Shown one piece after another: positions 1-64,000 of a stretch of 64,000 nt of DNA (positions are counted from its first letter, which is position 1; each line of letters starts with the position of its first letter). Under the pieces are notes generated by a model, which worked only from the letters and a program-made list of their open reading frames with translations, had not been told where the DNA came from and did no database searches. Origin of the DNA: Enterovibrio coralii (GTDB taxonomy: Bacteria > Pseudomonadota > Gammaproteobacteria > Enterobacterales > Vibrionaceae); the NCBI RefSeq assembly GCF_001559595.1, contig NZ_LNTY01000034.1, forward strand, positions 310,001-374,000. The letters are read 5' to 3'. The position numbers and the translations under genes are program-made.

Positions 1-2390
1 ACGTAGGTTCTTTTGCCATTGGGCAAGAGAGCATGAAACTTGCCGACTTGTATGACGCGTTGAAGAAAACCTATTGTGGTTCAATTGGCGCAGAGTACAT
101 GCACATTACCAATACAGAAGAAAAACGTTGGATTCAGCAGCGTTTGGAGTCTGTCGTTGGCTTGCCTCAATTCTCCAGTGAAGAAAAAGTTACTCTGCTT
201 GAAGAGCTGACTGCGGCGGAAGGTCTTGAGCGCTATTTGGGCGCGAAATTCCCGGGCGCAAAACGTTTCTCACTGGAAGGTGGCGATGCGTTGATCCCTA
301 TGGTGAAAGAAGTGATTCGTCACTCTGGCGCATATGGGACACGTGAAGTTGTTATTGGTATGGCACACCGTGGCCGCCTGAACATGCTGGTAAACGTTCT
401 GGGTAAAAAGCCATCTGAGCTTTTCGATGAGTTTGCGGGCAAACACGGCGAATCATGGGGTACAGGTGATGTGAAATATCACCAAGGTTTCTCGAGCGAT
501 TTCGCAACGCCTGGCGGTGATGTTCACTTGGTACTGGCGTTTAACCCATCTCACCTCGAAATCGTTAACCCTGTGGTCATGGGCTCTGTGCGTGCACGTC
601 AGGATCGCTTAGGCGACAAAGACGGCTCGAAAGTGCTGCCGATTACTATCCATGGTGACTCTGCAATCGCAGGTCAAGGCGTGGTGCAAGAGACGTTCAA
701 CATGTCTCAGGCACGTGGCTTTAAAGTGGGTGGTACGGTGCGCATTGTTGTGAACAACCAAGTGGGTTTCACAACCTCTAACCCGAACGACACGCGCTCT
801 ACGCAATACTGTACTGACATCGCTAAGATGGTTCAGGCTCCGATTTTCCACGTAAACGCGGACGACCCAGAAGCCGTTGCCTTTGTGGCTCGTTTGGCGA
901 TTGATTATCGCAACGAATTCAAACGCGACGTGGTTATCGATCTGGTGTGTTACCGTCGCCACGGTCACAACGAAGCGGATGAGCCAAACGCGACTCAGCC
1001 ACTGATGTACCAGAAGATCAAGAAGCATCCTACGCCACGTAAGCTCTATGCTGACGTGCTTTCTGATCGCGGTGTTGCAGACATCGAAAAAGCCACATAC
1101 CTCATCAACGAGTATCGTGACGCGCTCGACCACGGTGAATGCGTGGTGAAAGAGTTCCGTCCGATGGCACTGCATTCTGTTGACTGGTCACCGTACCTCG
1201 GCCACGACTGGACAGTAGAATGGCCAAATACCTTCGACAAAGATCGCTTGATTGAACTCGGTAAGCGTATTTGTGCGTACCCAGAAAGCCATAAACTCCA
1301 CAGCCGTGTTAATAAGCTATACAACGATCGCACTGCGATGGTTGCAGGCGAGAAGGCGATTGACTGGGGTATGGCGGAAACACTGGCCTACGCGACGATT
1401 GTTGATGACAACAAACGCATCCGTATCTCCGGTCAGGATTCAGGTCGTGGTACTTTCTTCCACCGCCACTCTGTCTTGCACAACCAAAACGATGCAAGTA
1501 CGTACATTCCTCTGGCAAACGTTCACGACAAGCAAGGGCCTTTCCAAGTCTTTGACTCCGTGCTGTCGGAAGAAGCGGTACTGGCATTTGAATACGGTTA
1601 CGCAACCGCTGAGCCAGGTGGCCTGACCATTTGGGAAGCCCAGTTTGGTGACTTCGCAAACGGTGCACAGGTAGTTATCGACCAGTTCATCAGTTCAGGT
1701 GAGCAAAAGTGGGGCCGTATGTGTGGTCTGACTATGCTGCTTCCTCATGGTTATGAAGGTCAGGGTCCAGAGCACTCGTCTGCACGTCTTGAGCGTTATC
1801 TGCAACTGTGTGCTGAGCAAAACATGCAGGTTATCGTGCCTTCTACGCCCGCTCAGGTTTACCATATGATCCGCCGTCAGGTATTCCGCCCGATGCGTCG
1901 CCCATTGGTGGTGATGTCACCGAAGTCATTGCTGCGTCATCCGCTGTGTACGTCTACGTTGGACGATCTGGCGAATGGCAACTTCCAACCAGCAATCGGT
2001 GAAATTGACGAGCTGGATCCAAAAGCCGTGAAACGTGTGGTGATGTGTTCAGGCAAAGTCTACTTCGACCTGCTTGAAGCGCGCCGCAAAGAAGAAATTA
2101 AAGATGTCGCGATTATTCGTATTGAGCAACTGTACCCATTCCCGAAAGAGGATGTACAGGCTGCAATCAGCGAATACGTCAACGCCAAAGACTTTGTCTG
2201 GTGTCAAGAAGAGCCTCAAAACCAAGGTGCTTGGTACAGTAGCCAGCACAACTTCCGCTTGGCCATTCCGGCAGACGCCACGTTGAGCTATGCAGGACGC
2301 GCTGCGTCAGCATCGCCAGCGGTTGGTTACATGTCGGTGCATCTAAAACAACAAAAAGCGTTGATAGAAGACGCTCTTACCCTGAATTAA
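1..2390 (+). CDS. sucA: 2-oxoglutarate dehydrogenase E1 component, 5' end outside window
   Basis: This is the thiamine-diphosphate-dependent E1 subunit of the 2-oxoglutarate dehydrogenase complex, which decarboxylates 2-oxoglutarate and passes the succinyl group to SucB lipoyl arms. The frame is open from base 3, and about 795 codons are present against about 933 in E. coli SucA, so roughly 140 N-terminal residues lie upstream of the window. An ATG at 33 is internal. Visible family signatures include GMAHRGRLN, FNPSHLE, GDxA near HGDSAIAGQG, the HRHGHNE-type stretch CYRRHGHNEADEP, and the C-terminal RIEQLYPFP and QNQGAW motifs. It is followed 27 bases later by sucB, in the usual operon order. 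The identification is very secure. Confidence 0.98.
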   Translation, partial: VGSFAIGQESMKLADLYDALKKTYCGSIGAEYMHITNTEEKRWIQQRLESVVGLPQFSSEEKVTLLEELTAAEGLERYLGAKFPGAKRFSLEGGDALIPMVKEVIRHSGAYGTREVVIGMAHRGRLNMLVNVLGKKPSELFDEFAGKHGESWGTGDVKYHQGFSSDFATPGGDVHLVLAFNPSHLEIVNPVVMGSVRARQDRLGDKDGSKVLPITIHGDSAIAGQGVVQETFNMSQARGFKVGGTVRIVVNNQVGFTTSNPNDTRSTQYCTDIAKMVQAPIFHVNADDPEAVAFVARLAIDYRNEFKRDVVIDLVCYRRHGHNEADEPNATQPLMYQKIKKHPTPRKLYADVLSDRGVADIEKATYLINEYRDALDHGECVVKEFRPMALHSVDWSPYLGHDWTVEWPNTFDKDRLIELGKRICAYPESHKLHSRVNKLYNDRTAMVAGEKAIDWGMAETLAYATIVDDNKRIRISGQDSGRGTFFHRHSVLHNQNDASTYIPLANVHDKQGPFQVFDSVLSEEAVLAFEYGYATAEPGGLTIWEAQFGDFANGAQVVIDQFISSGEQKWGRMCGLTMLLPHGYEGQGPEHSSARLERYLQLCAEQNMQVIVPSTPAQVYHMIRRQVFRPMRRPLVVMSPKSLLRHPLCTSTLDDLANGNFQPAIGEIDELDPKAVKRVVMCSGKVYFDLLEARRKEEIKDVAIIRIEQLYPFPKEDVQAAISEYVNAKDFVWCQEEPQNQGAWYSSQHNFRLAIPADATLSYAGRAASASPAVGYMSVHLKQQKALIEDALTLN

Positions 2391-2417
2391 GAACTAGAAA
2401 GCTAAGGAATTAATGAA

Positions 2418-3626
2418 ATGACAATCGAAATTCTGGTTCCCGACCTACCTGAATCTGTTGCTGATGCGACGGTTGCAACATGGCACAAGCAGCCAGGCGA
2501 CGCGGTGAGCCGTGATGAAGTGCTGGTTGATATTGAAACGGACAAAGTGGTGTTGGAAGTGCCAGCACCGGAAGACGGCGTATTGGAAGCAATCGTAGAG
2601 GAAGAGGGTGCTACGGTTCTGTCTAAACAACTGATTGCACGACTGAAAGCGGGCGCGGTAGCGGGTGAGCCTACGCAAGACGTGCCAGTCGCTTCAGAAG
2701 CGTCTCCAGACAAGCGCCACACAGCGTCTTTGACCGAAGAGCAAAACGACGCGCTGAGCCCAGCGGTTCGTCGCCTGCTTGCAGAGAATGACCTGAAAGC
2801 AGAACAAATCAAAGGCACAGGTGTTGGCGGTCGCATTACACGTGAAGACGTAGACGCATTCCTGAAAAATGGTGCGGCGAAAGCACCCGCAGCAGAAGCG
2901 AAAGTGGAAGCACCTGCTCTGGGTCACCGCAGCGAGAAACGTGTACCAATGACACGTCTGCGCAAGCGTGTTGCTGAGCGTCTGTTGGAAGCGAAAAACA
3001 GTACTGCGATGCTGACCACCTTCAACGAAGTGAACATGAAACCAATCATGGACATTCGTAAGCAGTACAAAGACGTGTTCGAAGAGCGTCACGGCATTCG
3101 TTTGGGCTTCATGTCTTTCTACGTGAAAGCGGTCGTTGAAGCACTGAAACGCTACCCAGAGGTGAACGCGTCTATCGATGGCGATGACATCGTTTACCAC
3201 AATTTCTTCGATGTCAGCATGGCGGTATCAACGCCACGTGGTCTGGTAACACCAGTACTGCGTGACTGTGACCGTCTGGGTTTGGCTGACATCGAGAAAG
3301 GCATCAAAGAACTGGCAATTAAAGGCCGCGACGGCAAGCTGACCGTTGACGAGCTGACAGGTGGTAACTTCACCATCACTAACGGTGGTGTGTTCGGTTC
3401 CCTGATGTCTACGCCAATCATCAACCCGCCTCAAGCAGCTATCTTGGGTATGCATAAAATCCAAGAGCGCCCAATGGCGGTTGATGGCAAAGTTGAAATT
3501 CTGCCTATGATGTACCTTGCTCTTTCTTACGATCACCGTTTGATCGACGGACGCGAGTCTGTAGGTTTCTTGGTCACAGTAAAAGAGCTTTTAGAAGACC
3601 CAACACGTCTGCTGCTTGACGTTTAA
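2418..3626 (+). CDS. sucB: Dihydrolipoyl succinyltransferase E2 of 2-oxoglutarate dehydrogenase
   Basis: E2 core of the 2-oxoglutarate dehydrogenase complex, making succinyl-CoA. The 402-residue protein has the full family layout: an N-terminal lipoyl domain with the modified lysine in IETDKVV (K43), a peripheral-subunit-binding domain at about 114-150 ([12 protein letters not shown] to [11 protein letters not shown]), an Ala/Pro linker, and the acyltransferase domain ending with the catalytic SYDHRLIDG motif (H373, D377). An AAGGA ribosome site lies about ten bases before the ATG. It lies directly after sucA and before a hairpin that separates it from sucC. Confidence 0.98.
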
Positions 3627-3651
3627 TTAGCAGCCCGGGTAAACCGGAAAG

Positions 3652-3671
3652 CAGGGGGCAGGAGCCCCCTG
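3652..3671 (+). promoter_or_regulatory. Perfect hairpin between sucB and sucC
   Basis: An 8-base perfect inverted repeat, CAGGGGGC and GCCCCCTG around an AGGA loop, lies 25 bases after the sucB stop and 54 before sucC. No T-run follows, so it is not a classic terminator. It may stabilise the upstream mRNA end or tune expression of sucCD relative to sucAB. That role is inferred. Confidence 0.5.
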
Positions 3672-3725
3672 TGTGGAAAGCATAAAACACACACTAAAAA
3701 CGTAAATGGACACGGATAGAACATC

Positions 3726-4892
3726 ATGAATCTGCACGAATATCAGTCAAAACAGCTTTTTGCTGAATACGGGCTGCCAGTATCTGAAGGGTATGCCTGC
3801 GACACTCCTCAAGAAGCGGCAGAAGCTGCGGACAAACTTGGTGGCGACAAGTGGGTGGTAAAATGTCAGGTACACGCTGGCGGCCGTGGTAAGGCGGGTG
3901 GCGTTAAGCTGGTCACTACCAAGGATGAAATTAAAGAATTCGCTCAAAACTGGCTGGGTAAAAACCTGGTTACTTATCAAACAGATGCTAACGGTCAGCC
4001 GGTTAGCAAGATTCTGGTTGAAGATTGTACAGACATCGCAAAAGAGCTGTACCTTGGTGCGGTTGTAGACCGCGGTACGCGTCGCGTTGTTTTCATGGCA
4101 TCGACTGAAGGCGGTGTGGAAATCGAGAAAGTGGCTGAGGAAACCCCTGAGCTGATCCACAAAGCCGCGATCGATCCACTGGTAGGCCCTCAGCCTTACC
4201 AAGGTCGTCAACTTGCATTCAAACTGGGTCTGCAAGGCGACCAAATCAAGCAATTCACCAAGATTTTCATGGGCATTGCAAAGCTGTTCATTGAGCGCGA
4301 TGTTGCGCTGGTGGAAGTAAACCCACTGGTTATTACAAGCGCAGGTGATCTGCACTGTCTGGACGCAAAACTGACCGTTGATAGCAACGCAGTTTACCGC
4401 CAGCCTCAGATCCGTGAAATGCACGATCCTAGCCAAGACGACGCACGTGAAGCGCACGCAGCTCAGTGGGAACTGAACTACGTTGCTCTGGACGGCAGCA
4501 TTGGTTGTATGGTTAACGGTGCGGGCCTTGCTATGGGCACCATGGACATCGTTAACCTGCATGGCGGTAGCCCTGCAAACTTCTTGGATGTGGGCGGTGG
4601 CGCGACCAAAGAGCGTGTGACCGAAGCATTCAAAATTATCCTCTCTGACGACAACGTAAAAGCTGTTCTCGTAAACATCTTCGGCGGTATCGTACGCTGT
4701 GACTTGATCGCAGACGGAATCATCGGTGCGGTTGAAGAAGTTGGCGTTAAAGTACCGGTTGTTGTTCGCCTTGAAGGTAACAACGCAGAACTGGGTGCGA
4801 AGAAACTGGCCGAGTCAGGCCTGAACATTATTGCTGCGACCTCACTGACTGAAGCAGCAGAGAAAGTTGTTGCTGCAGCGGAGGGCAAATAA
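3726..4892 (+). CDS. sucC: Succinyl-CoA synthetase beta subunit (ADP-forming)
   Basis: Beta subunit of succinyl-CoA synthetase, which couples succinyl-CoA cleavage to ATP formation in the TCA cycle. It has 388 residues, the same as the E. coli protein. An ATP-grasp domain occupies the N-terminal half (starting [19 protein letters not shown], with [11 protein letters not shown]), and the C-terminal domain carries the [10 protein letters not shown] and GNNAELG motifs of the subunit that holds the phosphohistidine loop. Its stop TAA shares one base with the sucD start (TAATG), which implies translational coupling of the two subunits. Confidence 0.98.
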
Positions 4893-5764
4893 TGTCTGTT
4901 CTAATTAACAAAGATACCAAAGTAATCTGTCAGGGCTTCACGGGCGGTCAGGGTACTTTCCACTCCGAACAAGCGATCGAGTACGGAACACAAATGGTAG
5001 GTGGTGTATCACCGGGTAAAGGTGGCACAACGCACCTTGGTCTGCCTGTGTTCAACACAGTTGCAGAAGCAGTAGAAGAAACAGGCGCGACAGCGACGGT
5101 TATCTACGTACCAGCACCTTTCTGTAAAGACGCGATTCTGGAAGCAATCGACGCAGGTATCGAGCTTATCGTCACCATCACTGAAGGCATTCCAACACTG
5201 GATATGCTGGAAGTGAAAGTGAAGCTGGATGAAGCAGGTGTTCGCATGATTGGTCCAAACTGCCCAGGTGTTATCACTCCGGGTGAATGTAAGATTGGTA
5301 TCATGCCGGGTCACATCCACAAACCAGGTAAAGTGGGTATCGTTTCTCGTTCAGGTACGCTGACGTACGAAGCGGTTAAGCAAACCACTGACGAAGGTTT
5401 TGGCCAGTCTACATGTGTAGGTATCGGCGGTGACCCAATCCCAGGTTCAAACTTTATCGACATCCTCGAAATGTTTGAAAAAGATCCTGCGACCGAAGCG
5501 ATTGTGATGATCGGTGAAATAGGTGGTACAGCAGAAGAAGAAGCAGCAGCATACATCAAAGAGAATGTTACCAAGCCAGTTGTTTCATACATCGCAGGTG
5601 TTACTGCGCCTCCTGGCAAGCGTATGGGCCACGCGGGTGCAATCATCTCTGGTGGTAAAGGGACTGCTGAAGATAAATTCGCGGCACTGGAAGCGGCAGG
5701 TGTTACTACGGTTAAGAGCCTAGCAGACATCGGTAAAGCACTGCGTGCAAGCACCGGTTGGTAA
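4892..5764 (+). CDS. sucD: Succinyl-CoA synthetase alpha subunit
   Basis: Alpha subunit of succinyl-CoA synthetase; it binds CoA and carries the phosphorylated histidine. The 290 residues match the family length. The N-terminal CoA-binding Rossmann fold has [14 protein letters not shown], and the active histidine is H247 in the [10 protein letters not shown] motif. It overlaps sucC by one base and is followed by a strong terminator at 5781-5808, which ends the suc operon. Confidence 0.98.
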
Positions 5765-5780
5765 GCTAAACTAACCTAAG

Positions 5781-5808
5781 AAAAAACCGCTCGAATGAGC
5801 GGTTTTTT
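5781..5808. terminator. Bidirectional terminator between sucD and znuB
   Basis: AAAAAACCGCTC and GAGCGGTTTTTT form a 12-base stem with a GAAT-type loop. A-runs and T-runs on both sides allow termination of sucABCD on the plus strand and of znuCB on the minus strand. Confidence 0.9.
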
Positions 5809-5849
5809 TATGCCTTGATTGGGTGTTAACGATGCCTGATGTTGCGGGT

Positions 5850-5909
5850 TGCTTGAGGTCTTCGTTCTTGAGGGTTTGGTTCTCGAGAATTTGGTGCTCA
5901 AGGGTTTGG
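5850..5909. repeat. 15-base tandem repeat abutting the znuB stop
   Basis: Three 15-base units lie head to tail at 5865-5879, 5880-5894 and 5895-5909 (consensus TTCTYGAGRRTTTGG on the plus strand), with a fourth degraded unit at about 5850-5864. The array ends one base from the znuB stop codon, in non-coding DNA. No function can be read from the sequence. Confidence 0.7.
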
Positions 5910-5910
5910 C

Positions 5911-6696
5911 TTATGCATCCTGCTTTTTCGAAAGGCTTAACAGGAATAGTGCGCCAGCGACAACGACAACAGAAGGGCCTGCAGGCGTATCTTCAAACCA
6001 CGACATGGCAATACCGCCAAACACCGCAATCACACCAATGGCACTGGCAAAGAACGCCATTTGTTCAGGGTTCTTAGCAAAGCGTCTCGCTGTGGCGGCT
6101 GGAATGATCATCAATGAGGTAATGATCAGTGCGCCGACAAATTTCATCGCAATGGCAATGACAAGACCAATCAACAACATCAAGATAAGCTTTAACCTAT
6201 CGACGTTGTAACCATCAACACGCGCCATATCTTCGCTAACAGTAATCGCGAGCAGCGGTGTCCACAGCTTGTAGAGTGCGATAAGCACCGCGGCACAACC
6301 ACCGGCAATCAACGCCAAGTCTGTGGTGTTAACAGACAATAAGTCACCAAACAGATATGACATCAGGTCCACACGCAGGTCATCGACAAAACTGATGGAA
6401 ACCAGACCCAATGACAGTGAGGTATGGGCAATTATGCCAAGTAGAGTATCTGTCGATACTTTGCAGTTGCGTTGCAGGGCAACCAACAAGGTCGCGATGG
6501 TTAAACAGCTAGCTATCAATGCCAGTGTCAGGTTCACTTGAAGCATAAAGCCCAGTGCGAGACCAAACAGCGAGGCATGTGCCAGCGTATCACCGAAATA
6601 CGCCATGCGACGCCAAACAACAAACGAACCCAGAGGCCCAACTGATGCAGCAATCAAAACGCCGGCAAGGATAGGGATAGCAAGAAACTCAAGCAT
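5911..6696 (-). CDS. znuB: Zinc ABC transporter, membrane permease
   Basis: Inner-membrane permease of the high-affinity Zn(II) importer. The 261 residues beginning [16 protein letters not shown] match E. coli ZnuB in length and end in a similar KKQ tail. About seven hydrophobic segments can be seen, and the family stretch [23 protein letters not shown] is present. The frame stays open upstream to 6867, but that extension lies inside znuC, so I place the start at 6696. This start overlaps the znuC stop by eight bases, implying coupled translation. Confidence 0.95.
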
Positions 6697-7459
6697 TGTG
6701 GTGGTGCTCCCCATGCTGGCAAGGGCCAATAGCACTGCCTGACAGATCATGGTCATGGTTGTGATGGTGATGATAAAGAGCGAGCTGCTCGCTTTCTTTA
6801 CAACCAAATAAGGCAATGTACTCAGGATGGGTAGAAATCGCCTCAGGCTCGCCAGAACAACACACATGGTGATGCAAGCAAATCACTTCATCGGTTTTGG
6901 CCATGACGAGGTGCAAGTCATGCGAGACCATCAAAATTCCACAATTAAGCACGTCTTTAAGCTTGGCGATCAGGCTATAAAGTGCCAATTGTCCAGATAC
7001 GTCTACGCCTTGAACAGGTTCATCTAGCACCAACAGATCCGGTGACTTCAGCACGGCATTCGCGATGAGTACGCGCTGCGTTTCGCCGCCAGACAAGGTA
7101 TGCATGTTCGCGTGGAGCAACTGAGAAGCTCCCACCAATGCCAATGCTTCTTGAATGGCGTTGTCGTTGGACTTAGGCGTGAGTTTTAAGAAACGATCCA
7201 CAGTAAGTGGAAGGCTGTCATTGAGGCTAAGTTTTTGGGGAACATAGCCAATTTTTAATCCCTTTAGGCGTTCAATCTGTCCTTCCGTTGGCTTATTCAA
7301 GCCGATCACTGTCTTGACCAAAGTTGATTTACCCGCACCATTGGGGCCGATCAACGTTGTGATTTTGTCTCGTGACAGCGTCATGGACACGCGATCCAAT
7401 ACACTTCTGCCATCAAAAATGACAGAAACATTGTTCATTGTGACAAGGGGCTGAGACAT
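6689..7459 (-). CDS. znuC: Zinc ABC transporter, ATP-binding protein
   Basis: ATPase of the zinc importer. The 256-residue protein has Walker [10 protein letters not shown] (residues 38-46), the ABC signature LSGGETQRV, Walker B LLVLDEP and the switch histidine in MVSHDLH. The C-terminus is unusually histidine-rich (HHHHNHDHD and GEHHHNA), as in many ZnuC proteins, and may buffer or sense zinc. It is divergent from znuA, with the Zur operator just upstream of its start. Confidence 0.96.
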
Positions 7460-7483
7460 AAACTGCGCATAATGTTTAAAAAT

Positions 7484-7506
7484 GAAATGTTATAATATAA
7501 CATTTC
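7484..7506. promoter_or_regulatory. Zur operator shared by znuCB and znuA
   Basis: A perfect 23-base palindrome has arms GAAATGTTATA and TATAACATTTC around one central base. It equals the known gammaproteobacterial Zur consensus. It sits 25 bases before znuC and 36 before znuA, so zinc-loaded Zur should repress both transcription units at once. Confidence 0.95.
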
Positions 7507-7541
7507 CTCGAGTAATAGAATGCCAACCATTGGATTTGGGA

Positions 7542-8444
7542 ATGACCATGAACTTAGGATTTCGAGCTTTTTGTGCAGCTTTGCTGTTTTCAGTGCCACT
7601 TTTGGCCAATGCGACAACACCAAACGTTGTCGCAACGATTAAACCTATTGCATTGATTGCAAAGGACATTGCGGGTGATAAAGGGCATGTGGATGTACTA
7701 TTGCCAGCGTCTGCGTCACCACATGATTACGCATTAAAACCTTCTGATGTAAAAAAGATTTCTCAAGCAGATCTTGTTGTTTGGGTTGGGCCTGAAATGG
7801 AGATTTTCCTGAAAAAACTGCTCAGCGACCGAGATAACACTCTCGCGCTGACGGCGGTTGAGGGAATGCCTTTGCGCAGCTACAGCGGTGAAGAGCATCA
7901 TGACCACGAAGGACATGATCATAGCCATGAAGGCATTGACCCTCACATCTGGCTAGGACCTGAGCAGGCGAAAGTCATTGCAAAAGCCATTGAAGTAGCA
8001 CTTAGCAAGACTGCACCAGAAAATGCAGCGACTTACAGCAAAAATTACATGCAGTTTGTCGAGCAAATAAATACCATTGAAGCGCAGTTGAATGCCTCTC
8101 TGGATGGAAAAAATGCACCTGGTTACTTTTTGTTCCATGATGCTTACGCGTATTTTGAAGACACCTTCGACTTAACGCCAACGGGCCACTTTACGATCAA
8201 TCCAGATCGTAAGCCTGGTGCTCGCACCTTGATTAAGATTAGAAACGCGCTGGAAGATAACAAAGCAAAGTGTGTGTTCACCGAACCGCAATTCAATCCT
8301 GCTATTGTTGAGAGCGTAGTGAAATACACCAATACCAAAACGGTAGAACTTGATCCAATGGGCCAAGATGTTGATTTGGCAACCCAAGGTTACAAAGATT
8401 TCTTACTGCAATTGGGCGGGCGTTACCAAGAGTGCTTTAAATAG
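7542..8444 (+). CDS. znuA: Periplasmic zinc-binding protein of the ZnuABC importer
   Basis: Solute-binding protein that captures Zn(II) in the periplasm and delivers it to ZnuB. I start it at 7542 (MTMNLGFRAFCAALLF...ANA, a clear signal peptide), because the longer frame from 7482 would overlap the Zur operator. The mature protein (about 300 residues in total) starts TPNVVATIKPIALIAKDI. It has the metal ligand motifs ASPHDYAL, PHIWLGP and FHDAYAYFE, plus the acidic histidine loop EEHHDHEGHDHSHEG typical of zinc-specific cluster-9 proteins. Confidence 0.96.
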   Translation: MTMNLGFRAFCAALLFSVPLLANATTPNVVATIKPIALIAKDIAGDKGHVDVLLPASASPHDYALKPSDVKKISQADLVVWVGPEMEIFLKKLLSDRDNTLALTAVEGMPLRSYSGEEHHDHEGHDHSHEGIDPHIWLGPEQAKVIAKAIEVALSKTAPENAATYSKNYMQFVEQINTIEAQLNASLDGKNAPGYFLFHDAYAYFEDTFDLTPTGHFTINPDRKPGARTLIKIRNALEDNKAKCVFTEPQFNPAIVESVVKYTNTKTVELDPMGQDVDLATQGYKDFLLQLGGRYQECFK

Positions 8445-8490
8445 CACGCGAGTCTTAACTGTCGAGGACGTCCTATCAAAATGAAAAATA

Positions 8491-8521
8491 GAAGTGCCTC
8501 CAATCATAAAGGAGGTGCTTC
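8491..8521 (+). terminator. Probable hairpin terminator after znuA
   Basis: GAAGTGCCTCC pairs with GGAGGTGCTTC in an 11-base stem with two G-U pairs and a nine-base loop, 46 bases after the znuA stop. The downstream T-tract is poor (TATCTTC), so termination strength is uncertain. Confidence 0.5.
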
Positions 8522-8582
8522 TATCTTCGACAAGACCGCAAAATTGCCGTGAAATGGTTCACATTGCTGAAAAGCAATCGCG

Positions 8583-8617
8583 TTTAACGTAATGAAAATT
8601 GAGAAAATTACGTTAAA
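8583..8617. promoter_or_regulatory. Inverted repeat upstream of the propeller/AraC regulator
   Basis: An 11-base perfect inverted repeat, TTTAACGTAAT and ATTACGTTAAA with 13 bases between, ends 19 bases before the regulator start codon. The spacing and position suit an operator, possibly for autoregulation. Related TTRACGWA words recur downstream at 11666-11817. Confidence 0.45.
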
Positions 8618-8636
8618 TCCCTAGACCCATTGATGT

Positions 8637-11439
8637 ATGCGTTCACGCTCTCGATCGCCAATTCTGACATGCTGCCTTGCAGTACTGTTTTTCCTCATCG
8701 TCTTACTTCCAAGTTCGAAGTTGTTTGCCTCGCCTTTTTTTCTGCAGTTTCCCTTCAATGATGCGGCGATTAGCCATCCTGTAAAGACGATGGCCTACAT
8801 CGAAGAGAATGGTATTTGGCTGCTGGATGATGCCGGCCAAGTGAGCTTTTACGATGGCACCTATATTCAGTCACTCTCTGATTTTGTACCTGATGTGCCG
8901 CCCGTGTCTGATCTCGGCGTGGTTGATAACACGCTGTTACTGCTGATTGATAAAAAACTTCATCTCTACGATATGGCTTCTGGCGAAGTCACTGTCTCTT
9001 ACTTTGCATCAGGCTTAGATATCAATGATATCGAAGTCTGGAGTAATGATTTGCTCGTCGCTTCGACAACAGGCGTTTATCGTTTGGATCTTCGAAATGA
9101 GCGGGTGGAGCATGTTCATGATGCCGTTTTGGCGCGTATCTACCGCGTCGATAGCGGTTTTATTGGGGACACAGGAAGCCAACTAATCGAGCTGAATTCG
9201 GGGAAAACGCTTTATCGCTATTCTGGTACCCAGCCTATCTCAGACGTGGAAGTCTGGGACAACAAACTGCTCGTCGGAAACAATGGTGGAATCCATGTCA
9301 TTCGAGGGGACACCATCACTCAATCCTTTTTCCGTGATGAGCGTGTATTTGCAATTGAAAAAACGGGCGAGGGGATTTGGGTAGGGACGGATGCCGGGAT
9401 TTACCTTGCAAAGAGTGAAGGGGAAGAACTTCACTTTGCCCAGATGAATAAAACATCGATTGATACCTTCAGTTTTCTCGGCAAAAAGGTCACGGCCTTT
9501 GCCAAAGGATTAGAAGGCGATATGTGGATAGCGTCGGAAAACGGGTTAAACTACCGTTCGTCCATCCTCTCTGGTTTGCATCGATTACCTGTTGGTCATT
9601 TGAATGGCGAGATGGCAGATGCAGGCGTGTCATCTTTTATCAATGGTTACGGCAATTTCTACATCAGCGCGCGGAACAAGCTGGTGAAGTTAAGTAACAC
9701 GCTTGAGCCTATAAAGGCAAAAACCTTTAATTTTTCCATTCAAAGTTTAGCGGCATTAGAAAATACAATTTGGGTCGCGTCAGCGTCAGGCTTGTATGCC
9801 TACCATCCTGACTCCTTAGAAAAGCAATCGGATGCGTTGCCTGAAGCATTACGAAACATTCCTATCGACAAGTTGCTAGCAGATAGCCACTCCCTATGGA
9901 TTTCCTCTGAAAACCGCATTCTCAGATACTGGCCCAAGACGCAGACGTTGATAGACTTCGATACCTGGTGGAGCGATAGCCAAGAGGCTCGCTTGCTCTC
10001 GTTATTGGACTTGGATGAAGACGGAATCTGGCTAGGGACGACACATGGCCTGATTCGCTACTTTGATGGCAGTTTTAATAACGTGCTTTCCCACGAAGAG
10101 ATGGGGGCGGTGAAGGCATTGAGTGTTGGCAGCAATGATTTGATCTGGATGGTCGCAAGCCAAGGCGTGTATCGCTATGCGATAGATGACAAAGCGAAAC
10201 CCGTACAGGTGCTCGACCATAGTGAAAATGGCCGGATTTTATGCGCTTCTACGCAGAACAATGCCATTACCTACATCACGACCAAAGGGGTATTTCGAAA
10301 CCACCGAGGTCAAACGCTCAAGCAGAGCGTGTTAACCACGCACCTTACTTCGCAATCTGTGCGCTACTTCTGTGATATGAGCGCGCAGGCAACCTACTTT
10401 GCGGGCGACTTGGGCGCGTTCTATCTTTCGACTGAGACGTTGAACAAGCTTTTCAATCTTCCGCTTAGGCCTTCGTTTGTCAGCACAGTGTATGTTGATA
10501 AGCAGCCCTATCGTTTGGGGCCTGTCGGTGAATCTGTTGTGGTGTCTATGCCAGCGAAATCTACCGCCACCATTGATATCAGCCAAATGCCGTTTAATGT
10601 GCGAGAGGGCGTGACGTACCAATTGCTCGGTAGCGGCTCGGATACATGGCACACCACCAAAGACAACCATCTGGTTTTCTCTGCGCTTGATTCTGGCGAC
10701 TATAGCTCGTGATTAAAGAAGCATTGCAAGGTGGTATCCAAACTGAGCGACAAGTATTTTCCTTTGTCGTGACACGCTCTTGGTATGAGCAATTAGGAAT
10801 ATTTTTGCTGGGAGCATTAGCCATTGCCTGGTTAAGTGTTTTCTACATTCAGAAAAGAACCATGAAGAGGGCGTCGTTGGCGTATACCTTTGGTACGCCA
10901 GTCGTTGATATTCACCAAAGCCAAGACCTTGTCTCAGTCCCTCTAGACTTAGAGAAGGAAGCACGAGAAGAATTTGTCGCAGCAGAAGGGCGATTAGTGC
11001 CAGAAGAGCGCGAAGCGTCTTCTGTTGAGCCATAAAGCCAAAACAGTCGCCTCAGGAAGCGTTAACCGCTAACAGTGCTGAGGACAAAGATGACAGTGCG
11101 TCGAGTGACGAGGCTTGGCAGGTGAGTGCCCAGACTGAGATAGACAATAATTTCTCCGATCCTGACTATTCAACATTGATGCTGGCAACGGCACTGTTCA
11201 TTTCAGAGAGAAGCCTTCAACGTCGATTTAAAGCGGTGTTTGGTTACACATTTAAAGAAGCATTGATCTCTGCAAGGCTAGAGAACGCCAAGACGTTACT
11301 TGCCAAAGGTGAAAAGGTGTCAGATGTGTCTATCGCGTGTGGATTCAACGAACCGTCTTATTTTTCGAAGTCGTTCAAAGCGAGGTTTGGTTATACACCA
11401 ACACAATATCGTGAAATGACGGAGAAAGAGGAGGTTTGA
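8637..11439 (+). CDS. Membrane-anchored beta-propeller sensor with AraC-type DNA-binding domain, two frameshifts in this sequence
   Basis: Read as one gene of about 934 codons. The N-terminus is a signal peptide or anchor (residues about 8-31), followed by about 600 residues of propeller repeats (recurring GIWLLDDAG, IWVASASGLY, IWLGTTHGLIRYFDG) like the Reg_prop sensor blades of hybrid two-component systems. A Y_Y_Y-type Ig-like domain and one membrane helix (LGIFLLGALAIAWLSVFYIQ) come next, then an acidic linker and a C-terminal AraC HTH pair (RSLQRRFKAVFGYTFKEAL to GFNEPSYFSKSFKARFGYTP). No kinase or receiver domain is present, so it looks like a one-component transmembrane regulator. Two single-base deletions break it, at about 10706 (AGC-TCG, expected D-Y-S-L-V) and about 11030. 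The ligand is unknown. Confidence 0.8.
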
Positions 11440-11449
11440 AAAAAAAGAG

Positions 11450-11477
11450 CGTGGTATAGCCATCGGACTATACCACG
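11450..11477. terminator. Hairpin after the AraC-type regulator
   Basis: CGTGGTATAG and CTATACCACG form a 10-base perfect stem with an eight-base loop, starting 11 bases after the stop codon. The adenine run precedes the stem on the plus strand, so the poly-U tail would be on the minus-strand transcript. Plus-strand termination is therefore only plausible. Confidence 0.5.
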
Positions 11478-11890
11478 GGCGTCAAAGACACCTTCGCTTG
11501 CTGCCGGAGGTGTGTGGGAGGACCACACACCATCTGGAATTTGGTTCCGATTAAGTTGAATTCATTTAATCGTTTTATCCATTCCGTTCGATAGTAATTT
11601 CCCGCCATTATTTCAATTCCATGAAAAAACCGCCTAAATTTTGTTACGCGTCGAAAAAAATACTGCTTCGTCAAAGGTTTGACAGTAATAATTAACGTTT
11701 TTGACGAATTTCAAACACTTCTCCTCGAATGAAAAGCACGTAGTTCAATGAGGGTCATTTGAATCAATTTGGCCGAATTTTTACGTAATTAACGAAAAAA
11801 TTAACGAAATTGACGAGTGCAAATTTTAAACAAAGTGTACTGATTGAAATTTAAGCGAATCTTTTATTGATCAAAAACAACTTTCTTTAT

Positions 11891-11925
11891 GACACATTTT
11901 GCAATACTTTGTGCGTAAATGTGTC
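11891..11925. promoter_or_regulatory. Inverted repeat in the feoA leader
   Basis: Perfect 9-base arms GACACATTT and AAATGTGTC are separated by 17 bases, 23 bases before the feoA ATG. It could be an operator or an RNA hairpin. A partial Fur-box match (AATGAGAATCA on the minus strand) overlaps the right side; iron regulation is expected for feo genes but is not proven by this match. Confidence 0.35.
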
Positions 11926-11948
11926 TGATTCTCATTTGGGTTGTGATT

Positions 11949-12182
11949 ATGAAACTGTCCGAGTTAAAGCCAGGAGCGTTTGGAAAAATCGTTTCTATGG
12001 CGCATGTACCAGCTATTTCCCGCAAGAAGCTGATGGCGATGGGTGTTTTGCCGGACACCGAAATCAGTGTTATTCGCGTTGCGCCTATGGGCGATCCGAT
12101 CCAAGTACGTGTTCGTGGGTGTGATATTGCACTGCGAATGAACCTTGCAGCCAATATAGAGGTAGCTGCTCATGCTGAGTAA
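11949..12182 (+). CDS. feoA: Ferrous iron transport accessory protein FeoA
   Basis: A small SH3-like cytosolic protein that supports FeoB. The 77 residues start MKLSELKPGAFGKI and include the family pattern MGVLPDTEISVIRVAPMGDPIQVRVRG seen as MGxxPGxxxxxxxxAPxGDP. The open frame extends to 11919, but the extension is not FeoA-like and the annotated ATG fits E. coli (75 residues). It overlaps the feoB start by eleven bases. Confidence 0.95.
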   Translation: MKLSELKPGAFGKIVSMAHVPAISRKKLMAMGVLPDTEISVIRVAPMGDPIQVRVRGCDIALRMNLAANIEVAAHAE

Positions 12183-14456
12183 AGATCTGCTCACGGTAGG
12201 TAATCCTAACTCGGGTAAAACCACACTATTTAACCGACTCACTGGTGGACGCCAGGAAATCGGCAACTGGGCTGGCGTGACAGTTGATAAGAAAACAGGC
12301 CAAGCGGAAGTCGGCGACCTCACTTTTTCTCTTACCGACCTTCCGGGCATCTATACCTTCGACCATGCTGATGGCGAGAACAGTCTTGATGAATCTATCG
12401 CGGTAAAAGCCCTTTTTACCTTGCCAAGCGATCTGATCGTAAATGTTATTGATGCCAGTGCGCTTGAACGCAGTTATATCTGACACTGCAACTTCGTGAG
12501 TTGGGCCGCCCAATGGTGGTGGTGCTCAACAAAATGGATATTGTTGAACAGCAAGGCTTCAGTATTGATATAAAAGCACTGTCAGAGGCATTGGGCTGTG
12601 AAGTGCTGACGGTAACGGCAACATCACCAGAGTCAGTCGCGAGCTTTAAGGCCGCACTGGCAGACATCGCAAGTAACGTTGAAGCCACTAAGCCTGCGAG
12701 CTTGAATTACGGCAAAGATGTCGAAGCGGCAATTACTGATATCTCGGCGCACCTTGATGTGCAAGGTGTAGACTTTCAGCGTGCAAACGCGATTCGTTTG
12801 TTAGCCGGTGACCAAATCCTGCTTAACCAATTAAATGATGTAACCAAGTCCTATGTGTCTAACACGATTGCAGAATTGGAAGCGCATGTGGATTTGGATT
12901 TGACCATTGCAGATGTGCGCTACACCCGTGTGGCAGACATTTGTCACAGCGTGAAAAAGCAAATTGTTCCGCTGAAAACCCGCATCACCGATGTGATCGA
13001 CAATGTCGTATTGAACCGCTATTTGGGTCTGCCAATTTTCTTTGGCGTCATGTACTTGATGTTCATGTTCTCCATCAATATTGGTAGCGCGTTTATCGAC
13101 TTCTTCGATATCAGTGTTGGTACCGTGCTTGTTGATGGCGGCCACTACTTAATGGATGGGCATCTGCCAGTATGGCTAGTGACCATTTTGGCTGACGGTA
13201 TTGGCGGCGGTATTCAAACTGTCGCGACATTCATTCCGGTCATTGCATGTCTCTATCTTTTCATGTCATTGCTTGAAAGCTCCGGTTACATGGCGCGTGC
13301 GGCGTTTGTGCTGGATAAAGCGATGCAGAAAATCGGCTTGCCGGGCAAAGCCTTTGTTCCTTTGGTATTGGGTTTTGGCTGTAACGTGCCTGCTATCATG
13401 GCCACGCGTACGCTGGATCAAGAAAGGGAGCGTCGTTTGGCGGCAGCCATGGCTCCGTTCATGTCTTGTGGTGCCCGTCTGCCAGTATACGCGCTGTTTG
13501 CCGCGGCGTTTTTCCCTGAAAATGGTCAGAACATTGTCTTCTTGCTTTACCTGATGGGTATTGCTGTAGCGATTTTCACTGGCGTTGTGCTGCGTAAGAC
13601 ACTCTTCCCGGGTGATAGCGATGCCATGCTGATGGAAATCCCACGCTACGAGTGGCCACGTATTAAAGACGTGATGCTGAAAACGTGGCACAAACTGAAG
13701 CGCTTTGTACTGGGTGCAGGTAAAACCATCGTGGTGGTTGTGACCATCTTAAGCTTCTTTAACTCCTTGGGTACCGATGGTTCATTCGGCAACCAAGATT
13801 CAGAGAACTCGGTATTGTCGAAGGCGGCACAAGTTGTCACGCCTATCTTCTCTCCAATCGGTATCGAAGAAGACAACTGGCCTGCGACGGTCGGTATCAT
13901 TACCGGTATCTTTGCTAAAGAGGCCGTTGTAGGCACGCTAAACAGCCTGTACGCAACGCCGGCAAGTGAAGATGCGCCTGAGTTTGACCTGTTGGGTAGC
14001 CTTGCTGAAGCCTTGCAGACCATTCCAGATAACCTATTGGGCCTTAACTATGCTGACCCGCTAGGTATTGATGTTGGCGATCTGCCAAACAAAGAAGCGG
14101 TTGCCGAGGACCAAGGCGTTGATATGAGTATCTTCGCAAACCTAAATAGCCACTTTACTGTCGCGGGTGCGTTTGCATACTTGGTATTTGTTCTGCTGTA
14201 CACCCCATGTGTTGCGGCAATGGGCGCGTATGTTCGTGAATTTGGTCGTCCGTTTGCTGGCTTTATCGCAAGTTGGACAATGCTGTTGGCAGTTGTTGTC
14301 GCGATTATCTGTTACCAAGCGATGATGCTGGCTGTGACGCCTTTGGCGAGTGGGTTGTGGATTGCCGGAAGTATAGGTTTGATGGCTGCAAGCATACTTG
14401 GCTTGAAACTCTACGCGAATAGCGGCAACAACAAACTGAGCCCGGTGGCAGTATGA
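12172..14456 (+). CDS. feoB: Ferrous iron permease FeoB, one frameshift in this sequence
   Basis: GTPase-coupled Fe(II) permease of the inner membrane, about 761 residues when repaired. The N-terminal G domain shows G1 GNPNSGKTT (residues 10-18), G2 GVTVDKKTG, G3 DLPGIYTF and G4 NKMD. The membrane part has the two Gate motifs LGFGCNVPAIMATR and GIFAKEAVVGTLNS and about ten hydrophobic helices. A single missing base at 12473/12474 breaks the frame: CGCAG-TTATATCTG should read R-S-L-Y-L-T-L. The rest is intact, so a sequencing deletion is likely. feoA and feoC overlap its two ends. Confidence 0.95.
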
Positions 14457-14676
14457 TCCTGACGGAGCTGAAACAGTACATCGTTACGCATCCGAATTGT
14501 TCACGAAGAGAAATGGCGAAAGCTTTTCTCTTTCTGAAGACGGCATCGATGCCATGTTGGCTGTTTGGGCCAAAAAAGGCATGCTGAAAATCACCCTAAG
14601 CAAAAAGGGTGGTGAAGAGATGGCTCACTACCATTGGGTGCAAAGCGATGAGTTGGGATTGGTGGTTATCCAATAA
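14453..14676 (+). CDS. feoC: FeoC-like [Fe-S] winged-helix protein, one frameshift in this sequence
   Basis: Begins MILTELKQYIVTHPNCSRREMAKAF and, after restoring one T in the TTTT run at 14524-14527, continues SLSEDGIDAMLAVWAKKGMLKITLSKKGGEEMAHYHWVQSDELGLVVIQ. That gives about 74 residues, like Vibrio FeoC, which is needed with FeoA and FeoB for iron uptake. The start ATGA overlaps the feoB stop. It is a short gene, hidden from simple frame calling by the deletion. Confidence 0.85.
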
Positions 14677-14694
14677 CCCTTATCTGAACCAAAT

Positions 14695-14725
14695 AAAAAA
14701 GCGCGGGTTTAACCGCGCTTTTTTT
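14695..14725. terminator. Bidirectional terminator between feoC and the HIT gene
   Basis: AAAAAA then GCGCGG, a short loop, CCGCGC and seven Ts. It serves feoABC on the plus strand and the HIT gene on the minus strand. Confidence 0.9.
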
Positions 14726-15152
14726 ATGCTTCGACAAATCCGTCAATGCTGGAGAGGTGTGCTTTCCATTGGGAAGCCGTGTCATCTTGTTGCGCATCTT
14801 CTCGGATGATCCCTTTGGTATTTCCCCAAATTGGACCTGGCCATGCAACATCGTCTTGAAAGCGAGCAATGTGATGAATGTGCAGTTGAGACACCATGTT
14901 GCCCAGTGCGCCGATGTTGATTTTATCAGGGTGGCTCTTTTGCTCTAGCACAGTAGCAAGTGAAGATGACTCTTTGATAAATCGAACTTGGTCGTCGTCA
15001 GACAGATGATGGATCTCAGTGATGCCTTCAATTTTCGGGACCAGGATCAGCCAAGGGCCAATGTCTTCCTTACTCAGCAACACGCGACACAATGGGAGAT
15101 CGCCCAGCCAAGTCGTGTCGGCTTCCAAACGAGGATGAAGTGTAAACGCCAT
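14724..15152 (-). CDS. HIT-family nucleotide hydrolase
   Basis: A 142-residue histidine-triad protein, likely a nucleotide hydrolase or transferase of the Ap4A-hydrolase/HIT type. The active motif is QLHIHHIAR at about residues 90-98, slightly divergent from HxHxHxx, preceded by NIGALGNMVSQ. The N-terminal half contains PLCRVLLSKEDIGPWLILVPK, typical of the fold. The substrate cannot be told from sequence. It is divergent from the DUF924 gene. Confidence 0.8.
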   Translation of the reverse strand: MAFTLHPRLEADTTWLGDLPLCRVLLSKEDIGPWLILVPKIEGITEIHHLSDDDQVRFIKESSSLATVLEQKSHPDKINIGALGNMVSQLHIHHIARFQDDVAWPGPIWGNTKGIIREDAQQDDTASQWKAHLSSIDGFVEA

Positions 15153-15442
15153 GATTGTTCTCGATTTTAGTGATTTTTAGACAAAATTAACGGCTAATCC
15201 CATCAATGTAAACCAAATCACTCAGCTAAAACAGATTGCTCAATCCGTTGCGTAAAGTTGCGCAATAGTCATGGAAAAGTCACAAAAAGGCATAAAGGGA
15301 CGGTATTTGTGAACAAGTCTGCAAAAACCGGATTAGTCTAAAAATGTATACCGCATGATTGCAAAGGAGTTGCACCAAACGTTTGGGATGATGTCGCCGG
15401 TCAATGGCTCTTTAGGAGCAAAATACACCGTGAGGAACATGA

Positions 15443-16045
15443 ATGGACTATATCGAAGTGCTTGATTTCTGGTTTGGTGATGCCGAAGTGCCAAGCCCAA
15501 ATGAAGAAGTAAAGGCATTGTGGTTTGAAAGCGCAGATAACGCAGATAACACGATACGTGACAGGTTCTTGCCTCATGTCAGTATGGCGGGCGAAGGGAA
15601 GCTCTCTCAATGGTTGTCATCGCCAGAAGGGGCACTGGCACACATTATCTTGCTCGATCAGTTCAGTCGGAACATTTACCGTGGGCTGAGTGCCGCGTTT
15701 CGCTATGACGACTTTGCTCTGGCACTTTGCAAACGTGGCATGGCAAGTGCCCAAGACATGCAGCTCGCACCTGTTCAACGCGCGTTTTTCTACATGCCGC
15801 TGCAGCATTCCGAATACTTAGAAGATCAGGAAGAGTCACTGTTCAGGTTTAGTCAGCTTTGTGATGAAGTGGCTGAAAACGAGGAGGCGGGTCTGTTCGA
15901 AAACTTCTACCGCCATGCGCGCTCACACTATGATGTGGTCAAGCGTTTTGGCCGTTTCCCTCACCGTAATGCAGCACTCGGGAGACTTTCTACGGAAGAT
16001 GAATTGCAGTGGCTGGCGGATGGTGGGGCGAGGTTCAAACAATAA
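15443..16045 (+). CDS. DUF924 family protein
   Basis: A 200-residue protein beginning MDYIEVLDFWFGD, with the family marks WF (KALWFES), ILLDQFSRNIYRG and APVQRAFFYMPLQHSE. DUF924 proteins form a TPR-like helical fold of unknown role. A GAGGAAC ribosome site lies just before the ATG. It is followed at once by a 12-base-pair hairpin. Confidence 0.85.
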   Translation: MDYIEVLDFWFGDAEVPSPNEEVKALWFESADNADNTIRDRFLPHVSMAGEGKLSQWLSSPEGALAHIILLDQFSRNIYRGLSAAFRYDDFALALCKRGMASAQDMQLAPVQRAFFYMPLQHSEYLEDQEESLFRFSQLCDEVAENEEAGLFENFYRHARSHYDVVKRFGRFPHRNAALGRLSTEDELQWLADGGARFKQ

Positions 16046-16074
16046 CGCTCAATGCGCGCTAACGCATTGAGCGT
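16045..16074. terminator. Hairpin between convergent DUF924 and GGDEF genes
   Basis: ACGCTCAATGCG and CGCATTGAGCGT form a perfect 12-base stem with a six-base loop, starting at the last base of the DUF924 stop codon. There is no good T-run on either strand. The position suggests termination between convergent genes. Confidence 0.6.
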
Positions 16075-16087
16075 GTGAAAAAACACC

Positions 16088-17110
16088 TTATCGTGATTTA
16101 GGCATCACGCAGTTTCGGCCCTTGCCTTTGGCGTCGTACAAGGCTTCGTCTGCACGGGCTAACAACTCACCCATCTCTTCACCACCAAAGCGGCTTGCCA
16201 CACCAAATGATGCGGTAATCGAGTTAATCTTTTTCCCCGTGCGTTTGTCTGTAACCGACAGCCTTTCCAGTGTGGTGCGTGCTTTTTCAGCGATTTTCCA
16301 AGCGTTGTTGAAAGAGACGCGTGGCACCAGAGCGGCAAACTCTTCACCCCCAAATCGATAAACAGACGCGAAGTCGTTCATGGACTGTTCGAGTTTGTTC
16401 GCCACCAGTTTCAGCACGTTGTCGCCCATTTGGTGACCGTATTCATCGTTAAACGCTTTGAAGTGGTCAATGTCGACGATAATGAGGCTGACTTCGACGT
16501 TTTCCGCGTCGTAGTCTGCCATTTGCTTATCAAAAGCGCGGCGATTCAAGCAGCCCGTGAGTGCATCATTGGTGGCTTGCGTTTTGTATTCTTCGAGTTT
16601 CTTTTTCAGGGCATCAATTTCGGCTTTTTGTGTGGTCACTTGAAGCCTGTATTGAGAGGTGGCACTAAGAAGATGTTGTGAACCCTGAAGCAGTTCGTGA
16701 ATCACTAGTTGGTTGTCAGCACCGGACGACGCTTTGTTTTGCACGTCCTCAAGCTTGGTGACCGACGAGGACAGGATGTCTTGGAACTCTTCGGTGTCTG
16801 ACACGGTAGCATCCATGGAGTTGCCAAGATCTGCCACCATGTTTTCCACTTTTTGGCGGAAGTTATCGAGTTCCTTTTTGCTGTCGCCAATCAGGAAAGA
16901 CTCAATCAGCCCATCACATTTTTCGCGGGAACAGAGACCAAACTTGGCAACCGTATCATCAATGGCTCGGTTGAGCTCGGGATGGGTGCCCGCGCAATAG
17001 GTATACCAAAGAGAGAAATAATGCGGGGTGGTTGGCACCTTGTACTTCACCATCAGAGGTACCGCACGCTTAAAAATCCGTGTTGCTTCGAAGAATGCGT
17101 ATTCACTCAT
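16088..17110 (-). CDS. Diguanylate cyclase with cytosolic N-terminal domain
   Basis: Probably makes c-di-GMP. From the ATG at 17110 it has 340 residues; the frame extends ten codons further upstream. The first ~75 residues (RAVPLMVKYKVPTTPHYFSLWYTYCAG) form a helical module found in soluble GGDEF proteins. A long coiled-coil (about 80-175) and a GGDEF domain with the active GGEEF at 254-258 follow. The inhibitory RxxD site normally found just before is replaced by SMND, so product inhibition is probably lost. No membrane segment or EAL domain is present. Confidence 0.9.
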   Translation of the reverse strand: MSEYAFFEATRIFKRAVPLMVKYKVPTTPHYFSLWYTYCAGTHPELNRAIDDTVAKFGLCSREKCDGLIESFLIGDSKKELDNFRQKVENMVADLGNSMDATVSDTEEFQDILSSSVTKLEDVQNKASSGADNQLVIHELLQGSQHLLSATSQYRLQVTTQKAEIDALKKKLEEYKTQATNDALTGCLNRRAFDKQMADYDAENVEVSLIIVDIDHFKAFNDEYGHQMGDNVLKLVANKLEQSMNDFASVYRFGGEEFAALVPRVSFNNAWKIAEKARTTLERLSVTDKRTGKKINSITASFGVASRFGGEEMGELLARADEALYDAKGKGRNCVMPKSR

Positions 17111-17179
17111 GCCTAAAATTCCAAATCTCACATGTATCAAGAATGATACTTGATTGTGTATGAAAATTTAATGTCACAT

Positions 17180-17210
17180 AAAAAAGCCCCGCGATAAAGA
17201 CGCGGGGCTT
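17180..17210 (-). terminator. Terminator of argS
   Basis: On the minus strand AAGCCCCGCG, a seven-base loop, CGCGGGGCTT and a T6 run follow the argS stop. Confidence 0.92.
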
Positions 17211-17243
17211 AGATGTTTTGTGAGAGCGATTACGCTTTGGGAA

Positions 17244-18973
17244 TTACATACGCTCCAGCGTTTTAATACCCAACAGGTCAAGACCTTGCTTGATGGTTTT
17301 CGCTGTCAGTGCAGCCAGTTTCAGGCGGCTTTGCTTGGTTTCACCTTCTGCATTCAGAACTGGGCATGCTTCGTAGAAGCTAGAGAATGAACCCGCCAGC
17401 TCGAACAGGTAACCACACATGATGTGAGGCTGACCTTCACGCGCAACAGACTGAACCGCTTCTTCAAATTGCAGCAGTTTAGAAACCAGTGCTTGCTCTT
17501 TCTCGTCAGCAATAATGATGTTGCCTTCGATCGCGTCAGCATTGATGCCTGCTTTGTTGAAGATAGACGCCACACGGGTGTAAGCGTACTGCATGTATGG
17601 TGCAGTGTTGCCTTCGAATGCCAGCATGTTGTCCCAGTCGAAGATGTAGTCAGTGGTACGGTGCTTAGACAGATCTGAGTATTTCACCGCTGCCATTGCA
17701 ACCGTTTCAGCGATGTTCGCTTTCTCTTCTGCAGACAGGTCTGGGTTTTTCTCTTCGATCAGTTTCGCTGCACGTACTTCTGCTTCATCCAGTAGGTCAG
17801 CCAGACGAACAGTACCACCCGCACGGGTCTTGAACGGACGACCGTCTTTACCCAGCATCATACCGAATGCGTGGTGCTCAAGGCTCATTGACTCTGGTAC
17901 GTAGCCCGCTTTGCGAACGATGGTCCACGCTTGCATCAGGTGCTGATGTTGACGTGAGTCGATGAAGTACAGCACACGGTCAGCATTGAAGGTTTCGTAA
18001 CGGTATTTGGCACACGCGATATCTGTAGTGGTGTACAGGAAGCCGCCGTCACGCTTCTGGATGATCACACCCATAGGCTCGCCGTCTTTGTTCTTGTACT
18101 CTTCCAGGAACACAACCATTGCGCCGTCATCTTCAACCGCCAGACCTTTTTCTTTCAGGTCAGCAACGATGCCAGCCAGCATGTCGTTGTACATGCTTTC
18201 ACCCATTACGTTTTCGTCAGTCAACGATACGTTCAGGCGATCATAGTTACGTTGGTTTTGCTCTAGGGTGATTTTAACCAGTTGCTGCCATTTCTCTTTG
18301 CAGTACTCGTCACCGCTTTGCAGACGCACAACGTAGTTACGTGCAGTTTTCGCAAACTCTTCGTCTTCGTCGTACAGCTTTTTAGATTCACGGTAGAAGC
18401 CTTCAATGTCGCTCAGGTCCATTGAAATGTCGCCGCCTTCAGCTTCATGACGCTCAAGGTTCGCGATCAGCATGCCGAACTGTGTACCCCAGTCACCCAG
18501 GTGGTTCGCACGAATAACGTTGTGACCCAAAAACTCCAGCGTACGGACAACCGCATCACCGATGATGGTTGAACGCAGGTGGCCTACGTGCATTTCTTTC
18601 GCTACGTTTGGCGCAGAGTAGTCAACTACGATGTTTTGCTTGTCAGCTTGAGCAACACCCAGACGGCTGTCAGACAGTGCTGCGTCAGCTTGTGCTGCCA
18701 GCCACTCACGGCTCAGGAAGATATTGATAAAGCCTGGACCCGCGATCTCAGTTTTCGATGCGATACCGTCCAGATCCAGAACATCCAGCACTTTCTGAGC
18801 GAATTCGCGTGGTTGCAACCCAGTTTCTTGGCCACGCCCATAATGCCGTTAGCCTGATAATCACCGAATTGCGCTTTTGCGGATTGACGAACAGCTGCTG
18901 GGCTGCCTTCCGGTGCACCTGCTGCAACCATTGCCGCAGCGACTTTGTCGTTAAGAAGGGCTTGAATATTCAC
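17244..18973 (-). CDS. argS: Arginyl-tRNA synthetase, one frameshift in this sequence
   Basis: Class I synthetase that charges tRNA-Arg; about 576 residues when repaired. The N-terminus [22 protein letters not shown]...[14 protein letters not shown] matches the additional Add-1 domain. The signature [13 protein letters not shown] is the HIGH motif, and the C-terminal DALR-type anticodon domain ends [10 protein letters not shown]. The frame breaks at about 18817, where CTGGGT-TGCAACCACGC lacks one base that would give G-M-Q-P-R-E-F-A. The gene is essential and unique here, so this is surely a read error. yecM lies upstream, divergent. Confidence 0.96.
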
Positions 18974-19322
18974 TTGTTTACCTTAATTTTGTTTCCCGAC
19001 AAAAATGCGTTGTCGGTTCAACTGAACTCGTCTGAGAATCTGAAGACACTAAAGCGAAAAATCCGTCAACAATACCCAATGCAAACTAGTACAAACAGGG
19101 CATGGTTGACGGCTTTAGTTGTGAGACTTCAGCACTCAGAGACATCCGCAATAATACCCACAAAAGGCAACTGTTTAAAAGCTGAATCCAACGAAATCAT
19201 ATTATTTAAGTGCGATGGAGGCAGTCACAGCAGGGATATGCTAATTCTGGGTGTACTTGCGCCTTTATCACTGGAATGGCTGTGATACATTAAGCCCCTA
19301 AAAATACTCCCAGAGAAAGCAA
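18974..19322. other. argS-yecM divergent intergenic region
   Basis: 349 bases without a gene. It includes an inverted repeat CCGACAA / TTGTCGG (18996-19002 and 19010-19016) directly followed by GTTCA-AC-TGAAC (19016-19027), both within 55 bases upstream of argS. These may form a leader hairpin or an operator; no known site was recognised. Confidence 0.5.
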
Positions 19323-19898
19323 ATGTCTGTGTTAACCATTGCCTCTTTAAAAGCGTCACTTCCTCAGTTTTCCCTGCGTATGCAGGCACTGCTCGACACC
19401 CTTGGTTTAGATTTAACGACGTATCAAGCCGACCACATCGCACTGCGCGTCAACGACCTAGCGTTGGCGAAGGCGTTACACCAAGATTGGCTGAATGAAT
19501 CTGAAGAGCTGTCAGTGAACAAGATCAACGGTCGACCAATCGTGGTGGTTAAGGCCGAGGAACCATTGGTTTTCGGTACTTGGGAAACGCGTTGTGTTGA
19601 GCTGCCATACCCAGGTGACAAAGTGTATGCCGAGGAAGGCTGGGAACACGCTGAGTGGGTCATTCCGTCGGCAGCGACAACGCCAGAAACGTTCTTGGAA
19701 GACGTATTCAAAACGTTCCCCGATTTGAAAGTGCGTTGGGATGGACTGGGCGAGTTAGGCGTGAAAGTCAAACTGAGCTCGCCATCGGGCGAGGGGGAGC
19801 GTCTGTCAAACCCAACGGTAGCGTTTAAATCGAAAGGGGTTTGCGTGAAGCTTCACCCAGTATCACTTGAGCAAGTCATTGAAAGTGAGAAGCAGTAA
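19323..19898 (+). CDS. yecM: YecM family (VOC-fold) protein
   Basis: A 191-residue protein of the YecM/DUF991 group, a vicinal-oxygen-chelate fold likely to bind a metal, of unknown role. Typical stretches are YQADHIALRVN, WETRCVELPYPGDKVY and EGWEHAEWVIP. Placement next to argS is shared with E. coli. A terminator follows at 19924. Confidence 0.9.
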   Translation: MSVLTIASLKASLPQFSLRMQALLDTLGLDLTTYQADHIALRVNDLALAKALHQDWLNESEELSVNKINGRPIVVVKAEEPLVFGTWETRCVELPYPGDKVYAEEGWEHAEWVIPSAATTPETFLEDVFKTFPDLKVRWDGLGELGVKVKLSSPSGEGERLSNPTVAFKSKGVCVKLHPVSLEQVIESEKQ

Positions 19899-19923
19899 GC
19901 AATGTAATCGTTGAGTAAAACAG

Positions 19924-19946
19924 AAAAGGGGCCATCGCCCCTTTTT
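19924..19946. terminator. Bidirectional terminator between yecM and purU
   Basis: AAAAGGGGC, loop CATC, GCCCCTTTT plus T. It serves yecM on the plus strand and purU on the minus strand. Confidence 0.88.
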
Positions 19947-19971
19947 AGATCATGATGTTCCAACTGCTCGG

Positions 19972-20808
19972 TTACAAGATCACTGTCTTGTTGCCGTAAA
20001 CAAACACCTTGTCTTCCAGCACCAGATGCAGCGCGTTGCTCAGTACGGTTTTTTCCACATCTCGACCCGCTTTCACCATGTCTTCCGCACTGAAGGTGTG
20101 GTCAACGTGTTTCACGTTTTGATCGATGATTGGGCCTTCGTCCAAGTCATTCGTGACGAAGTGCGCCGTTGCACCAATGATTTTCACACCGCGATGGTAG
20201 GCTTGGTGGTATGGGCGAGCACCGATGAACGCAGGTAAGAAACTGTGGTGAATATTGATGATTTTGTGCGGGAAACGCGCCACGAAATTCGGGGTCAGCA
20301 CGCGCATAAACTTCGCCAACACAATGTAGTCAGGCGAATACTGCTCAATGATCTCAACCACTTTATCTTCGTGCGCTTCTCGCTCCAACCCTTCGTGGTT
20401 CACGAAGTGGAACGGAATATCGAATTTCTCGGTCAGCGCAGCCAGCGTGTTGTGGTTACCGATGACGGCAGAAATTTCAATGTCCAATGAACCGTCGAAT
20501 GCTTTCATCAGAATGTCGCCGAGACAGTGTGATTCTTTGGTCACCATGATCACGACGCGCTTGCGGCGTTTTGCATTAACCAAAGTACGGCGGCTGCCCG
20601 CAGGCAACGCCTGGTCAATGTCCAACAAAAAAGTATCGTCGTTAAAGATACCTTCCAGCTCGGTGCGCATAAAGAACTGGCCAGTGGAATGGTCAACGTA
20701 CTCGTTGTTATTGATGATGTTAAGCTGGTGCTTGTAACAAATGTTGGTGATTTTGGCGATAAGGCCTTGTGCGTCCGGACAGTCCGTCAGCAGAATTTTT
20801 CTTTCCAT
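19972..20808 (-). CDS. purU: Formyltetrahydrofolate deformylase
   Basis: Hydrolyses 10-formyl-THF to formate and THF, feeding formate to PurT and balancing one-carbon pools. From M at 20808 it has 278 residues (E. coli 280). The N-terminal ACT domain reads LLTDCPDAQGLIAKITNIC, and the C-terminal formyltransferase-like domain has the catalytic IINIHHSFLPAFIGARPYHQA and the downstream DEGPIIDQ. The open frame reaches 20853; the shorter start fits homologues better, but no strong ribosome site decides it. Confidence 0.94.
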   Translation of the reverse strand: MERKILLTDCPDAQGLIAKITNICYKHQLNIINNNEYVDHSTGQFFMRTELEGIFNDDTFLLDIDQALPAGSRRTLVNAKRRKRVVIMVTKESHCLGDILMKAFDGSLDIEISAVIGNHNTLAALTEKFDIPFHFVNHEGLEREAHEDKVVEIIEQYSPDYIVLAKFMRVLTPNFVARFPHKIINIHHSFLPAFIGARPYHQAYHRGVKIIGATAHFVTNDLDEGPIIDQNVKHVDHTFSAEDMVKAGRDVEKTVLSNALHLVLEDKVFVYGNKTVIL

Positions 20809-21013
20809 AGAAACGTGAATCTCACATAAAAACATCGTCATGCATTGTGTCACGTTTTACCCTTAATTTGCGGTAAGGTCAAAAAATCGCTCAGTTTGAG
20901 ACGATAGAGACACAGAGCAAGATCTCAATCAGCGCAACCTCCAGTTCGAGCGATGGCGGCGAGGGCGGTTTGTTGGCATAATGCAGACCTTTCAAATACT
21001 GTATAAATGAACA

Positions 21014-22971
21014 ATGATTTCGAAGGTTTTTTCTACAGAGGGTGCGCTGGCCAAAGCCATTAAAGGCTTTCAGCCCCGTCAGCCACAAACTGACATGGCA
21101 TTGTCTGTCGAACGTGCGATAAAAAATGGTTCACAGCTGGTGGTGGAGGCCGGAACGGGCACGGGTAAAACTTATGCGTATCTTGCGCCTGCGCTACTGA
21201 GTGGCAAAAAGACCATTGTCAGCACGGGGTCGAAAAACCTTCAGGAGCAGCTTTTCCATCGCGATTTACCCTTAATGGTCGACACACTCGGCTTTACAGG
21301 TCGTGTTGCCTTGTTGAAAGGACGTGCAAACTACTTGTGCCCGGAAAGACTGTCGCGACAAATCATTGAAAGCCATGATGGTCACGCTGATCCGACGTTG
21401 CTTTCGCAATTGGTGAAGGTGCGCAGTTGGTCGTCTGAAACCAAGACGGGCGATTTGGGCGAATGTGCGGATTTGGCGGAAGACAGCCCGGTCATTCCGA
21501 CTATTACTTCCACCAATGACAATTGCTTAGGTAAAGAGTGTCCAAGCTACGAAGATTGCTTTGTGGTGAAAGCGCGCAAACGTGCGTTAGACGCTGATCT
21601 GGTCGTGGTAAACCATCACTTGTTCCTTGCGGACTTAGCAATCAAAGAAACGGGTTTTGGCGAGCTGATCCCTGAAGCCGAAGTTTTCATTTTCGACGAA
21701 GCGCACCAGATCCCAGATATCGCGAGCCAGTACTTTGGCCAAAGCCTGTCTAGCCGTCAGCTTCAAGAGTTAGCGAAAGACATCCATATTGCGTATCGCA
21801 CCGAGCTTCGCGACACCAAGCAGCTAGAGAAAGTGGCGGAACGCCTGTCTCAGGCAGCATCAGACATGCGTATTGTGTTGGGGGAACCGGGTTTTCGTGG
21901 CAACTGGCGAGAAATCTCGAATTCGCCAACCGTGGCGCGCGAGCTGGTTCGATTGAAAGATGCGCTCGATTTGGCACATGACGTCATCAAACTGTCTTTA
22001 GGGCGAAGCAACTGTTGGACGCTGCTTTTGATCGCGCGACCATATTTAAAGCCAGACTGGACCGCTTAAGTGATACCACCATTCCGGGCTATTCCTATTG
22101 GTATGAGTGCAGTCGCATGCACTTTAGCCTCAATATCACGCCACTTTCTGTCGCGGAAAAATTCCGCGAACAAATCCAACAGCAGCAGGGCGCATGGGTC
22201 TTTACGTCAGCGACATTGGCGGTAAATGATGACTTTAGCCACTTCAGTCATCGCTTGGGGCTGGAGCCAGCCGAGCAATTCACGCTGCCAAGTCCGTTTG
22301 ACTATGAATCGCAAGCCATTCTTTGTGTGCCTCGTTTCTTGCCCGAGCCGAACAGCTATGGCTTAGCAGACAAGTTAGTGGACATGCTTTTGCCCGTGAT
22401 TGAGCAAAACAACGGTCGTTGCTTCTTCCTCTGTACATCGCATCAAATGGTGCGGGATTTATCTGAGCGATTCAGAGAGCGGATGGATTTGCCTGTGCTG
22501 GTGCAAGGTGAAACCTCCAAGCAACAATTGTTGGCCGAATTCCTTGAGTTGGGTAACGCACTGCTCGTGGCAACCGGCGCATTCTGGGAAGGGATTGATG
22601 TTAGAGGCCAGACGCTCAGCTGTGTTATCATCGACAAATTGCCCTTTACTGCGCCAGATGACCCGCTGTTAAAAGCACGTATTGAAGATTGTCGCATGCA
22701 GGGTGGTGACCCGTTTGCTCAGGTGCAAATTCCTGATGCAGTCATTACCCTCAAGCAGGGTGTGGGTCGCCTTATCCGCGACAAGAGCGACCACGGTGCA
22801 CTGATCATCTGTGATAACCGCTTGGTTAGCCGTCAGTACGGCCAAACATTTCTGCGCAGTTTGCCTCCCATTCCTCGCACGCGAGACTTGGGTAAAGTCA
22901 GCGAATTCCTCGCTGCATTAGAACTAAACGATAACGATGTGGCTGACTCTCCAGCCACGCCCGAGGTGTAA
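21014..22971 (+). CDS. yoaA: DinG-family [4Fe-4S] DNA helicase YoaA, one frameshift in this sequence
   Basis: Superfamily 2 XPD-like helicase, partner of the replication clamp loader chi subunit in E. coli. When repaired it has about 652 residues. Walker A is EAGTGTGKTYAYL, the iron-sulfur cysteines are in YLCPERL, GECADLAED and DNCLGKECPSYEDC, the DEAH box is IFDEAHQIPD, and the late motifs are ATGAFWEGIDVRG and QGVGRLIRD. The break is at 22008/22009: CGAAGC-AACTGTTGG lacks one base that would restore S-L-G-R-S-x-L-L-D-A-A-F, as in E. coli. It overlaps no neighbour; tsaB starts one base after its stop codon. Confidence 0.94.
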
Positions 22972-23665
22972 ATGACATCTAAAATTCTTGCCGTCGACAC
23001 GGCCACTGAAAACTGCTCTGTTGCCCTAAAAGTAGGCAAGACGTAATTGCACGTTGTGAAATGGCACCTCGTGAACACACGACCAAAATTCTGCCAATGT
23101 AGATAGCGTGCTGGCCGAAGCCGGACTAACGCTAAACCAGCTTGATGCGCTGGCGTTTGGTCGTGGTCCGGGCAGCTTCACCGGTGTTCGTATTGGTATT
23201 GGTATTGCTCAAGGTTTGGCGTTTGGTGCCGATTTGCCAATGGTTGGCGTTTCTACGCTGGCTGCCATGTCACAGCAAGCTTACCGACTGAAAGGCGCAG
23301 AAAACGTGCTTGCGACCATTGATGCGCGCATGAATGAAATCTACGTCGGTGGTTATCAGCGTCTTGAAAATGGCGACTGGGCAACTGTAGTAGAAGAAGC
23401 GGTATTGCCACCAGAGTTGTTCAAACCAGAATGCGTTGAAGGTGAGTGGTATGTAGCAGGAACAGGCTGGCAAGCTTACCCTGATTTGACAGGCCAGCTA
23501 CAATTAGCAGTAACGGAAAGTGGCGTGCTATACCCTGAGTCAGAAGACATGTTAATCCTTGCGCATCATGCCTTTGAGCGTGGAGAAGCAGTTGACGCAG
23601 AGAACGCGAGCCCCGTTTACCTTCGTGATACGGTTGCGTGGAAAAAGCTTCCGGGTCGCGAGTAA
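22972..23665 (+). CDS. tsaB: tRNA threonylcarbamoyladenosine protein TsaB, two frameshifts in this sequence
   Basis: TsaB (YeaZ) is the partner of TsaD in making the t6A modification of tRNA. The gene starts [23 protein letters not shown] and, after two single-base repairs (about 23044 and after 23099), continues [29 protein letters not shown], then [29 protein letters not shown]. The total is about 231 residues, the usual length. GAGGTG precedes the ATG. Since tsaB is essential in most bacteria, both breaks are probably sequencing deletions. Adjacency to yoaA is as in E. coli. Confidence 0.94.
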
Positions 23666-23715
23666 GGCACCTCGCCATTAGTTACCTGATGGCGAATTAC
23701 TGAAAAAGGTCAGCG

Positions 23716-24006
23716 ATGGTATCAATCCAAGGATTACCGCAACACGTTCAGCGCACAAACAACGCTAAACGTAAGAAACCCGAACAGCCGCAAACGGATA
23801 CGGAGAGCGTTAAGCCTTCGATGGTGGCAAAAGCGGTTTCGCGCGGGATCAGAAATCCGGAGCTGGCCCAAGAAGCCCATCAGCAAATCCACTATGATTT
23901 ACCCGATGGTCGCAGCAGAAATGCTCTGGAAGCCTACATGGATGTGAAGAATCAAGCGCGGCGAGAAGAGCTAATCGCCATGTTTGGTGTCGACATATTT
24001 GTGTAG
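23716..24006 (+). CDS. Conserved small hypothetical protein
   Basis: A 96-residue, soluble, basic protein with no recognisable domain. The N-terminal half is low-complexity and Lys/Gln/Pro-rich (NNAKRKKPEQPQTD); the C-terminal half is probably helical (NALEAYMDVKNQARREELIAMFGVDIFV). A start at ATG with AAAGGT upstream is reasonable. It lies between tsaB and the hydrolase gene, a position held by slp/yeaY in E. coli, but it is not a lipoprotein. I do not recognise the family with certainty. Confidence 0.65.
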   Translation: MVSIQGLPQHVQRTNNAKRKKPEQPQTDTESVKPSMVAKAVSRGIRNPELAQEAHQQIHYDLPDGRSRNALEAYMDVKNQARREELIAMFGVDIFV

Positions 24007-24100
24007 AGAACTCCTCGTACCACTTTACCAACCCTTACTGTGATAGGCTTCGCGCGCATTGGCATACGTGCGAGGTCTGCAAGGCACTCAAAAACGCACT

Positions 24101-24964
24101 ATGGCACTACAAGAAACAAAATATGCGGTGAGATTTGGGAATCTTGCAGCACAAGTCCATCTGACTGACAAACGTAAACCACTGTTGCTGATGCTACATG
24201 GTTGGCAAGACAACAGCGGCAGTTTTGAACCTCTCGTTCCATCGCTTGAAGACCACTTCGATCTTGTGTTGCCTGACTGGCCTGGGCACGGCCTTTCTGA
24301 TCACAAAGGGGCAGATAGCTTCTATCCTTTTTTCGATTATGTGGATGACCTTCACCAACTGATTTTGCAGTTAGGCGAGCGTGACATTTACTTGGTTGGA
24401 CACTCGCTGGGGGCACTCGTCGCATCGTGTTGGTGTGCCGCGTTTCCTGAGCGCGCAAAAGGGCTGATCATGATTGAAGCTTTAGGCCCTATGTCAGAAC
24501 TCGAAGACAAAGTGGTTGAGCGTCTCAGAAGAGGCATCGACAGCCGTGAGAACATGAAGGGGCTTCGCTCTCTCCCTTCGTTTGAGGCGGCACTGAAGCT
24601 TCGACGTGGTATCAACAAAGTCTCATTTGAAGATTTGACACCACTGGTCTCGAGAGGCATTCAGCAGGTTGGGACGGAATGGCAATGGCGACATGATGCC
24701 AAACTGAAAACCGAATCCGTGTATCGCATGTCGACAGAGCATGCAGAACACTTAGTTCGTGGTATCCGTTGTCCGGTTCTCGCCATTATTGGTGAGGATG
24801 GCTATCCCGAATTGCGCGGTCCGCTCGCGAAAAAGCGAGCAGAATGGTTTGATAATCTGACGGTAGAAAGCGTGGCGGGAACACATCATTGCCACCTTCA
24901 AAGTCAGGCGGAGACCACCGCACTCATAAAAGATTTTGTGACCAAGCTACACCTCACACAGTGA
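24101..24964 (+). CDS. Alpha/beta hydrolase
   Basis: A 287-residue serine hydrolase from the ATG at 24101 (an upstream ATG at 24059 in frame adds 14 residues with no family look). The oxyanion region LLMLHGWQDNSGSFEPL, the nucleophile elbow GHSLGALVA and the late histidine in VAGTHHCHLQ complete a Ser-His-acid triad. No signal peptide, so it is cytosolic. It is found in Vibrio upstream of fadD, which hints at ester or lipid substrates; the substrate is unknown. Confidence 0.85.
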   Translation: MALQETKYAVRFGNLAAQVHLTDKRKPLLLMLHGWQDNSGSFEPLVPSLEDHFDLVLPDWPGHGLSDHKGADSFYPFFDYVDDLHQLILQLGERDIYLVGHSLGALVASCWCAAFPERAKGLIMIEALGPMSELEDKVVERLRRGIDSRENMKGLRSLPSFEAALKLRRGINKVSFEDLTPLVSRGIQQVGTEWQWRHDAKLKTESVYRMSTEHAEHLVRGIRCPVLAIIGEDGYPELRGPLAKKRAEWFDNLTVESVAGTHHCHLQSQAETTALIKDFVTKLHLTQ

Positions 24965-25077
24965 TGTGATGTTAATTAATTGTTAGTCATGGTCTAATTG
25001 CAGCGTTAAAACGCTTGTTTAATTTTTTGCGTCTGGCGCGGTCGTATTCGCCCGCGATATACAATAGGAGTATTCAC

Positions 25078-26763
25078 GTGGATAAGGTTTGGTTAAACCG
25101 CTACCCATCAGATGTACCGGCAGAAATTTCTCCAGATCAATACACATCTCTGGTGGATATGTTTGAAAAGTCGGTACAAAAGTATGCCGATCAAACTGCT
25201 TTCATTAACATGGGTCAGGTCATGACCTTCCGTAAGCTTGAGGAGCGCAGCCGTGCTTTCGCTGCTTACCTGCAAAACGACTTAGGCTTGAAAAAAGGCG
25301 ATCGCGTTGCGGTCATGATGCCTAACTTGCTGCAATACCCTATCGCTCTCTTCGGTATCCTTCGTGCGGGCTGCATTGTTGTTAACGTTAACCCTTTGTA
25401 CACGCCTCGCGAACTGGAACACCAATTGAATGACTCTGGCGCCGCTGCCATTGTTATTGTTTCTAACTTTGCGCACACGCTGGAGAAAGTGGTTGAGAAC
25501 ACGGGTGTTCGCCACGTTATTCTGACCAGCCTTGGCGACCAACTGCCACGCGCAAAAGGCACCATCGTTAACTTCGTTGTGAAGTACATCAAGAAAATGG
25601 TACCTAAGTACTCACTACCACACGCGACCTCTATGCGTAAGGCTCTGCAAAAGGGTCGTCGTATGCAGTATGTTAAACCCTTCATCACGTGTGATGACGT
25701 GGCGTTCTTGCAATACACCGGCGGTACAACTGGCGTTGCAAAAGGTGCGGTACTGACCCACAAAAACATGCTGGCAAACGTGTTCCAAGCAAAAGGCACG
25801 TATGCTCCTGTGCTGAATGAAGGCCGTGAGCTAGTTGTAACTGCGTTGCCGCTGTACCACGTATTTGCACTGACGGTTAACTGCCTGCTGTTTATCGAGC
25901 TGGGTGGTCAAAACCTGCTTATCACCAACCCTCGTGACATTCCAGGCTTCATTAAAGAGCTGAAACAGCATCCGTTTACCGCACTGACTGGCGTAAACAC
26001 CTTGTTCAATGCGCTGCTGCACAATGAAGACTTCCATGAACTGGACTTCTCTAACCTGAGCCTGACGGTAGGCGGCGGTATGGCCGTTCAGCGCGCCGTG
26101 GCAGAGCAGTGGAAGAAAGTCACTGGCAAACACCTACTGGAAGGTTATGGCCTGACTGAGTGTTCACCGCTGGTGGCGGCATACCCATATGATTTGGTTG
26201 AATACAATGGCTCTATCGGCCTGCCAGTGCCTTCAACGAACGTTCGTATCGTTGATGATGAAGGCAATGTGCTGGGTAATGACCAAATCGGTGAGCTGCA
26301 AGTGAAAGGCCCGCAAGTGATGCAGGGTTACTGGCAGCGTCCAGAAGCCACCAAAGAAGTGCTGACGGATGACGGTTGGCTGTCGACTGGTGATATCGTC
26401 AAGTTTGATGATGACGGCTTCCTGCACATTGTTGATCGTAAGAAAGACATGATTCTGGTATCAGGCTTCAACGTTTACCCGAACGAGATTGAAGACGTTG
26501 TTGCACTTCACGGTAAGGTGCTGGAAGTAGCGGCGATCGGCCAACCTCATGAAACGTCGGGCGAGATCGTGAAGATCTGTGTGGTTAAACGTGACCCAAG
26601 CCTGACTAAAGAAGAGCTTCTGGCGCACTGTCGTGAACACCTCACTGGCTACAAAGTGCCGAAAGTGATCGAGTTCCGCGAAGAGCTACCGAAGACTAAC
26701 GTCGGTAAGATCCTTCGCCGTGCACTTCGTGAAGAAGACGCGCAAGCGGAACAGCAAGCATAA
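25078..26763 (+). CDS. fadD: Long-chain fatty acid CoA ligase
   Basis: Activates imported fatty acids to acyl-CoA at the inner membrane. The start is a GTG at 25078, seven bases after an AGGAG ribosome site, giving 561 residues beginning with [14 protein letters not shown], exactly the E. coli FadD length. A longer frame from 25015 is not supported. Adenylate-forming motifs are [12 protein letters not shown] (P-loop), GYGLTECSP and [28 protein letters not shown] strong terminator follows. FadR control is expected from the family but I found no convincing site. Confidence 0.97.
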
Positions 26764-26824
26764 TGCCTAGCGCGCTCGTGCGATCAACCGCAAGAGCGCG
26801 TACAATAGGACTATGCCTTTGAAA

Positions 26825-26857
26825 AACATGCTGGCACTTGCCAGCATGTTTTGTTTT
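26825..26857 (+). terminator. Terminator after fadD
   Basis: AACATGCTGGCA and TGCCAGCATGTT form a perfect 12-base stem with a CT loop, then TTGTTTTT. A second stem, CGGCTCA / TGAGCCG (26865-26883), lies in the rnd leader. Confidence 0.93.
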
Positions 26858-26915
26858 TGCCCTTCGGCTCAGACGTTGAGCCGATCGTCGCAGCGACCCA
26901 ATACTGGAAGACAGC

Positions 26916-28039
26916 GTGAACTTTGAAATCGTAACTGAACTATCCCAACTCGAGCGCGTTTGTGAACAAGCGAGAAAAGTGCCAGCCGTTATGCTGGATA
27001 CTGAGTTTGTTCGCACTCGTACGCTTTATCCTCAGCTCGGTTTAATACAGCTTTATGACGGTGAGACGTTGTCGCTCATCGACCTATTGAGCTGGAAGAC
27101 ATGTCTCCGTTGTGGGCACTGCTGACTGATGAATCTGTCGTGAAAGTGCTTCATGCCTGCAGTGAAGATTTGGAAGTGTTCCATCACTACGCGGGTGTGA
27201 TGCCAAAACCGATGATCGACACCCAGATCATGGCGGCCTTCTTGGGGCATGGCTTGTCGACAGGCTTCGCTGCGCTGGTTGAAGAATACTTGGTCGTGAC
27301 ACTGGACAAAGGCGAAGCACGTACTGACTGGTGTGCACGTCCTTTGTCTGAAAAGCAGCTTGAATACGCAGCCGCTGACGTTTACTACCTGTTGCCGCTC
27401 TACAACCTGCTTTCTGAAAAAGTGAAAGCCGCAGGTTGGGAAGAGGCGGTTCAACAAGAATGTGATTTGCTAATGAGCAAACGTGGTAAAACGCCAGACC
27501 CAGAAAAAGCGTACCTCGACATCAAGAACGCGTGGCAGCTTCGCCCTAAACAACTCGCAGTCTTGCAAACGCTAGCAAGCTGGCGTTTGCGTGAAGCGCA
27601 GCGTCGTGATTTGGCACTGAATTTTGTCGTAAAAGAGCTGCACCTTTGGAAGATGGCGCGCTTTGATATTCGCTCTTTTGGCAAAATGGCGGACGAAGGC
27701 TTTGACCGCTTTGAGATTGAGCGTCACGGCAATCGCCTCATCCGTATGGCAATGGAAGCGGAGAAAACGCCGCCAGCACTGTATCCAGAAACCATTGTGC
27801 GTTTGGTCGACATGCCAGGGTACAAGCAGATGGTGAAAGACATTAAAACCCAGACGAACGCTGTGGCAGAAAAACTCGGTTTTGTGCCTGAGTTTATTGG
27901 GTCGAAAAAGCAAATCCATCAAGTGCTCAAATGGGCATGGATTAACGATCGCAATCCAGAAAAAATGCCTGACTTGCTGAAAGGTTGGCGAAAAGCGTAT
28001 TTGGAAGAAAAGCTGCTGCCGCTTCTCGATAAAAAGTAA
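26916..28039 (+). CDS. rnd: Ribonuclease D, one frameshift in this sequence
   Basis: 3'-5' exoribonuclease that trims tRNA and other stable RNA precursors. Start GTG at 26916 with GGAAG upstream. About 374 residues when repaired. The DEDD exonuclease motifs are LDTEFVRTRT (Exo I), HACSEDLEVF (Exo II) and EYAAADVYYL (Exo III), followed by an HRDC domain around NAWQLRPKQLAVLQTLASWR. The frame breaks at 27083-27085: GACCTATTGAG should carry one more C (CCC run) to read I-D-P-I-E-L-E-D-M. fadD-rnd-min order is as in E. coli. Confidence 0.95.
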
Positions 28040-28066
28040 CAGCAGCGTCTTTGCAAATGACAGAAT

Positions 28067-28100
28067 AAAAGAAACCGGCACATTGGCCGGTTTCTTTTTT
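28067..28100. terminator. Bidirectional terminator between rnd and minE
   Basis: GAAACCGGC, loop ACATTG, GCCGGTTTC then T6; an A-run precedes it. It lies between the convergent rnd and minCDE units; the minE stop is at its edge. Confidence 0.92.
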
Positions 28101-28362
28101 ATTTGTCTTCTTCAGGTAGTGTAACGTTCAGTTCTAATACTGAAAGATCGTCATCGCGTTGTTCCAATGCAACTGTTACCTGCTCTGGCGATATGTCCAC
28201 GTACTTTCGGATAACATCTAAAATATCCTGTTTAAGCTGGGGTAGGTACGTAGGTTCAGGACTCCCTGCTTGTCGGCGCTCAGCAACGATAATTTGCAGA
28301 CGTTCTTTGGCTAACGAAGCAGACGATTTCTTGTTCGGACGAAAAAACTCCAGCAATGCCAT
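28099..28362 (-). CDS. minE: Cell division topological specificity factor MinE
   Basis: An 87-residue protein that drives pole-to-pole oscillation of Min[31 protein letters not shown] is the membrane-targeting and MinD-binding N-terminus, and the dimerisation half follows ([23 protein letters not shown]). It lies three bases after minD and ends the minCDE operon. Confidence 0.97.
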
Positions 28363-28365
28363 GTG

Positions 28366-29177
28366 TTACCCTCCAAACAAACGTTTTAAGAAGCCTTTCT
28401 TTTCCTCTTCCAAGAAGCGGAAAGGACATTCGTTGCCCATCAGGCGACTGATTGCGTCGCTGTAAGCCTGACCTGCGTCTGATTCTGCATCCAGAATCAC
28501 TGGTTCACCTTTGTTTGATGCGTGCAGCACTGACTCACTCTCAGGGATAACACTAAGCAGCGGTATACGCAGAATCTCTTCCACGTCAGCCACGCTCAGC
28601 ATTTCACCGCGGTTAACGCGCGCTGGGTTGTAGCGGGTCAGCAGTAGGTGCGTTTTAACTGGCTCTTCGCCATTTTCAGCGCGGCGAGATTTAGAGTCCA
28701 GAATACCCAGAATACGGTCTGAGTCGCGTACAGACGATACTTCTGGGTTGGTGGTGACAATCGCTTCGTCTGCGAAATACAGTGCCATCAGTGCGCCTGC
28801 TTCGATACCTGCTGGTGAGTCACAAATAATGAAGTCAAAGTCCATGGTTTTGAGCTCTTCAAGCACACGACCAACGCCTTCTTTGGTCAATGCATCTTTA
28901 TCACGTGTCTGTGAAGCAGGTAGAACAAAGAGGTTCTCGACACGCTTGTCTTTGATGAGGCTTGATTCAGGTTAGCCTCGCCGTTGATAACGTTTACGAA
29001 GTCGTAAACCACGCGGCGTTCACAGCCCATGATGAGGTCAAGGTTACGCAAGCCGATATCGAAGTCGATAACAGCCGTTTTCTTCCCTGACTGTGCAAGG
29101 CCAGTGGCAATGGCAGCACTCGAAGTGGTTTTACCCACGCCGCCCTTACCTGAAGTAATTACAATAATTCGGGTCAT
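28366..29177 (-). CDS. minD: Septum site-determining ATPase MinD, one frameshift in this sequence
   Basis: Membrane-bound ParA-type ATPase that recruits MinC to block polar septa. About 270 residues when repaired, with the deviant Walker [12 protein letters not shown] near residue 11, [12 protein letters not shown], and the C-terminal amphipathic helix [11 protein letters not shown]. The frame breaks at about 28959, where the minus strand GCC-TCATC should have a third C to read N-Q-A-L-I-K-D-K-R. The gene is highly conserved on both sides, so a sequencing deletion is likely. Confidence 0.96.
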
Positions 29178-29196
29178 TCCTCAGTCCTTTGTAAGC

Positions 29197-29859
29197 TTAG
29201 AGTGAGAGGTGTTCTATATTGATTGAATCGTTTGAAAGCGAGACTTTCACAGCACGAGCGGCAAACTCTTCTGGAATGGCCTCACTTAGCCAATAAGTCC
29301 CTGCAATAGACAAGAGTTCTGATTGCAAGTTCTGGCAGAAAATGTGTGCTTCTTTTTGACCGCTTGCGCCCGCAATCGCCCGTCCACGTAATACGCCGTA
29401 AATATGAATGCTGCCGTCAGCAATAATCTCTGCGCCTGCACTGACATGGTTGAGCACAACCAAATCTGCGTTTTTGGCATAGATTTGCTGGCCAGAGCGA
29501 ACCGGCGAAGTGATCACCTTGGTTGGTGTTTGGATTGGGTCATTAATACGGGATTGTTTTGCTGGATTCATGACGGCCAAACCGGCTTGGTTGGCGGCTT
29601 CACGGATCTGGTTGTGTTTACACCCTGTAACGCCTACAACCAACATGCCTGTTTCTTCTATGGTAGATTTTAACAAGGCAAAGTCAGGTTCTGCATGGAG
29701 TTGCGAGATATCGACGACAACAGGTGCGCCTTTGAAAAAAGCCGGAGCTTGATTCACTTTTTCAGACAGTACTTGCATCGCACTGGCCAGATCGTCGTCC
29801 AACAGGTGCAAGACGGAAAGCGTGAATGAACTGCCTTTGAGTTCAGCGTTTTTTGTCAT
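29197..29859 (-). CDS. minC: Septum formation inhibitor MinC
   Basis: A 220-residue FtsZ antagonist. The N-terminal FtsZ-binding domain (ELKGSSFTLSVLHLLDDD) is followed by a linker (about 105-120) and the C-terminal beta-helix that binds MinD (GQQIYAKNADLVVLNHVSAGAEIIADGSIHIYGVLRGRAIAG). First gene of the minCDE operon; a divergent ycgL is upstream. Confidence 0.97.
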   Translation of the reverse strand: MTKNAELKGSSFTLSVLHLLDDDLASAMQVLSEKVNQAPAFFKGAPVVVDISQLHAEPDFALLKSTIEETGMLVVGVTGCKHNQIREAANQAGLAVMNPAKQSRINDPIQTPTKVITSPVRSGQQIYAKNADLVVLNHVSAGAEIIADGSIHIYGVLRGRAIAGASGQKEAHIFCQNLQSELLSIAGTYWLSEAIPEEFAARAVKVSLSNDSINIEHLSL

Positions 29860-30209
29860 TATGTAATATCCAGCTAGCGCAAAGCGAAGAGACGAGGCGA
29901 TCTGGGTGCTTGTGTACTATCGATTCCCGGAGAATGAACACCTCGCTAGGCGTGTCATTGAGTGACGAAAAGTGATGGTTTACACGGTAGAGCAACAACG
30001 TCAAAAACTGTGAGTATTTTTTGCACGTAGCCCAATAAATAAGCGGCTTACATGCATTATCAGACAGTGTATTGCATGGTATATTCCTGTTAAGTTTGCG
30101 GCAAGAGCCAAGGCCGCCAGTGATGAAAATGTGGCCGAATAATTGATAAATTTATAAGCCATTTCTCTAAATTGGGAATGGTGCGAAAAAAATGACGGAG
30201 AGGTACAAC
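29860..30209. other. minC-ycgL intergenic region
   Basis: About 350 bases between divergent genes. I see no gene, operator of known type or strong hairpin. It must hold the promoters of minCDE and ycgL; none is distinct enough to mark. Confidence 0.5.
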
Positions 30210-30485
30210 GTGTACTGTGCGATTTATAAGAGCAGCAAAAAAGATTCCACCTATCTTTACATTAATCGCAAGGATGATTTTAAGGACGTCCCAGAACAAT
30301 TATTGAAAACTTTTGGGAACCCTCAGTTCGTCATGATGGTCAACTTAGAAAAGCGAGAAAAACTCGCGATTGCTAACATTGAGAGTGTTCGAGAAAAACT
30401 GAAGCAGGATGGGTTCTATCTACAACTTCCTCCTTCTCCAGATGCTGCACTTCAACACATCAGAGATAAAAACACCAAATTATAA
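30210..30485 (+). CDS. ycgL: YcgL domain protein
   Basis: A 91-residue protein of the YcgL family, conserved next to minC in gammaproteobacteria, role unknown. I prefer the GTG at 30210 over the ATG at 30192: GGAGAGG sits six bases before the GTG, and the resulting start MYCAIYKSSKKDSTYLYI aligns with the E. coli start MFCVIYRSSKRDQ. Conserved are YLYINRKDDF, the V-P-E and G-x-P-Q stretch, and YLQLPPSPD. Confidence 0.9.
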   Translation: MYCAIYKSSKKDSTYLYINRKDDFKDVPEQLLKTFGNPQFVMMVNLEKREKLAIANIESVREKLKQDGFYLQLPPSPDAALQHIRDKNTKL

Positions 30486-30495
30486 AAGGATCGTT

Positions 30496-31473
30496 ATGCG
30501 CAAAGGATTAATTGGCATTCTGATTGGAGCCGCGTGTGCGATGTCTGCACCCGTGCTGGCGGAAAAGCCAAGTTTTGATAGCTATGTTGCAGGGTTAAAA
30601 GAAGAAGGTGCTGCGAAGGGAATTGATTCCGCGCTGCTGGAGCAAGCCTTTGATGGCATCAGCTACCGCGAAAGGGCGGTGAAGGCTGATAGAAATCAAC
30701 CTGAGAAACGTTTGACGCTGGATGAATATATTCCGCGCGCTGTGCCTGATTGGAAAGTGGCGAAAGCCAGAAAACTCTATGACCAACACTACAATGATTT
30801 AAAACGTATTGGTGATGAGTTTGGTGTTCAACCTCGTTTTCTTATTGCTCTTTGGGGCGTAGAAAGTAATTTCGGTGCATTCACTGGAAATTACAACGTG
30901 GTAGAAGCACTTACGACATTAGCGTATGACGGCCGTCGTGAAGCTTTTTTCAGAAATGAAGTCTTCGCTGCGCTGACTATTTTAAACGAAGGCCACATTG
31001 ACGTAGACGCAATGAAAGGCTCTTGGGCTGGCGCAATGGGTCAGTGTCAGTTTATGCCGAGTTCATTTTTATCGTACGCTGCAGATGGAAATAACGACGG
31101 TAAAAAAGATATCTGGAACTCAAAGCCGGATGTTTTCGCATCATCAGCCAACTATTTAAAAAATGCAGGTTGGGATGATGAATTTACGTGGGGACGCCAA
31201 GTCACGCTGCCGAAAAACATCAATGCAGATTTGATCGGGTTGAGTAACGATAAGGGCAAGACGTTAGCAGAATGGCAGGCATTAGGCGTTCGTCGTTTGA
31301 ATAATGGCGATCTGCCGGATGTTGATATTCAAGCTTGGCTTATTCAACCAGATGACGAAAAAGGTCGCAGCTATCTCGTTTATGGTAATTATCAAAGCTT
31401 GATGAAGTGGAACAGGTCACATTACTTCGCGCTGGCTGTGAGTCATTTGGCCGACCGTATTAAGTTCGGCTAA
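30496..31473 (+). CDS. Exported lytic murein transglycosylase (MltB-like)
   Basis: Cleaves peptidoglycan glycan strands with 1,6-anhydro product formation. 325 residues from ATG 30496 (AAAGGA ribosome site). Signal peptide MRKGLIGILIGAACAMSAPVLA with no lipobox cysteine, so it is likely soluble in the periplasm. The catalytic glutamate is in IALWGVESNFGAF, with the family signatures GSWAGAMGQCQFMPSSF and DGNNDGKKDIWNSKPDVFASSANYLKNAGW. It belongs to the TIGR02283-type group. It lies 10 bases after ycgL and may share its transcript. Confidence 0.92.
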   Translation: MRKGLIGILIGAACAMSAPVLAEKPSFDSYVAGLKEEGAAKGIDSALLEQAFDGISYRERAVKADRNQPEKRLTLDEYIPRAVPDWKVAKARKLYDQHYNDLKRIGDEFGVQPRFLIALWGVESNFGAFTGNYNVVEALTTLAYDGRREAFFRNEVFAALTILNEGHIDVDAMKGSWAGAMGQCQFMPSSFLSYAADGNNDGKKDIWNSKPDVFASSANYLKNAGWDDEFTWGRQVTLPKNINADLIGLSNDKGKTLAEWQALGVRRLNNGDLPDVDIQAWLIQPDDEKGRSYLVYGNYQSLMKWNRSHYFALAVSHLADRIKFG

Positions 31474-31601
31474 TCGCTATTATTGATAACTTAGTTTTCA
31501 AGTTTCGCCTTTTACCCATGCGGTTTTTAAGGCGAAATGAGCGCAAATTTTCAGGGTAAGTAAGTTTTTCTGACAGACAAGTCGCTCGTGGAAGACAAAC
31601 A

Positions 31602-31626
31602 AAAAAGGAGCCATTGGCTCCTTTTT
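31602..31626. terminator. Bidirectional terminator between the transglycosylase and hns
   Basis: AAAAAGGAGCC, loop ATT, GGCTCCTTTTT. It serves both convergent genes. Confidence 0.9.
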
Positions 31627-31690
31627 ATTTCTCATATCTGGCACATCTGAAATCTCATTTAGATCTCAAGTGACTAATTGCCAATGCAAT

Positions 31691-32089
31691 TTAGATCAGG
31701 AAGTCTTCGATCTTAGCACCGCCATCCAGTGCATCTTTAATTGCTTTTGGTGTACGGCCTTGGCCAGTCCACGTTTTCTCACTGCCGTCTACGTCAGTGT
31801 ATTTGTATTTTGCTGGACGCGCTGCACGCTTAGATTTAGGTTTTGCGCCACCCAGAGAAGCCAGTAATTCTTCTGGATCAATACCATCTTTAACCAGCAT
31901 TTCGCGGTATTTTTCCAGTTTTTCCAAACGCTCTTTTTCTACCGCTTGCGCTTCTTCTTCGGCTTCTTCACGCTCTGCTACAACAGCTTGCAGTTTTTCC
32001 AGGGCTTCTTGAAGTTGTTCCAGAGATAGCTCACGTGCAACCGCGCGTAGGCTACGAAGATTCAACAGAACTTTCAGTGCATCAGACAT
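31691..32089 (-). CDS. hns: H-NS histone-like nucleoid protein
   Basis: A 132-residue xenogeneic silencer that binds AT-rich DNA. The N-terminal oligomerisation coiled-coil starts [33 protein letters not shown] and continues through a Glu-rich helix. After the linker ([15 protein letters not shown]) comes the DNA-binding domain with the [12 protein letters not shown] motif; Q-G-R contacts the minor groove. As in E. coli, hns lies close to tdk, though here a transporter gene lies between. Confidence 0.96.
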
Positions 32090-32435
32090 AATGTGTTCCT
32101 ATTCTCTCGTTTCTAATAATTTGTTACTTTGGTAAGAGTAGCAAGAATATTTATTTCTTTGCAATATTGGCTGAATTAAATTCCATATTATTAGATAGCG
32201 AAATTAAAAAAAGTGCAAATTTAAATATAATTTCAACCCAACTTTTCGCCCGATAAGTCATTTTAACGTATGGCTGTACAATAAATTTGTCAGCATTGTT
32301 TGTATTTGTGTGCGTAATCATAGGTTGCAGAAATGAATGTTTAATACTTGTAATTGATATGGTTTTTAAGTGTTAAAGTTTGCATTTTTGTATTGCAAAT
32401 GGGCAAATGTCACATAAAATGGCTGAGCTTTATGC
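32090..32435. other. AT-rich region upstream of hns and the lysine riboswitch
   Basis: About 350 very AT-rich bases without a gene, holding the divergent promoters of hns and of the riboswitch-transporter unit. I see no recognised operator. The base composition suits H-NS autoregulation, but no specific site is claimed. Confidence 0.5.
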
Positions 32436-32612
32436 ACGTAGAGGTGCATTGTTTATCAGTATCTTGTCTTAGGGTGATACCAAAGAGGGCAAGAGAAAGG
32501 AAACAGTGCCGAAGCAGAAACCAGATTATCAGTCTATTCTGCTGGGGTTGTAACCGAAGAGGTACAACACTGCCATAGTATTGGGATTTAACTATGGAGC
32601 GCTACTGTAGGG
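32436..32612 (+). ncRNA. Lysine riboswitch (LYS element)
   Basis: The leader of the NhaC-type transporter carries the conserved blocks of the lysine aptamer in order: GUAGAGGUGC at the P1/P2 junction, AGUA, a GAAAGG block, GCCGAAGC, GCUGGGG, ACUGCCAUAGU with matching ACUAUGGAG (P5 stem), and GCUACUGUAG closing P1. These agree with the B. subtilis and E. coli lysC elements. Downstream, CTGCAGTAG (32662-32670) can pair with CTACTGTAG (32602-32610), an apparent expression-platform switch before the gene start at 32702. Confidence 0.92.
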
Positions 32613-32701
32613 TTAAAATTTGTGTGTAACCATTGTTTTCACAATGTCTGGTTTTCCACGTCTGCAGTAGATCTCCAACCTAAAAGGTTGATATAGAGAT
32701 C

Positions 32702-34282
32702 ATGAACTTAGTCGATTTTTCCGCTTCTTCTCTTTCGATTTTCCCCGCGATTCTCGCGTTGGGCTTAGCCATTGTTACGCGTCGCGTATTGTTGTCTTTG
32801 GGCTTAGGTATCGCTTCCGGTGCACTATTGCTTAATGATTTTTCTATCAGTGGTACCGCTTCTTATATTTCCAATCTGGTTATGAGCATTTTCATTTCTG
32901 ATGGTGCGATTAACTTTGGCAAGATGAGTATCGTTGTCTTCCTTATTTTTGTGGGAATGATTACTGCCCTGATGACATTGTCAGGCGGCACTGCGGCTTT
33001 CGCTGAGTGGGCGCAATCCCGAGTGAAAAGCAAGCGTGGTGCAAAACTGCTGGCGTCTTTCCTAGGTGTGTTCATCTTTATCGATGACTACTTTAACAGT
33101 CTGGCGGTAGGTGCTATCAGCCGTCCTGTGACTGACCGTTTCCATGTATCACGTGCTAAGTTGGCTTACATTCTAGATTCAACTGCTGCGCCAATGTGCG
33201 TGATCATGCCTGCGTCAAGCTGGGGTGCTTACATCATTACCGTTATCGGCGGTATCTTGGTAAGCCATGGTGTGACGGACTACACGCCGCTGAGCGCGTT
33301 TGCACACATGATTCCAATGAACTTCTATGCGATTTTCGCCCTGCTGATGGTATTTGCGGTTGCTTGGTTCCAGATGGATGTGGGTCCAATGCGTCGTTTC
33401 GAATACCAAGCGTCTACTGGCAGCCGTTTGGGTGATGAAGACAGCTCTTCTGCATCACTAGATGACGAGCTGGGTATTGAAGAAAGCAGCAAAGGCCACG
33501 TGTCTGATCTGGTCGTGCCGATTCTGGTGTTAATCATTGCGACAATCTCTTGGATGGTTTTCTCTGGTGCGAAAGTGCTGGAAGCCAATGGCGTTGCTTT
33601 CTCTGTGCTGGGCGCATTTGAAAACACCAATGTGGGTGAGTCACTGCTGTACGGCAGTGGTATGGGTCTGCTGTCTGCGCTGTTTACCGTATTCAAGCAA
33701 GGTCTGCCAAAAGCGGATATCGGCAACACCATGTGGATTGGTGCGAAGTCGATGTTTGGTGCCATCCTGATCCTGTTCTTTGCATGGACTATCGGTAGCG
33801 TCATCGGTGACATGGAAACGGGTAAATTCCTGTCGAGCCTGATTGAAGACAACCTGTCACCTCAGCTTCTGCCAGTGCTTCTTTTCTTGCTGTCTGCGGC
33901 GATGGCGTTCTCTACCGGTACCTCTTGGGGCACGTTCGGTATCATGCTGCCAATCGCAGGTGATCTGGCTGGTGCCACTGATATCGCGCTGATGCTGCCT
34001 ATGCTGTCTGCGGTTCTGGCAGGTGCTGTTTTTGGTGACCACTGTTCACCAATCTCAGACACCACCATTCTGTCTGCGACTGGCGCACGCTGTGGCCACA
34101 TTGACCATGTATCAACTCAGTTGCCTTATGCGCTGGCGGGTGCAGTTGTTGCTGCGATTTCGTTCCTGGTACTGGGTTTCACCGACTCACTGGCGATTTC
34201 ACTGTTCAGTGGTATGTGTGTATTTGTGCTGGTTTGCGTGTTCTTTATGTGGCTTTCACGCCGACCGGGCAAACTCGCTTAA
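32702..34282 (+). CDS. NhaC-family transporter, probable lysine transporter
   Basis: A 526-residue inner-membrane protein with about 12 hydrophobic helices, of the NhaC Na+/H+ antiporter superfamily. Family stretches include FIDDYFNSLAVGAISRPVTDRF, LDSTAAPMCVIMPASSWGAY, STGTSWGTFGIMLPIAG and FGDHCSPISDTTILSATGA. A lysine riboswitch in the leader argues that the substrate is lysine rather than only Na+/H+; riboswitch-controlled NhaC-type proteins have been predicted as lysine transporters (LysW). That function is inferred. A terminator follows. Confidence 0.88.
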   Translation: MNLVDFSASSLSIFPAILALGLAIVTRRVLLSLGLGIASGALLLNDFSISGTASYISNLVMSIFISDGAINFGKMSIVVFLIFVGMITALMTLSGGTAAFAEWAQSRVKSKRGAKLLASFLGVFIFIDDYFNSLAVGAISRPVTDRFHVSRAKLAYILDSTAAPMCVIMPASSWGAYIITVIGGILVSHGVTDYTPLSAFAHMIPMNFYAIFALLMVFAVAWFQMDVGPMRRFEYQASTGSRLGDEDSSSASLDDELGIEESSKGHVSDLVVPILVLIIATISWMVFSGAKVLEANGVAFSVLGAFENTNVGESLLYGSGMGLLSALFTVFKQGLPKADIGNTMWIGAKSMFGAILILFFAWTIGSVIGDMETGKFLSSLIEDNLSPQLLPVLLFLLSAAMAFSTGTSWGTFGIMLPIAGDLAGATDIALMLPMLSAVLAGAVFGDHCSPISDTTILSATGARCGHIDHVSTQLPYALAGAVVAAISFLVLGFTDSLAISLFSGMCVFVLVCVFFMWLSRRPGKLA

Positions 34283-34288
34283 TCAAAC

Positions 34289-34312
34289 AGGCCTCCCTCG
34301 GGAGGCCTTTTT
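34289..34312 (+). terminator. Terminator after the NhaC-family gene
   Basis: AGGCCTCC, loop CTCG, GGAGGCCT and TTTT. Confidence 0.9.
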
Positions 34313-34410
34313 GTTATCTGGCTTAGAAAATTCACTCAACCTCGCTTTGTTGCTTTTCCGCATGCCGCTTTTTCTGTAGCATGCCACCGTATTTTTCTCG
34401 GGAGACGTCC

Positions 34411-34989
34411 ATGGCCCAGCTTTATTTCTATTACTCTGCAATGAACGCAGGTAAGTCGACGACACTTCTTCAGTCGTCTTTCAACTATCAAGAACGTGGG
34501 ATGAATCCACTCATCTTTACTGCTGCGATTGATGACAGATACGGCGTGGGTAAAGTAAGTTCTCGAATCGGCCTACAGGCTGAAGCGCAGCTTTACGGCA
34601 ACAAAGACGATATCTTTGCGGCAGTGAACGATATCAATGCGAACCAGAAAGTGGACTGTGTACTGATCGACGAGTGTCAGTTTCTGACCAAAGACCAAGT
34701 GCAGCAAATCACAGAGGTTGTCGACAAACTGCGTATTCCAGTGCTTTGCTATGGTCTGCGTACAGACTTCCGCGGTGAGCTGTTTGAAGGCGCGCAATAT
34801 CTGCTGGCGTGGGCTGACAAGCTGGTAGAACTGAAAACCATTTGTCACTGTGGCCGCAAAGCGAATATGGTGATCCGTACTGACGCGGAAGGCAATGCGA
34901 TTGCAGATGGTGACCAAGTGGTGATCGGCGGTAATGACCGTTATGTTTCAGTTTGCCGTATGCACTACAAAGAAGCTCTCGGAAAGTAA
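34411..34989 (+). CDS. tdk: Thymidine kinase
   Basis: Phosphorylates thymidine and deoxyuridine for salvage. 192 residues from ATG 34411 (GGGAG ribosome site); ten further in-frame codons upstream are not family-like. P-loop [11 protein letters not shown], catalytic region LIDECQFL, lasso [23 protein letters not shown], and the zinc-binding cysteines in TICHCGRKA and the C-terminal VCRMHY. Near hns, as in E. coli. Confidence 0.97.
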
Positions 34990-35002
34990 TTCGAACGAAT
35001 TG

Positions 35003-35035
35003 AAAAAAGGCCGACAAATATTGTCGGCCTTTTTT
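35003..35035. terminator. Bidirectional terminator between tdk and mobB-moeA
   Basis: AAAAAAGGCCGACAA and TTGTCGGCCTTTTTT make a long stem with a short loop. It serves tdk and the convergent tup/mob operon. Confidence 0.94.
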
Positions 35036-36797
35036 ATATCCGGCTTTCTAACGGGATAATGGTGACTCTGTCGCCAACCTCCGCAGATTCCACATCGGGT
35101 GCGACTTCAATCAAGCAATTGGCTTCGTTCATCGACCGCAATATTCCCGAGCCTTGTGAACCCGTTGAGGTCACCTCTAATTGCCCATTGGAATTAATGG
35201 AATAAATACCCCGGGTGTATTCTGTTCTGCCAATGCGAGAGCGCACTTTTTCTTGGGTAATGGCGACGAGACGTTGAGGTTGCCAATTTACCTCGCCCTG
35301 CATTTTTCGAATGGCAGGTTCAACAAATTGCAAGAACGTCACCATCACGGCGACCGGGTTTCCTGGGAGTCCGAAAAAAGGCGTATTGCCTAACTTGCCA
35401 AATGCCAGCGGCCTTCCAGGGCGCATGTTCACGCGCCAAAAATTAATATCACCCAGATTACTCAGTACGGTTTTAATGTAATCAGCATCGCCCACAGAGA
35501 CGCCGCCAGAAGAGAGTATGATGTCAGCACTGTCCATTGCATTGGCGAGGGTTGTATTTAGTGCCGCTTCGCTGTCTTCAATTATGCCGTAATCGATAAT
35601 TTCGCAGCCTAGCTTTGTCAGTAGACCTTTTAACGAAAATCGGTTGGCATCATAGATACAACTTTGTTTGGGCGGCGTGCCGGGTGCTTGCACTTCATCG
35701 CCTGTAGAAAACAGTGCCACTTTTACTGTCGGAAAAACATCGGCTTTATCGATGCCGAGGGAGGCTAACATACCAAGCACGGGCGCGCTGATACGTGTAC
35801 CAATGGTAAATACTTCGCTGCCAACACGGATATCTTCGCCTGCTTGTCGTACGTTTTGTCCTGCGCGAATCTTGCCTTTTCGGGTATCAAAAGATACCGA
35901 GTTTGCCTCTTCTTCCGCTTGTTCGCGCATGATGACGGTATCTGCACCATCAGGCACCGGAGCACCCGTCATGATTCTCACGCACTGGCCTTTTTCGAGC
36001 GGCTTTGCGTACTGACTGCCTGCGAAGACTTCCCCCACTTTGGTGAACGTATCACGCTCAATATCGTCACTGCGAATCGCGTATCCATCCATGGCCGAAT
36101 TGGTTGAAGACGGGACATTCAAAGGTGCGACAACGGGCGTTGCCAGCACGCGATGACATATGTCGTCTAAGCTGGCTTGCTGTGAGAAGGTGGGCACATC
36201 AATAGCGGAAAGGATTTTTTCTCTGCCAGCCTCCACGGACAGCATGGTTGGAGAGAGAGAATCACAGGTTGCCGTTTGCGCATTGTGGCTTTCCATCCAC
36301 TTTAAGATGAAACCATGGATGCTAGATATATCGTTAAGTGAAAGCAGTGGCAGGTGCGTATCAGGTTTTGAATCACAGGCAATGGCAACGATATTGGCGT
36401 CTGAAGGGAAGAGGAAAGGTTTGTCGTTAGCCGCCCGGTTGAGTTCTATTTTGGGAAAGGTTTCTGTTTTGAATCCCTCCACCAAAATTAAATCTGCTTC
36501 ATTGTGATTAATGCGCTGAATTAATTGATTAAACGTGGTTTCTTCATCAGGTGTTTCGGTCATCAACGCATTTCTATAGCGGGAGCTTATCAGCATTTGC
36601 GATGCGCCCGCTTTACGAAGCCGGTAACTGTCCTTGCCCGGCTTGTCGACATCGAAGTCATGGTGAGCGTGTTTGATGAGGGCAACACGCACACCTGACG
36701 CCACCAACTGAGGAATTAACGCCTCAAGCAAGGTGGTTTTGCCCGTACCGCTAAAGGCTGCAAATCCAAGAACAGGTATCGAGCAAGTGACACTCAT
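35034..36797 (-). CDS. MobB-MoeA fusion for molybdenum/tungsten cofactor synthesis
   Basis: A 587-residue bifunctional protein. Residues 1-165 are MobB-like: P-loop GFAAFSGTGKTTLLE (about 11-25), KHAHHDFDVDKPGKDSYR, and VEGFK. Residues about 180-587 are MoeA, the molybdotransferase that inserts metal into adenylated molybdopterin: NSAMDGYAI, GAPVPDGADTVIMRE, FSTGDEV, SSGGVSVGDADY, and RPGRPLAFG with GLPGNPVAV. It is the last gene of the tupABC-mobA operon and overlaps mobA by four bases. Joining MoeA and MobB in one chain may channel the cofactor toward the guanine nucleotide form used by formate dehydrogenase. Confidence 0.93.
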   Translation of the reverse strand: MSVTCSIPVLGFAAFSGTGKTTLLEALIPQLVASGVRVALIKHAHHDFDVDKPGKDSYRLRKAGASQMLISSRYRNALMTETPDEETTFNQLIQRINHNEADLILVEGFKTETFPKIELNRAANDKPFLFPSDANIVAIACDSKPDTHLPLLSLNDISSIHGFILKWMESHNAQTATCDSLSPTMLSVEAGREKILSAIDVPTFSQQASLDDICHRVLATPVVAPLNVPSSTNSAMDGYAIRSDDIERDTFTKVGEVFAGSQYAKPLEKGQCVRIMTGAPVPDGADTVIMREQAEEEANSVSFDTRKGKIRAGQNVRQAGEDIRVGSEVFTIGTRISAPVLGMLASLGIDKADVFPTVKVALFSTGDEVQAPGTPPKQSCIYDANRFSLKGLLTKLGCEIIDYGIIEDSEAALNTTLANAMDSADIILSSGGVSVGDADYIKTVLSNLGDINFWRVNMRPGRPLAFGKLGNTPFFGLPGNPVAVMVTFLQFVEPAIRKMQGEVNWQPQRLVAITQEKVRSRIGRTEYTRGIYSINSNGQLEVTSTGSQGSGILRSMNEANCLIEVAPDVESAEVGDRVTIIPLESRI

Positions 36798-37378
36798 GAA
36801 AGGGCACCGTATTTTTCGAGTTCATCTGGCGTGTTCAGATTGATAAACGCATCATGTTCATCACTGAAGTCGACGAATTTGGTTTTGCACAGATCGTAAA
36901 GTAGGACGATTTTACGATCGCCATTGGCAAGGAATTGATCGAGACGCTCAAAGATGACTTTGCTCATCAAGGTCACCACAGGTTGCACGGACTCGCCGTC
37001 ATGGGCGACCACAATTTCTGTGTCTGCATCGATAGCGGCATACATCTTTTCTAGCAGGTTGCTTGGCAGGTTAGGGCAATCACAAGGCACAAAACCAATC
37101 CACGGTGTTTCGACATGTGACATCGCGGCATGCATACCACCTAATGGCCCGGGAAAGCCTTCAAATACATCGCTGAACACCTTGCCATATTGGGTATAGA
37201 TGTCTTGGTTTCGATTGGCATTGACGGCGATGTTTGCGCCTTGGGAAGAAAGGCGTTCGAAAACGTAATCAATCAGCGGCTTGTTGTTGAGTGTCACAAG
37301 GCCTTTGTCTTGACCGCCCATGCGTCGAGCTTGGCCGCCAGCGAGAATGACCCAAGTGGTTTCAGGATGCGAAGGCAT
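36794..37378 (-). CDS. mobA: Molybdenum cofactor guanylyltransferase
   Basis: Attaches GMP to molybdopterin to make the bis-MGD cofactor. 194 residues with the nucleotidyltransferase signature WVILAGGQARRMGGQDKGLV, GPLGGMHAAM, and the metal-site VPCDCPNLP. Its start overlaps the tupC stop and its stop overlaps mobB-moeA, so the genes are translationally coupled. Confidence 0.96.
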   Translation of the reverse strand: MPSHPETTWVILAGGQARRMGGQDKGLVTLNNKPLIDYVFERLSSQGANIAVNANRNQDIYTQYGKVFSDVFEGFPGPLGGMHAAMSHVETPWIGFVPCDCPNLPSNLLEKMYAAIDADTEIVVAHDGESVQPVVTLMSKVIFERLDQFLANGDRKIVLLYDLCKTKFVDFSDEHDAFINLNTPDELEKYGALS

Positions 37379-38063
37379 GATTGTCCTTATCGATAATATT
37401 GAGTTTTGGTTTATGTATCAGGCGTTGATTTTCGATAATCCATTGCTGATTGCAGCACTCAGTGAGTTGATTAGCATGGTGGCTGGTGATCACTAAACTG
37501 GCTCCACGATCCAAAAGATCGTCGACCATGATTTTCTGTGCGCCAATCGCATCGGCATCAAGGTTGGCACTCGATTCATCCATTAAGAGGATCGACGGGT
37601 TTAAAATCCACGCCCTTGCCATCGCGACCTTTTGTTTTTCGCCACCCGAAAGCAAGGAGATATGCTCTCTGCTTAGCGATTCCAGCCCAATCAAACGCAA
37701 TGCTTTCATTGTAAGCTGTCGCTTGGTTCTTTGACAGAAATGCTTTCCTTTCAGGCCATAAGCCACATTTTCTGCTACTGAACCGTCGAAGAGATAGGGT
37801 GTTTGGTGCATGTAAATCACACCACTTTGTCCTTTAAAACCCGCGAGGCGTTGGAGTAAAGAGGGACGTTTGAGGTTCAAGTGTCCGCTTGAGGGTTTTT
37901 GAATGCCCGCGAGCACCTTGAGCAAGGTGGTTTTGCCTATCCCATTTTGCCCAGTGAGGTAGATAGAATCGCTAGGACAGATGCGCAGTGACGGGATATG
38001 AAACAACAAACGATGCTTGTATTTCATTGAGAGATCATCGGCTTCTAACGTAATCTGACTCAT
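37362..38063 (-). CDS. tupC: Tungstate-type ABC transporter ATP-binding protein
   Basis: A 233-residue ATPase with Walker A LTGQNGIGKTTLLK, signature LLSGGEKQKVAMARAW, Walker B ILLMDESSANLD and switch ITSHHAN. It has no C-terminal molybdate-sensing TOBE domain, which separates it from ModC and agrees with the Tup type. Located directly after tupB; the gene symbol rests on the TupA and TupB neighbours. Confidence 0.87.
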   Translation of the reverse strand: MSQITLEADDLSMKYKHRLLFHIPSLRICPSDSIYLTGQNGIGKTTLLKVLAGIQKPSSGHLNLKRPSLLQRLAGFKGQSGVIYMHQTPYLFDGSVAENVAYGLKGKHFCQRTKRQLTMKALRLIGLESLSREHISLLSGGEKQKVAMARAWILNPSILLMDESSANLDADAIGAQKIMVDDLLDRGASLVITSHHANQLTECCNQQWIIENQRLIHKPKLNIIDKDNHAFAS

Positions 38064-38092
38064 CTTTGCACCTTATTCACCATCATCAATTG

Positions 38093-38791
38093 CTAGGTTC
38101 GCAAGTGGCCATTACCACGGCCAAAACTGATAACGAAGTTCATCGTCAGGGCGAGCACCAACAGAACGATTCCCAATGCGACACCTTGAGCAAACGCCCC
38201 TTTAGAGGTTTCTAACGCAATCGCCGTCGGGATGTTTCTTGTGTAATTCAAAATGTTTCCACCGACCATCATGGAACAGCCCACTTCCGTAATGATTCGA
38301 CTAAACGCCGTAATGACCGCAGCAAGAAGAGGGAAGCGAATTTCCCACATCAGGGTCACCATGGCACGGGGCACTGACGCACCCAGCGTGTACGCGGTTT
38401 CCCATGCGCGTCTATCGCTGCTTTGAAATGCCGCGTGCATCATAGAAACGAGGATCGGCAAGCTAATCAGCATTTGCCCTAAGATCATCGCTTTTTGCGT
38501 GAACAGCATTTTCCAATCGCCCATAGGGCCCGCGCGAGACAGCAACATGTAAAGCAACAGGCCGATAACGACGGTGGGCACTGATTGCAGTGTGTTGACC
38601 AGTGATAGCACGACCCACTTGCCCGGAATTTGCCAATAGGCGAGGGCGAAGCTGATAAAAAGGGCCGGCACTATCACTAGCGCAATGGCAATGCCGGAAA
38701 CTGAAAACGACACGCCGACGATGCCCCAGAGTGTGGTATCTCCACTGAAGAGCATGGCAACGGCCTGTTGTGTCGTTTCCCAAATTTCCAT
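38093..38791 (-). CDS. tupB: Tungstate-type ABC transporter permease
   Basis: A 232-residue membrane permease with about five to six hydrophobic helices. The BPD-type EAA loop reads RAWETAYTLGASVPRAMVTLMWEIRFPLL, and the C-terminal stretch EVGCSMMVGGNILNYTRNIPTAIALET is a mark of TupB proteins. Its first base is the last base of tupA, so the two are tightly coupled. Confidence 0.89.
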   Translation of the reverse strand: MEIWETTQQAVAMLFSGDTTLWGIVGVSFSVSGIAIALVIVPALFISFALAYWQIPGKWVVLSLVNTLQSVPTVVIGLLLYMLLSRAGPMGDWKMLFTQKAMILGQMLISLPILVSMMHAAFQSSDRRAWETAYTLGASVPRAMVTLMWEIRFPLLAAVITAFSRIITEVGCSMMVGGNILNYTRNIPTAIALETSKGAFAQGVALGIVLLVLALTMNFVISFGRGNGHLRT

Positions 38792-39603
38792 TAGCCTGCA
38801 TCCGCGACAAAGAGTTGTTGTCCGTTCACTTTAAAGTTGTCGATAAGGGCTTGTGCTCTGTCGGCGACGAGCCAGTCGCTCAATGCTTTGGCGCCTTTAA
38901 AGTTCAGGTCAGGATAGCGAGCTGGGTTGATAAGGATGACTTGGTAAGGGTTGAACAATCGCTTGTCGCCCTCAACCAGCACGTCCAAATCCAATTTACT
39001 TTGATACGCCAACCAGGTGCCTCGGTCGGTGAGTGTATAGCCCAATAGTTCGTTCGCCATGGTAAGTGTGGGCCCCATGCCTTGGCCGACGGCTTTGTAG
39101 TGGCTGAATGTAGGCTCAACACCAGACGCTTTCCAAAGCAGCAGCTCTTTTTTGTGGGTGCCAGAATCATCACCGCGTGACACAAACTCGCTGTCTGCTA
39201 ACGCCACTTTTTTTAATGCTTCGGCAATGTCTTTGCTGCCCTTGACCTTGGCCGGATCTGAGGTTGGACCGACCAAAACGAAGTCGTTATACATCAGTGC
39301 TCTTGGCATCACACCGAACCCTTTTTGAACAAACGTGGCTTCCGCATTCGGTGCGTGTGTCATCACCAAATCCACATCGCCGTTTTCACCCATTCTGAGT
39401 GCTTTACCTGTACCTGCTGCCATCACCTGCACGTCGTATCCGGTGTCTTTTTTAAACTCTGGAAGCAGAAAACTCAGCAAGCCAGAGTGGTAGGTGCTTG
39501 TGGTCGTTGCCAAACGAACGACGTCTGCTGCATTGCTGACGGCGGAGAATGTGAGCGCAATAGCCAAAAGAAAAGGTGTTTTCATTTTTTTTATGGAGGT
39601 CAT
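38791..39603 (-). CDS. tupA: Tungstate-type ABC transporter, periplasmic binding protein
   Basis: Periplasmic receptor for tungstate (possibly also molybdate). 270 residues from M at 39603, which has AGGAAGA seven bases upstream; the longer frame to 39639 is less likely. Signal peptide about residues 1-26 (KTPFLLAIALTFSAVSNA). The mature protein begins ADVVRLATTTSTYHSGLL, and the TTTST stretch is the oxyanion loop found in TupA. First gene of tupABC-mobA-mobB/moeA, with a sigma54 promoter at 39691-39706. The choice of W over Mo is by family resemblance, not proven. Confidence 0.9.
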   Translation of the reverse strand: MTSIKKMKTPFLLAIALTFSAVSNAADVVRLATTTSTYHSGLLSFLLPEFKKDTGYDVQVMAAGTGKALRMGENGDVDLVMTHAPNAEATFVQKGFGVMPRALMYNDFVLVGPTSDPAKVKGSKDIAEALKKVALADSEFVSRGDDSGTHKKELLLWKASGVEPTFSHYKAVGQGMGPTLTMANELLGYTLTDRGTWLAYQSKLDLDVLVEGDKRLFNPYQVILINPARYPDLNFKGAKALSDWLVADRAQALIDNFKVNGQQLFVADAG

Positions 39604-39690
39604 TGAGTCTTCCTGACATTGATTTCGTTGTTGTTCCATCCCCTAGTTGGAACGCGTGGTTTACCGGAGTAATTCCTTGCTAGAGGACTT

Positions 39691-39706
39691 AGCAACAAAA
39701 ATGCCA
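39691..39706 (-). promoter_or_regulatory. Sigma54 promoter of the tupABC-mobA-mobB/moeA operon
   Basis: On the minus strand TGGCATTTTTGTTGCT matches the -24/-12 consensus TGGCACGNNNNTTGCT at all key bases: GG and GC are exactly ten bases apart. The expected start site is near 39680, about 77 bases before tupA. An enhancer-like palindrome lies about 120 bases upstream (39822-39838). Confidence 0.82.
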
Positions 39707-39821
39707 TATTTTTAACATGTCTATTTTCATTTTTATCGTATTGATTTTAAACAATATGTTTGCATGAATAACATGGGTTAGTGGTTGATTACCTTGCAAA
39801 AGTGATGGTTAAAAATTGGAC

Positions 39822-39838
39822 TGGGACAAAATGTCTCA
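39822..39838. promoter_or_regulatory. Enhancer-type palindrome (copy 1) between tupA and the response regulator
   Basis: TGGGACAAAATGTCTCA, an inverted repeat GGGACA-N3-TGTCTC. An identical 17-base copy occurs 6.5 kb away at 46351-46367, also upstream of a sigma54 promoter. Likely binding site of the sigma54 response regulator encoded at 39879. Here it is correctly placed to activate the divergent tup promoter and could also autoregulate the regulator gene. Confidence 0.75.
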
Positions 39839-39878
39839 TGTAAGATAAATGTTAATTTCAGCAAGGGTTTGTCATGCA

Positions 39879-41261
39879 ATGAAGGATGCACTGCAGCAAT
39901 TTGGGTTCTCTGCGCTGGTGGTTGATGATGAGCCAGGTATGCGGACGATTCTTAACAAAGCACTGTCGAAAAAGCTCACGCAAGTTGAGACAGCGTCTTC
40001 GCTGGAAGAGGCGGAAGCCCTTCGAAAGCGAAACCATTTTGATCTTTTGATTGTTGATATCAATCTGCCAGGGCGTTCTGGCATTGATTGGCATGAAGCC
40101 TTTAACGATGAGTCACGCCGCAGTGACATCATTTTCATGACCGGATTTGCTGAGCTTGAAACCGCCATTAAAGCCCTTCGCGCCGGTGCGTCAGACTTCA
40201 TTCTCAAGCCCTTTAATCTTGAGCAGATGCTGCAATCTGTCCAACGCTGCCTTGATAAGCGCATGATGGAAAGGCGGAATGTGGCTCTTCAACGCGACGT
40301 CGCCCGATCTTTCCCCGTTGATATCATTGGCACTGCGCCAAAAACAGAAGCGATGAGAGAGATGATTGCTCGTCTTGCGCCGTCGCCTGCTGCGGTATTG
40401 ATTGAGGGCGAGTCAGGCACAGGGAAAGAGCTGGTGGCGCGTGCACTGCATTCGCTGAGCGCACGCAGTGGCCCTTTTGTCCCGTTAAACTGTGGCGCGA
40501 TAGCCCCTGAATTGCTTGAAAGTGAGCTTTTTGGCCATGTTTCAGGTGCATTCACAGGAGCGAGAAAAAGCAAAGACGGCTTGTTCCGTGTGGCAGATAA
40601 AGGCACTTTGTTTTTAGATGAAATCGGCGAGATGCCTTTGTCCATGCAGGCGTCACTGCTAAGAACGTTGGAGCAGCAAACTATTCGTCCTGTAGGCGCG
40701 GAGCGAGAAGTGAACGTGGATGTTCGCATCGTCGCCGCGACGAACCGAAGTCTCCAAGAGGAAGTCGAGGCGGGGCGGTTTAGAAAAGATCTGTTTTACC
40801 GCTTAAACGTCTTGTCTGTTGAGCTCCCGCCGCTTCGAGAGCGCATTGAAGATATCGGGCTTCTTCTCAATCATTTCTCTGAGGTGCTTTCCAGAGACAT
40901 GGGCTTAAAACCTGTGGTGTGGTCAGATGCTGAAATATTCGCCATGCAGCAATATGACTGGCCGGGTAACATCCGCGAACTGAAAAATACGGTTGAACGA
41001 GCAGTCTTGTTAGGCAAGCCAGATTTGGGGCATTGGCTCGGTGAGCAACCTTCGCAAGCAATCTCGCATTCCCTTGAGAGCCAACCGGACTCGCTCACTG
41101 ACGGTGGCTATCCTTTAGGTTGGGCATTGAAAGACGTAGAGCGCGCCCACATCGAAAAAGTGGTAGCGGCGAACGAAGGGAACAAGTCAGCGGCGGCACG
41201 CCAGTTGGGGGTCGCAAGGAAAACCCTCGAACGTAAATTCAAAGATTGGCTTTACGAGTAG
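39879..41261 (+). CDS. Sigma54-dependent response regulator
   Basis: A 460-residue NtrC-type activator. Receiver domain residues 12-125 with acidic pair DD at 16-17 and phosphoacceptor D60 (LLIVDINLPG). AAA+ domain with Walker A GESGTGKE (177-184), the sigma54-contacting GAFTGA loop (223-228) and FLDEIGEMP. The C-terminal Fis-type HTH reads NKSAAARQLGVARKTLERKF. I start at ATG 39879 with AAGGG upstream; the frame is open to 39849. The kinase gene follows 23 bases later. Four sigma54 promoters in the surrounding 7 kb make it the probable regulator of tungstate uptake and formate dehydrogenase. Confidence 0.93.
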   Translation: MKDALQQFGFSALVVDDEPGMRTILNKALSKKLTQVETASSLEEAEALRKRNHFDLLIVDINLPGRSGIDWHEAFNDESRRSDIIFMTGFAELETAIKALRAGASDFILKPFNLEQMLQSVQRCLDKRMMERRNVALQRDVARSFPVDIIGTAPKTEAMREMIARLAPSPAAVLIEGESGTGKELVARALHSLSARSGPFVPLNCGAIAPELLESELFGHVSGAFTGARKSKDGLFRVADKGTLFLDEIGEMPLSMQASLLRTLEQQTIRPVGAEREVNVDVRIVAATNRSLQEEVEAGRFRKDLFYRLNVLSVELPPLRERIEDIGLLLNHFSEVLSRDMGLKPVVWSDAEIFAMQQYDWPGNIRELKNTVERAVLLGKPDLGHWLGEQPSQAISHSLESQPDSLTDGGYPLGWALKDVERAHIEKVVAANEGNKSAAARQLGVARKTLERKFKDWLYE

Positions 41262-41284
41262 GCAAACGGTAGGGGCGAGTAGGG

Positions 41285-43318
41285 ATGAAGCTAATCCATA
41301 AATGGCGTCAGCGACTTCGCACTATGGTGCGTTACCGCCTTCTCGCTTTAACGTCCGTGCCAATCATCCTTACCTTGTTGGTGCTAATGGCACTGACTGT
41401 TTATTGGACACTTGCTTATACGTGGCAAAGTGCGCTGGCCGGCGTGCGTGCTGACCTCGCGGTTGCCAGTAACAGTATGGAAGTGCTTCAGCGCGAGCAG
41501 CGCAGTCAGCTTCATGCCATTGCCGATTCTTTCGATTTTCAAAACCAAATCCGTCAGCAAAACCCAGATATCCTAGCGTGGGCACAGTCGCGTGCGGATA
41601 AGTACGGCGTGGATTTTCTTGCCGTATATTCCGCAGATGACATTGAACGGCTCCCGCTTGCGTTAAGACAACCTCTACTCGAAGGCCGGGAGCGCACATT
41701 TTTCCAAGTGATGTCATCGGTTGAAATGGACGCCCTGTTGCCCGATTTGTCCTCGCAAGCAGAAATCATGTTGCGCAATGAAAACCGCGTTGAAACGCGC
41801 GGTTTGATCAGCCGAAGTTTGCTTCCTTTGTTTGACGAAAACGACAACCTTGAGTGGATTGTCGATGGCGGTATCTTGCTGAACAACAGTACCGAGTTGG
41901 TTGATGGCATTCGTGATTTGGTGTTTCCTGCGGGCACGTTGCCGGAGTCGAGCGTCGGGACGGTGACGCTGTTTATGGACGATATCCGCGTCAGTACCAA
42001 TGTGCCGCTAGATAGCAGTAATAAACAGGGGCGCGCTATCGGTACCCGTGTGTCCGACGAAGTGCGTGAAACCGTTTTGATTCAAGGCGATGAGTGGGTC
42101 AATCGCGCCTTTGTATATAACGCTTGGTATATTTCAGCCTATAAACCGATTCGCGACTTCAACAACAACGTGATTGGCATGCTCTATACCGGCTATCTGG
42201 AATGGCCGCTGATAAGCCAGTATCTGACCAACATTGTAGAGCTTGGCGTCGGCATATTGCTCACGCTTTTAGTATCCGGTTTTATTGTGTATCGCGGGTC
42301 AAAAGATCTGTTTCGTCCGATCGAAAAAATCCACCGTGTGGTGCGCTTGGTAAGGTTTGAACAAGACGCAAGGATCGGCAAGCTTGGGCTGGATCCCGAA
42401 CATGAGCTCGCGATCCTCGCACGGCAATTCGACACCATGCTGGATCAGCTTAAACATCAAAACGAAGCCATTCGCCAGAATGCGCAGGAGCTGGAAGACA
42501 AGGTTAAAAAGCGTACTGAAAGCCTGCATGAGAAAACGGCATTGCTCGAACAGAACATCAAATTGCTCGAACAAACTCGGAACAAACTCTTGCTCAATGA
42601 AAAACTTGCGGCACTCGGGGAGCTCACCGCGGGTATTGCACATGAAATCAATAACCCGACGGCGGTCATTCTCGGCAATATCGAATTGATGGAATACGAG
42701 TTGGGCAAGAACGCAGATTTGGTGTCTGAAGAGCTGACTGCGGTGTTAGAGCAGATTGACCGCATCAGAAACATCACTCGTAGCTTGCTGCAATACAGCC
42801 GCCAAGGCGGAGTGCAAGATCAAATCACATGGCAACACGTGAACCCAGTGATAGAAGAAAGCGTCACCCTTGTTCGTTCGGGGATGAAAAAGCACGATGT
42901 TGAAGTGATTACCGAGTTGGATGCCAAATGCAGCGTGGAAATCAATCGCCACCAGTTATTGCAAGTCTTGGTCAATCTCCAAATGAACGGCATTCATGCG
43001 ATGAATGATGAGGGTACCTTGATTGTGCGCTCGGAAGATTGGCTGGATGAAACAGGTAATACGATGGGCGCAAAAATCTCGGTGCAGGATTTTGGTTGCG
43101 GGATTGCCAATGAAAACCTCACCAAAATATTCGACCCATTTTTTACCACGCGCCGCTCGGGCACTGGACTTGGCCTCTCGGTTACCCAAGGCATTGTTAG
43201 CGGGTTAGGCGGCGAGATCAAAGTGGATTCTGAGATTGGGAAAGGCACGACGTTTACCCTTTATCTCAGAGACAAAATTCAAAGTGACAACATTGCCTCG
43301 CTGAAAGTGGTGGAGTAA
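41285..43318 (+). CDS. Membrane sensor histidine kinase
   Basis: A 677-residue kinase paired with the upstream response regulator. A first helix (LLALTSVPIILTLLVLMALTVYWTLAY, about 19-45) and a second one at about 320-337 (LGVGILLTLLVSGFIVYRG) flank a roughly 275-residue periplasmic domain that looks Cache-like. HAMP and a coiled-coil follow, then HisKA with H453 in GIAHEINNP and the HATPase boxes NLQMNGIHAM, DFGCGI and TGLGLSVTQG. The stimulus is unknown; location suggests formate, an electron acceptor or an oxyanion. Confidence 0.93.
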   Translation: MKLIHKWRQRLRTMVRYRLLALTSVPIILTLLVLMALTVYWTLAYTWQSALAGVRADLAVASNSMEVLQREQRSQLHAIADSFDFQNQIRQQNPDILAWAQSRADKYGVDFLAVYSADDIERLPLALRQPLLEGRERTFFQVMSSVEMDALLPDLSSQAEIMLRNENRVETRGLISRSLLPLFDENDNLEWIVDGGILLNNSTELVDGIRDLVFPAGTLPESSVGTVTLFMDDIRVSTNVPLDSSNKQGRAIGTRVSDEVRETVLIQGDEWVNRAFVYNAWYISAYKPIRDFNNNVIGMLYTGYLEWPLISQYLTNIVELGVGILLTLLVSGFIVYRGSKDLFRPIEKIHRVVRLVRFEQDARIGKLGLDPEHELAILARQFDTMLDQLKHQNEAIRQNAQELEDKVKKRTESLHEKTALLEQNIKLLEQTRNKLLLNEKLAALGELTAGIAHEINNPTAVILGNIELMEYELGKNADLVSEELTAVLEQIDRIRNITRSLLQYSRQGGVQDQITWQHVNPVIEESVTLVRSGMKKHDVEVITELDAKCSVEINRHQLLQVLVNLQMNGIHAMNDEGTLIVRSEDWLDETGNTMGAKISVQDFGCGIANENLTKIFDPFFTTRRSGTGLGLSVTQGIVSGLGGEIKVDSEIGKGTTFTLYLRDKIQSDNIASLKVVE

Positions 43319-43338
43319 CTGTTTCGCGGGGTTCTGGG

Positions 43339-44241
43339 TTACTGGCTCCCTGACCACACTTGTTTGCCTGCATGCTGGAAGTCATAACCGCCGAATTGCT
43401 CACTTTTCTTCAGTGTTTCCGGTTCGTCCAAGTGGTGGATGACTTGTTGAACGAGCGCGCGAAAGAAGATGTTTTTGGGAATCACCAACTCAAATGCTTC
43501 GTCAGCGACTGCATGAAAAGACAGCCCGAACTCGCCAGCGGCACTCTTGCTGCCAAAGCCAATATCCGCCGCACCGCGTGCGATTGCTGACCCTAACTCC
43601 CGTTCACTTAAGCAGGTTTCCACCACGTTTAACATGTCGTGAGTTTTCCCGTTTCGGAACAGCCATTCTTCCATCGCGCGAGCACTACCAGCACCTTCTT
43701 GTCTGCCCACCCACCGCCAATCATTGCTGATGAAATGGTGCGGGTCGTTAAGGTGTTCGGCGAGATCGGGACGCACAATCAAGCCTTGCTGGCGCTGAAA
43801 GGCATGAAGCAATACCCAGTTTTTGTGCCCTGTGTATTGTTGAAGTAACGCTGGGTGTCGAAGCCGCGCTTCCTCCGCGGTACCCCAGTGAATAGCACAC
43901 ATGTCGACGTGGCCTTTTTCAAGCATTGAAAGCCCTTGCTTGGTGCCTGTCGCGGTATAGCCGACCAGCGCGGTACTTCCCAGAGCAGACGCCATTTTGC
44001 CAACAATGTGCTGGAGTAACGGGTCATCGGAGCCCGCTATCAAGAGGCGGTCATTGAACACACCATTGTGGCTAGATTCCAGCAGCCAACGGTCAAGCAA
44101 GCTTTTAGGAAACAGCCATTTTCCGGTGACTTTCGTCGCGGGGAGAACACCGTCATTGGCTAAGCTGTACACTTTCTTCTCGTTTAAATCGAGATACTCG
44201 GCCACCTGACGCGCATTCATGAATTCAGGGAAATCACTCAT
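43339..44241 (-). CDS. Excisionase-type HTH protein with PBP-like domain
   Basis: A 300-residue cytosolic regulator. Residues about 5-55 are a MerR/excisionase-like HTH_17 (MNARQVAEYLDLNEKKVYSLANDGVLPATKVTGKWLFPKSLLDRWL). The remainder is a PBP-like domain related to periplasmic oxyanion receptors (LLIAGSDDPLLQHIVGKMASALG, GHVDMCAIHWG, GLIVRPDLAEHL, GRQEGAGSA). No signal peptide. Proteins of this make-up are found with molybdenum-cofactor and formate dehydrogenase genes, so I infer that it senses molybdate, tungstate or cofactor. It overlaps fdhD and is co-transcribed with it. Confidence 0.85.
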   Translation of the reverse strand: MSDFPEFMNARQVAEYLDLNEKKVYSLANDGVLPATKVTGKWLFPKSLLDRWLLESSHNGVFNDRLLIAGSDDPLLQHIVGKMASALGSTALVGYTATGTKQGLSMLEKGHVDMCAIHWGTAEEARLRHPALLQQYTGHKNWVLLHAFQRQQGLIVRPDLAEHLNDPHHFISNDWRWVGRQEGAGSARAMEEWLFRNGKTHDMLNVVETCLSERELGSAIARGAADIGFGSKSAAGEFGLSFHAVADEAFELVIPKNIFFRALVQQVIHHLDEPETLKKSEQFGGYDFQHAGKQVWSGSQ

Positions 44242-45079
44242 GTTCTTTGCCTGCGGCCACTTTGCTTTTTACATCAAACTCGATGTTTTCAGCGCCGTTA
44301 AACACCTGAAAACGATGGCCTTTAGCGCGAGCAATCATGGTGATGCCAAGTTGCTTGGCAAGATCAAAGCCCATCTGAGTGACGCCAGACCGTGAGAGCA
44401 AAACAGGAATTCCCATTTGTGCCACTTTAATCACCATTTCAGAGGTAAGGCGTCCTGTGGTGTAAAAGACTTTATCGCCACCCGTTTCGCCCTCTAACCA
44501 CATTTCGCCCGTGAGCGTATCAACCGCATTGTGCCTGCCAATGTCTTCGACAAACGAGAGGATTTCCGTGCCGCGGCAGACTGCACAGCCATGCACTGCG
44601 CCAGCTGCTTTGTAGGTATCGTTATGATGTGTGAGAGCTTCAAGAAGCCCATACAACATGGATTGTTTGATGTGAGGTGTTGGCAGCTTTAGCTCTTCAA
44701 GGCGTTTCATCACGTTGCCAAACATGGTGCCTTGACCGCACCCAGAGGTCACCGTTTTCTGCGAAAGGGTCTCATCGATGCTTTCGTTTTCTTCATTGGT
44801 CACGACCGCCGCAGATTGGGTTTCCCAATCGATGATTACTGAGTCGAGCGCATCAGCATCGTTGATCAGTCCTTGGTTTTTCAGATATCCCAACACCAGC
44901 ATCTCAGGACGTGCGCCTAAGGTCATCAGGGTGACAATCTCGCGCCAGTTAAGGTACACGGTCAGCGCACGTTCACAGGCAATCTGTTTGGTTAGCGGCT
45001 CGCCATATTCGTCATAGACAGTGACATCAATGGTTTGTGGCACTTCTTCCTGCGTTTTAATCACTTTCGGTTGGGTCAT
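44234..45079 (-). CDS. fdhD: Formate dehydrogenase sulfurtransferase FdhD
   Basis: Transfers sulfur from IscS to the bis-MGD cofactor, needed for formate dehydrogenase activity. 281 residues with VTSGCGQGTMFG (C114), VHGCAVCRGTEI, FVEDIGRHNAVDTLTG, and TTGRLTSEMVIK. Where many FdhD proteins have a CxxC, here only the first cysteine of the SGCGQG stretch is seen. First gene of an fdhD-HTH/PBP unit, with a sigma54 promoter at 45120-45135 and a leader of about 30 bases. Confidence 0.95.
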   Translation of the reverse strand: MTQPKVIKTQEEVPQTIDVTVYDEYGEPLTKQIACERALTVYLNWREIVTLMTLGARPEMLVLGYLKNQGLINDADALDSVIIDWETQSAAVVTNEENESIDETLSQKTVTSGCGQGTMFGNVMKRLEELKLPTPHIKQSMLYGLLEALTHHNDTYKAAGAVHGCAVCRGTEILSFVEDIGRHNAVDTLTGEMWLEGETGGDKVFYTTGRLTSEMVIKVAQMGIPVLLSRSGVTQMGFDLAKQLGITMIARAKGHRFQVFNGAENIEFDVKSKVAAGKEHE

Positions 45080-45119
45080 GTCCCCGGCGTCCTTTACGTC
45101 TCGTTATAGAATGCGGCGA

Positions 45120-45135
45120 AGCAATTCCTGTTCCA
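45120..45135 (-). promoter_or_regulatory. Sigma54 promoter of fdhD
   Basis: On the minus strand TGGAACAGGAATTGCT keeps the -24 GG and -12 GC ten bases apart and the full TTGCT box. The predicted start is near 45109, 30 bases before fdhD. Confidence 0.75.
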
Positions 45136-45147
45136 GCCTTCCGTCGG

Positions 45148-45163
45148 TGGTATGTGTTTTGCT
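45148..45163 (+). promoter_or_regulatory. Sigma54 promoter of the DUF3305-DUF3306 genes
   Basis: TGGTATGTGTTTTGCT keeps GG and GC ten bases apart, with the -12 TTGCT intact. It is divergent from the fdhD promoter, with 12 bases between. The predicted start is near 45174, about 56 bases before the GTG start codon. Confidence 0.72.
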
Positions 45164-45229
45164 TTTTAGCTCTTTATTGAAACGCATCAATGGGCGGAAA
45201 ACAGCCCAACGACGTGCAAGGAGCAAGAC

Positions 45230-45685
45230 GTGACAGAAACCATAAAATCCCCGAACCATTGGCTTATTCAATACGAGCTCATTGATGAGGAAGTGCAGGT
45301 AGGCCGCTGGATGACAAACCGCAGAACCCTTGGGCGAGTGAATTTGCCCACCGACGAGAGCGAGTTGGAAGAAGGGCTACCATCACTGACGTTAACCCTC
45401 TACCGCGACGAGCGAACAGACTACCGATTTAACCTCAGCTCAAGCGACCCTCACCTGTTTTTTATCTTTGAAGTTAGGGAAGACGAAAGTGTTGTCCCGC
45501 TCAGAATATCCGCCTCTCAGACCGTCGCAGCGAGCCACCTTGATGGTGACTACTTAGTGCTGACCATCACCATCCCGTTAGCGGTTCAGGCATGGATGGA
45601 AGCCTTTATCGGACGCCATGGTGAGCTTATCGAACAGCCAAAGAAAAAGCGCAAGAAAGGCGCGGGGAGGGCGAGTGGCCGATAA
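45230..45685 (+). CDS. DUF3305 protein of the formate dehydrogenase cluster
   Basis: A 151-residue soluble protein starting at GTG 45230 with AAGGAG upstream. The core is beta-rich (VGRWMTNRRTLGRVNLP, LTLTLYRDERTDYRFNLSSSDPHLFFIFEV), and the tail is basic (KKKRKKGAGRASGR). DUF3305 genes sit beside DUF3306 and formate dehydrogenase genes in many proteobacteria; I treat it as a maturation or accessory factor, role unknown. The next gene starts inside its 3' end. Confidence 0.85.
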   Translation: MTETIKSPNHWLIQYELIDEEVQVGRWMTNRRTLGRVNLPTDESELEEGLPSLTLTLYRDERTDYRFNLSSSDPHLFFIFEVREDESVVPLRISASQTVAASHLDGDYLVLTITIPLAVQAWMEAFIGRHGELIEQPKKKRKKGAGRASGR

Positions 45686-46403
45686 GTCATTTCTTTCCCG
45701 CTGGTCTAAGCGAAAACTGGAGTCGGAAGAGCGAGAACAAGAGACAGAAGAGTTTGAAGAAACGGTGACTAGTGCGCCGGAACCTTCTGCTGAGAAGGAC
45801 GCGGAATGCCCTGCTGACGCACCTGAACTGGAGCAACCGGACAATGAGGAAGACGCTGAACCTGCATTGACCATGGAAGACGTTCATAAGCTCAAAGATG
45901 GGGATTCCGCGGCGGCATTTCTTGCCAAAGGCATCTCTGCCGAGGTGAAAAAAGCCGCCCTTAGAAAGCTATTTCAAGGGGAGGCTTACCATGTTCTTGA
46001 TGGCATGAATGACTACGATCTCGACTACTCCAAAGCGAAAAACCTTGCCCCCGAAGTAGCAGAAACCTTGCGCCATTGGACCAAAGAGAAGCTGAAAATC
46101 ACCAAGGACGAGCCAGAAGACATTGCGGTTTCTGATGAGGTAGAGACTGCCGAAGAATCATCACAATTGACACCAGAACAAGCTGAATCACACCAAGAAA
46201 TGCAAGCCTCCGAGGCTGAAGCAGACCAAGGTAACGTCACGTCCGAAGATGAGGTAACGAAAAGCGATGACGCTACGCAAACAGAAACCCCTGAAATAGG
46301 TGCGACAAAAAGTACCCATGAAGTAACAAGGGACATTTTGTCCGATGAGCTGGGACAAAATGTCTCAACTTCTCACGTTGATAAGAATTCGAACGGATCC
46401 TGA
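45675..46403 (+). CDS. DUF3306 protein of the formate dehydrogenase cluster
   Basis: A 242-residue acidic, probably partly disordered protein starting at GTG 45675 (VADKSFLSRWSKRKLES), with GGGGAGGG just upstream; it overlaps DUF3305 by 11 bases. The conserved core (KLKDGDSAAAFLAKGISAEVKKAALRKLFQGEAYHVLDGMNDYDLDYSK) marks DUF3306, followed by about 100 residues rich in Glu, Ser, Thr and Gln. Its last codons (T-R-D-I-L-S-D-E-L-G-Q-N-V-S) are written in DNA that also forms two enhancer palindromes for the next operon. Confidence 0.85.
   Translation: MADKSFLSRWSKRKLESEEREQETEEFEETVTSAPEPSAEKDAECPADAPELEQPDNEEDAEPALTMEDVHKLKDGDSAAAFLAKGISAEVKKAALRKLFQGEAYHVLDGMNDYDLDYSKAKNLAPEVAETLRHWTKEKLKITKDEPEDIAVSDEVETAEESSQLTPEQAESHQEMQASEAEADQGNVTSEDEVTKSDDATQTETPEIGATKSTHEVTRDILSDELGQNVSTSHVDKNSNGS
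46330..46344. promoter_or_regulatory. Enhancer-type palindrome (copy 2) inside the DUF3306 gene
   Basis: GGACA-TTT-TGTCC, a perfect 13-base palindrome at 46331-46343. Its centre lies 22 bases, two helical turns, from copy 3. Same half-sites as copy 1. Confidence 0.72.
46351..46367. promoter_or_regulatory. Enhancer-type palindrome (copy 3) inside the DUF3306 gene
   Basis: TGGGACAAAATGTCTCA, identical over 17 bases to copy 1 at 39822-39838. Its centre is about 78 bases upstream of the -24 element of the sigma54 promoter at 46436, a usual enhancer distance. Confidence 0.78.
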
Positions 46404-46435
46404 CTCCGTTTAGGTCATTTTTTTTCCTTCAATGC

Positions 46436-46451
46436 TGGTTCGCTACTTGCT
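46436..46451 (+). promoter_or_regulatory. Sigma54 promoter of the formate dehydrogenase operon
   Basis: TGGTTCGCTACTTGCT fits TGGCACGNNNNTTGCT at 14 of 16 positions, with GG and GC ten bases apart. The start is predicted near 46462, leaving a leader of about 160 bases before 46621. Two enhancer palindromes lie upstream. Confidence 0.85.
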
Positions 46452-46620
46452 GATAAGAGAAGGAGCTTATTACAAAGCCCGTTTTTCCAGCTTGATAGCA
46501 CTCACTGCTGACACGCTAACGGATTGAAAGTGAAGCCTTTAACAGCAGGGTTCCAGTGCACGCTTCTTAAGACGTCAACCATTCGCGTACAAGAGGGTGG
46601 TGACAACAAGGTGGAGATAC

Positions 46621-48387
46621 ATGGACGCAAACAACAAGCCGCAGGCGGCCGAGCTATCCAAGGTCGGTGATGCCAACGAATTAAAACAAACAGTTAAAGA
46701 GACAATGTCGACAGCAAAGCAATCAATTGGACAGATTGTAGAGACGCAGGCAGCGGATACTGCAAGTGCAAATGGCGTCGCTCGTGCAGAAGCGATGCGG
46801 CGTGCCGTGCGTGTTGGAAATCTTATCCCGCCGACCGTGAGTTTTGAATCTCGGGGGCGGACACTTGTTGTTGGTTCAGGGGAGCGGGTTTCGGGTTTTG
46901 CCAACCAGATGTCTTCGGAGCAACTGACGCAATGCACCTTCTTATACCTTGATGACTCCCAAACTCCAATTCCAACCATCACCCCTTATTATTCTTCATC
47001 CGTTCGTATTGCGGGTTTTCTCGGTGCATTTGACGTATGGGTGACTCATCAACTGACCGAGCAAAGCCTGTCTCAGATTGCGTTTGGTGGTCAGCATTTC
47101 GACCTGATTATTGACCTGTCTGAAGACGGCATACACGACGCTGAATTACCACCACTTGGCTACTACGCTGTGGGGCGCGGTTCGGTGTCAGAAACTGATG
47201 CGCTGGAGGCTTTGTCAGACACCATTGGTACCTTCGATAAGCCGAAGTTTTTCCGCTTAGATACAGAGAAATGCGCGCATTTCTCTCGCGGCCTTGAAGG
47301 GTGCACGCGTTGTATCGATGCATGTTCTGCTAACGCGCTGGAATCGGTCGATAACAAAATCACCATCAACCCTTATCTTTGTCAGGGCATGGGGTCGTGT
47401 GCAACAGCCTGCCCCACAGAAGCGATTAGCTATGCCTTGCCAGAAGCAGAGCATATCCAAAACTATCTCCATCAACTGCTGACGGTTTACTTGGAAGCGA
47501 ACGGACAATCCCCTGTTGTCCTTTTCTACGCAGAATCAGACGAGTCTGAGCTCGAGGCGAACGCAGGCTCGTTTCCTGAGAATGTTCTTCCCGTTCGAAT
47601 AGAGGAATTGGCTTCTGTTGGTATCGATACCTGGTTCAGCGCACTCGCCTTTGGTGCATCGCGCGTCCTTCTCTTTGAAACGTCGTCACTGCACGCCAAA
47701 ACGCGTGCGGTGATTGATACCGAGTTGTCGGCAGCGCACGCGTTTTTGACGGCCTTGGGATTGCCAGAAGACTGCATTGTCTTGTGCCGCAGTGACTCTG
47801 TCACTCAGTCAGCAAATAGCGGCCATGTCTCCAATGTCTGTCCAGACATTGTCATTGCTGGTTCAAAACGCGAGCGACTCGCAGCCGCCTTGGATGGATT
47901 GGCCTCCAACCGCAATGTGGAACCGCAAGTGAGTGATGTGCCGGTTGGCACGCCTTACGGCCGTATCGAGATCAATACGAACGATTGCACCCTTTGTATG
48001 GGGTGTGTCGCGGTGTGTCCGACTGATGCGTTAAATGCACTGGGCGACAAGCCGGGTATTTCATTCCGTGAGCAAGATTGTGTGCAGTGTGGACTGTGTG
48101 AAAAGAGCTGCCCGGAGTCGGTCATCACCTTGTCCCCCGGATACAACTGGGACGCAGACGCTCGTCAAACCCGATCCATTATTCATCAAGAAGCCGCTGC
48201 CGAATGTATTAGCTGCGGCAAACCTTTTGCGCCCGCTTCGATGGTCAACATGCTCATCGAGAAGCTGCGTAATCACAGCCATTTCCAGGAAGACGCCATC
48301 AAGCGGTTATCCATGTGCGAGGACTGTCGGGTCCGAGACATAGTGACTGATTTGGCGAAGAACCCTGAAAAGACACTCAAGCTCTAG
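46621..48387 (+). CDS. Polyferredoxin of the formate dehydrogenase cluster
   Basis: A 588-residue cytosolic iron-sulfur protein from ATG 46621 (GGTGGAGA ribosome site); a GTG at 46597 is also in frame. Cysteine clusters are CTRCIDACSANAL, CQGMGSCATACPTEA, CTLCMGCVAVCPTDA and CVQCGLCEKSCPES, i.e. two pairs of [4Fe-4S] ferredoxin modules, plus C-terminal CISCGKPF and CEDCR pairs. It is a large 4Fe-4S protein commonly found beside FdhD/FdhX-type formate dehydrogenases, probably carrying electrons or aiding cluster assembly. First gene of the sigma54-driven operon. Confidence 0.88.
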   Translation: MDANNKPQAAELSKVGDANELKQTVKETMSTAKQSIGQIVETQAADTASANGVARAEAMRRAVRVGNLIPPTVSFESRGRTLVVGSGERVSGFANQMSSEQLTQCTFLYLDDSQTPIPTITPYYSSSVRIAGFLGAFDVWVTHQLTEQSLSQIAFGGQHFDLIIDLSEDGIHDAELPPLGYYAVGRGSVSETDALEALSDTIGTFDKPKFFRLDTEKCAHFSRGLEGCTRCIDACSANALESVDNKITINPYLCQGMGSCATACPTEAISYALPEAEHIQNYLHQLLTVYLEANGQSPVVLFYAESDESELEANAGSFPENVLPVRIEELASVGIDTWFSALAFGASRVLLFETSSLHAKTRAVIDTELSAAHAFLTALGLPEDCIVLCRSDSVTQSANSGHVSNVCPDIVIAGSKRERLAAALDGLASNRNVEPQVSDVPVGTPYGRIEINTNDCTLCMGCVAVCPTDALNALGDKPGISFREQDCVQCGLCEKSCPESVITLSPGYNWDADARQTRSIIHQEAAAECISCGKPFAPASMVNMLIEKLRNHSHFQEDAIKRLSMCEDCRVRDIVTDLAKNPEKTLKL

Positions 48388-48396
48388 GAGACGGAA

Positions 48397-49011
48397 ATGG
48401 CGATGCAAGAGACGATTCACATCGACGATATCAGCAACGAAGAGAACCAAATTCGTCAAAGCATTTATGGCTTGCTGGCGCATCTTTTCAGACAACCACC
48501 GGATGAAGACACCTTGGAGTGGCTTTCAACGGTGGAAGTTGACGGCGATGAACATTCGCCGGGTATGGCAGCAGCATGGTCAGTGCTTAAGTTGTCCGCG
48601 TTTAAAACCAGCCCGTTTCAATGTGCAGACGAATATCAATTGCTGTTTATCGGCGTTGGCCGCGGCGAGATAGTGCCTTATGGCTCTTGGTACCTGACAG
48701 GCTCATTGATGGAACTGCCTTTGGCGATTTTGCGCCAAGATCTGCGCAGACTTGGGTTTGAGCGTCAGGAAGAAACGAAAGAGCCGGAAGATCATTTCGC
48801 AGCATTGCTGGAAGTCATGGCGATGTTGCTGGAAGACACAGAACCGACGGAACAGGCCGCGTTTTTTAATCGCCACTTGGCCCCTTGGTTTGAGAAGTTT
48901 TGCGACGACGTCAAGCGCGCGCAATCGTCGGTGTTTTACACCGCGGTCGCTGAATTGGCGAAACAGTTTTTGATTATAGAAAAGACCCGTTTTACACAGC
49001 GCCCTTGGTAG
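48397..49011 (+). CDS. TorD-family molybdoenzyme chaperone
   Basis: A 204-residue all-helical chaperone that binds the Tat signal and apo form of a molybdoenzyme, here most likely the FdhA product encoded downstream. Features are YGLLAHLFRQPPDEDTLEWL, the YQLLFIGVGRGEIVPYGSWYLTGSLMELPL stretch that corresponds to the conserved (E/D)YxxLF and PYxS-xY, and the DHFAALLEVMAMLL helix. AGGAGA precedes the ATG. Confidence 0.9.
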   Translation: MAMQETIHIDDISNEENQIRQSIYGLLAHLFRQPPDEDTLEWLSTVEVDGDEHSPGMAAAWSVLKLSAFKTSPFQCADEYQLLFIGVGRGEIVPYGSWYLTGSLMELPLAILRQDLRRLGFERQEETKEPEDHFAALLEVMAMLLEDTEPTEQAAFFNRHLAPWFEKFCDDVKRAQSSVFYTAVAELAKQFLIIEKTRFTQRPW

Positions 49012-49077
49012 ACAGCACGCGAGTTTGTCGCGGTGCAGTCATACCAGTCGGTACTGGAGAAGCATAAGGAGCAAGTC

Positions 49078-49284
49078 ATGTCGGATAGCAAAAAGGAAAA
49101 CGCAACGCAGGAGTCTCGACGTCAGTTTCTGAAGGGACTGGGCGTAGCAGCCGCTGCAGGTGCCGTTTCAACGGTCGCATCGACCTCAGTGCAAGCGGAA
49201 GTCACCGTGGTGAAGCCAGAGGAAGAAAAAGCGTCTGGCTATCGCGAAACGCAGCATATCCGCGACTACTACGACTCGCTATAA
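49078..49284 (+). CDS. Small twin-arginine signal protein of the formate dehydrogenase region (FdhX-like)
   Basis: A 68-residue protein starting MSDSKKENATQESRRQFLKGLGVAAAAGAV, a clear Tat signal (SRRQFLK), then VTVVKPEEEKASGYRETQHIRDYYDSL. The ATG at 49078 has AAGGAG upstream; an ATG at 49033 is in frame but less likely. It belongs to the short Tat-target proteins (TIGR02811 type) encoded before the large subunit of formate dehydrogenases. Likely a small subunit or assembly factor in the periplasm. Confidence 0.88.
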   Translation: MSDSKKENATQESRRQFLKGLGVAAAAGAVSTVASTSVQAEVTVVKPEEEKASGYRETQHIRDYYDSL

Positions 49285-49310
49285 CCCACTGTGATTGATG
49301 GAGTTTGATG

Positions 49311-52166
49311 ATGAAACTAACCAAACGTTCAGATTCAGTCAGTAAGGACGAAAAGCAGCTGGGTGTGTCTCGCCGAGCCTTTATGCGCAATACCACGATT
49401 GCGGCGGCAGGTGGTGCTGCGGCAGCAGGTATGTTCGTTCCGGGCATGATGAAGAAAGCCACAGCAAAAGATGTTGACCCGAACAAACCAAAAGAGATGA
49501 AACGCACCATCTGTACTCACTGCTCGGTAGGCTGTGGCGTTTATGCGGGTGTGCAAGATGGGGTTTGGACAGATCAAGAACCTGCCTTTGACCATCCTTT
49601 TAATGCAGGCGGTCACTGTGCGAAAGGCGCAGCACTTCGCGAACATGGGCATGGAGAGCGCAGACTCAAGTACCCCATGAAGCTGGTGGACGGGAAATGG
49701 CAGAAAATCAGCTGGGATCAAGCCATCACAGAAGTGGGCGACAAGGTGCTCGACATTCGTGAAAAGCTGGGTCCAGACTCGGTGTACTTCCTTGGCTCGG
49801 CCAAGTTCAACAACGAACAAGCGTATCTTTTCCGCAAAATGGCCTCGCTTTGGGGTACCAATAATGTTGACCACCAAGCGCGTATTTGTCACTCCACCAC
49901 GGTAGCGGGTGTCGCAAATACTTGGGGTTATGGTGCGATGACCAACTCGTTCAACGACATGCACAACTGCAAATCCATTTTGTTTATCGGCTCTAACCCT
50001 GCAGAAGCGCATCCCGTTGCCATGCAACACATTCTGATCGCCAAAGAAAAGAATGACTGCAAGATAGTGGTTGCTGACCCTCGTCGCTCACGCACCGCAG
50101 CAAAAGCGGATCACCATTTCTACTTACGTCCGGGTACGGACATTGCGGTGGTCTGGGGCTTGCTGTGGCATATCTTCAAAAACAACTGGGAAGATAAAGA
50201 GTTCATTCACCAGCGCGTATTCGGCATGGATGAAATCCGTGAGGAAGTGGCGAAGTGGCCACCTGAAGTGGTGGAAAAAGTCTCTGGCGCGACACCAGAG
50301 CAGATGGAAACGGCGGCGAAAATGCTGGCGCAGAACCGTCCAGGTTGTGTGGTCTGGTGTATGGGCGGCACGCAACACACCACAGGTAACAACAATACCC
50401 GTGCTTACTGTGTGCTGGAACTGGCACTGGGTAACTTAGGTAAATCGGGCGGTGGTGCCAACATCTTCCGTGGTCACGACAACGTGCAAGGCGCAACTGA
50501 TCTTGGTTTGCTGTCTCATACGCTGCCGGGTTATTACGGTCTGTCTGAAGGCGCGTGGAAACACTGGTCAAAAGTATGGGACGTTGACTTCGAGTGGATA
50601 AAAGGCCGCTTTGACCCCAATGAATACGAAGGCACCTTCCCCATGCACAGCAACGGTATTCCGGTATCGCGCTGGATTGATGGTGTTCTCGAAGACAAAG
50701 ACAAAATCGCGCAGAAAAACAATGTGCGCGCCATGTTCTACTGGGGGCATGCGGTGAACTCGCAAACCCGTGGTCAGGACATGCGAAAAGCCATGAACGA
50801 GCTGGATATGATGGTGATTGTCGACCCTTATCCAACCGTTGCTGCGGTCATGAACCAACGTAAGAACGGCGTGTATTTGTTACCTGCGACCACGCAGTTT
50901 GAGACCTTTGGGTCGGTCACAGCGTCAAACCGTTCGATTCAATGGCGTTCGCAAGTGATTGACCCGCTGTTCGACTCCAAGCCTGATCACGAGATCATGT
51001 ACTTGCTCTCGAAGAAACTGGGCTTCTCCGATCAGCTGTTTAAAAACATTCAGGTCAATGGCACCGAGCCAGTGATTGAAGACATCACCCGTGAGTTCAA
51101 CAAAGGCATGTGGACGATCGGCATGACGGGTCAAAGCCCTGAGCGCTTGAAGCTGCATCAGCAAAATTGGCATACCTTCAACTTTACCTCTCTTGAAGCC
51201 GAAGGTGGTCCTCTCAATGGTGAAACCTATGGTCTGCCTTGGCCGTGTTGGGGAACCCCAGAACTTGGCCACCCGGGCACACACATTCTTTACGATACCT
51301 CGAAAGAAGTGGCGCGAGGCGGCGGTAACTTCCGCGCTCGCTTTGGGGTGGAATATGAAGGGCAAAACTTGCTCGCTGTCGATAGTTACTCCAAAGGCTG
51401 TGAACTCGAAGACGGTTACCCTGAATTCACTGACAAAATGCTCAAGCAACTCGGCTGGTGGGACGATCTCACCGCGGAAGAAAAAGCGGCGGCAGAAGGC
51501 AAAAACTGGAAAACGGACCTCTCAGGCGGTATCCAGCGTGTTGCGATAGCGCATGGTTGTATGCCTTACGGCAACGCAAAAGCCCGAGCCATTGTCTGGA
51601 CCTTCCCAGACCGTGTTCCGCTTCACCGTGAGCCGCTGTTTACCCCTCGTCGTGACCTTATTGCTGAATACCCAACGTGGGATGACAAAGCCGATATCTA
51701 CCGTCTACCAACGCTCTATAAGTCGATTCAAGACATCGATGTAGCATCTGAGTACCCCATTATTCTCACCTCGGGCCGTATCGTTGAATACGAAGGTGGT
51801 GGTGAAGAAACGCGCTCTAACCCTTGGCTTGCAACGCTTCAACGTGAAATGTTCGTCGAAATCAACATCGTTGATGCCAACAATCTCGGCATTTTGGATG
51901 GTCAGGATGTGTGGGTTGAAGGTGCTGAGAAAGGCCGCGTGAAAGTGAAAGCCATGATCACGCCGCGTGTTAAAGAAGGCTTGGCCTTTATGCCGTTCCA
52001 CTTCGGTGGGGTGTTTGAAGGGGAAAGCTTGTTGCCGAAATACCCAGAAGGCTCTGAACCTTATGTGGTGGGTGAGGCATGTAATACAGCAACGACTTAC
52101 GGTTATGACCCTGTCACAGTGATGCAGGAAACCAAAGTCACCCTGTGCAAAATCTCAGCAGCGTAA
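49311..52166 (+). CDS. fdhA: Formate dehydrogenase catalytic alpha subunit, cysteine type
   Basis: Periplasmic bis-MGD enzyme that oxidises formate to CO2. About 951 residues from ATG 49311 (GGAG seven bases upstream; ATG 49308 is possible). Tat signal SRRAFMRNTTIAAAGGAAAAGMF. The [4Fe-4S] ligands are in TICTHCSVGCGVY with a fourth in GGHCAKGAA. The metal ligand is a cysteine at residue 193 (QARICHSTTVAG) in place of the selenocysteine of E. coli FdnG, so no TGA recoding is needed. Mo or W cannot be told from sequence, but the tungstate-type transporter nearby makes W possible. Confidence 0.95.
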   Translation: MKLTKRSDSVSKDEKQLGVSRRAFMRNTTIAAAGGAAAAGMFVPGMMKKATAKDVDPNKPKEMKRTICTHCSVGCGVYAGVQDGVWTDQEPAFDHPFNAGGHCAKGAALREHGHGERRLKYPMKLVDGKWQKISWDQAITEVGDKVLDIREKLGPDSVYFLGSAKFNNEQAYLFRKMASLWGTNNVDHQARICHSTTVAGVANTWGYGAMTNSFNDMHNCKSILFIGSNPAEAHPVAMQHILIAKEKNDCKIVVADPRRSRTAAKADHHFYLRPGTDIAVVWGLLWHIFKNNWEDKEFIHQRVFGMDEIREEVAKWPPEVVEKVSGATPEQMETAAKMLAQNRPGCVVWCMGGTQHTTGNNNTRAYCVLELALGNLGKSGGGANIFRGHDNVQGATDLGLLSHTLPGYYGLSEGAWKHWSKVWDVDFEWIKGRFDPNEYEGTFPMHSNGIPVSRWIDGVLEDKDKIAQKNNVRAMFYWGHAVNSQTRGQDMRKAMNELDMMVIVDPYPTVAAVMNQRKNGVYLLPATTQFETFGSVTASNRSIQWRSQVIDPLFDSKPDHEIMYLLSKKLGFSDQLFKNIQVNGTEPVIEDITREFNKGMWTIGMTGQSPERLKLHQQNWHTFNFTSLEAEGGPLNGETYGLPWPCWGTPELGHPGTHILYDTSKEVARGGGNFRARFGVEYEGQNLLAVDSYSKGCELEDGYPEFTDKMLKQLGWWDDLTAEEKAAAEGKNWKTDLSGGIQRVAIAHGCMPYGNAKARAIVWTFPDRVPLHREPLFTPRRDLIAEYPTWDDKADIYRLPTLYKSIQDIDVASEYPIILTSGRIVEYEGGGEETRSNPWLATLQREMFVEINIVDANNLGILDGQDVWVEGAEKGRVKVKAMITPRVKEGLAFMPFHFGGVFEGESLLPKYPEGSEPYVVGEACNTATTYGYDPVTVMQETKVTLCKISAA

Positions 52167-52181
52167 CGGAGGGAACACATT

Positions 52182-52790
52182 ATGGCTGATATGAAATTTC
52201 TCTGCGATACCAAACGCTGCATTGAGTGCAACGGCTGTGTGACCGCATGTTCAAACGCAAACTCGGAAGTGGTGACCTGGGGTATTCAACGTCGCCGCGT
52301 GGTAACCCTTAACGACGGTGAACCGGGTGAAAATTCGGTATCCGTGGCGTGTATGCACTGTGCTGACGCGCCGTGTATGGCGGTGTGTCCGGCGGATTGC
52401 TTCTATCGCACTGATGAAGGCATCGTGCTGCACAACAAAGAAACCTGTATTGGTTGTGGTTACTGTCTCTTTGCGTGTCCATTTGGTGCGCCACAATTCC
52501 CAAGCACTGCCGCGTTCGGTGAGCGAGGCAAGATGGATAAATGTACTTTCTGTGCAGGTGGCCCAGCCCCGGATGGTTCTGCGCTAGAAAAAGAGCTTTA
52601 TGGTGCTAACCGTATTGCCGAAGGTAAATTGCCACTTTGTGCAGAGTTTTGTTCAACCAAAGCACTGCTGGCGGGTGATGCATCGAAAATCTCCGACATC
52701 TTCCGTCAACGCGTGGTTGAGCGTGGTGCGAAAGGGGCAGGTTGGACAGACGGTGACGAGTTAGCGTACGACGCATCTGGTAACTCTTAA
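52182..52790 (+). CDS. fdhB: Formate dehydrogenase iron-sulfur beta subunit
   Basis: A 202-residue electron-transfer subunit linking FdhA to the membrane cytochrome. Four [4Fe-4S] sites are shown by CIECNGCVTACSNAN, CMHCADAPCMAVCPADC, CIGCGYCLFACPFGAP, and CTFCAGG with the later CAEFC. No signal peptide, so it is presumably exported with FdhA by the Tat route. The membrane-anchor helix found at the C-terminus of E. coli FdnH is absent. GGAGGG precedes the ATG. Confidence 0.95.
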   Translation: MADMKFLCDTKRCIECNGCVTACSNANSEVVTWGIQRRRVVTLNDGEPGENSVSVACMHCADAPCMAVCPADCFYRTDEGIVLHNKETCIGCGYCLFACPFGAPQFPSTAAFGERGKMDKCTFCAGGPAPDGSALEKELYGANRIAEGKLPLCAEFCSTKALLAGDASKISDIFRQRVVERGAKGAGWTDGDELAYDASGNS

Positions 52791-52835
52791 AGCATGGAAC
52801 GAGGCAGAGGAAGCTCTGCCTCGCAAGGAGGAGAT

Positions 52836-53843
52836 ATGTTACGTACATTGATCGCCATGCTTTTGGTGATAACCACATTCGGTGCTTATGCGGATCTTGA
52901 AAAGCAGGACAGGTTTAATGCCGATGGCGAGATGATTCAGCTGACCGGGGCTGAGTTTTGGCACAAGCTCAGAGAGGGCGAAGCCGGGAAATCTACATCA
53001 CCTCAGATGGAACACGCGCAACTTATCAACGTTGTCGGACAGCGTTGGCGAGAAGTTCGCAATGAGTGGGTGAGCCCAATGGGGCTGCTGTTCCTTGGCG
53101 GGTCTGCGGGCAGTTTATTGCTCTTTTATTTGTGGGCGGGGCGTATTCAGCTCTCTCATGAGCGAACGGGTAAAAAAGTGCTGCGCTGGACGCCATTTGA
53201 GCGAGCCATGCATTGGTTTACCGCCATCAATTTCCTCATCCTTGGCTTTTCGGGTGTGGTGCTACTTTACGGTAAGCACTTCATTCTGCCGATAGTCCCG
53301 CTTGATGTGTGGGGAGCCATCATCAACGGGGCCAAAGTGCTTCATAACTACTTGGGTCCGTTGTTTGTGTTAGGTCTGCTTTGCATGTTGATTAAGTGGA
53401 TGAAGAACAACTTCTTCAACAAAACGGACATTGAGTGGTTCAAGCAAGGTGGCGGTATTTTGCCAAATGGAAAGCACCCTGATGCGGGCTTCTGTAATGC
53501 CGGTGAGAAAGTGTGGTTCTGGCTGCTCGCTACGGTCGGTGTGGTGGTGTGCATCAGCGGTCTGGTGCTTGATTTCCCTATCTTCGGTCAAACCCGTCAA
53601 GACATGCAAATCGCCAACATCATTCATGCAGTAGCCTCGCTTGGGCTTTTTGCGGCGGCTCTCGGCCACATTTACATTGGTACCGTAGGGACGGAAGGTG
53701 CGCTCGAAGGCATGGCGACAGGATATGTTGATGAAAGCTGGGCTAAGCAACACCACAAAATCTGGTATGAAGAAGTGGAAAACGCGCCTGAATCCACAGA
53801 GCAAAAATCACAAGCATCAGGTGATGAGCAGCGAAGTACCTGA
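52836..53843 (+). CDS. fdhC: Formate dehydrogenase cytochrome b556 gamma subunit
   Basis: Membrane di-heme cytochrome that passes electrons from FdhB to the quinone pool. 335 residues from ATG 52836 with AAGGAGGAG just before; the 52794 start is not supported. The N-terminus has a cleavable signal-like segment (LRTLIAMLLVITTFGAYA) and an about 70-residue soluble region. Four further hydrophobic helices carry likely heme histidines in ERAMHWFTAINF, KVLHNYLGP, IIHAVASLGL and ALGHIYIGT. A terminator follows. Confidence 0.94.
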   Translation: MLRTLIAMLLVITTFGAYADLEKQDRFNADGEMIQLTGAEFWHKLREGEAGKSTSPQMEHAQLINVVGQRWREVRNEWVSPMGLLFLGGSAGSLLLFYLWAGRIQLSHERTGKKVLRWTPFERAMHWFTAINFLILGFSGVVLLYGKHFILPIVPLDVWGAIINGAKVLHNYLGPLFVLGLLCMLIKWMKNNFFNKTDIEWFKQGGGILPNGKHPDAGFCNAGEKVWFWLLATVGVVVCISGLVLDFPIFGQTRQDMQIANIIHAVASLGLFAAALGHIYIGTVGTEGALEGMATGYVDESWAKQHHKIWYEEVENAPESTEQKSQASGDEQRST

Positions 53844-53863
53844 TGTAAAACGGTAAACTGTTT

Positions 53864-53896
53864 AAAGAGCTCGCTTGTTGCGGGCTCTTTTATTTT
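53864..53896 (+). terminator. Terminator of the formate dehydrogenase operon
   Basis: AAAGAGCTCGC pairs with GCGGGCTCTTT (one G-U pair, short loop), then TATTTT. Confidence 0.85.
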
Positions 53897-53925
53897 GGTT
53901 GTATTCATTCGATTGGTTATCGATT

Positions 53926-53941
53926 GCGCAAACGTTTGCTT
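53926..53941. promoter_or_regulatory. PurR-like operator upstream of the exported nucleosidase
   Basis: GCGCAAACGTTTGCTT agrees with the PurR consensus ACGCAAACGTTTGCGT at 14 of 16 positions and keeps the perfect GCAAACGTTTGC core. It lies about 63 bases before the gene. Another LacI-family protein could also bind such a site. Confidence 0.7.
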
Positions 53942-54003
53942 TTATCTTTTCTTTTCCGAAATTGGCGGTATGATGCGCGTCTCTCAACCTTTTAGCAGCA
54001 ATT

Positions 54004-54769
54004 ATGCGTAAATTACTTCTTTCTCTTTCCTTGGTTCTTTCGACGTTTTCTATGACTCTACAAGCAGCAGAACAGCCGATTGCGCTGTTAGGTGCGATGG
54101 ATGCAGAGATTGAAAAACTTCTGCCAGAAATCGATAACAAACAGGTTCACCAAATCTCAGCAAACACCTACTACACAGGCACTATCGACGGAAAACCTGT
54201 TGTTGTTGCCCGTTCAGGTGTGGGTAAAGTGAATGCAGCGATTACCACCTATGTGTTGATTAAGACTTCAACGTCCAAAGCATCATCTTTACCGGTATTG
54301 CTGGTGCAGCGTCACCAGCATTGAATGTGGCTGATGTGGTTATCTCAACGGCGTTGGTGCAGCACGATGTTGACCTCACCACCTTCGCGCGCCGAAAGGC
54401 CAACTGAGTGGCTACGACGACAGATATTTTTATGCAGACAAAGCACTTCAGGCACTCGCTGTAGAAGCGGCGAATGATGCTATGGGTGAATCACGCGTAC
54501 ACGCGGGTATCATCGCAACGGGCGATCAGTTCATTGCCGATAAAGCCGTGGTTAAAGAGCTGCAAGAAGAGTTCAATGCGCTGGCGGTAGAAATGGAGGG
54601 TGCGGCCGTAGCGCAAGTCACCGACATGCTGGACATTCCACTGGTAGTGATCCGTACCATTTCAGACAAAGCGGACGGTTCGGCGCACATGGTGTACTCA
54701 GAAGCTAAACAAGTGACTGCGGACAACTCTGTGGCTATCACCTTGAATATGCTAAGCCGCATGAAGTAA
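54004..54769 (+). CDS. Exported 5'-methylthioadenosine/S-adenosylhomocysteine nucleosidase, two frameshifts in this sequence
   Basis: MTA/SAH nucleosidase fold, about 255 residues when repaired. Catalytic residues align with E. coli MtnN: acidic E in LGAMDAEI, the E of VEMEGAAVAQ, and D in RTISDKAD. Unlike the cytosolic enzyme it begins with a signal peptide (RKLLLSLSLVLSTFSMTLQA), so it should act in the periplasm. Single missing bases at about 54264 (AAG-ACTTC, expected K-D-F-N-V) and about 54387 (TTCG-CGCG, expected F-G-A-P) break the frame. A PurR-like box upstream fits nucleoside salvage. The exact substrate is not proven. Confidence 0.88.
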
Positions 54770-54861
54770 TTCGTGCTACCTAAATAAGTCACGTTGGTCT
54801 TGTTTGGCTAGCGAAACGAAATTGGCAGGACAGCAATTTCGATAAACGAGATCAGGCGCAA

Positions 54862-54896
54862 ATCAGGGAGGACTTTTGTCCTCCCTGATGCTTTTT
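54862..54896 (+). terminator. Terminator after the exported nucleosidase
   Basis: ATCAGGGAGGAC, loop TTTT, GTCCTCCCTGAT, then GCTTTTT. It separates the nucleosidase from pnuC. Confidence 0.94.
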
Positions 54897-54940
54897 AACA
54901 GGGATTAACATCAAACCTCAATTTCCCACAGGGCGACAAA

Positions 54941-55672
54941 ATGAACATTTTCGAACTGCTAGATATCAATAACACTCTCGTTAACATCCCAATCGGCGCG
55001 GGTGGCTATGCCATGTCTTGGATTGAGGCCATCGCGGCTGTGTTTGGCTTGCTGTGCATTTGGTTTGCGAGTAAAGAAAAGACCATTAACTATCTGTTTG
55101 GTCTTTTGAACGTCACCCTGTTTGCCATTATTTTTTATCAAATCCAGCTTTACGCACTGCTTCTTCTCCAGATTTTCTTCTTCTGCGCGAACATCTATGG
55201 CTGGTACGCGTGGACGCGTCCAACAGCATCAGGTGACACGCTTGCTGTGCGTTGGCTGGACAAGCAAAAACTGATGGTCACTGCCGTTATCAGTGTGATT
55301 TCTGTTGCTCTGCTAACGCTTTACATCGACCCAGTTTTCTTCGCATTCGCCAATGTGATGGTGGACGTGTTAAACGCTTTTGGAGCGGGTCTAGCAGATC
55401 CCGTGCTTCAGCCTGATGCGTTCCCATTCTGGGATTCTGCAGTCACGGTTCTGTCTGTGGTTGCGCAGATCCTGATGACCCGCAAATACGTCGAAAACTG
55501 GCTGCTATGGGTGGTGATTAACATCATCAGCGTGGGCTTGTATGCAGCCCAAGGCGTATACGTGCTGTCCATCCAATATTCTATTCTGCTATTCATTGCG
55601 GCCAATGGTGCGCGTGAATGGTCACAATTGGCAAAAAATAATAAAACCTACAAAGAAGAGGCAACGGCGTAA
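54941..55672 (+). CDS. pnuC: Nicotinamide riboside transporter PnuC
   Basis: A 243-residue inner-membrane facilitator of NAD precursor uptake, with about seven hydrophobic helices. Typical signatures are WIEAIAAVFGLLCIWFASKEK, the substrate-gate region NIYGWYAWTRP, and the late ENWLLWVVINIISVGLYAAQGVYVLSIQYSILLFIAANGAREW. No fused kinase. Its stop overlaps the nucleoside phosphorylase start, so the two are coupled. Confidence 0.94.
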   Translation: MNIFELLDINNTLVNIPIGAGGYAMSWIEAIAAVFGLLCIWFASKEKTINYLFGLLNVTLFAIIFYQIQLYALLLLQIFFFCANIYGWYAWTRPTASGDTLAVRWLDKQKLMVTAVISVISVALLTLYIDPVFFAFANVMVDVLNAFGAGLADPVLQPDAFPFWDSAVTVLSVVAQILMTRKYVENWLLWVVINIISVGLYAAQGVYVLSIQYSILLFIAANGAREWSQLAKNNKTYKEEATA

Positions 55673-56397
55673 TGAAACAGCCGCATATTTGTGTCGATGA
55701 AACCCAAGTCAGTGAGCGCGTGGTGCTGTGTGGCGATCCCGCGCGCGCAGACCGAATCGCAGACCTGTTAGAAGACAAAGAGTTTCTGGCTGAGAACCGC
55801 GAGTACCGTTTGTTTAAAGGCACGTTTCAGGGTAAAGACATTACGGTGAGCAGCTGTGGTATCGGTGCACCGTCACTGATCATTGCCCTTGAAGAGCTGC
55901 GTTTGTGTGGCGCGAAATCGTTCATTCGCGTGGGCTCATGTGGTGCGATTCAACACGGCATTGGTCTGGGTGAGTTGATTCTGGCTGAAGGTGCGGTGCG
56001 CGATGAAGGTGGCTCTCATGCCTATGTTTCAGCAACCTATCCGGCACTGGCAAGCTTTGAGCTGGTGGGCGCAATGGCGAACTACCTCAATGCGCAAAAT
56101 AAGCCGTTCTATTCCGGTATCGTGCGCTCTCACGACAGCTTCTACCGCGATGATGAGCTAGAAATTTGCCACGCGTGGAACAAAAAAGGTGTGTTGGGTT
56201 GTGACATGGAAACATCAGCACTCTTCACTGTGGGCCGTCTACGTGGCCTTCGCACCGCAGCAGTACTGAACAATGTCGTGCTATTCGAAGAAGACATTTC
56301 TGAGGGTATCGCACAATACGTGGACAGCGAGTCAGCGACAATGGAAGGGGAGACATTGGCTTCCCTTGCAGCACTCCATGCGCTAACGGCGCAGTAA
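55672..56397 (+). CDS. PNP/UDP-family nucleoside phosphorylase
   Basis: A 241-residue phosphorylase. Phosphate-site motifs are LCGDPARADRIA and IRVGSCGAIQ, and the ribose and base region is GCDMETSALFTVGRLRGLRTAAVLNNV, closest to uridine or purine nucleoside phosphorylases. The ATG overlaps the pnuC stop (TAATG), which suggests that it acts on nucleosides entering through PnuC, for example splitting nicotinamide riboside into nicotinamide and ribose-1-phosphate. That substrate is inferred; adenosine, inosine or uridine remain possible. Confidence 0.85.
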   Translation: MKQPHICVDETQVSERVVLCGDPARADRIADLLEDKEFLAENREYRLFKGTFQGKDITVSSCGIGAPSLIIALEELRLCGAKSFIRVGSCGAIQHGIGLGELILAEGAVRDEGGSHAYVSATYPALASFELVGAMANYLNAQNKPFYSGIVRSHDSFYRDDELEICHAWNKKGVLGCDMETSALFTVGRLRGLRTAAVLNNVVLFEEDISEGIAQYVDSESATMEGETLASLAALHALTAQ

Positions 56398-56414
56398 AGC
56401 TCGGCTAACCAAAT

Positions 56415-56446
56415 AAAAAAGCGGTCACAAATGTGGCCGCTTTTTT
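56415..56446. terminator. Bidirectional terminator between the phosphorylase gene and arsJ
   Basis: AAAAAAGCGGTCAC, loop AAAT, GTGGCCGCTTTTTT, with one G-U pair. It serves both convergent units. Confidence 0.93.
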
Positions 56447-56464
56447 GTTGCTAGCTGAGCGATA

Positions 56465-57691
56465 TTAAGAGTGTGCGACTTTGTTGGCTTTGCTATCCGG
56501 CAGCCAGAAAGAAATCACAGTGGTGATAGCGAGGAAGGCAAACGATACCCACAGACACGCCGCAAATCCCCACAACTGGAATACCCATCCTGACAGAATG
56601 GTACCAATCAAACGTCCCATCGCGTTGGCCATGTAGTAGAAGCCGACATCCAGCGATACGCCATCACCTTTTGCGTAGCTGACAATCAGATACGAATGCA
56701 GTGAAGAGTTAACCGCAAATACCGCACCAAACAGCATTAGACCGACAATGATAACCACCTCTGGGTGCCATTGTTGTTGAACGCTAAACGCAATCACGCC
56801 AGTCACCGCTGCTAGCAACATCGCCCAGTAAATCGCGGCTTTACCTTCTGGCGTCCGTCCTGATGCTTTGCCTGTGATCTTTGGTGCAATCCCTTGGATA
56901 AAGCCATAGCAAATAACCCAGGTCGCAAGGAAAGCACCCACCGCACTGTGGTCCCACCCAAAGGTAGAGCCCAGATAAATCGGAAGGGCAATCACAAACC
57001 AGACATCGCGCGCGCCAAACAGGAACATGCGCGCTGCAGACAGAATGTTCACGCTGCTCGATTTGGAGAAAATCTCGGAGAACTTAGGTTTGGTTTTCGC
57101 TTTACCCATGTCTGATTTCAGGAAAAGCACACTACCGATAAAGACCAGTAACAATACGCCCGCCATCGCTGCAACGGCATATTGGAAGCCAATCAATGAC
57201 AGAAGCGCACCACCTAGGAAGAAACCTGCCCCTTTAAGCGCATTCTTCGAGCCTGTCAGAATTGCAATCCATTTATACAACGCACCTTGTGCGTCTTCAG
57301 GCACCAAGGTTTTGATGGAGCTTTTTGCACTCATCTTGTTGAGATCTTTGGCGATACCCGACATGGCTTGAGCTGCCATGACCCAAGGAATACTCAGCCA
57401 CGCTGACGGAACAGCAAGCATAGACAGTGCAAGGATCTGCATGCCTAACCCTATGTTCATGGTGCGGTTGAGACCGAGTCTCGCGCCCAGCCAGCCGCCA
57501 ATCAAATTGGTGACAACGCCAAAAAATTCATAGAAGAGGAACAGCGAGGCGATTTCGAGGCTCGAATAGCCGAGGTCGTAGAAATAGAGCACCACCAACA
57601 TGCGCAGAGCGCCATCGGTGACGGTGAAATTCCAGTAATTGAATGTCACCAGCATGTACTGGCGAACATGAGAGTTAAGTTGAGACAGCAT
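56465..57691 (-). CDS. arsJ: Organoarsenical efflux permease ArsJ
   Basis: A 408-residue major facilitator protein with about 12 hydrophobic helices, starting MLSQLNSHVRQYMLVTFNYWNFTVTDGALRMLVVLYFYDLGYSSLEIA, typical of ArsJ. Known ArsJ exports 1-arseno-3-phosphoglycerate made by the partner GAPDH from arsenate, giving arsenate resistance without reduction. The gene ends the arsR-gapdh-phosphatase-arsJ operon, which supports the assignment. A hairpin lies just before its start codon. Confidence 0.93.
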   Translation of the reverse strand: MLSQLNSHVRQYMLVTFNYWNFTVTDGALRMLVVLYFYDLGYSSLEIASLFLFYEFFGVVTNLIGGWLGARLGLNRTMNIGLGMQILALSMLAVPSAWLSIPWVMAAQAMSGIAKDLNKMSAKSSIKTLVPEDAQGALYKWIAILTGSKNALKGAGFFLGGALLSLIGFQYAVAAMAGVLLLVFIGSVLFLKSDMGKAKTKPKFSEIFSKSSSVNILSAARMFLFGARDVWFVIALPIYLGSTFGWDHSAVGAFLATWVICYGFIQGIAPKITGKASGRTPEGKAAIYWAMLLAAVTGVIAFSVQQQWHPEVVIIVGLMLFGAVFAVNSSLHSYLIVSYAKGDGVSLDVGFYYMANAMGRLIGTILSGWVFQLWGFAACLWVSFAFLAITTVISFWLPDSKANKVAHS

Positions 57692-57704
57692 AATGGCTCT
57701 CTTA

Positions 57705-57730
57705 AAAGGAGCTGCAAACGCAGCTCCTTT
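57705..57730 (-). promoter_or_regulatory. Hairpin just upstream of arsJ
   Basis: On the minus strand AAAGGAGCTGC, loop GTTT, GCAGCTCCTTT form an 11-base perfect stem, five bases after the phosphatase stop and 13 before the arsJ ATG, with only TTTT following. It may be an attenuator, a stability element or a weak terminator lowering arsJ output. Confidence 0.6.
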
Positions 57731-57735
57731 CGGTG

Positions 57736-58230
57736 TTACTTGTTAGCAAAGGTGTTGATGTATTCGACTTGGACTTCTTTGGTGAAAGCACCCGGTCTCA
57801 ACGCCTGCACTTGGGTCACAATGTCAGACAGTGCCCAATCTTTTTCGAGCAGCACGTGTGCTGCCAAAAGACCCGTGCGGCCTGAACCACCCATGCAATG
57901 CAGCGCAACCTTCTCGCCATTCTCCAATGCTTGGTGAACCGTAGGAGAAATTTCGTTCCAGCCAGCCAGGAAGGCAGCATCCGGTGCACAGTCGTCTTCG
58001 ATTGGCGCGTGAAGCCATGTCAGGCCAGCTTTTTTGACGTCTTCAGCCAGCGCGCTAACACCTGCTTCTTCCATTTCTTTTTGATTGAGTGCCGTAACAA
58101 CAACAGTCACGCCTTGCTCTTTCAATTGAGCGATACTGTCGCTAAGCCCAACGCCTTTGGTACCGGGGCAAGGTGTGAGTACCAAACCCGCAGTGTTTTC
58201 TAATGGCAATTCCCATGTTGGATGTGTCAT
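57736..58230 (-). CDS. Dual-specificity-type phosphatase in the arsenate operon
   Basis: A 164-residue cysteine phosphatase of the tyrosine/dual-specificity (CDKN3-like) fold. The P-loop is HCMGGSGRTG with nucleophile C112 and R118, and the likely general acid is D80 in PIEDDCAPD. AGAGGAAC precedes the ATG. Its place between gapdh and arsJ suggests a role in arsenate handling, such as acting on phosphorylated sugars or proteins or reducing an arseno-compound. This is an inference; ArsC of the low-molecular-weight phosphatase family is a different fold. Confidence 0.85.
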   Translation of the reverse strand: MTHPTWELPLENTAGLVLTPCPGTKGVGLSDSIAQLKEQGVTVVVTALNQKEMEEAGVSALAEDVKKAGLTWLHAPIEDDCAPDAAFLAGWNEISPTVHQALENGEKVALHCMGGSGRTGLLAAHVLLEKDWALSDIVTQVQALRPGAFTKEVQVEYINTFANK

Positions 58231-58256
58231 TGTTTTTGTTCCTCTTTGCCGAACCG

Positions 58257-59258
58257 TTATGCCAAACCCACTTTACGTACCAACTCAGCGGTACGTGTTG
58301 CGTAGCCCATTTCGTTGTCGTACCACGCGTAGACTTTTACCATGCGCTTGCCAACCACCATGGTGGAGAGTGCGTCAACGATGGTAGAACGTTGGTCGCC
58401 TTTGTAGTCGATAGAAACAAGTGGACGCTCTTCAAAACCTAGAATGCCTTTCAGTTCGCCTTCCGAGGCTTCTTTTAGCAGGGCATTGACTTCTTCGGCG
58501 GTGGTATCACGTTTCACATCGAAAATGATGTCAGTCAGTGAGGCATTAGCCAGAGGTACACGTACAGCATGGCCGTTAATTTTGCCTTCCAGTTCTGGGA
58601 AGATCTCGACAATCGCTTTTGCTGAACCAGTAGTGGTTGGGATCAGGCTCATGCCACAGGCGCGCGCACGGCGAAGGTCTTTGTGCGGCGCATCCAGAAT
58701 CGTCTGGGTGTTAGTCAGGTCGTGAATGGTCGTAAACGCCGATTGCTCGATACCCAGTTTCTCGTGGATCACTTTCACCACAGGCGCGATACAGTTGGTG
58801 GTACACGAAGCAGCGGTCACGATACGGTGGACTTCTGGGTCGAAGATACTGTCATTCACACCGACAACGATGTTGGCAATGCCATCTTCTTTCACTGGGG
58901 CAGAGACAACAACGCGCTTTACACCTTGCTCAAGGTACTGATTCAAAAACTCAGATTTACGGTGAACGCCCGTGGCCTCAATAACCACATCGCAGCCTGA
59001 CCAGTCGATATCACCAATCGCTTTTTGTTGTGTGGTTTGGATTGCGTGACCATTGATGATCATCTTGTCGCCATCCGCTTTCACTTCGTGATGCCAGCGG
59101 CCTTGCACTGAGTCAAACTCTAGAAGGTGCGCCAGTGTTGCAGTGTCACCTGCTACGTCGTTGATCAGCACAAACTCCAGTTCGGGCCAGTCAAAAGCGG
59201 CGCGCAGAGCCAGACGACCGATACGGCCAAAACCATTAATTCCTACTTTAATAGACAT
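58257..59258 (-). CDS. ArsJ-associated glyceraldehyde-3-phosphate dehydrogenase
   Basis: A 333-residue GAPDH. The NAD-binding fold begins [15 protein letters not shown], and the catalytic C152 is in AASCTTNC with the partner histidine in [11 protein letters not shown]. Located directly after arsR and before the phosphatase and arsJ genes. Known ars-operon GAPDHs use arsenate in place of phosphate to make 1-arseno-3-phosphoglycerate for ArsJ export. A housekeeping GAPDH is likely elsewhere in the genome. Confidence 0.93.
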
Positions 59259-59270
59259 CTCAATAATCCT

Positions 59271-59612
59271 CTAAACACAACACGTTGGACGAGACTTCAT
59301 CTCGGACAAACGTTGAATATCTTGCTGGTATTCTGTTTTTAGGCAGTTGGAGTCAACTAGCCCTTGAATCTGTTTTCTCATCCAACCCGGTAGTTGGTCT
59401 GAAATGCGGTAGAACACCCATTGACCTTGGCGTGTATCAACTATTACGCCGCTAGAGCGCAGTTGTGCGAGGTGACGAGAGATCTTTGGTTGGCTCTCGT
59501 TTAGGGCTTCTGTTAACTCAGCCACACAGATTTTTTCCTCTCGAGCGATGAGCAATAAACATCTCACTCGGGTTTCATCTGCGAGTAGTTTGAAGAACTG
59601 ATGTGGCAACAT
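59271..59612 (-). CDS. arsR: ArsR-family metalloid-responsive repressor
   Basis: A 113-residue winged-helix repressor. The recognition region is ESQPKISRHLAQLRSSGVIVDTRQGQWVFYRI. The usual CVCDL metal site is reduced (KICVAEL, only C29), but the C-terminus carries a vicinal pair, C111-C112 (SRPTCCV), fitting the ArsR types that bind As(III) with C-terminal cysteines. GGAG lies about ten bases before the ATG. First gene of the operon; an inverted repeat upstream is its likely operator. Confidence 0.92.
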   Translation of the reverse strand: MLPHQFFKLLADETRVRCLLLIAREEKICVAELTEALNESQPKISRHLAQLRSSGVIVDTRQGQWVFYRISDQLPGWMRKQIQGLVDSNCLKTEYQQDIQRLSEMKSRPTCCV

Positions 59613-59624
59613 TTAAATATCTCC

Positions 59625-59644
59625 ATATGCGGATATCCATATAT
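59625..59644. promoter_or_regulatory. Probable ArsR operator
   Basis: ATATGCGGATATCCATATAT is a 20-base imperfect palindrome with a perfect GGATATCC core, 13 bases upstream of arsR. Its position over the leader fits autorepression. Confidence 0.6.
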
Positions 59645-59804
59645 TATGATCGTGAGTGTTTTAGTCAACAAGAAAGTGTTGCTGTCACAAAAGGATCATA
59701 ATTAGGTAGAAGGAGCCTGTTTGTTAGAGCGGTAAATCAGTGAGAACAATGCGAGAACGCGCCAATGTAATTGTCAGTGAAAGTGTCAGTTTGAAAGTAT
59801 CTCC

Positions 59805-60524
59805 GTGATAGAATCGCGTTTTCCTTCCTCATGCATGAAAGTTATGAAGTTATCTCCTTATCCATTTGGTCGATTTCGTGATCCTTTAGCGCAAAAGGAG
59901 ATGCAATTGCGACAACTTATCGCGCAATGCATCACTCACACTCGTTACTTTCAAGCGGGAGAAGCGTTGCTCAGACAAGGTGAAAAGCTTGAACATGTTT
60001 TCATCGTACCTGTGGGCTGTGTGTCGATGAGTATCACGTCGGAGAATGGTCGACGTTTTCAACTGGGACGCTCGCAATGTGACGATCATGTGTTTGGAGA
60101 AATGGAATTTTTCACCCAGCAACCCTGCCAATGGACGGTTATCGCGGATGAAGCCTTGCAGGCCGAGGTGGTGTGTATCTCGTCGTTGACAAAGCAACTC
60201 CTTAAGCATCCAGAGCTATTGCTGTATTTCGCCTCCGCATTGGCGGCAGACTTTCAGGATTCGATGGCGATTTACACATCGCGTCTGCTCCATAGTATTA
60301 CCTACAACATTGCGATGGATTTACTCAACAGTAAGGAAACGACAGTGTCTTTGGTTGGCTTTGACAAGGTTAGTCAAGAAGCAGAGCGCTTTGGCACGAC
60401 CTCTCGTGTTTATCGTCGCGCTGTGAAGGAGTTGGTGGATAAAGGGCTAATTGCAAAAGAAGAGGGCAGGTTAATCGTTATCAATGAACCTGCCCTTAGA
60501 GACTATCTGGCGTTACACGGCTAG
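59805..60524 (+). CDS. Crp/Fnr-family transcriptional regulator (YeiL-like)
   Basis: A 239-residue regulator counted from the GTG at 59805; ATG codons at 59835 or 59844 are equally possible starts, and no ribosome site decides. The N-terminal half is a cyclic-nucleotide-binding-type barrel (YFQAGEALLRQGEKLEHVFIVPVGCVSM, FGEMEFFTQQP), and the C-terminal winged helix reads QEAERFGTTSRVYRRAVKELVDKGLIAKEEGRLIV. No FNR-type N-terminal cysteine cluster, and the cAMP-binding residues of CRP are not evident. It resembles E. coli YeiL in layout. Convergent with pseI; target genes unknown. Confidence 0.82.
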   Translation: MIESRFPSSCMKVMKLSPYPFGRFRDPLAQKEMQLRQLIAQCITHTRYFQAGEALLRQGEKLEHVFIVPVGCVSMSITSENGRRFQLGRSQCDDHVFGEMEFFTQQPCQWTVIADEALQAEVVCISSLTKQLLKHPELLLYFASALAADFQDSMAIYTSRLLHSITYNIAMDLLNSKETTVSLVGFDKVSQEAERFGTTSRVYRRAVKELVDKGLIAKEEGRLIVINEPALRDYLALHG

Positions 60525-60534
60525 ACGCTAACTT

Positions 60535-61584
60535 CTATTCTACGAGTTCCCAGTGAAGTGCAGTACCAGCATGAATGTCGGTTGTCGCGACTTTCCCGAT
60601 GACCGCATCATAGTGTTTTGGTGCTAAGCCAAAGCCGGGTCTGACGCTGCGTACGTTGTCGACAGTAAAGAACTCGCCTTTTTTAATGTCTTTACTGACG
60701 TAAAGGGAGCGACGGAATTGGGCGTTGGCTTTCTCCGCTTCTTTCAGTTGATATCCAGCGTGTCCTAAAGCCTGCCACGCCGTTTCGGTATCTCGACACA
60801 GTGTTGCTAGTTCTTCGGGTTCTAATGAGAACGTCGAATCGGGGCCTGGGTCATTGCGGCTTAAAGTGACATGCTTTTCTATCACACAAGCACCCAAAGC
60901 GACCGCGGTGACTGAGACCGTTGTCCCCAAGGTATGATCAGAAAGCCCGCCAATCACATTAAAACGTGAAGATAAATCGGGGATGGTGCGCAGGTGACTT
61001 TGCGAGGCCGGTGCCGGGTATGCGCTAATGCAATGAAGCAGAACTAACTCTTTGCAGCCGTTATCTCTTGCTGTCGCCACAGCTTCTGCGATTTCCTCGT
61101 CGTTTGCCATGCCGGTAGAGATAATCATGGGTTTACCGGTTTGAGCCACGTAGCGAATCAAAGGTAAATCAACCGCTTCAAACGAGGCGATTTTATACGC
61201 TGGCGCATTAAGATCTTCGAGTAAGTCTACCGCTGTAAAATCAAAAGGCGTGCTGAACAGCGTGATGCCGACATCTCTTGCTTTATCAAACAAAGGCTTG
61301 TGCCATTCAAACGGCGTGTGCGCTTCTTGGTACAAGTCATACAAAGTGCGGCCATCCCACAAGCCACCTTTGATTTGAAATTCTTCAGAATCACAATCGA
61401 GCGTGATGGTATCGGCGGTGTAGGACTGCATTTTAATCGCATCTGCACCTGCGCGTTTTGCCATTTCAATGGTCTGAAAAGCACGCTCAATGGAGCCATT
61501 ATGGTTCGCCGACATTTCAGCGATGATATATGGCTTGTGATCAGGGCCAATCTTGCGCCCGTCGATAGTGATAAATGGGGTCAT
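60535..61584 (-). CDS. pseI: Pseudaminic acid synthase
   Basis: Condenses 2,4-diacetamido-2,4,6-trideoxy-L-altrose with phosphoenolpyruvate to give pseudaminic acid. A 349-residue NeuB-family TIM barrel (YIIAEMSANHNGSIERAFQTIEMAKRAGADAIKMQSY, ISTGMANDEEIAEAV, GLSDHTLGTTVSVTAVALGACVIEKHVTL), with a C-terminal SAF antifreeze-like domain (FRRSLYVSKDIKKGEFFTVDNVRSVRPG). It overlaps pseH by four bases. The partner genes pseGHF make Pse rather than Leg or Neu5Ac the likely product. Confidence 0.95.
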   Translation of the reverse strand: MTPFITIDGRKIGPDHKPYIIAEMSANHNGSIERAFQTIEMAKRAGADAIKMQSYTADTITLDCDSEEFQIKGGLWDGRTLYDLYQEAHTPFEWHKPLFDKARDVGITLFSTPFDFTAVDLLEDLNAPAYKIASFEAVDLPLIRYVAQTGKPMIISTGMANDEEIAEAVATARDNGCKELVLLHCISAYPAPASQSHLRTIPDLSSRFNVIGGLSDHTLGTTVSVTAVALGACVIEKHVTLSRNDPGPDSTFSLEPEELATLCRDTETAWQALGHAGYQLKEAEKANAQFRRSLYVSKDIKKGEFFTVDNVRSVRPGFGLAPKHYDAVIGKVATTDIHAGTALHWELVE

Positions 61585-62116
61585 GATCTTTCACTCATAG
61601 TTTTAGCGCGCAAGCCTTTTTTCCAGTCAGATTTGGTGAGATGAAAGGCAAAGTAGGGCGTTTCAGAACCATCATTGTGCAGCATGGTTTGTACGTTTTC
61701 GTTTTTCTGAAAACCGAGCACGTCATGAAGGTGTAGCACTTTCGGATTTTGGGCGAGCACGCGACTGTCTATTTGGCTAAGGCTAGGTATTCAAAGCCAA
61801 GCACCAGAGATTCACAAAGCAACTGCTTGCCAGTACCTGAAGGGGCGTCGGGTGATTTGTAAAATCCCCATTCCGCTGCGCCGTCTTTAATGCCAGTGAA
61901 CGACATCATGCCGACAGGTTTACCTTGTGACAGAGCGATAAAGAACTGCTTGCTGTCATCGCCTTGAATTGAGGCAAACCAACGCGCATGTTCTTCTGGT
62001 TGAATAACATGCTGTGAGAACATTTTTTCGCGAATTTCTGGGGTATTGCGCCAGCTTCTGACCATCGATAGGTCTTGGACTGTCATAGGTCGAAAGGTGA
62101 TTTTTTTGCTTTCCAT
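61581..62116 (-). CDS. pseH: Pseudaminic acid pathway N-acetyltransferase, one frameshift in this sequence
   Basis: A GNAT enzyme that acetylates the 4-amino sugar nucleotide. About 178 residues when repaired. The first 115 (MESKKITFRPMTVQDLSMVRSWRNTPEIR...WGFYKSPDAPSGTGKQLLCESLVLGFEYLALAK) end at a stop made by one missing A in the AAA run at 61772-61774. The next frame continues IDSRVLAQNPKVLHLHDVLGFQKNENVQT to TMSERS. It overlaps pseG by 34 bases and pseI by four. Confidence 0.92.
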
Positions 62117-63165
62117 CTTGCAACAACACGCTCTGCTCCATTGCCATCAATATCAGAAGGAGGTAGCCGATGAGGGAGGGTTTCCCAGTTATTGGCTAGC
62201 CATGTTAGTTCGTCGAAATAGGTATCGGCTGTCGTCAAATCGCTGTTGCCCAAATAGCGGTAAATACCACTACTCGCCAAGTGTTCTGCCATCAGACGCT
62301 GATTTTCAGCCACGGAAACTAATGTGCCTGGCACGCCAAGACTGGCTCGTTCAATCGCGCTGACACCAGCTCCGCCAAATGCATATCGGCAAGCGGCCAA
62401 GTCGGCTTCAAAATTGGGGAGCACTTCCGTCAAGGTGACAAAAGGCGGTAAAGGTTCGCTTAACAGCTCGGCTTTGCGAGGATTGGCCATGCCAAAGACA
62501 ATGGTGAGCTGAAAGGGTAACTCAGAAAACTGTTGGCTCGCGCTGAGCAGTTTTTGGCATTCGCCACTTGGATCGGTGCCACTGAAAAAGGCAATCACTT
62601 GATTATTGAGCGGCTGCACAGGGTTAGCGCGCAATGCGGCAAAGGTAGGCCGCAAAAGCCCGTACTTCGGCCCTAAAAGTGGCGCGCAGTGAGTCGGTAT
62701 CACCGAGTTATAGCGATTTTCGAAATCAGGCCAAGGGTTGTGGTCTAACACGATTTCACAATTGAGCGTTCGATTGGCGAGGTCATCAATCGCAAGGATA
62801 CTGGCACCACATTCTTTTATCGCACCGTGCCAGCTTTCATCTATCGCGTAGTGATCAACAACAATCCAGTTTGGATGGAAGTCTTGTAGCTTGTCCAAAC
62901 ACTCGCGCGCATCGTCTTGGAGAGAAACACCGAGCCAGTGTTGGTAGTCATCCGGCGCAGAAGGTGCGTCTTGGTGTATGGCATTCAATGTAATGACATC
63001 AATGCCTTGCTGCTGCGAATAAGCAATAAAATTGCCCTCTAACTCGCGGCTTAGCACTACGACATCATGACCGCGCTCTTTCAATTTATGTGCAAGGACG
63101 AGGCAGCGCATAACGTGCCCCGTTCCAATAAATCGGGACGCATCTACACGGATAGCGACCTTCAT
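62083..63165 (-). CDS. pseG: UDP-2,4-diacetamido-2,4,6-trideoxy-L-altrose hydrolase
   Basis: Removes UDP from the Pse precursor. A 360-residue GT-B fold hydrolase: IRVDASRFIGTGHVMRCLVLAHKLKERGHDV at the N-terminus with the catalytic histidine in TGHVMR, VDHYAIDESW, LDHNPWP, and the nucleotide-binding AFGGAGVSAIERASLGVPGTLVS. Overlaps pseF by four bases. Confidence 0.94.
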   Translation of the reverse strand: MKVAIRVDASRFIGTGHVMRCLVLAHKLKERGHDVVVLSRELEGNFIAYSQQQGIDVITLNAIHQDAPSAPDDYQHWLGVSLQDDARECLDKLQDFHPNWIVVDHYAIDESWHGAIKECGASILAIDDLANRTLNCEIVLDHNPWPDFENRYNSVIPTHCAPLLGPKYGLLRPTFAALRANPVQPLNNQVIAFFSGTDPSGECQKLLSASQQFSELPFQLTIVFGMANPRKAELLSEPLPPFVTLTEVLPNFEADLAACRYAFGGAGVSAIERASLGVPGTLVSVAENQRLMAEHLASSGIYRYLGNSDLTTADTYFDELTWLANNWETLPHRLPPSDIDGNGAERVVARWKAKKSPFDL

Positions 63166-63863
63166 AGCTCCCCTCGCTGGGAAAGGATTTGGTAAAGCAT
63201 TTCAGCGCGGATCCAGTCGTCAGGTTCATCAATGTCCTGAACGCGGTAGTGGGGAATGTGAACCACTTTAGAATGAGGCGCAAAAATCGGTAAGCCCGAA
63301 AGAAAGGCCTCTGGGCGTCCCCAATAGAACATCCCAGCATCATGGTAAGCGGGTTCTAAATCCTGAGAGCGCGTGGTGAAATGCTCTGGCCAGAACATCT
63401 CTACGTTTTCATCGCTATTGAGCCGAATGCTGCGCTGAATAGGAAACGAAAAGCGGGTGGCCGAAAACGTGTACTTGGTGTTTTCGGTTTTAAGCAGTGT
63501 GAGGCCTTGTTCTATGTCAGCAGGTCTGACAAACGGCACCGTCGCGTAGAGACAACATATCGCGTCTAATGTTGCATTGCTGTTTTCTTGTAGCCAACCG
63601 ATAGCATGCTTCAGCACATCTAAGGTTGTCGCGTAATCATCAGAAATATCAGCAGGTCGCTGAAAAGGGACTTCCGCCCCGAGTGTTCTCGCGACCTCAG
63701 CGATTTCATCACTGTCAGTAGAGACGATGATGCGGTCAAACAAGGCAGACTCTTTGGCGGCTTTTATCGCATAACCTATCATTGGCATGTCGATGAATGG
63801 CTTGATGTTTTTGCCGGGAATGCGTTTGCTGCCGCCACGAGCGGGAATAATACAGACGTTCAT
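63162..63863 (-). CDS. pseF: Pseudaminic acid cytidylyltransferase
   Basis: Makes CMP-pseudaminic acid. A 233-residue CMP-sugar synthase with IIPARGGSKRIPGKNIKPFIDMPMIGYAI, VSTDSDEIAEVA, FQRPADISDDYATTLDVL, and YWGRPEAFLSGLPIF. In most Pse clusters pseF lies between pseC and pseG, as here. Confidence 0.94.
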   Translation of the reverse strand: MNVCIIPARGGSKRIPGKNIKPFIDMPMIGYAIKAAKESALFDRIIVSTDSDEIAEVARTLGAEVPFQRPADISDDYATTLDVLKHAIGWLQENSNATLDAICCLYATVPFVRPADIEQGLTLLKTENTKYTFSATRFSFPIQRSIRLNSDENVEMFWPEHFTTRSQDLEPAYHDAGMFYWGRPEAFLSGLPIFAPHSKVVHIPHYRVQDIDEPDDWIRAEMLYQILSQRGEL

Positions 63864-63871
63864 CTTGTCCT

Positions 63872-64000
63872 TTAGCTAAGCGCTTTTGCTAGCGCATCAA
63901 CCACGAAGTCTTGCTCATCTTCCGTCATATCGAAAAACAGCGGAAGTGACAGTGCTGCTGCGTAGTAATCTTCTGCAGCAACGAACTGCCCCCAGTCAAA
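63872..64000 (-). CDS. pseC: Aminotransferase of the pseudaminic acid pathway, 5' part outside window
   Basis: The last 42 codons of a gene running in from the right edge: FDWGQFVAAEDYYAAALSLPLFFDMTEDEQDFVVDALAKALS. The YYxxALSLPLFxxMTxxEQDxV pattern is the C-terminus of DegT/DnrJ sugar aminotransferases of the PseC type. Eight bases separate it from pseF. The symbol is based on context and this short tail only. Confidence 0.8.
   Translation of the reverse strand, partial: FDWGQFVAAEDYYAAALSLPLFFDMTEDEQDFVVDALAKALS

Follow-up and report, generated by a model that had tools for sequence, protein, structure and literature searches.

The window analysed here, a 64,000-nucleotide stretch of the Enterovibrio coralii genome, contains an island of formate dehydrogenase (FDH) genes and their accessories between positions 35034 and 53843. 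Its minus strand encodes a MobB-MoeA fusion (35034..36797; NCBIfam NF011060 over cut-off), the MobA guanylyltransferase (36794..37378; TIGR02665 over cut-off), an ATPase in the TupC position (37362..38063; Pfam ABC_tran, with no specific NCBIfam family over cut-off among the best 25 matches listed), the TupB permease (38093..38791; NF041773 below and NF038017 over cut-off) and the tungstate-binding protein TupA (38791..39639). TupA matches four solved TupA-type proteins with E values from 1.9e-112 to 1.4e-62 and its NCBIfam model NF041772 at E 4.8e-71, yet under that model's cut-off; it carries a TTTS motif at 45 and an SRGD motif whose Arg155 aligns with the R118 segment of 5my5, the selectivity arginine. 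On the plus strand follow an NtrC-type sigma54 response regulator (RR; 39849..41261), in which Pfam and motifs reveal the receiver Asp, an AAA+ domain with GAFTGA and a C-terminal Fis helix-turn-helix (HTH), and a sensor histidine kinase with a periplasmic sCache_3_3 domain (41285..43318; Pfam), a predicted formate sensor. The RR may start instead at the ATG at 39879, which seemingly has the better ribosome site; its homologue alignments mostly start at residue 6-20. The FdhD sulfurtransferase is encoded on the minus strand (44234..45079; PF02634 over cut-off, TIGR00129 just below). The remaining genes are on the plus strand: a DUF3305 protein (45230..45685; PF11749), a DUF3306 protein (45618..46403; PF11748), a polyferredoxin (46597..48387; Fer4 families), a TorD/DmsD-type chaperone (48397..49011; PF02613), the formate dehydrogenase region Tat peptide (49033..49284, likely start 49078), the catalytic subunit FdhA (49305..52166; Pfam/NCBIfam, structure match 9vap), which has cysteine, not selenocysteine, at residue 195, the iron-sulfur subunit FdhB (52182..52790) and the cytochrome b subunit FdhC (52794..53843). 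The enzyme shows three traits of the FDH3 type, namely a beta subunit over the cut-off of NF038355, a Tat peptide gene over that of TIGR02811 and a cytochrome gamma subunit over that of TIGR01583.

All genes named for this island in an earlier note, made from the sequence alone, were recovered in place by Pfam and NCBIfam, but that inventory had overlooked a second regulator on the minus strand (43339..44241), which overlaps fdhD by 8 bases and combines an excisionase-type HTH (HTH_17, PF12728; TIGR01764 over cut-off) with an oxyanion-type PBP_like domain (PF12727). This is what we take to be the make-up of the TaoR family, an excisionase-type HTH plus a PBP-like domain encoded beside tungstate or molybdate genes, and we liken the protein to TaoR by description; we read its weak match to the defence protein mad1 as reflecting no more than a common helix-turn-helix. 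The description of the island as self-contained was overstated, since moaA is on another contig and a separate modA lies elsewhere. An origin as foreign DNA is not favoured: the island has a GC content of 50.6%, and the DNA on either side of it 48.5% and 49.1%. In three loci (L038, L039 and L060) the island lies between tdk and mtn, and a search of 72,556 plasmid records gave two matches at E 1e-120, both distant.

Each of the four metabolic transcription units is preceded by a predicted sigma54 promoter, identified by matrix scan and conservation: TGGCATTTTTGTTGCT (39691..39706, minus strand) before tupABC-mobA-mobB/moeA, TGGAACAGGAATTGCT (45120..45135, minus strand) before fdhD and the TaoR-like gene, TGGTATGTGTTTTGCT (45148..45163, plus strand) before DUF3305-DUF3306, and TGGTTCGCTACTTGCT (46436..46451, plus strand) before the polyferredoxin-chaperone-Tat-fdhABC unit. 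Vibrio parahaemolyticus counterparts of the first, third (VP1508) and fourth (VP1510) appear in PMC9817140. We made the sigma54 matrix from consensus frequencies and scored 127,970 window positions, of which the top three are the sites before DUF3305, tupA and the polyferredoxin gene; the fdhD site ranks 13. The upstream stretches make up 0.5% of positions, and three of three would fall there by chance with a probability of ~1e-7, if positions are independent. The four predicted promoters, of which the earlier note saw one per metabolic unit, are conserved. In the same loci no sigma54 site at threshold was found upstream of RR or fdhA. Sigma54-like sites of chance or coding origin occur inside tupA in 20/38 loci with RR and 7/13 without, and such sites precede torD in 7/33 and 4/13, respectively.

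The palindromes that had been noticed at two regions correspond to TGGGACAWWWTGTCYCA, which we searched for as GGGACAWWWTGTCYC with a 3-base spacer. One predicted operator, TGGGACAAAATGTCTCA (39822..39838), lies between tupA and the RR gene, and a tandem pair, AGGGACATTTTGTCCGA (46329..46345) and TGGGACAAAATGTCTCA (46351..46367), lies before the polyferredoxin gene, overlapping the 3' end of the DUF3306 gene; all three are supported by conservation. The tandem sites are spaced 22 nt apart, the second standing 85 nt upstream of the polyferredoxin promoter. Exact matches to GGGACAWWWTGTCYC number two in the whole 5.5 Mb genome, both inside the island, and one mismatch adds the remaining island operator and a single match within coding sequence. 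At up to two mismatches there are 30 forward and 41 reverse matches, close to the 29 and 24 of a reversed-pattern control, so only near-perfect sites are informative. Ten other palindrome-like sites of the genome scored 6.2 to 15.8 versus 19.6-26.5 for the island sites; the best of them (three of the ten stretches were read for genes) sits within coding sequence, and the second-best (15.3, L065 277-293) falls on the start codon of a frame that resembles a membrane protein, with no good sigma54 site adjoining. We also considered GGGCGGAAAACAGCCC, a further palindrome in the gap that separates fdhD from DUF3305, and dropped it as an operator because it is absent from the relatives compared. Operators belonging to these two promoters are rare: among loci with RR a score of at least 17 was reached in 0/35 for fdhD and 0/33 for DUF3305, and of at least 14 in 2/35 and 2/33. 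We make no claim of helical phasing for the tupA operator-promoter distance, because the best period was 11.64 and the value at 10.5 was just 0.16.

Comparison of up to 38 loci with RR against 13 genomes with FDH but without RR indicates that promoters, operators and regulator are kept or lost together. In the tupA region of loci with RR the promoter is found in 36/38 and the operator in 37/38 (L049 and L050 retain the operator but have no tupA sigma54 site); the DUF3305 promoter is found in 28/33, the fdhD promoter in 24/35, and the polyferredoxin operator and promoter in 27/33 and 18/33. Each of the four promoters and each operator was found in 0/13 of the RR-less genomes, which by the FdhA tree go back to two or three changes, possibly one, and not 13 independent events. 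Where FDH lies ~10 to 114 kb away from RR, a strong operator is kept in six of seven loci. Among 296 genomes of the family, 208 have both RR and FdhA, five RR only, 15 FdhA only and 68 neither; with RR present in 213, the operator permits large-scale regulon mapping.

Published data from orthologous clusters, V. parahaemolyticus VP1501-VP1515 and the V. cholerae FDH cluster, which share the gene order of the island, point in the same direction. In PMC9817140, RNA-seq of a V. parahaemolyticus rpoN mutant gives log2 changes of -1.45 for VP1501, -1.84 for VP1508 and -3.17 to -4.75 for VP1510-15, and V. cholerae RpoN ChIP peaks are marked for VP1501, VP1508 and VP1510; EMSA with RpoN alone gave no shift of the VP1510 promoter, and control is called indirect by the authors. 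In V. cholerae riboflavin mutants, VC1510-1518 go up along with VC1523-1524 (PMC5816637), which fits the regulon too. The 16-base cores of the VP1501 and VP1508 sigma54 sites given there are identical to those in one of our loci (L132). VP1501 and VP1508 are listed there as 'hypothetical protein'; VP1501 is TupA (PMC5517513), so that an anonymous entry of the rpoN table becomes a tungstate importer. The earlier proposal, that a single sigma54 regulon takes in tungstate import as well, is thus well supported: promoters and operator are conserved, they are missing together where RR is missing, and the rpoN RNA-seq agrees.

What this regulon responds to is suggested by the kinase. Its sCache_3_3 domain (PF17202, E 7.6e-28, over cut-off) has the formate-bound structures 8py0 and 8py1 as top matches in a profile search (E 5e-4 and 1.3e-3, ~70 residues), and Foldseek places them at ranks 3-7 with TM by query length of 0.29-0.32, so in numbers the match is weak. 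The chemoreceptors PacF, Atu0526 and McpF have, like 8py0/8py1 and the island kinase, a Cache_3-type domain; they are chemotaxis receptors, whereas the island protein is a histidine kinase. Mapping through 8py0/8py1 and the PacF residues given in PMC12501870, we find counterparts of the Arg of PacF and Atu0526 and of the two Thr of PacF in 8py0/8py1 and in the kinase, where they are R235, T238 (the Thr at +3) and T254 (the Thr of the RAxGT turn). The triad is conserved (Arg 24/24, Thr 23/24, Thr 23/24). Formate on the outer side of the inner membrane is therefore the probable signal for the kinase.

We consider it likely that the island is a formate-responsive two-component regulon. Periplasmic formate would bind the sCache_3_3 domain, as homology and the conserved binding residues suggest; the kinase would phosphorylate RR, as expected from its family; and RR would assemble on the TGGGACAWWWTGTCYCA operators, to which conservation and joint absence point, and with ATP hydrolysis open the sigma54 promoters of tupABC-mobA-mobB/moeA, of fdhD with the TaoR-like gene, of DUF3305/3306 and of polyferredoxin-chaperone-fdhABC. 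With one RR opening all units, the arrival of the substrate would bring about metal supply, bis-MGD maturation and enzyme synthesis at the same time. Looping from operators ~1.2 kb off would probably serve the fdhD and DUF3305 promoters, and the TaoR-like protein would add a likely second, metal-dependent check. The earlier idea that a single signal turns on all units needs qualification, because the fdhD unit has a TaoR-like regulator of its own and the fdhD and DUF3305 promoters are mostly without a clear operator.

Distant homologues bear on the signal from both sides. In Azospirillum, Agrobacterium, Rhizobium and Variovorax (Alpha- and Betaproteobacteria) the RR-kinase pair adjoins FDH-N, NAD-type FDH or FDH3 genes and operators stand 22 nt apart; beside the Variovorax pair no sigma54 site scored above 13. 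A Thiocystis homologue (48% in RR) adjoins the DabAB carbon-uptake genes, its kinase has no Cache domain, and no operator was found at its locus. The regulon could be real and yet its kinase answer to tungstate/molybdate shortage, another small carboxylate or redox, with FDH one target among several. In Azospirillum the gene divergent to RR, in the tupA position, encodes a molybdate-binding protein, so a metal signal would also fit; tupA is divergent to RR in 23/23 loci, even where FDH lies elsewhere; Cache domains bind many carboxylates (PMC12415202); and the V. cholerae genes respond to riboflavin-pathway mutations (PMC5816637). Against this, the Agrobacterium, Rhizobium and Variovorax loci have FDH but no tup genes within ~10 kb, the formate triad is kept, and the solved proteins nearest in sequence had formate in their crystals; we regard a signal other than formate as unlikely. 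Returning to formate, we lean towards a family of formate-sensing histidine kinases forming a portable two-component switch, present across Alpha-, Beta- and Gammaproteobacteria, which would read periplasmic formate, act through sigma54 and operators that commonly come in pairs with 22 bp spacing, and drive the host's formate enzyme (FDH3, FDH-N, possibly an oxalate/formate-type transporter), in Vibrionaceae and relatives together with tungstate supply.

Two readings that change the owner of the promoters or of the palindrome fare far worse. Another enhancer-binding protein might drive the FDH promoters and leave the adjacent RR to control tup only, given the many sigma54 activators per genome (up to 26 candidate frames scored) and the operator-poor fdhD and DUF3305 promoters; this is very improbable, since most measured loci have an operator 85-87 nt upstream of the polyferredoxin promoter (in L095 and L097 the distance is 95-96), even when that unit lies far from the RR gene, and the promoters are missing in RR-less genomes. 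Least probable of all, the palindrome might be the site of the TaoR-like regulator, which shares its island and whose TaoR-type relatives act at tup promoters, but the operator is kept in L056, L136, L144, L095 and L100, with no TaoR-like gene in the stretch examined, and sits at the usual enhancer distance from sigma54 promoters.

Parts of the formate-responsive regulon could already be read from published gene tables; the searchable literature did not bring together the DNA site, the protein that owns it and the likely signal, and a search covering few subscription journals found no paper naming the activator, the operator or the kinase ligand. The accessible part of PMC9817140 assigns the RpoN-dependent V. 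parahaemolyticus cluster no activator, operator or signal, and a regulon for which the published data consulted showed only the sigma factor gains a probable activator, binding site and ligand. New here are the likeness of the kinase sensor to two formate-bound structures, with its retained Arg/Thr/Thr, and the FDH-linked distant homologues with 22 bp operator spacing. Kept in many marine bacteria, the RR-kinase pair probably switches on tungstate import, cofactor handling and a formate-oxidising enzyme together. If formate is indeed the ligand, trace-metal import would be triggered by the substrate of a metalloenzyme and not by metal shortage.

The FhlA regulon of E. coli likewise joins a formate-responsive sigma54 activator to formate-enzyme genes. 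FhlA is a one-component regulator that senses cytoplasmic formate, whereas the island pairs a kinase whose sensor domain is periplasmic with an RR of the receiver type, and this pair would control tungstate import along with a respiratory FDH; RR is not of the FhlA type, having a receiver domain and scoring 240 against a cut-off of 830 with the FhlA model. TupABC reportedly goes with FDH in Campylobacter (Smart, in 2009), and regulators with an excisionase-type HTH and a PBP domain are said to have been described by Rajeev in 2019. Like the island, these systems tie tungstate uptake to FDH or a tungstoenzyme; the island differs from them in that uptake would additionally be placed under sigma54 and a two-component system.

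All genes that the earlier note had named in the island (window 35034-53843) were found there with Pfam and NCBIfam models. A minus-strand run of five overlapping or almost touching genes (tupA-tupB-tupC-mobA-mobB/moeA) is followed on the plus strand by the sigma54 response regulator (RR; 39849-41261) and its histidine kinase (41285-43318), then on the minus strand by fdhD and a downstream gene absent from that note's list, which encodes an excisionase-type helix-turn-helix (PF12728, TIGR01764) fused to a PBP_like domain (PF12727). We take this architecture to be that of the TaoR regulators, which reportedly control tungstoenzymes and tungstate transport. DUF3305, DUF3306, polyferredoxin, chaperone, Tat peptide and fdhABC complete the island in that order. 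FdhA has cysteine rather than selenocysteine at position 195, and its nearest solved structure is 9vap; TupA matches solved TupA proteins, retains TTTS and the selectivity arginine, and scores below the cut-off of the NCBIfam TupA model. The island is not self-contained as had been supposed, since moaA and modA are located elsewhere in the genome. On its flanks, a downstream MTA/SAH nucleosidase-like gene (54004-54769) is split into pieces matching the start (54004-54324) and the end (54482-54769) of the Phosphorylase superfamily model, and the Tet(35)-type Na+/H+ antiporter at 32702-34282, scoring 542 bits against a curated cut-off of 750, is probably a housekeeping antiporter.

Using a sigma54 matrix based on consensus frequencies, we found three of the four island promoters at ranks 1-3 among 127,970 window positions and the fdhD promoter at rank 13; a score of 11.3 is reached by 22 window positions. 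The predicted RR site, hereafter the operator, lies between tupA and RR (39822-39838) and before polyferredoxin (46329-46345 and 46351-46367). The genome-wide palindrome search proposed in the earlier note returned two exact matches of GGGACAWWWTGTCYC in 5.5 Mb, both within the island. By eye, the operator beside RR sits within a candidate sigma70 promoter of the RR gene (39817-39848, TTGGAC ... TGTAAGAT), an arrangement that would make autoregulation possible.

In a first set of 23 relative loci the tupA promoter is present in 21, with spacer bases altered in distant genera, and the best sigma54 site upstream of fdhD scores at least 9.7 in 18/18 loci; scores never exceed 6.9 ahead of RR and 9.2 ahead of fdhA. 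Kinase-upstream sites in L058 (13.5), L060 (10.9) and L052 (10.3), judged by distance, probably lie within RR coding sequence. The operator recurs in the tupA-RR gap and also, often paired, ahead of polyferredoxin, and an operator matrix tested on loci left out of its construction scored tupA regions at 17 or above in 16/17. Where the formate dehydrogenase (FDH) genes lie ~10 to 114 kb from RR, the operator precedes polyferredoxin in six loci (L094-L098 and L100), and a seventh (L099) has only weaker operator-like sites, one before DUF3305. Two similar genomes (L049, L050) have the operator beside RR and no tupA sigma54 site; their tupA-RR stretches measure 441 and 864 bases versus 275-458 in others. 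Operator-like sequence also occurs within mobB-moeA in 12/23 loci at no more than one mismatch (e.g. L056 at 892, L038 at 975) and in L139 (6081) and L140 (6109), perhaps reflecting only a conserved protein motif.

Comparison by hand of the RR and FdhA sets across 296 family genomes gave 208 genomes with both, 5 with RR only, 15 with FdhA only and 68 with neither. Two of the 15 FdhA-only genomes have a broken RR frame (G308) or a fragmented RR (G029), and the other 13 have only RR paralogues of at most 41% identity. We compared these 13 (RR-) with 46 RR+ loci from up to 38 genomes, a sample that includes G308 and G029 and takes two loci from some genomes. Upstream of tupA, fdhD, DUF3305/3306 and polyferredoxin, sigma54 sites were found in 0/13 RR- genomes each, as were operators (score at least 17); the two weak operator matches in RR- genomes (14.4, 14.1) both lie within coding sequences. 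Promoter and operator counts in the RR+ sample are 36/38 and 37/38 for tupA, 24/35 and 0/35 for fdhD, 28/33 and 0/33 for DUF3305, 27/32 and 0/32 for DUF3306 (900 nt), and 18/33 and 27/33 for polyferredoxin, the low promoter count of the last being due in part to extrapolated gene starts; whole-locus scans located the polyferredoxin promoter in four loci that this count missed (L095, L097, L098, L144). Sigma54-like sequence is by itself no proof, because control regions also gave hits upstream of torD (7/33 RR+, 4/13 RR-) and inside tupA coding sequence (20/38 RR+, 7/13 RR-); those upstream of fdhA gave 0/30 and 1/13. On the FdhA tree the 13 RR- genomes form three clusters (7, 5 and 1), so the count reflects few events rather than 13; two or three changes fit best, and the tree also admits a single one. 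In all 13 RR- genomes (L118-L129, L101) tup-mob follows fdhD immediately and in the same orientation, so operon fusion may maintain co-expression there instead.

Published expression data largely answer, for three of the four promoters, the rpoN transcript test that had been suggested, but regulator-side data were not found in the available portions of these sources. In V. parahaemolyticus rpoN RNA-seq, log2 changes are -1.45 for VP1501, -1.84 for VP1508 and -3.17 to -4.75 for VP1510-1515, and VP1501, VP1508 and VP1510 are marked with RpoN ChIP peaks in V. cholerae, credited to Dong and Mekalanos 2012 (PMC9817140). VP1501, labelled hypothetical in that rpoN table (PMC9817140), is TupA (PMC5517513); VP1502 and VP1503 are a sigma54 RR and a kinase (PMC10469919). 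Counting against the proposed regulon, RpoN alone gave no shift of the VP1510 promoter, and the authors termed control indirect (PMC9817140). VC1510-1518 rise together with VC1523-1524, by position and annotation presumably tupA-tupB, in V. cholerae riboflavin mutants (PMC5816637), and VP1512-1516 are within the 25 most changed genes of a separate study (PMC5437538).

Outside Vibrionaceae, formate is the common denominator of the RR-kinase loci. Relatives that carry both tup and the operator come from Shewanella, Aeromonas and Sedimenticola, and those with weaker operators from Thiothrix. In Azospirillum the RR-kinase pair adjoins a gene for a molybdate-binding protein and FDH-N genes, with two operators plus a sigma54 site in front of fdnG. 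The Agrobacterium pair has FdhD and an NAD-type FDH as neighbours; a transporter gene there, which resembles lactate and oxalate/formate carriers but scores below the cut-offs of both models, is preceded by a strong sigma54 site and two operators. A Rhizobium locus, known from DNA and tblastn, has the same layout. In Variovorax the pair adjoins FDH3 genes and an operator pair, at which the matrix scan found no sigma54 site scoring more than 13. In 55 scanned sequences, one genome being taken twice (L042, L138), 20 operator pairs are close together (12-60 nt), of which 17, from all three classes, are spaced at 22 nt. The exception to the formate link is Thiocystis, where the RR-kinase locus carries DabAB, the kinase lacks Cache and a locus scan found no operator. 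In a Sedimenticola locus (L155) the fdhD/DUF3305 region has an operator flanked by two divergent sigma54 sites, suggesting that in Vibrionaceae one enhancer might act at a distance on both the fdhD and DUF3305 promoters.

We infer the ligand of the kinase, as we do phosphorylation, direct DNA binding and the enzyme metal. The periplasmic part of the kinase is an sCache_3_3 domain (Pfam), and an sCache_3_3 receptor binding formate is described (PMC12415202). A 12-kinase profile ranked the chemoreceptor domains 8py0 and 8py1, both solved with formate according to their titles, top in the PDB (E 5e-4 and 1.3e-3). With a confident kinase model (pLDDT 89.5), Foldseek places them at ranks 3-7, below 9heh and 6iop and with low TM by query length. 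Formate binding is stated to need R142, T145 and T158 in PacF and R115 in Atu0526 (PMC12501870). R235, T238 and T254 of the window kinase align with the formate-binding positions of PacF; among 24 kinases the Arg is present in 24/24 and each Thr in 23/24 (Ser in the remaining one), and in short-loop kinases the Arg, +3, +16 spacing is the same as in 8py0, 8py1 and the PacF numbering.
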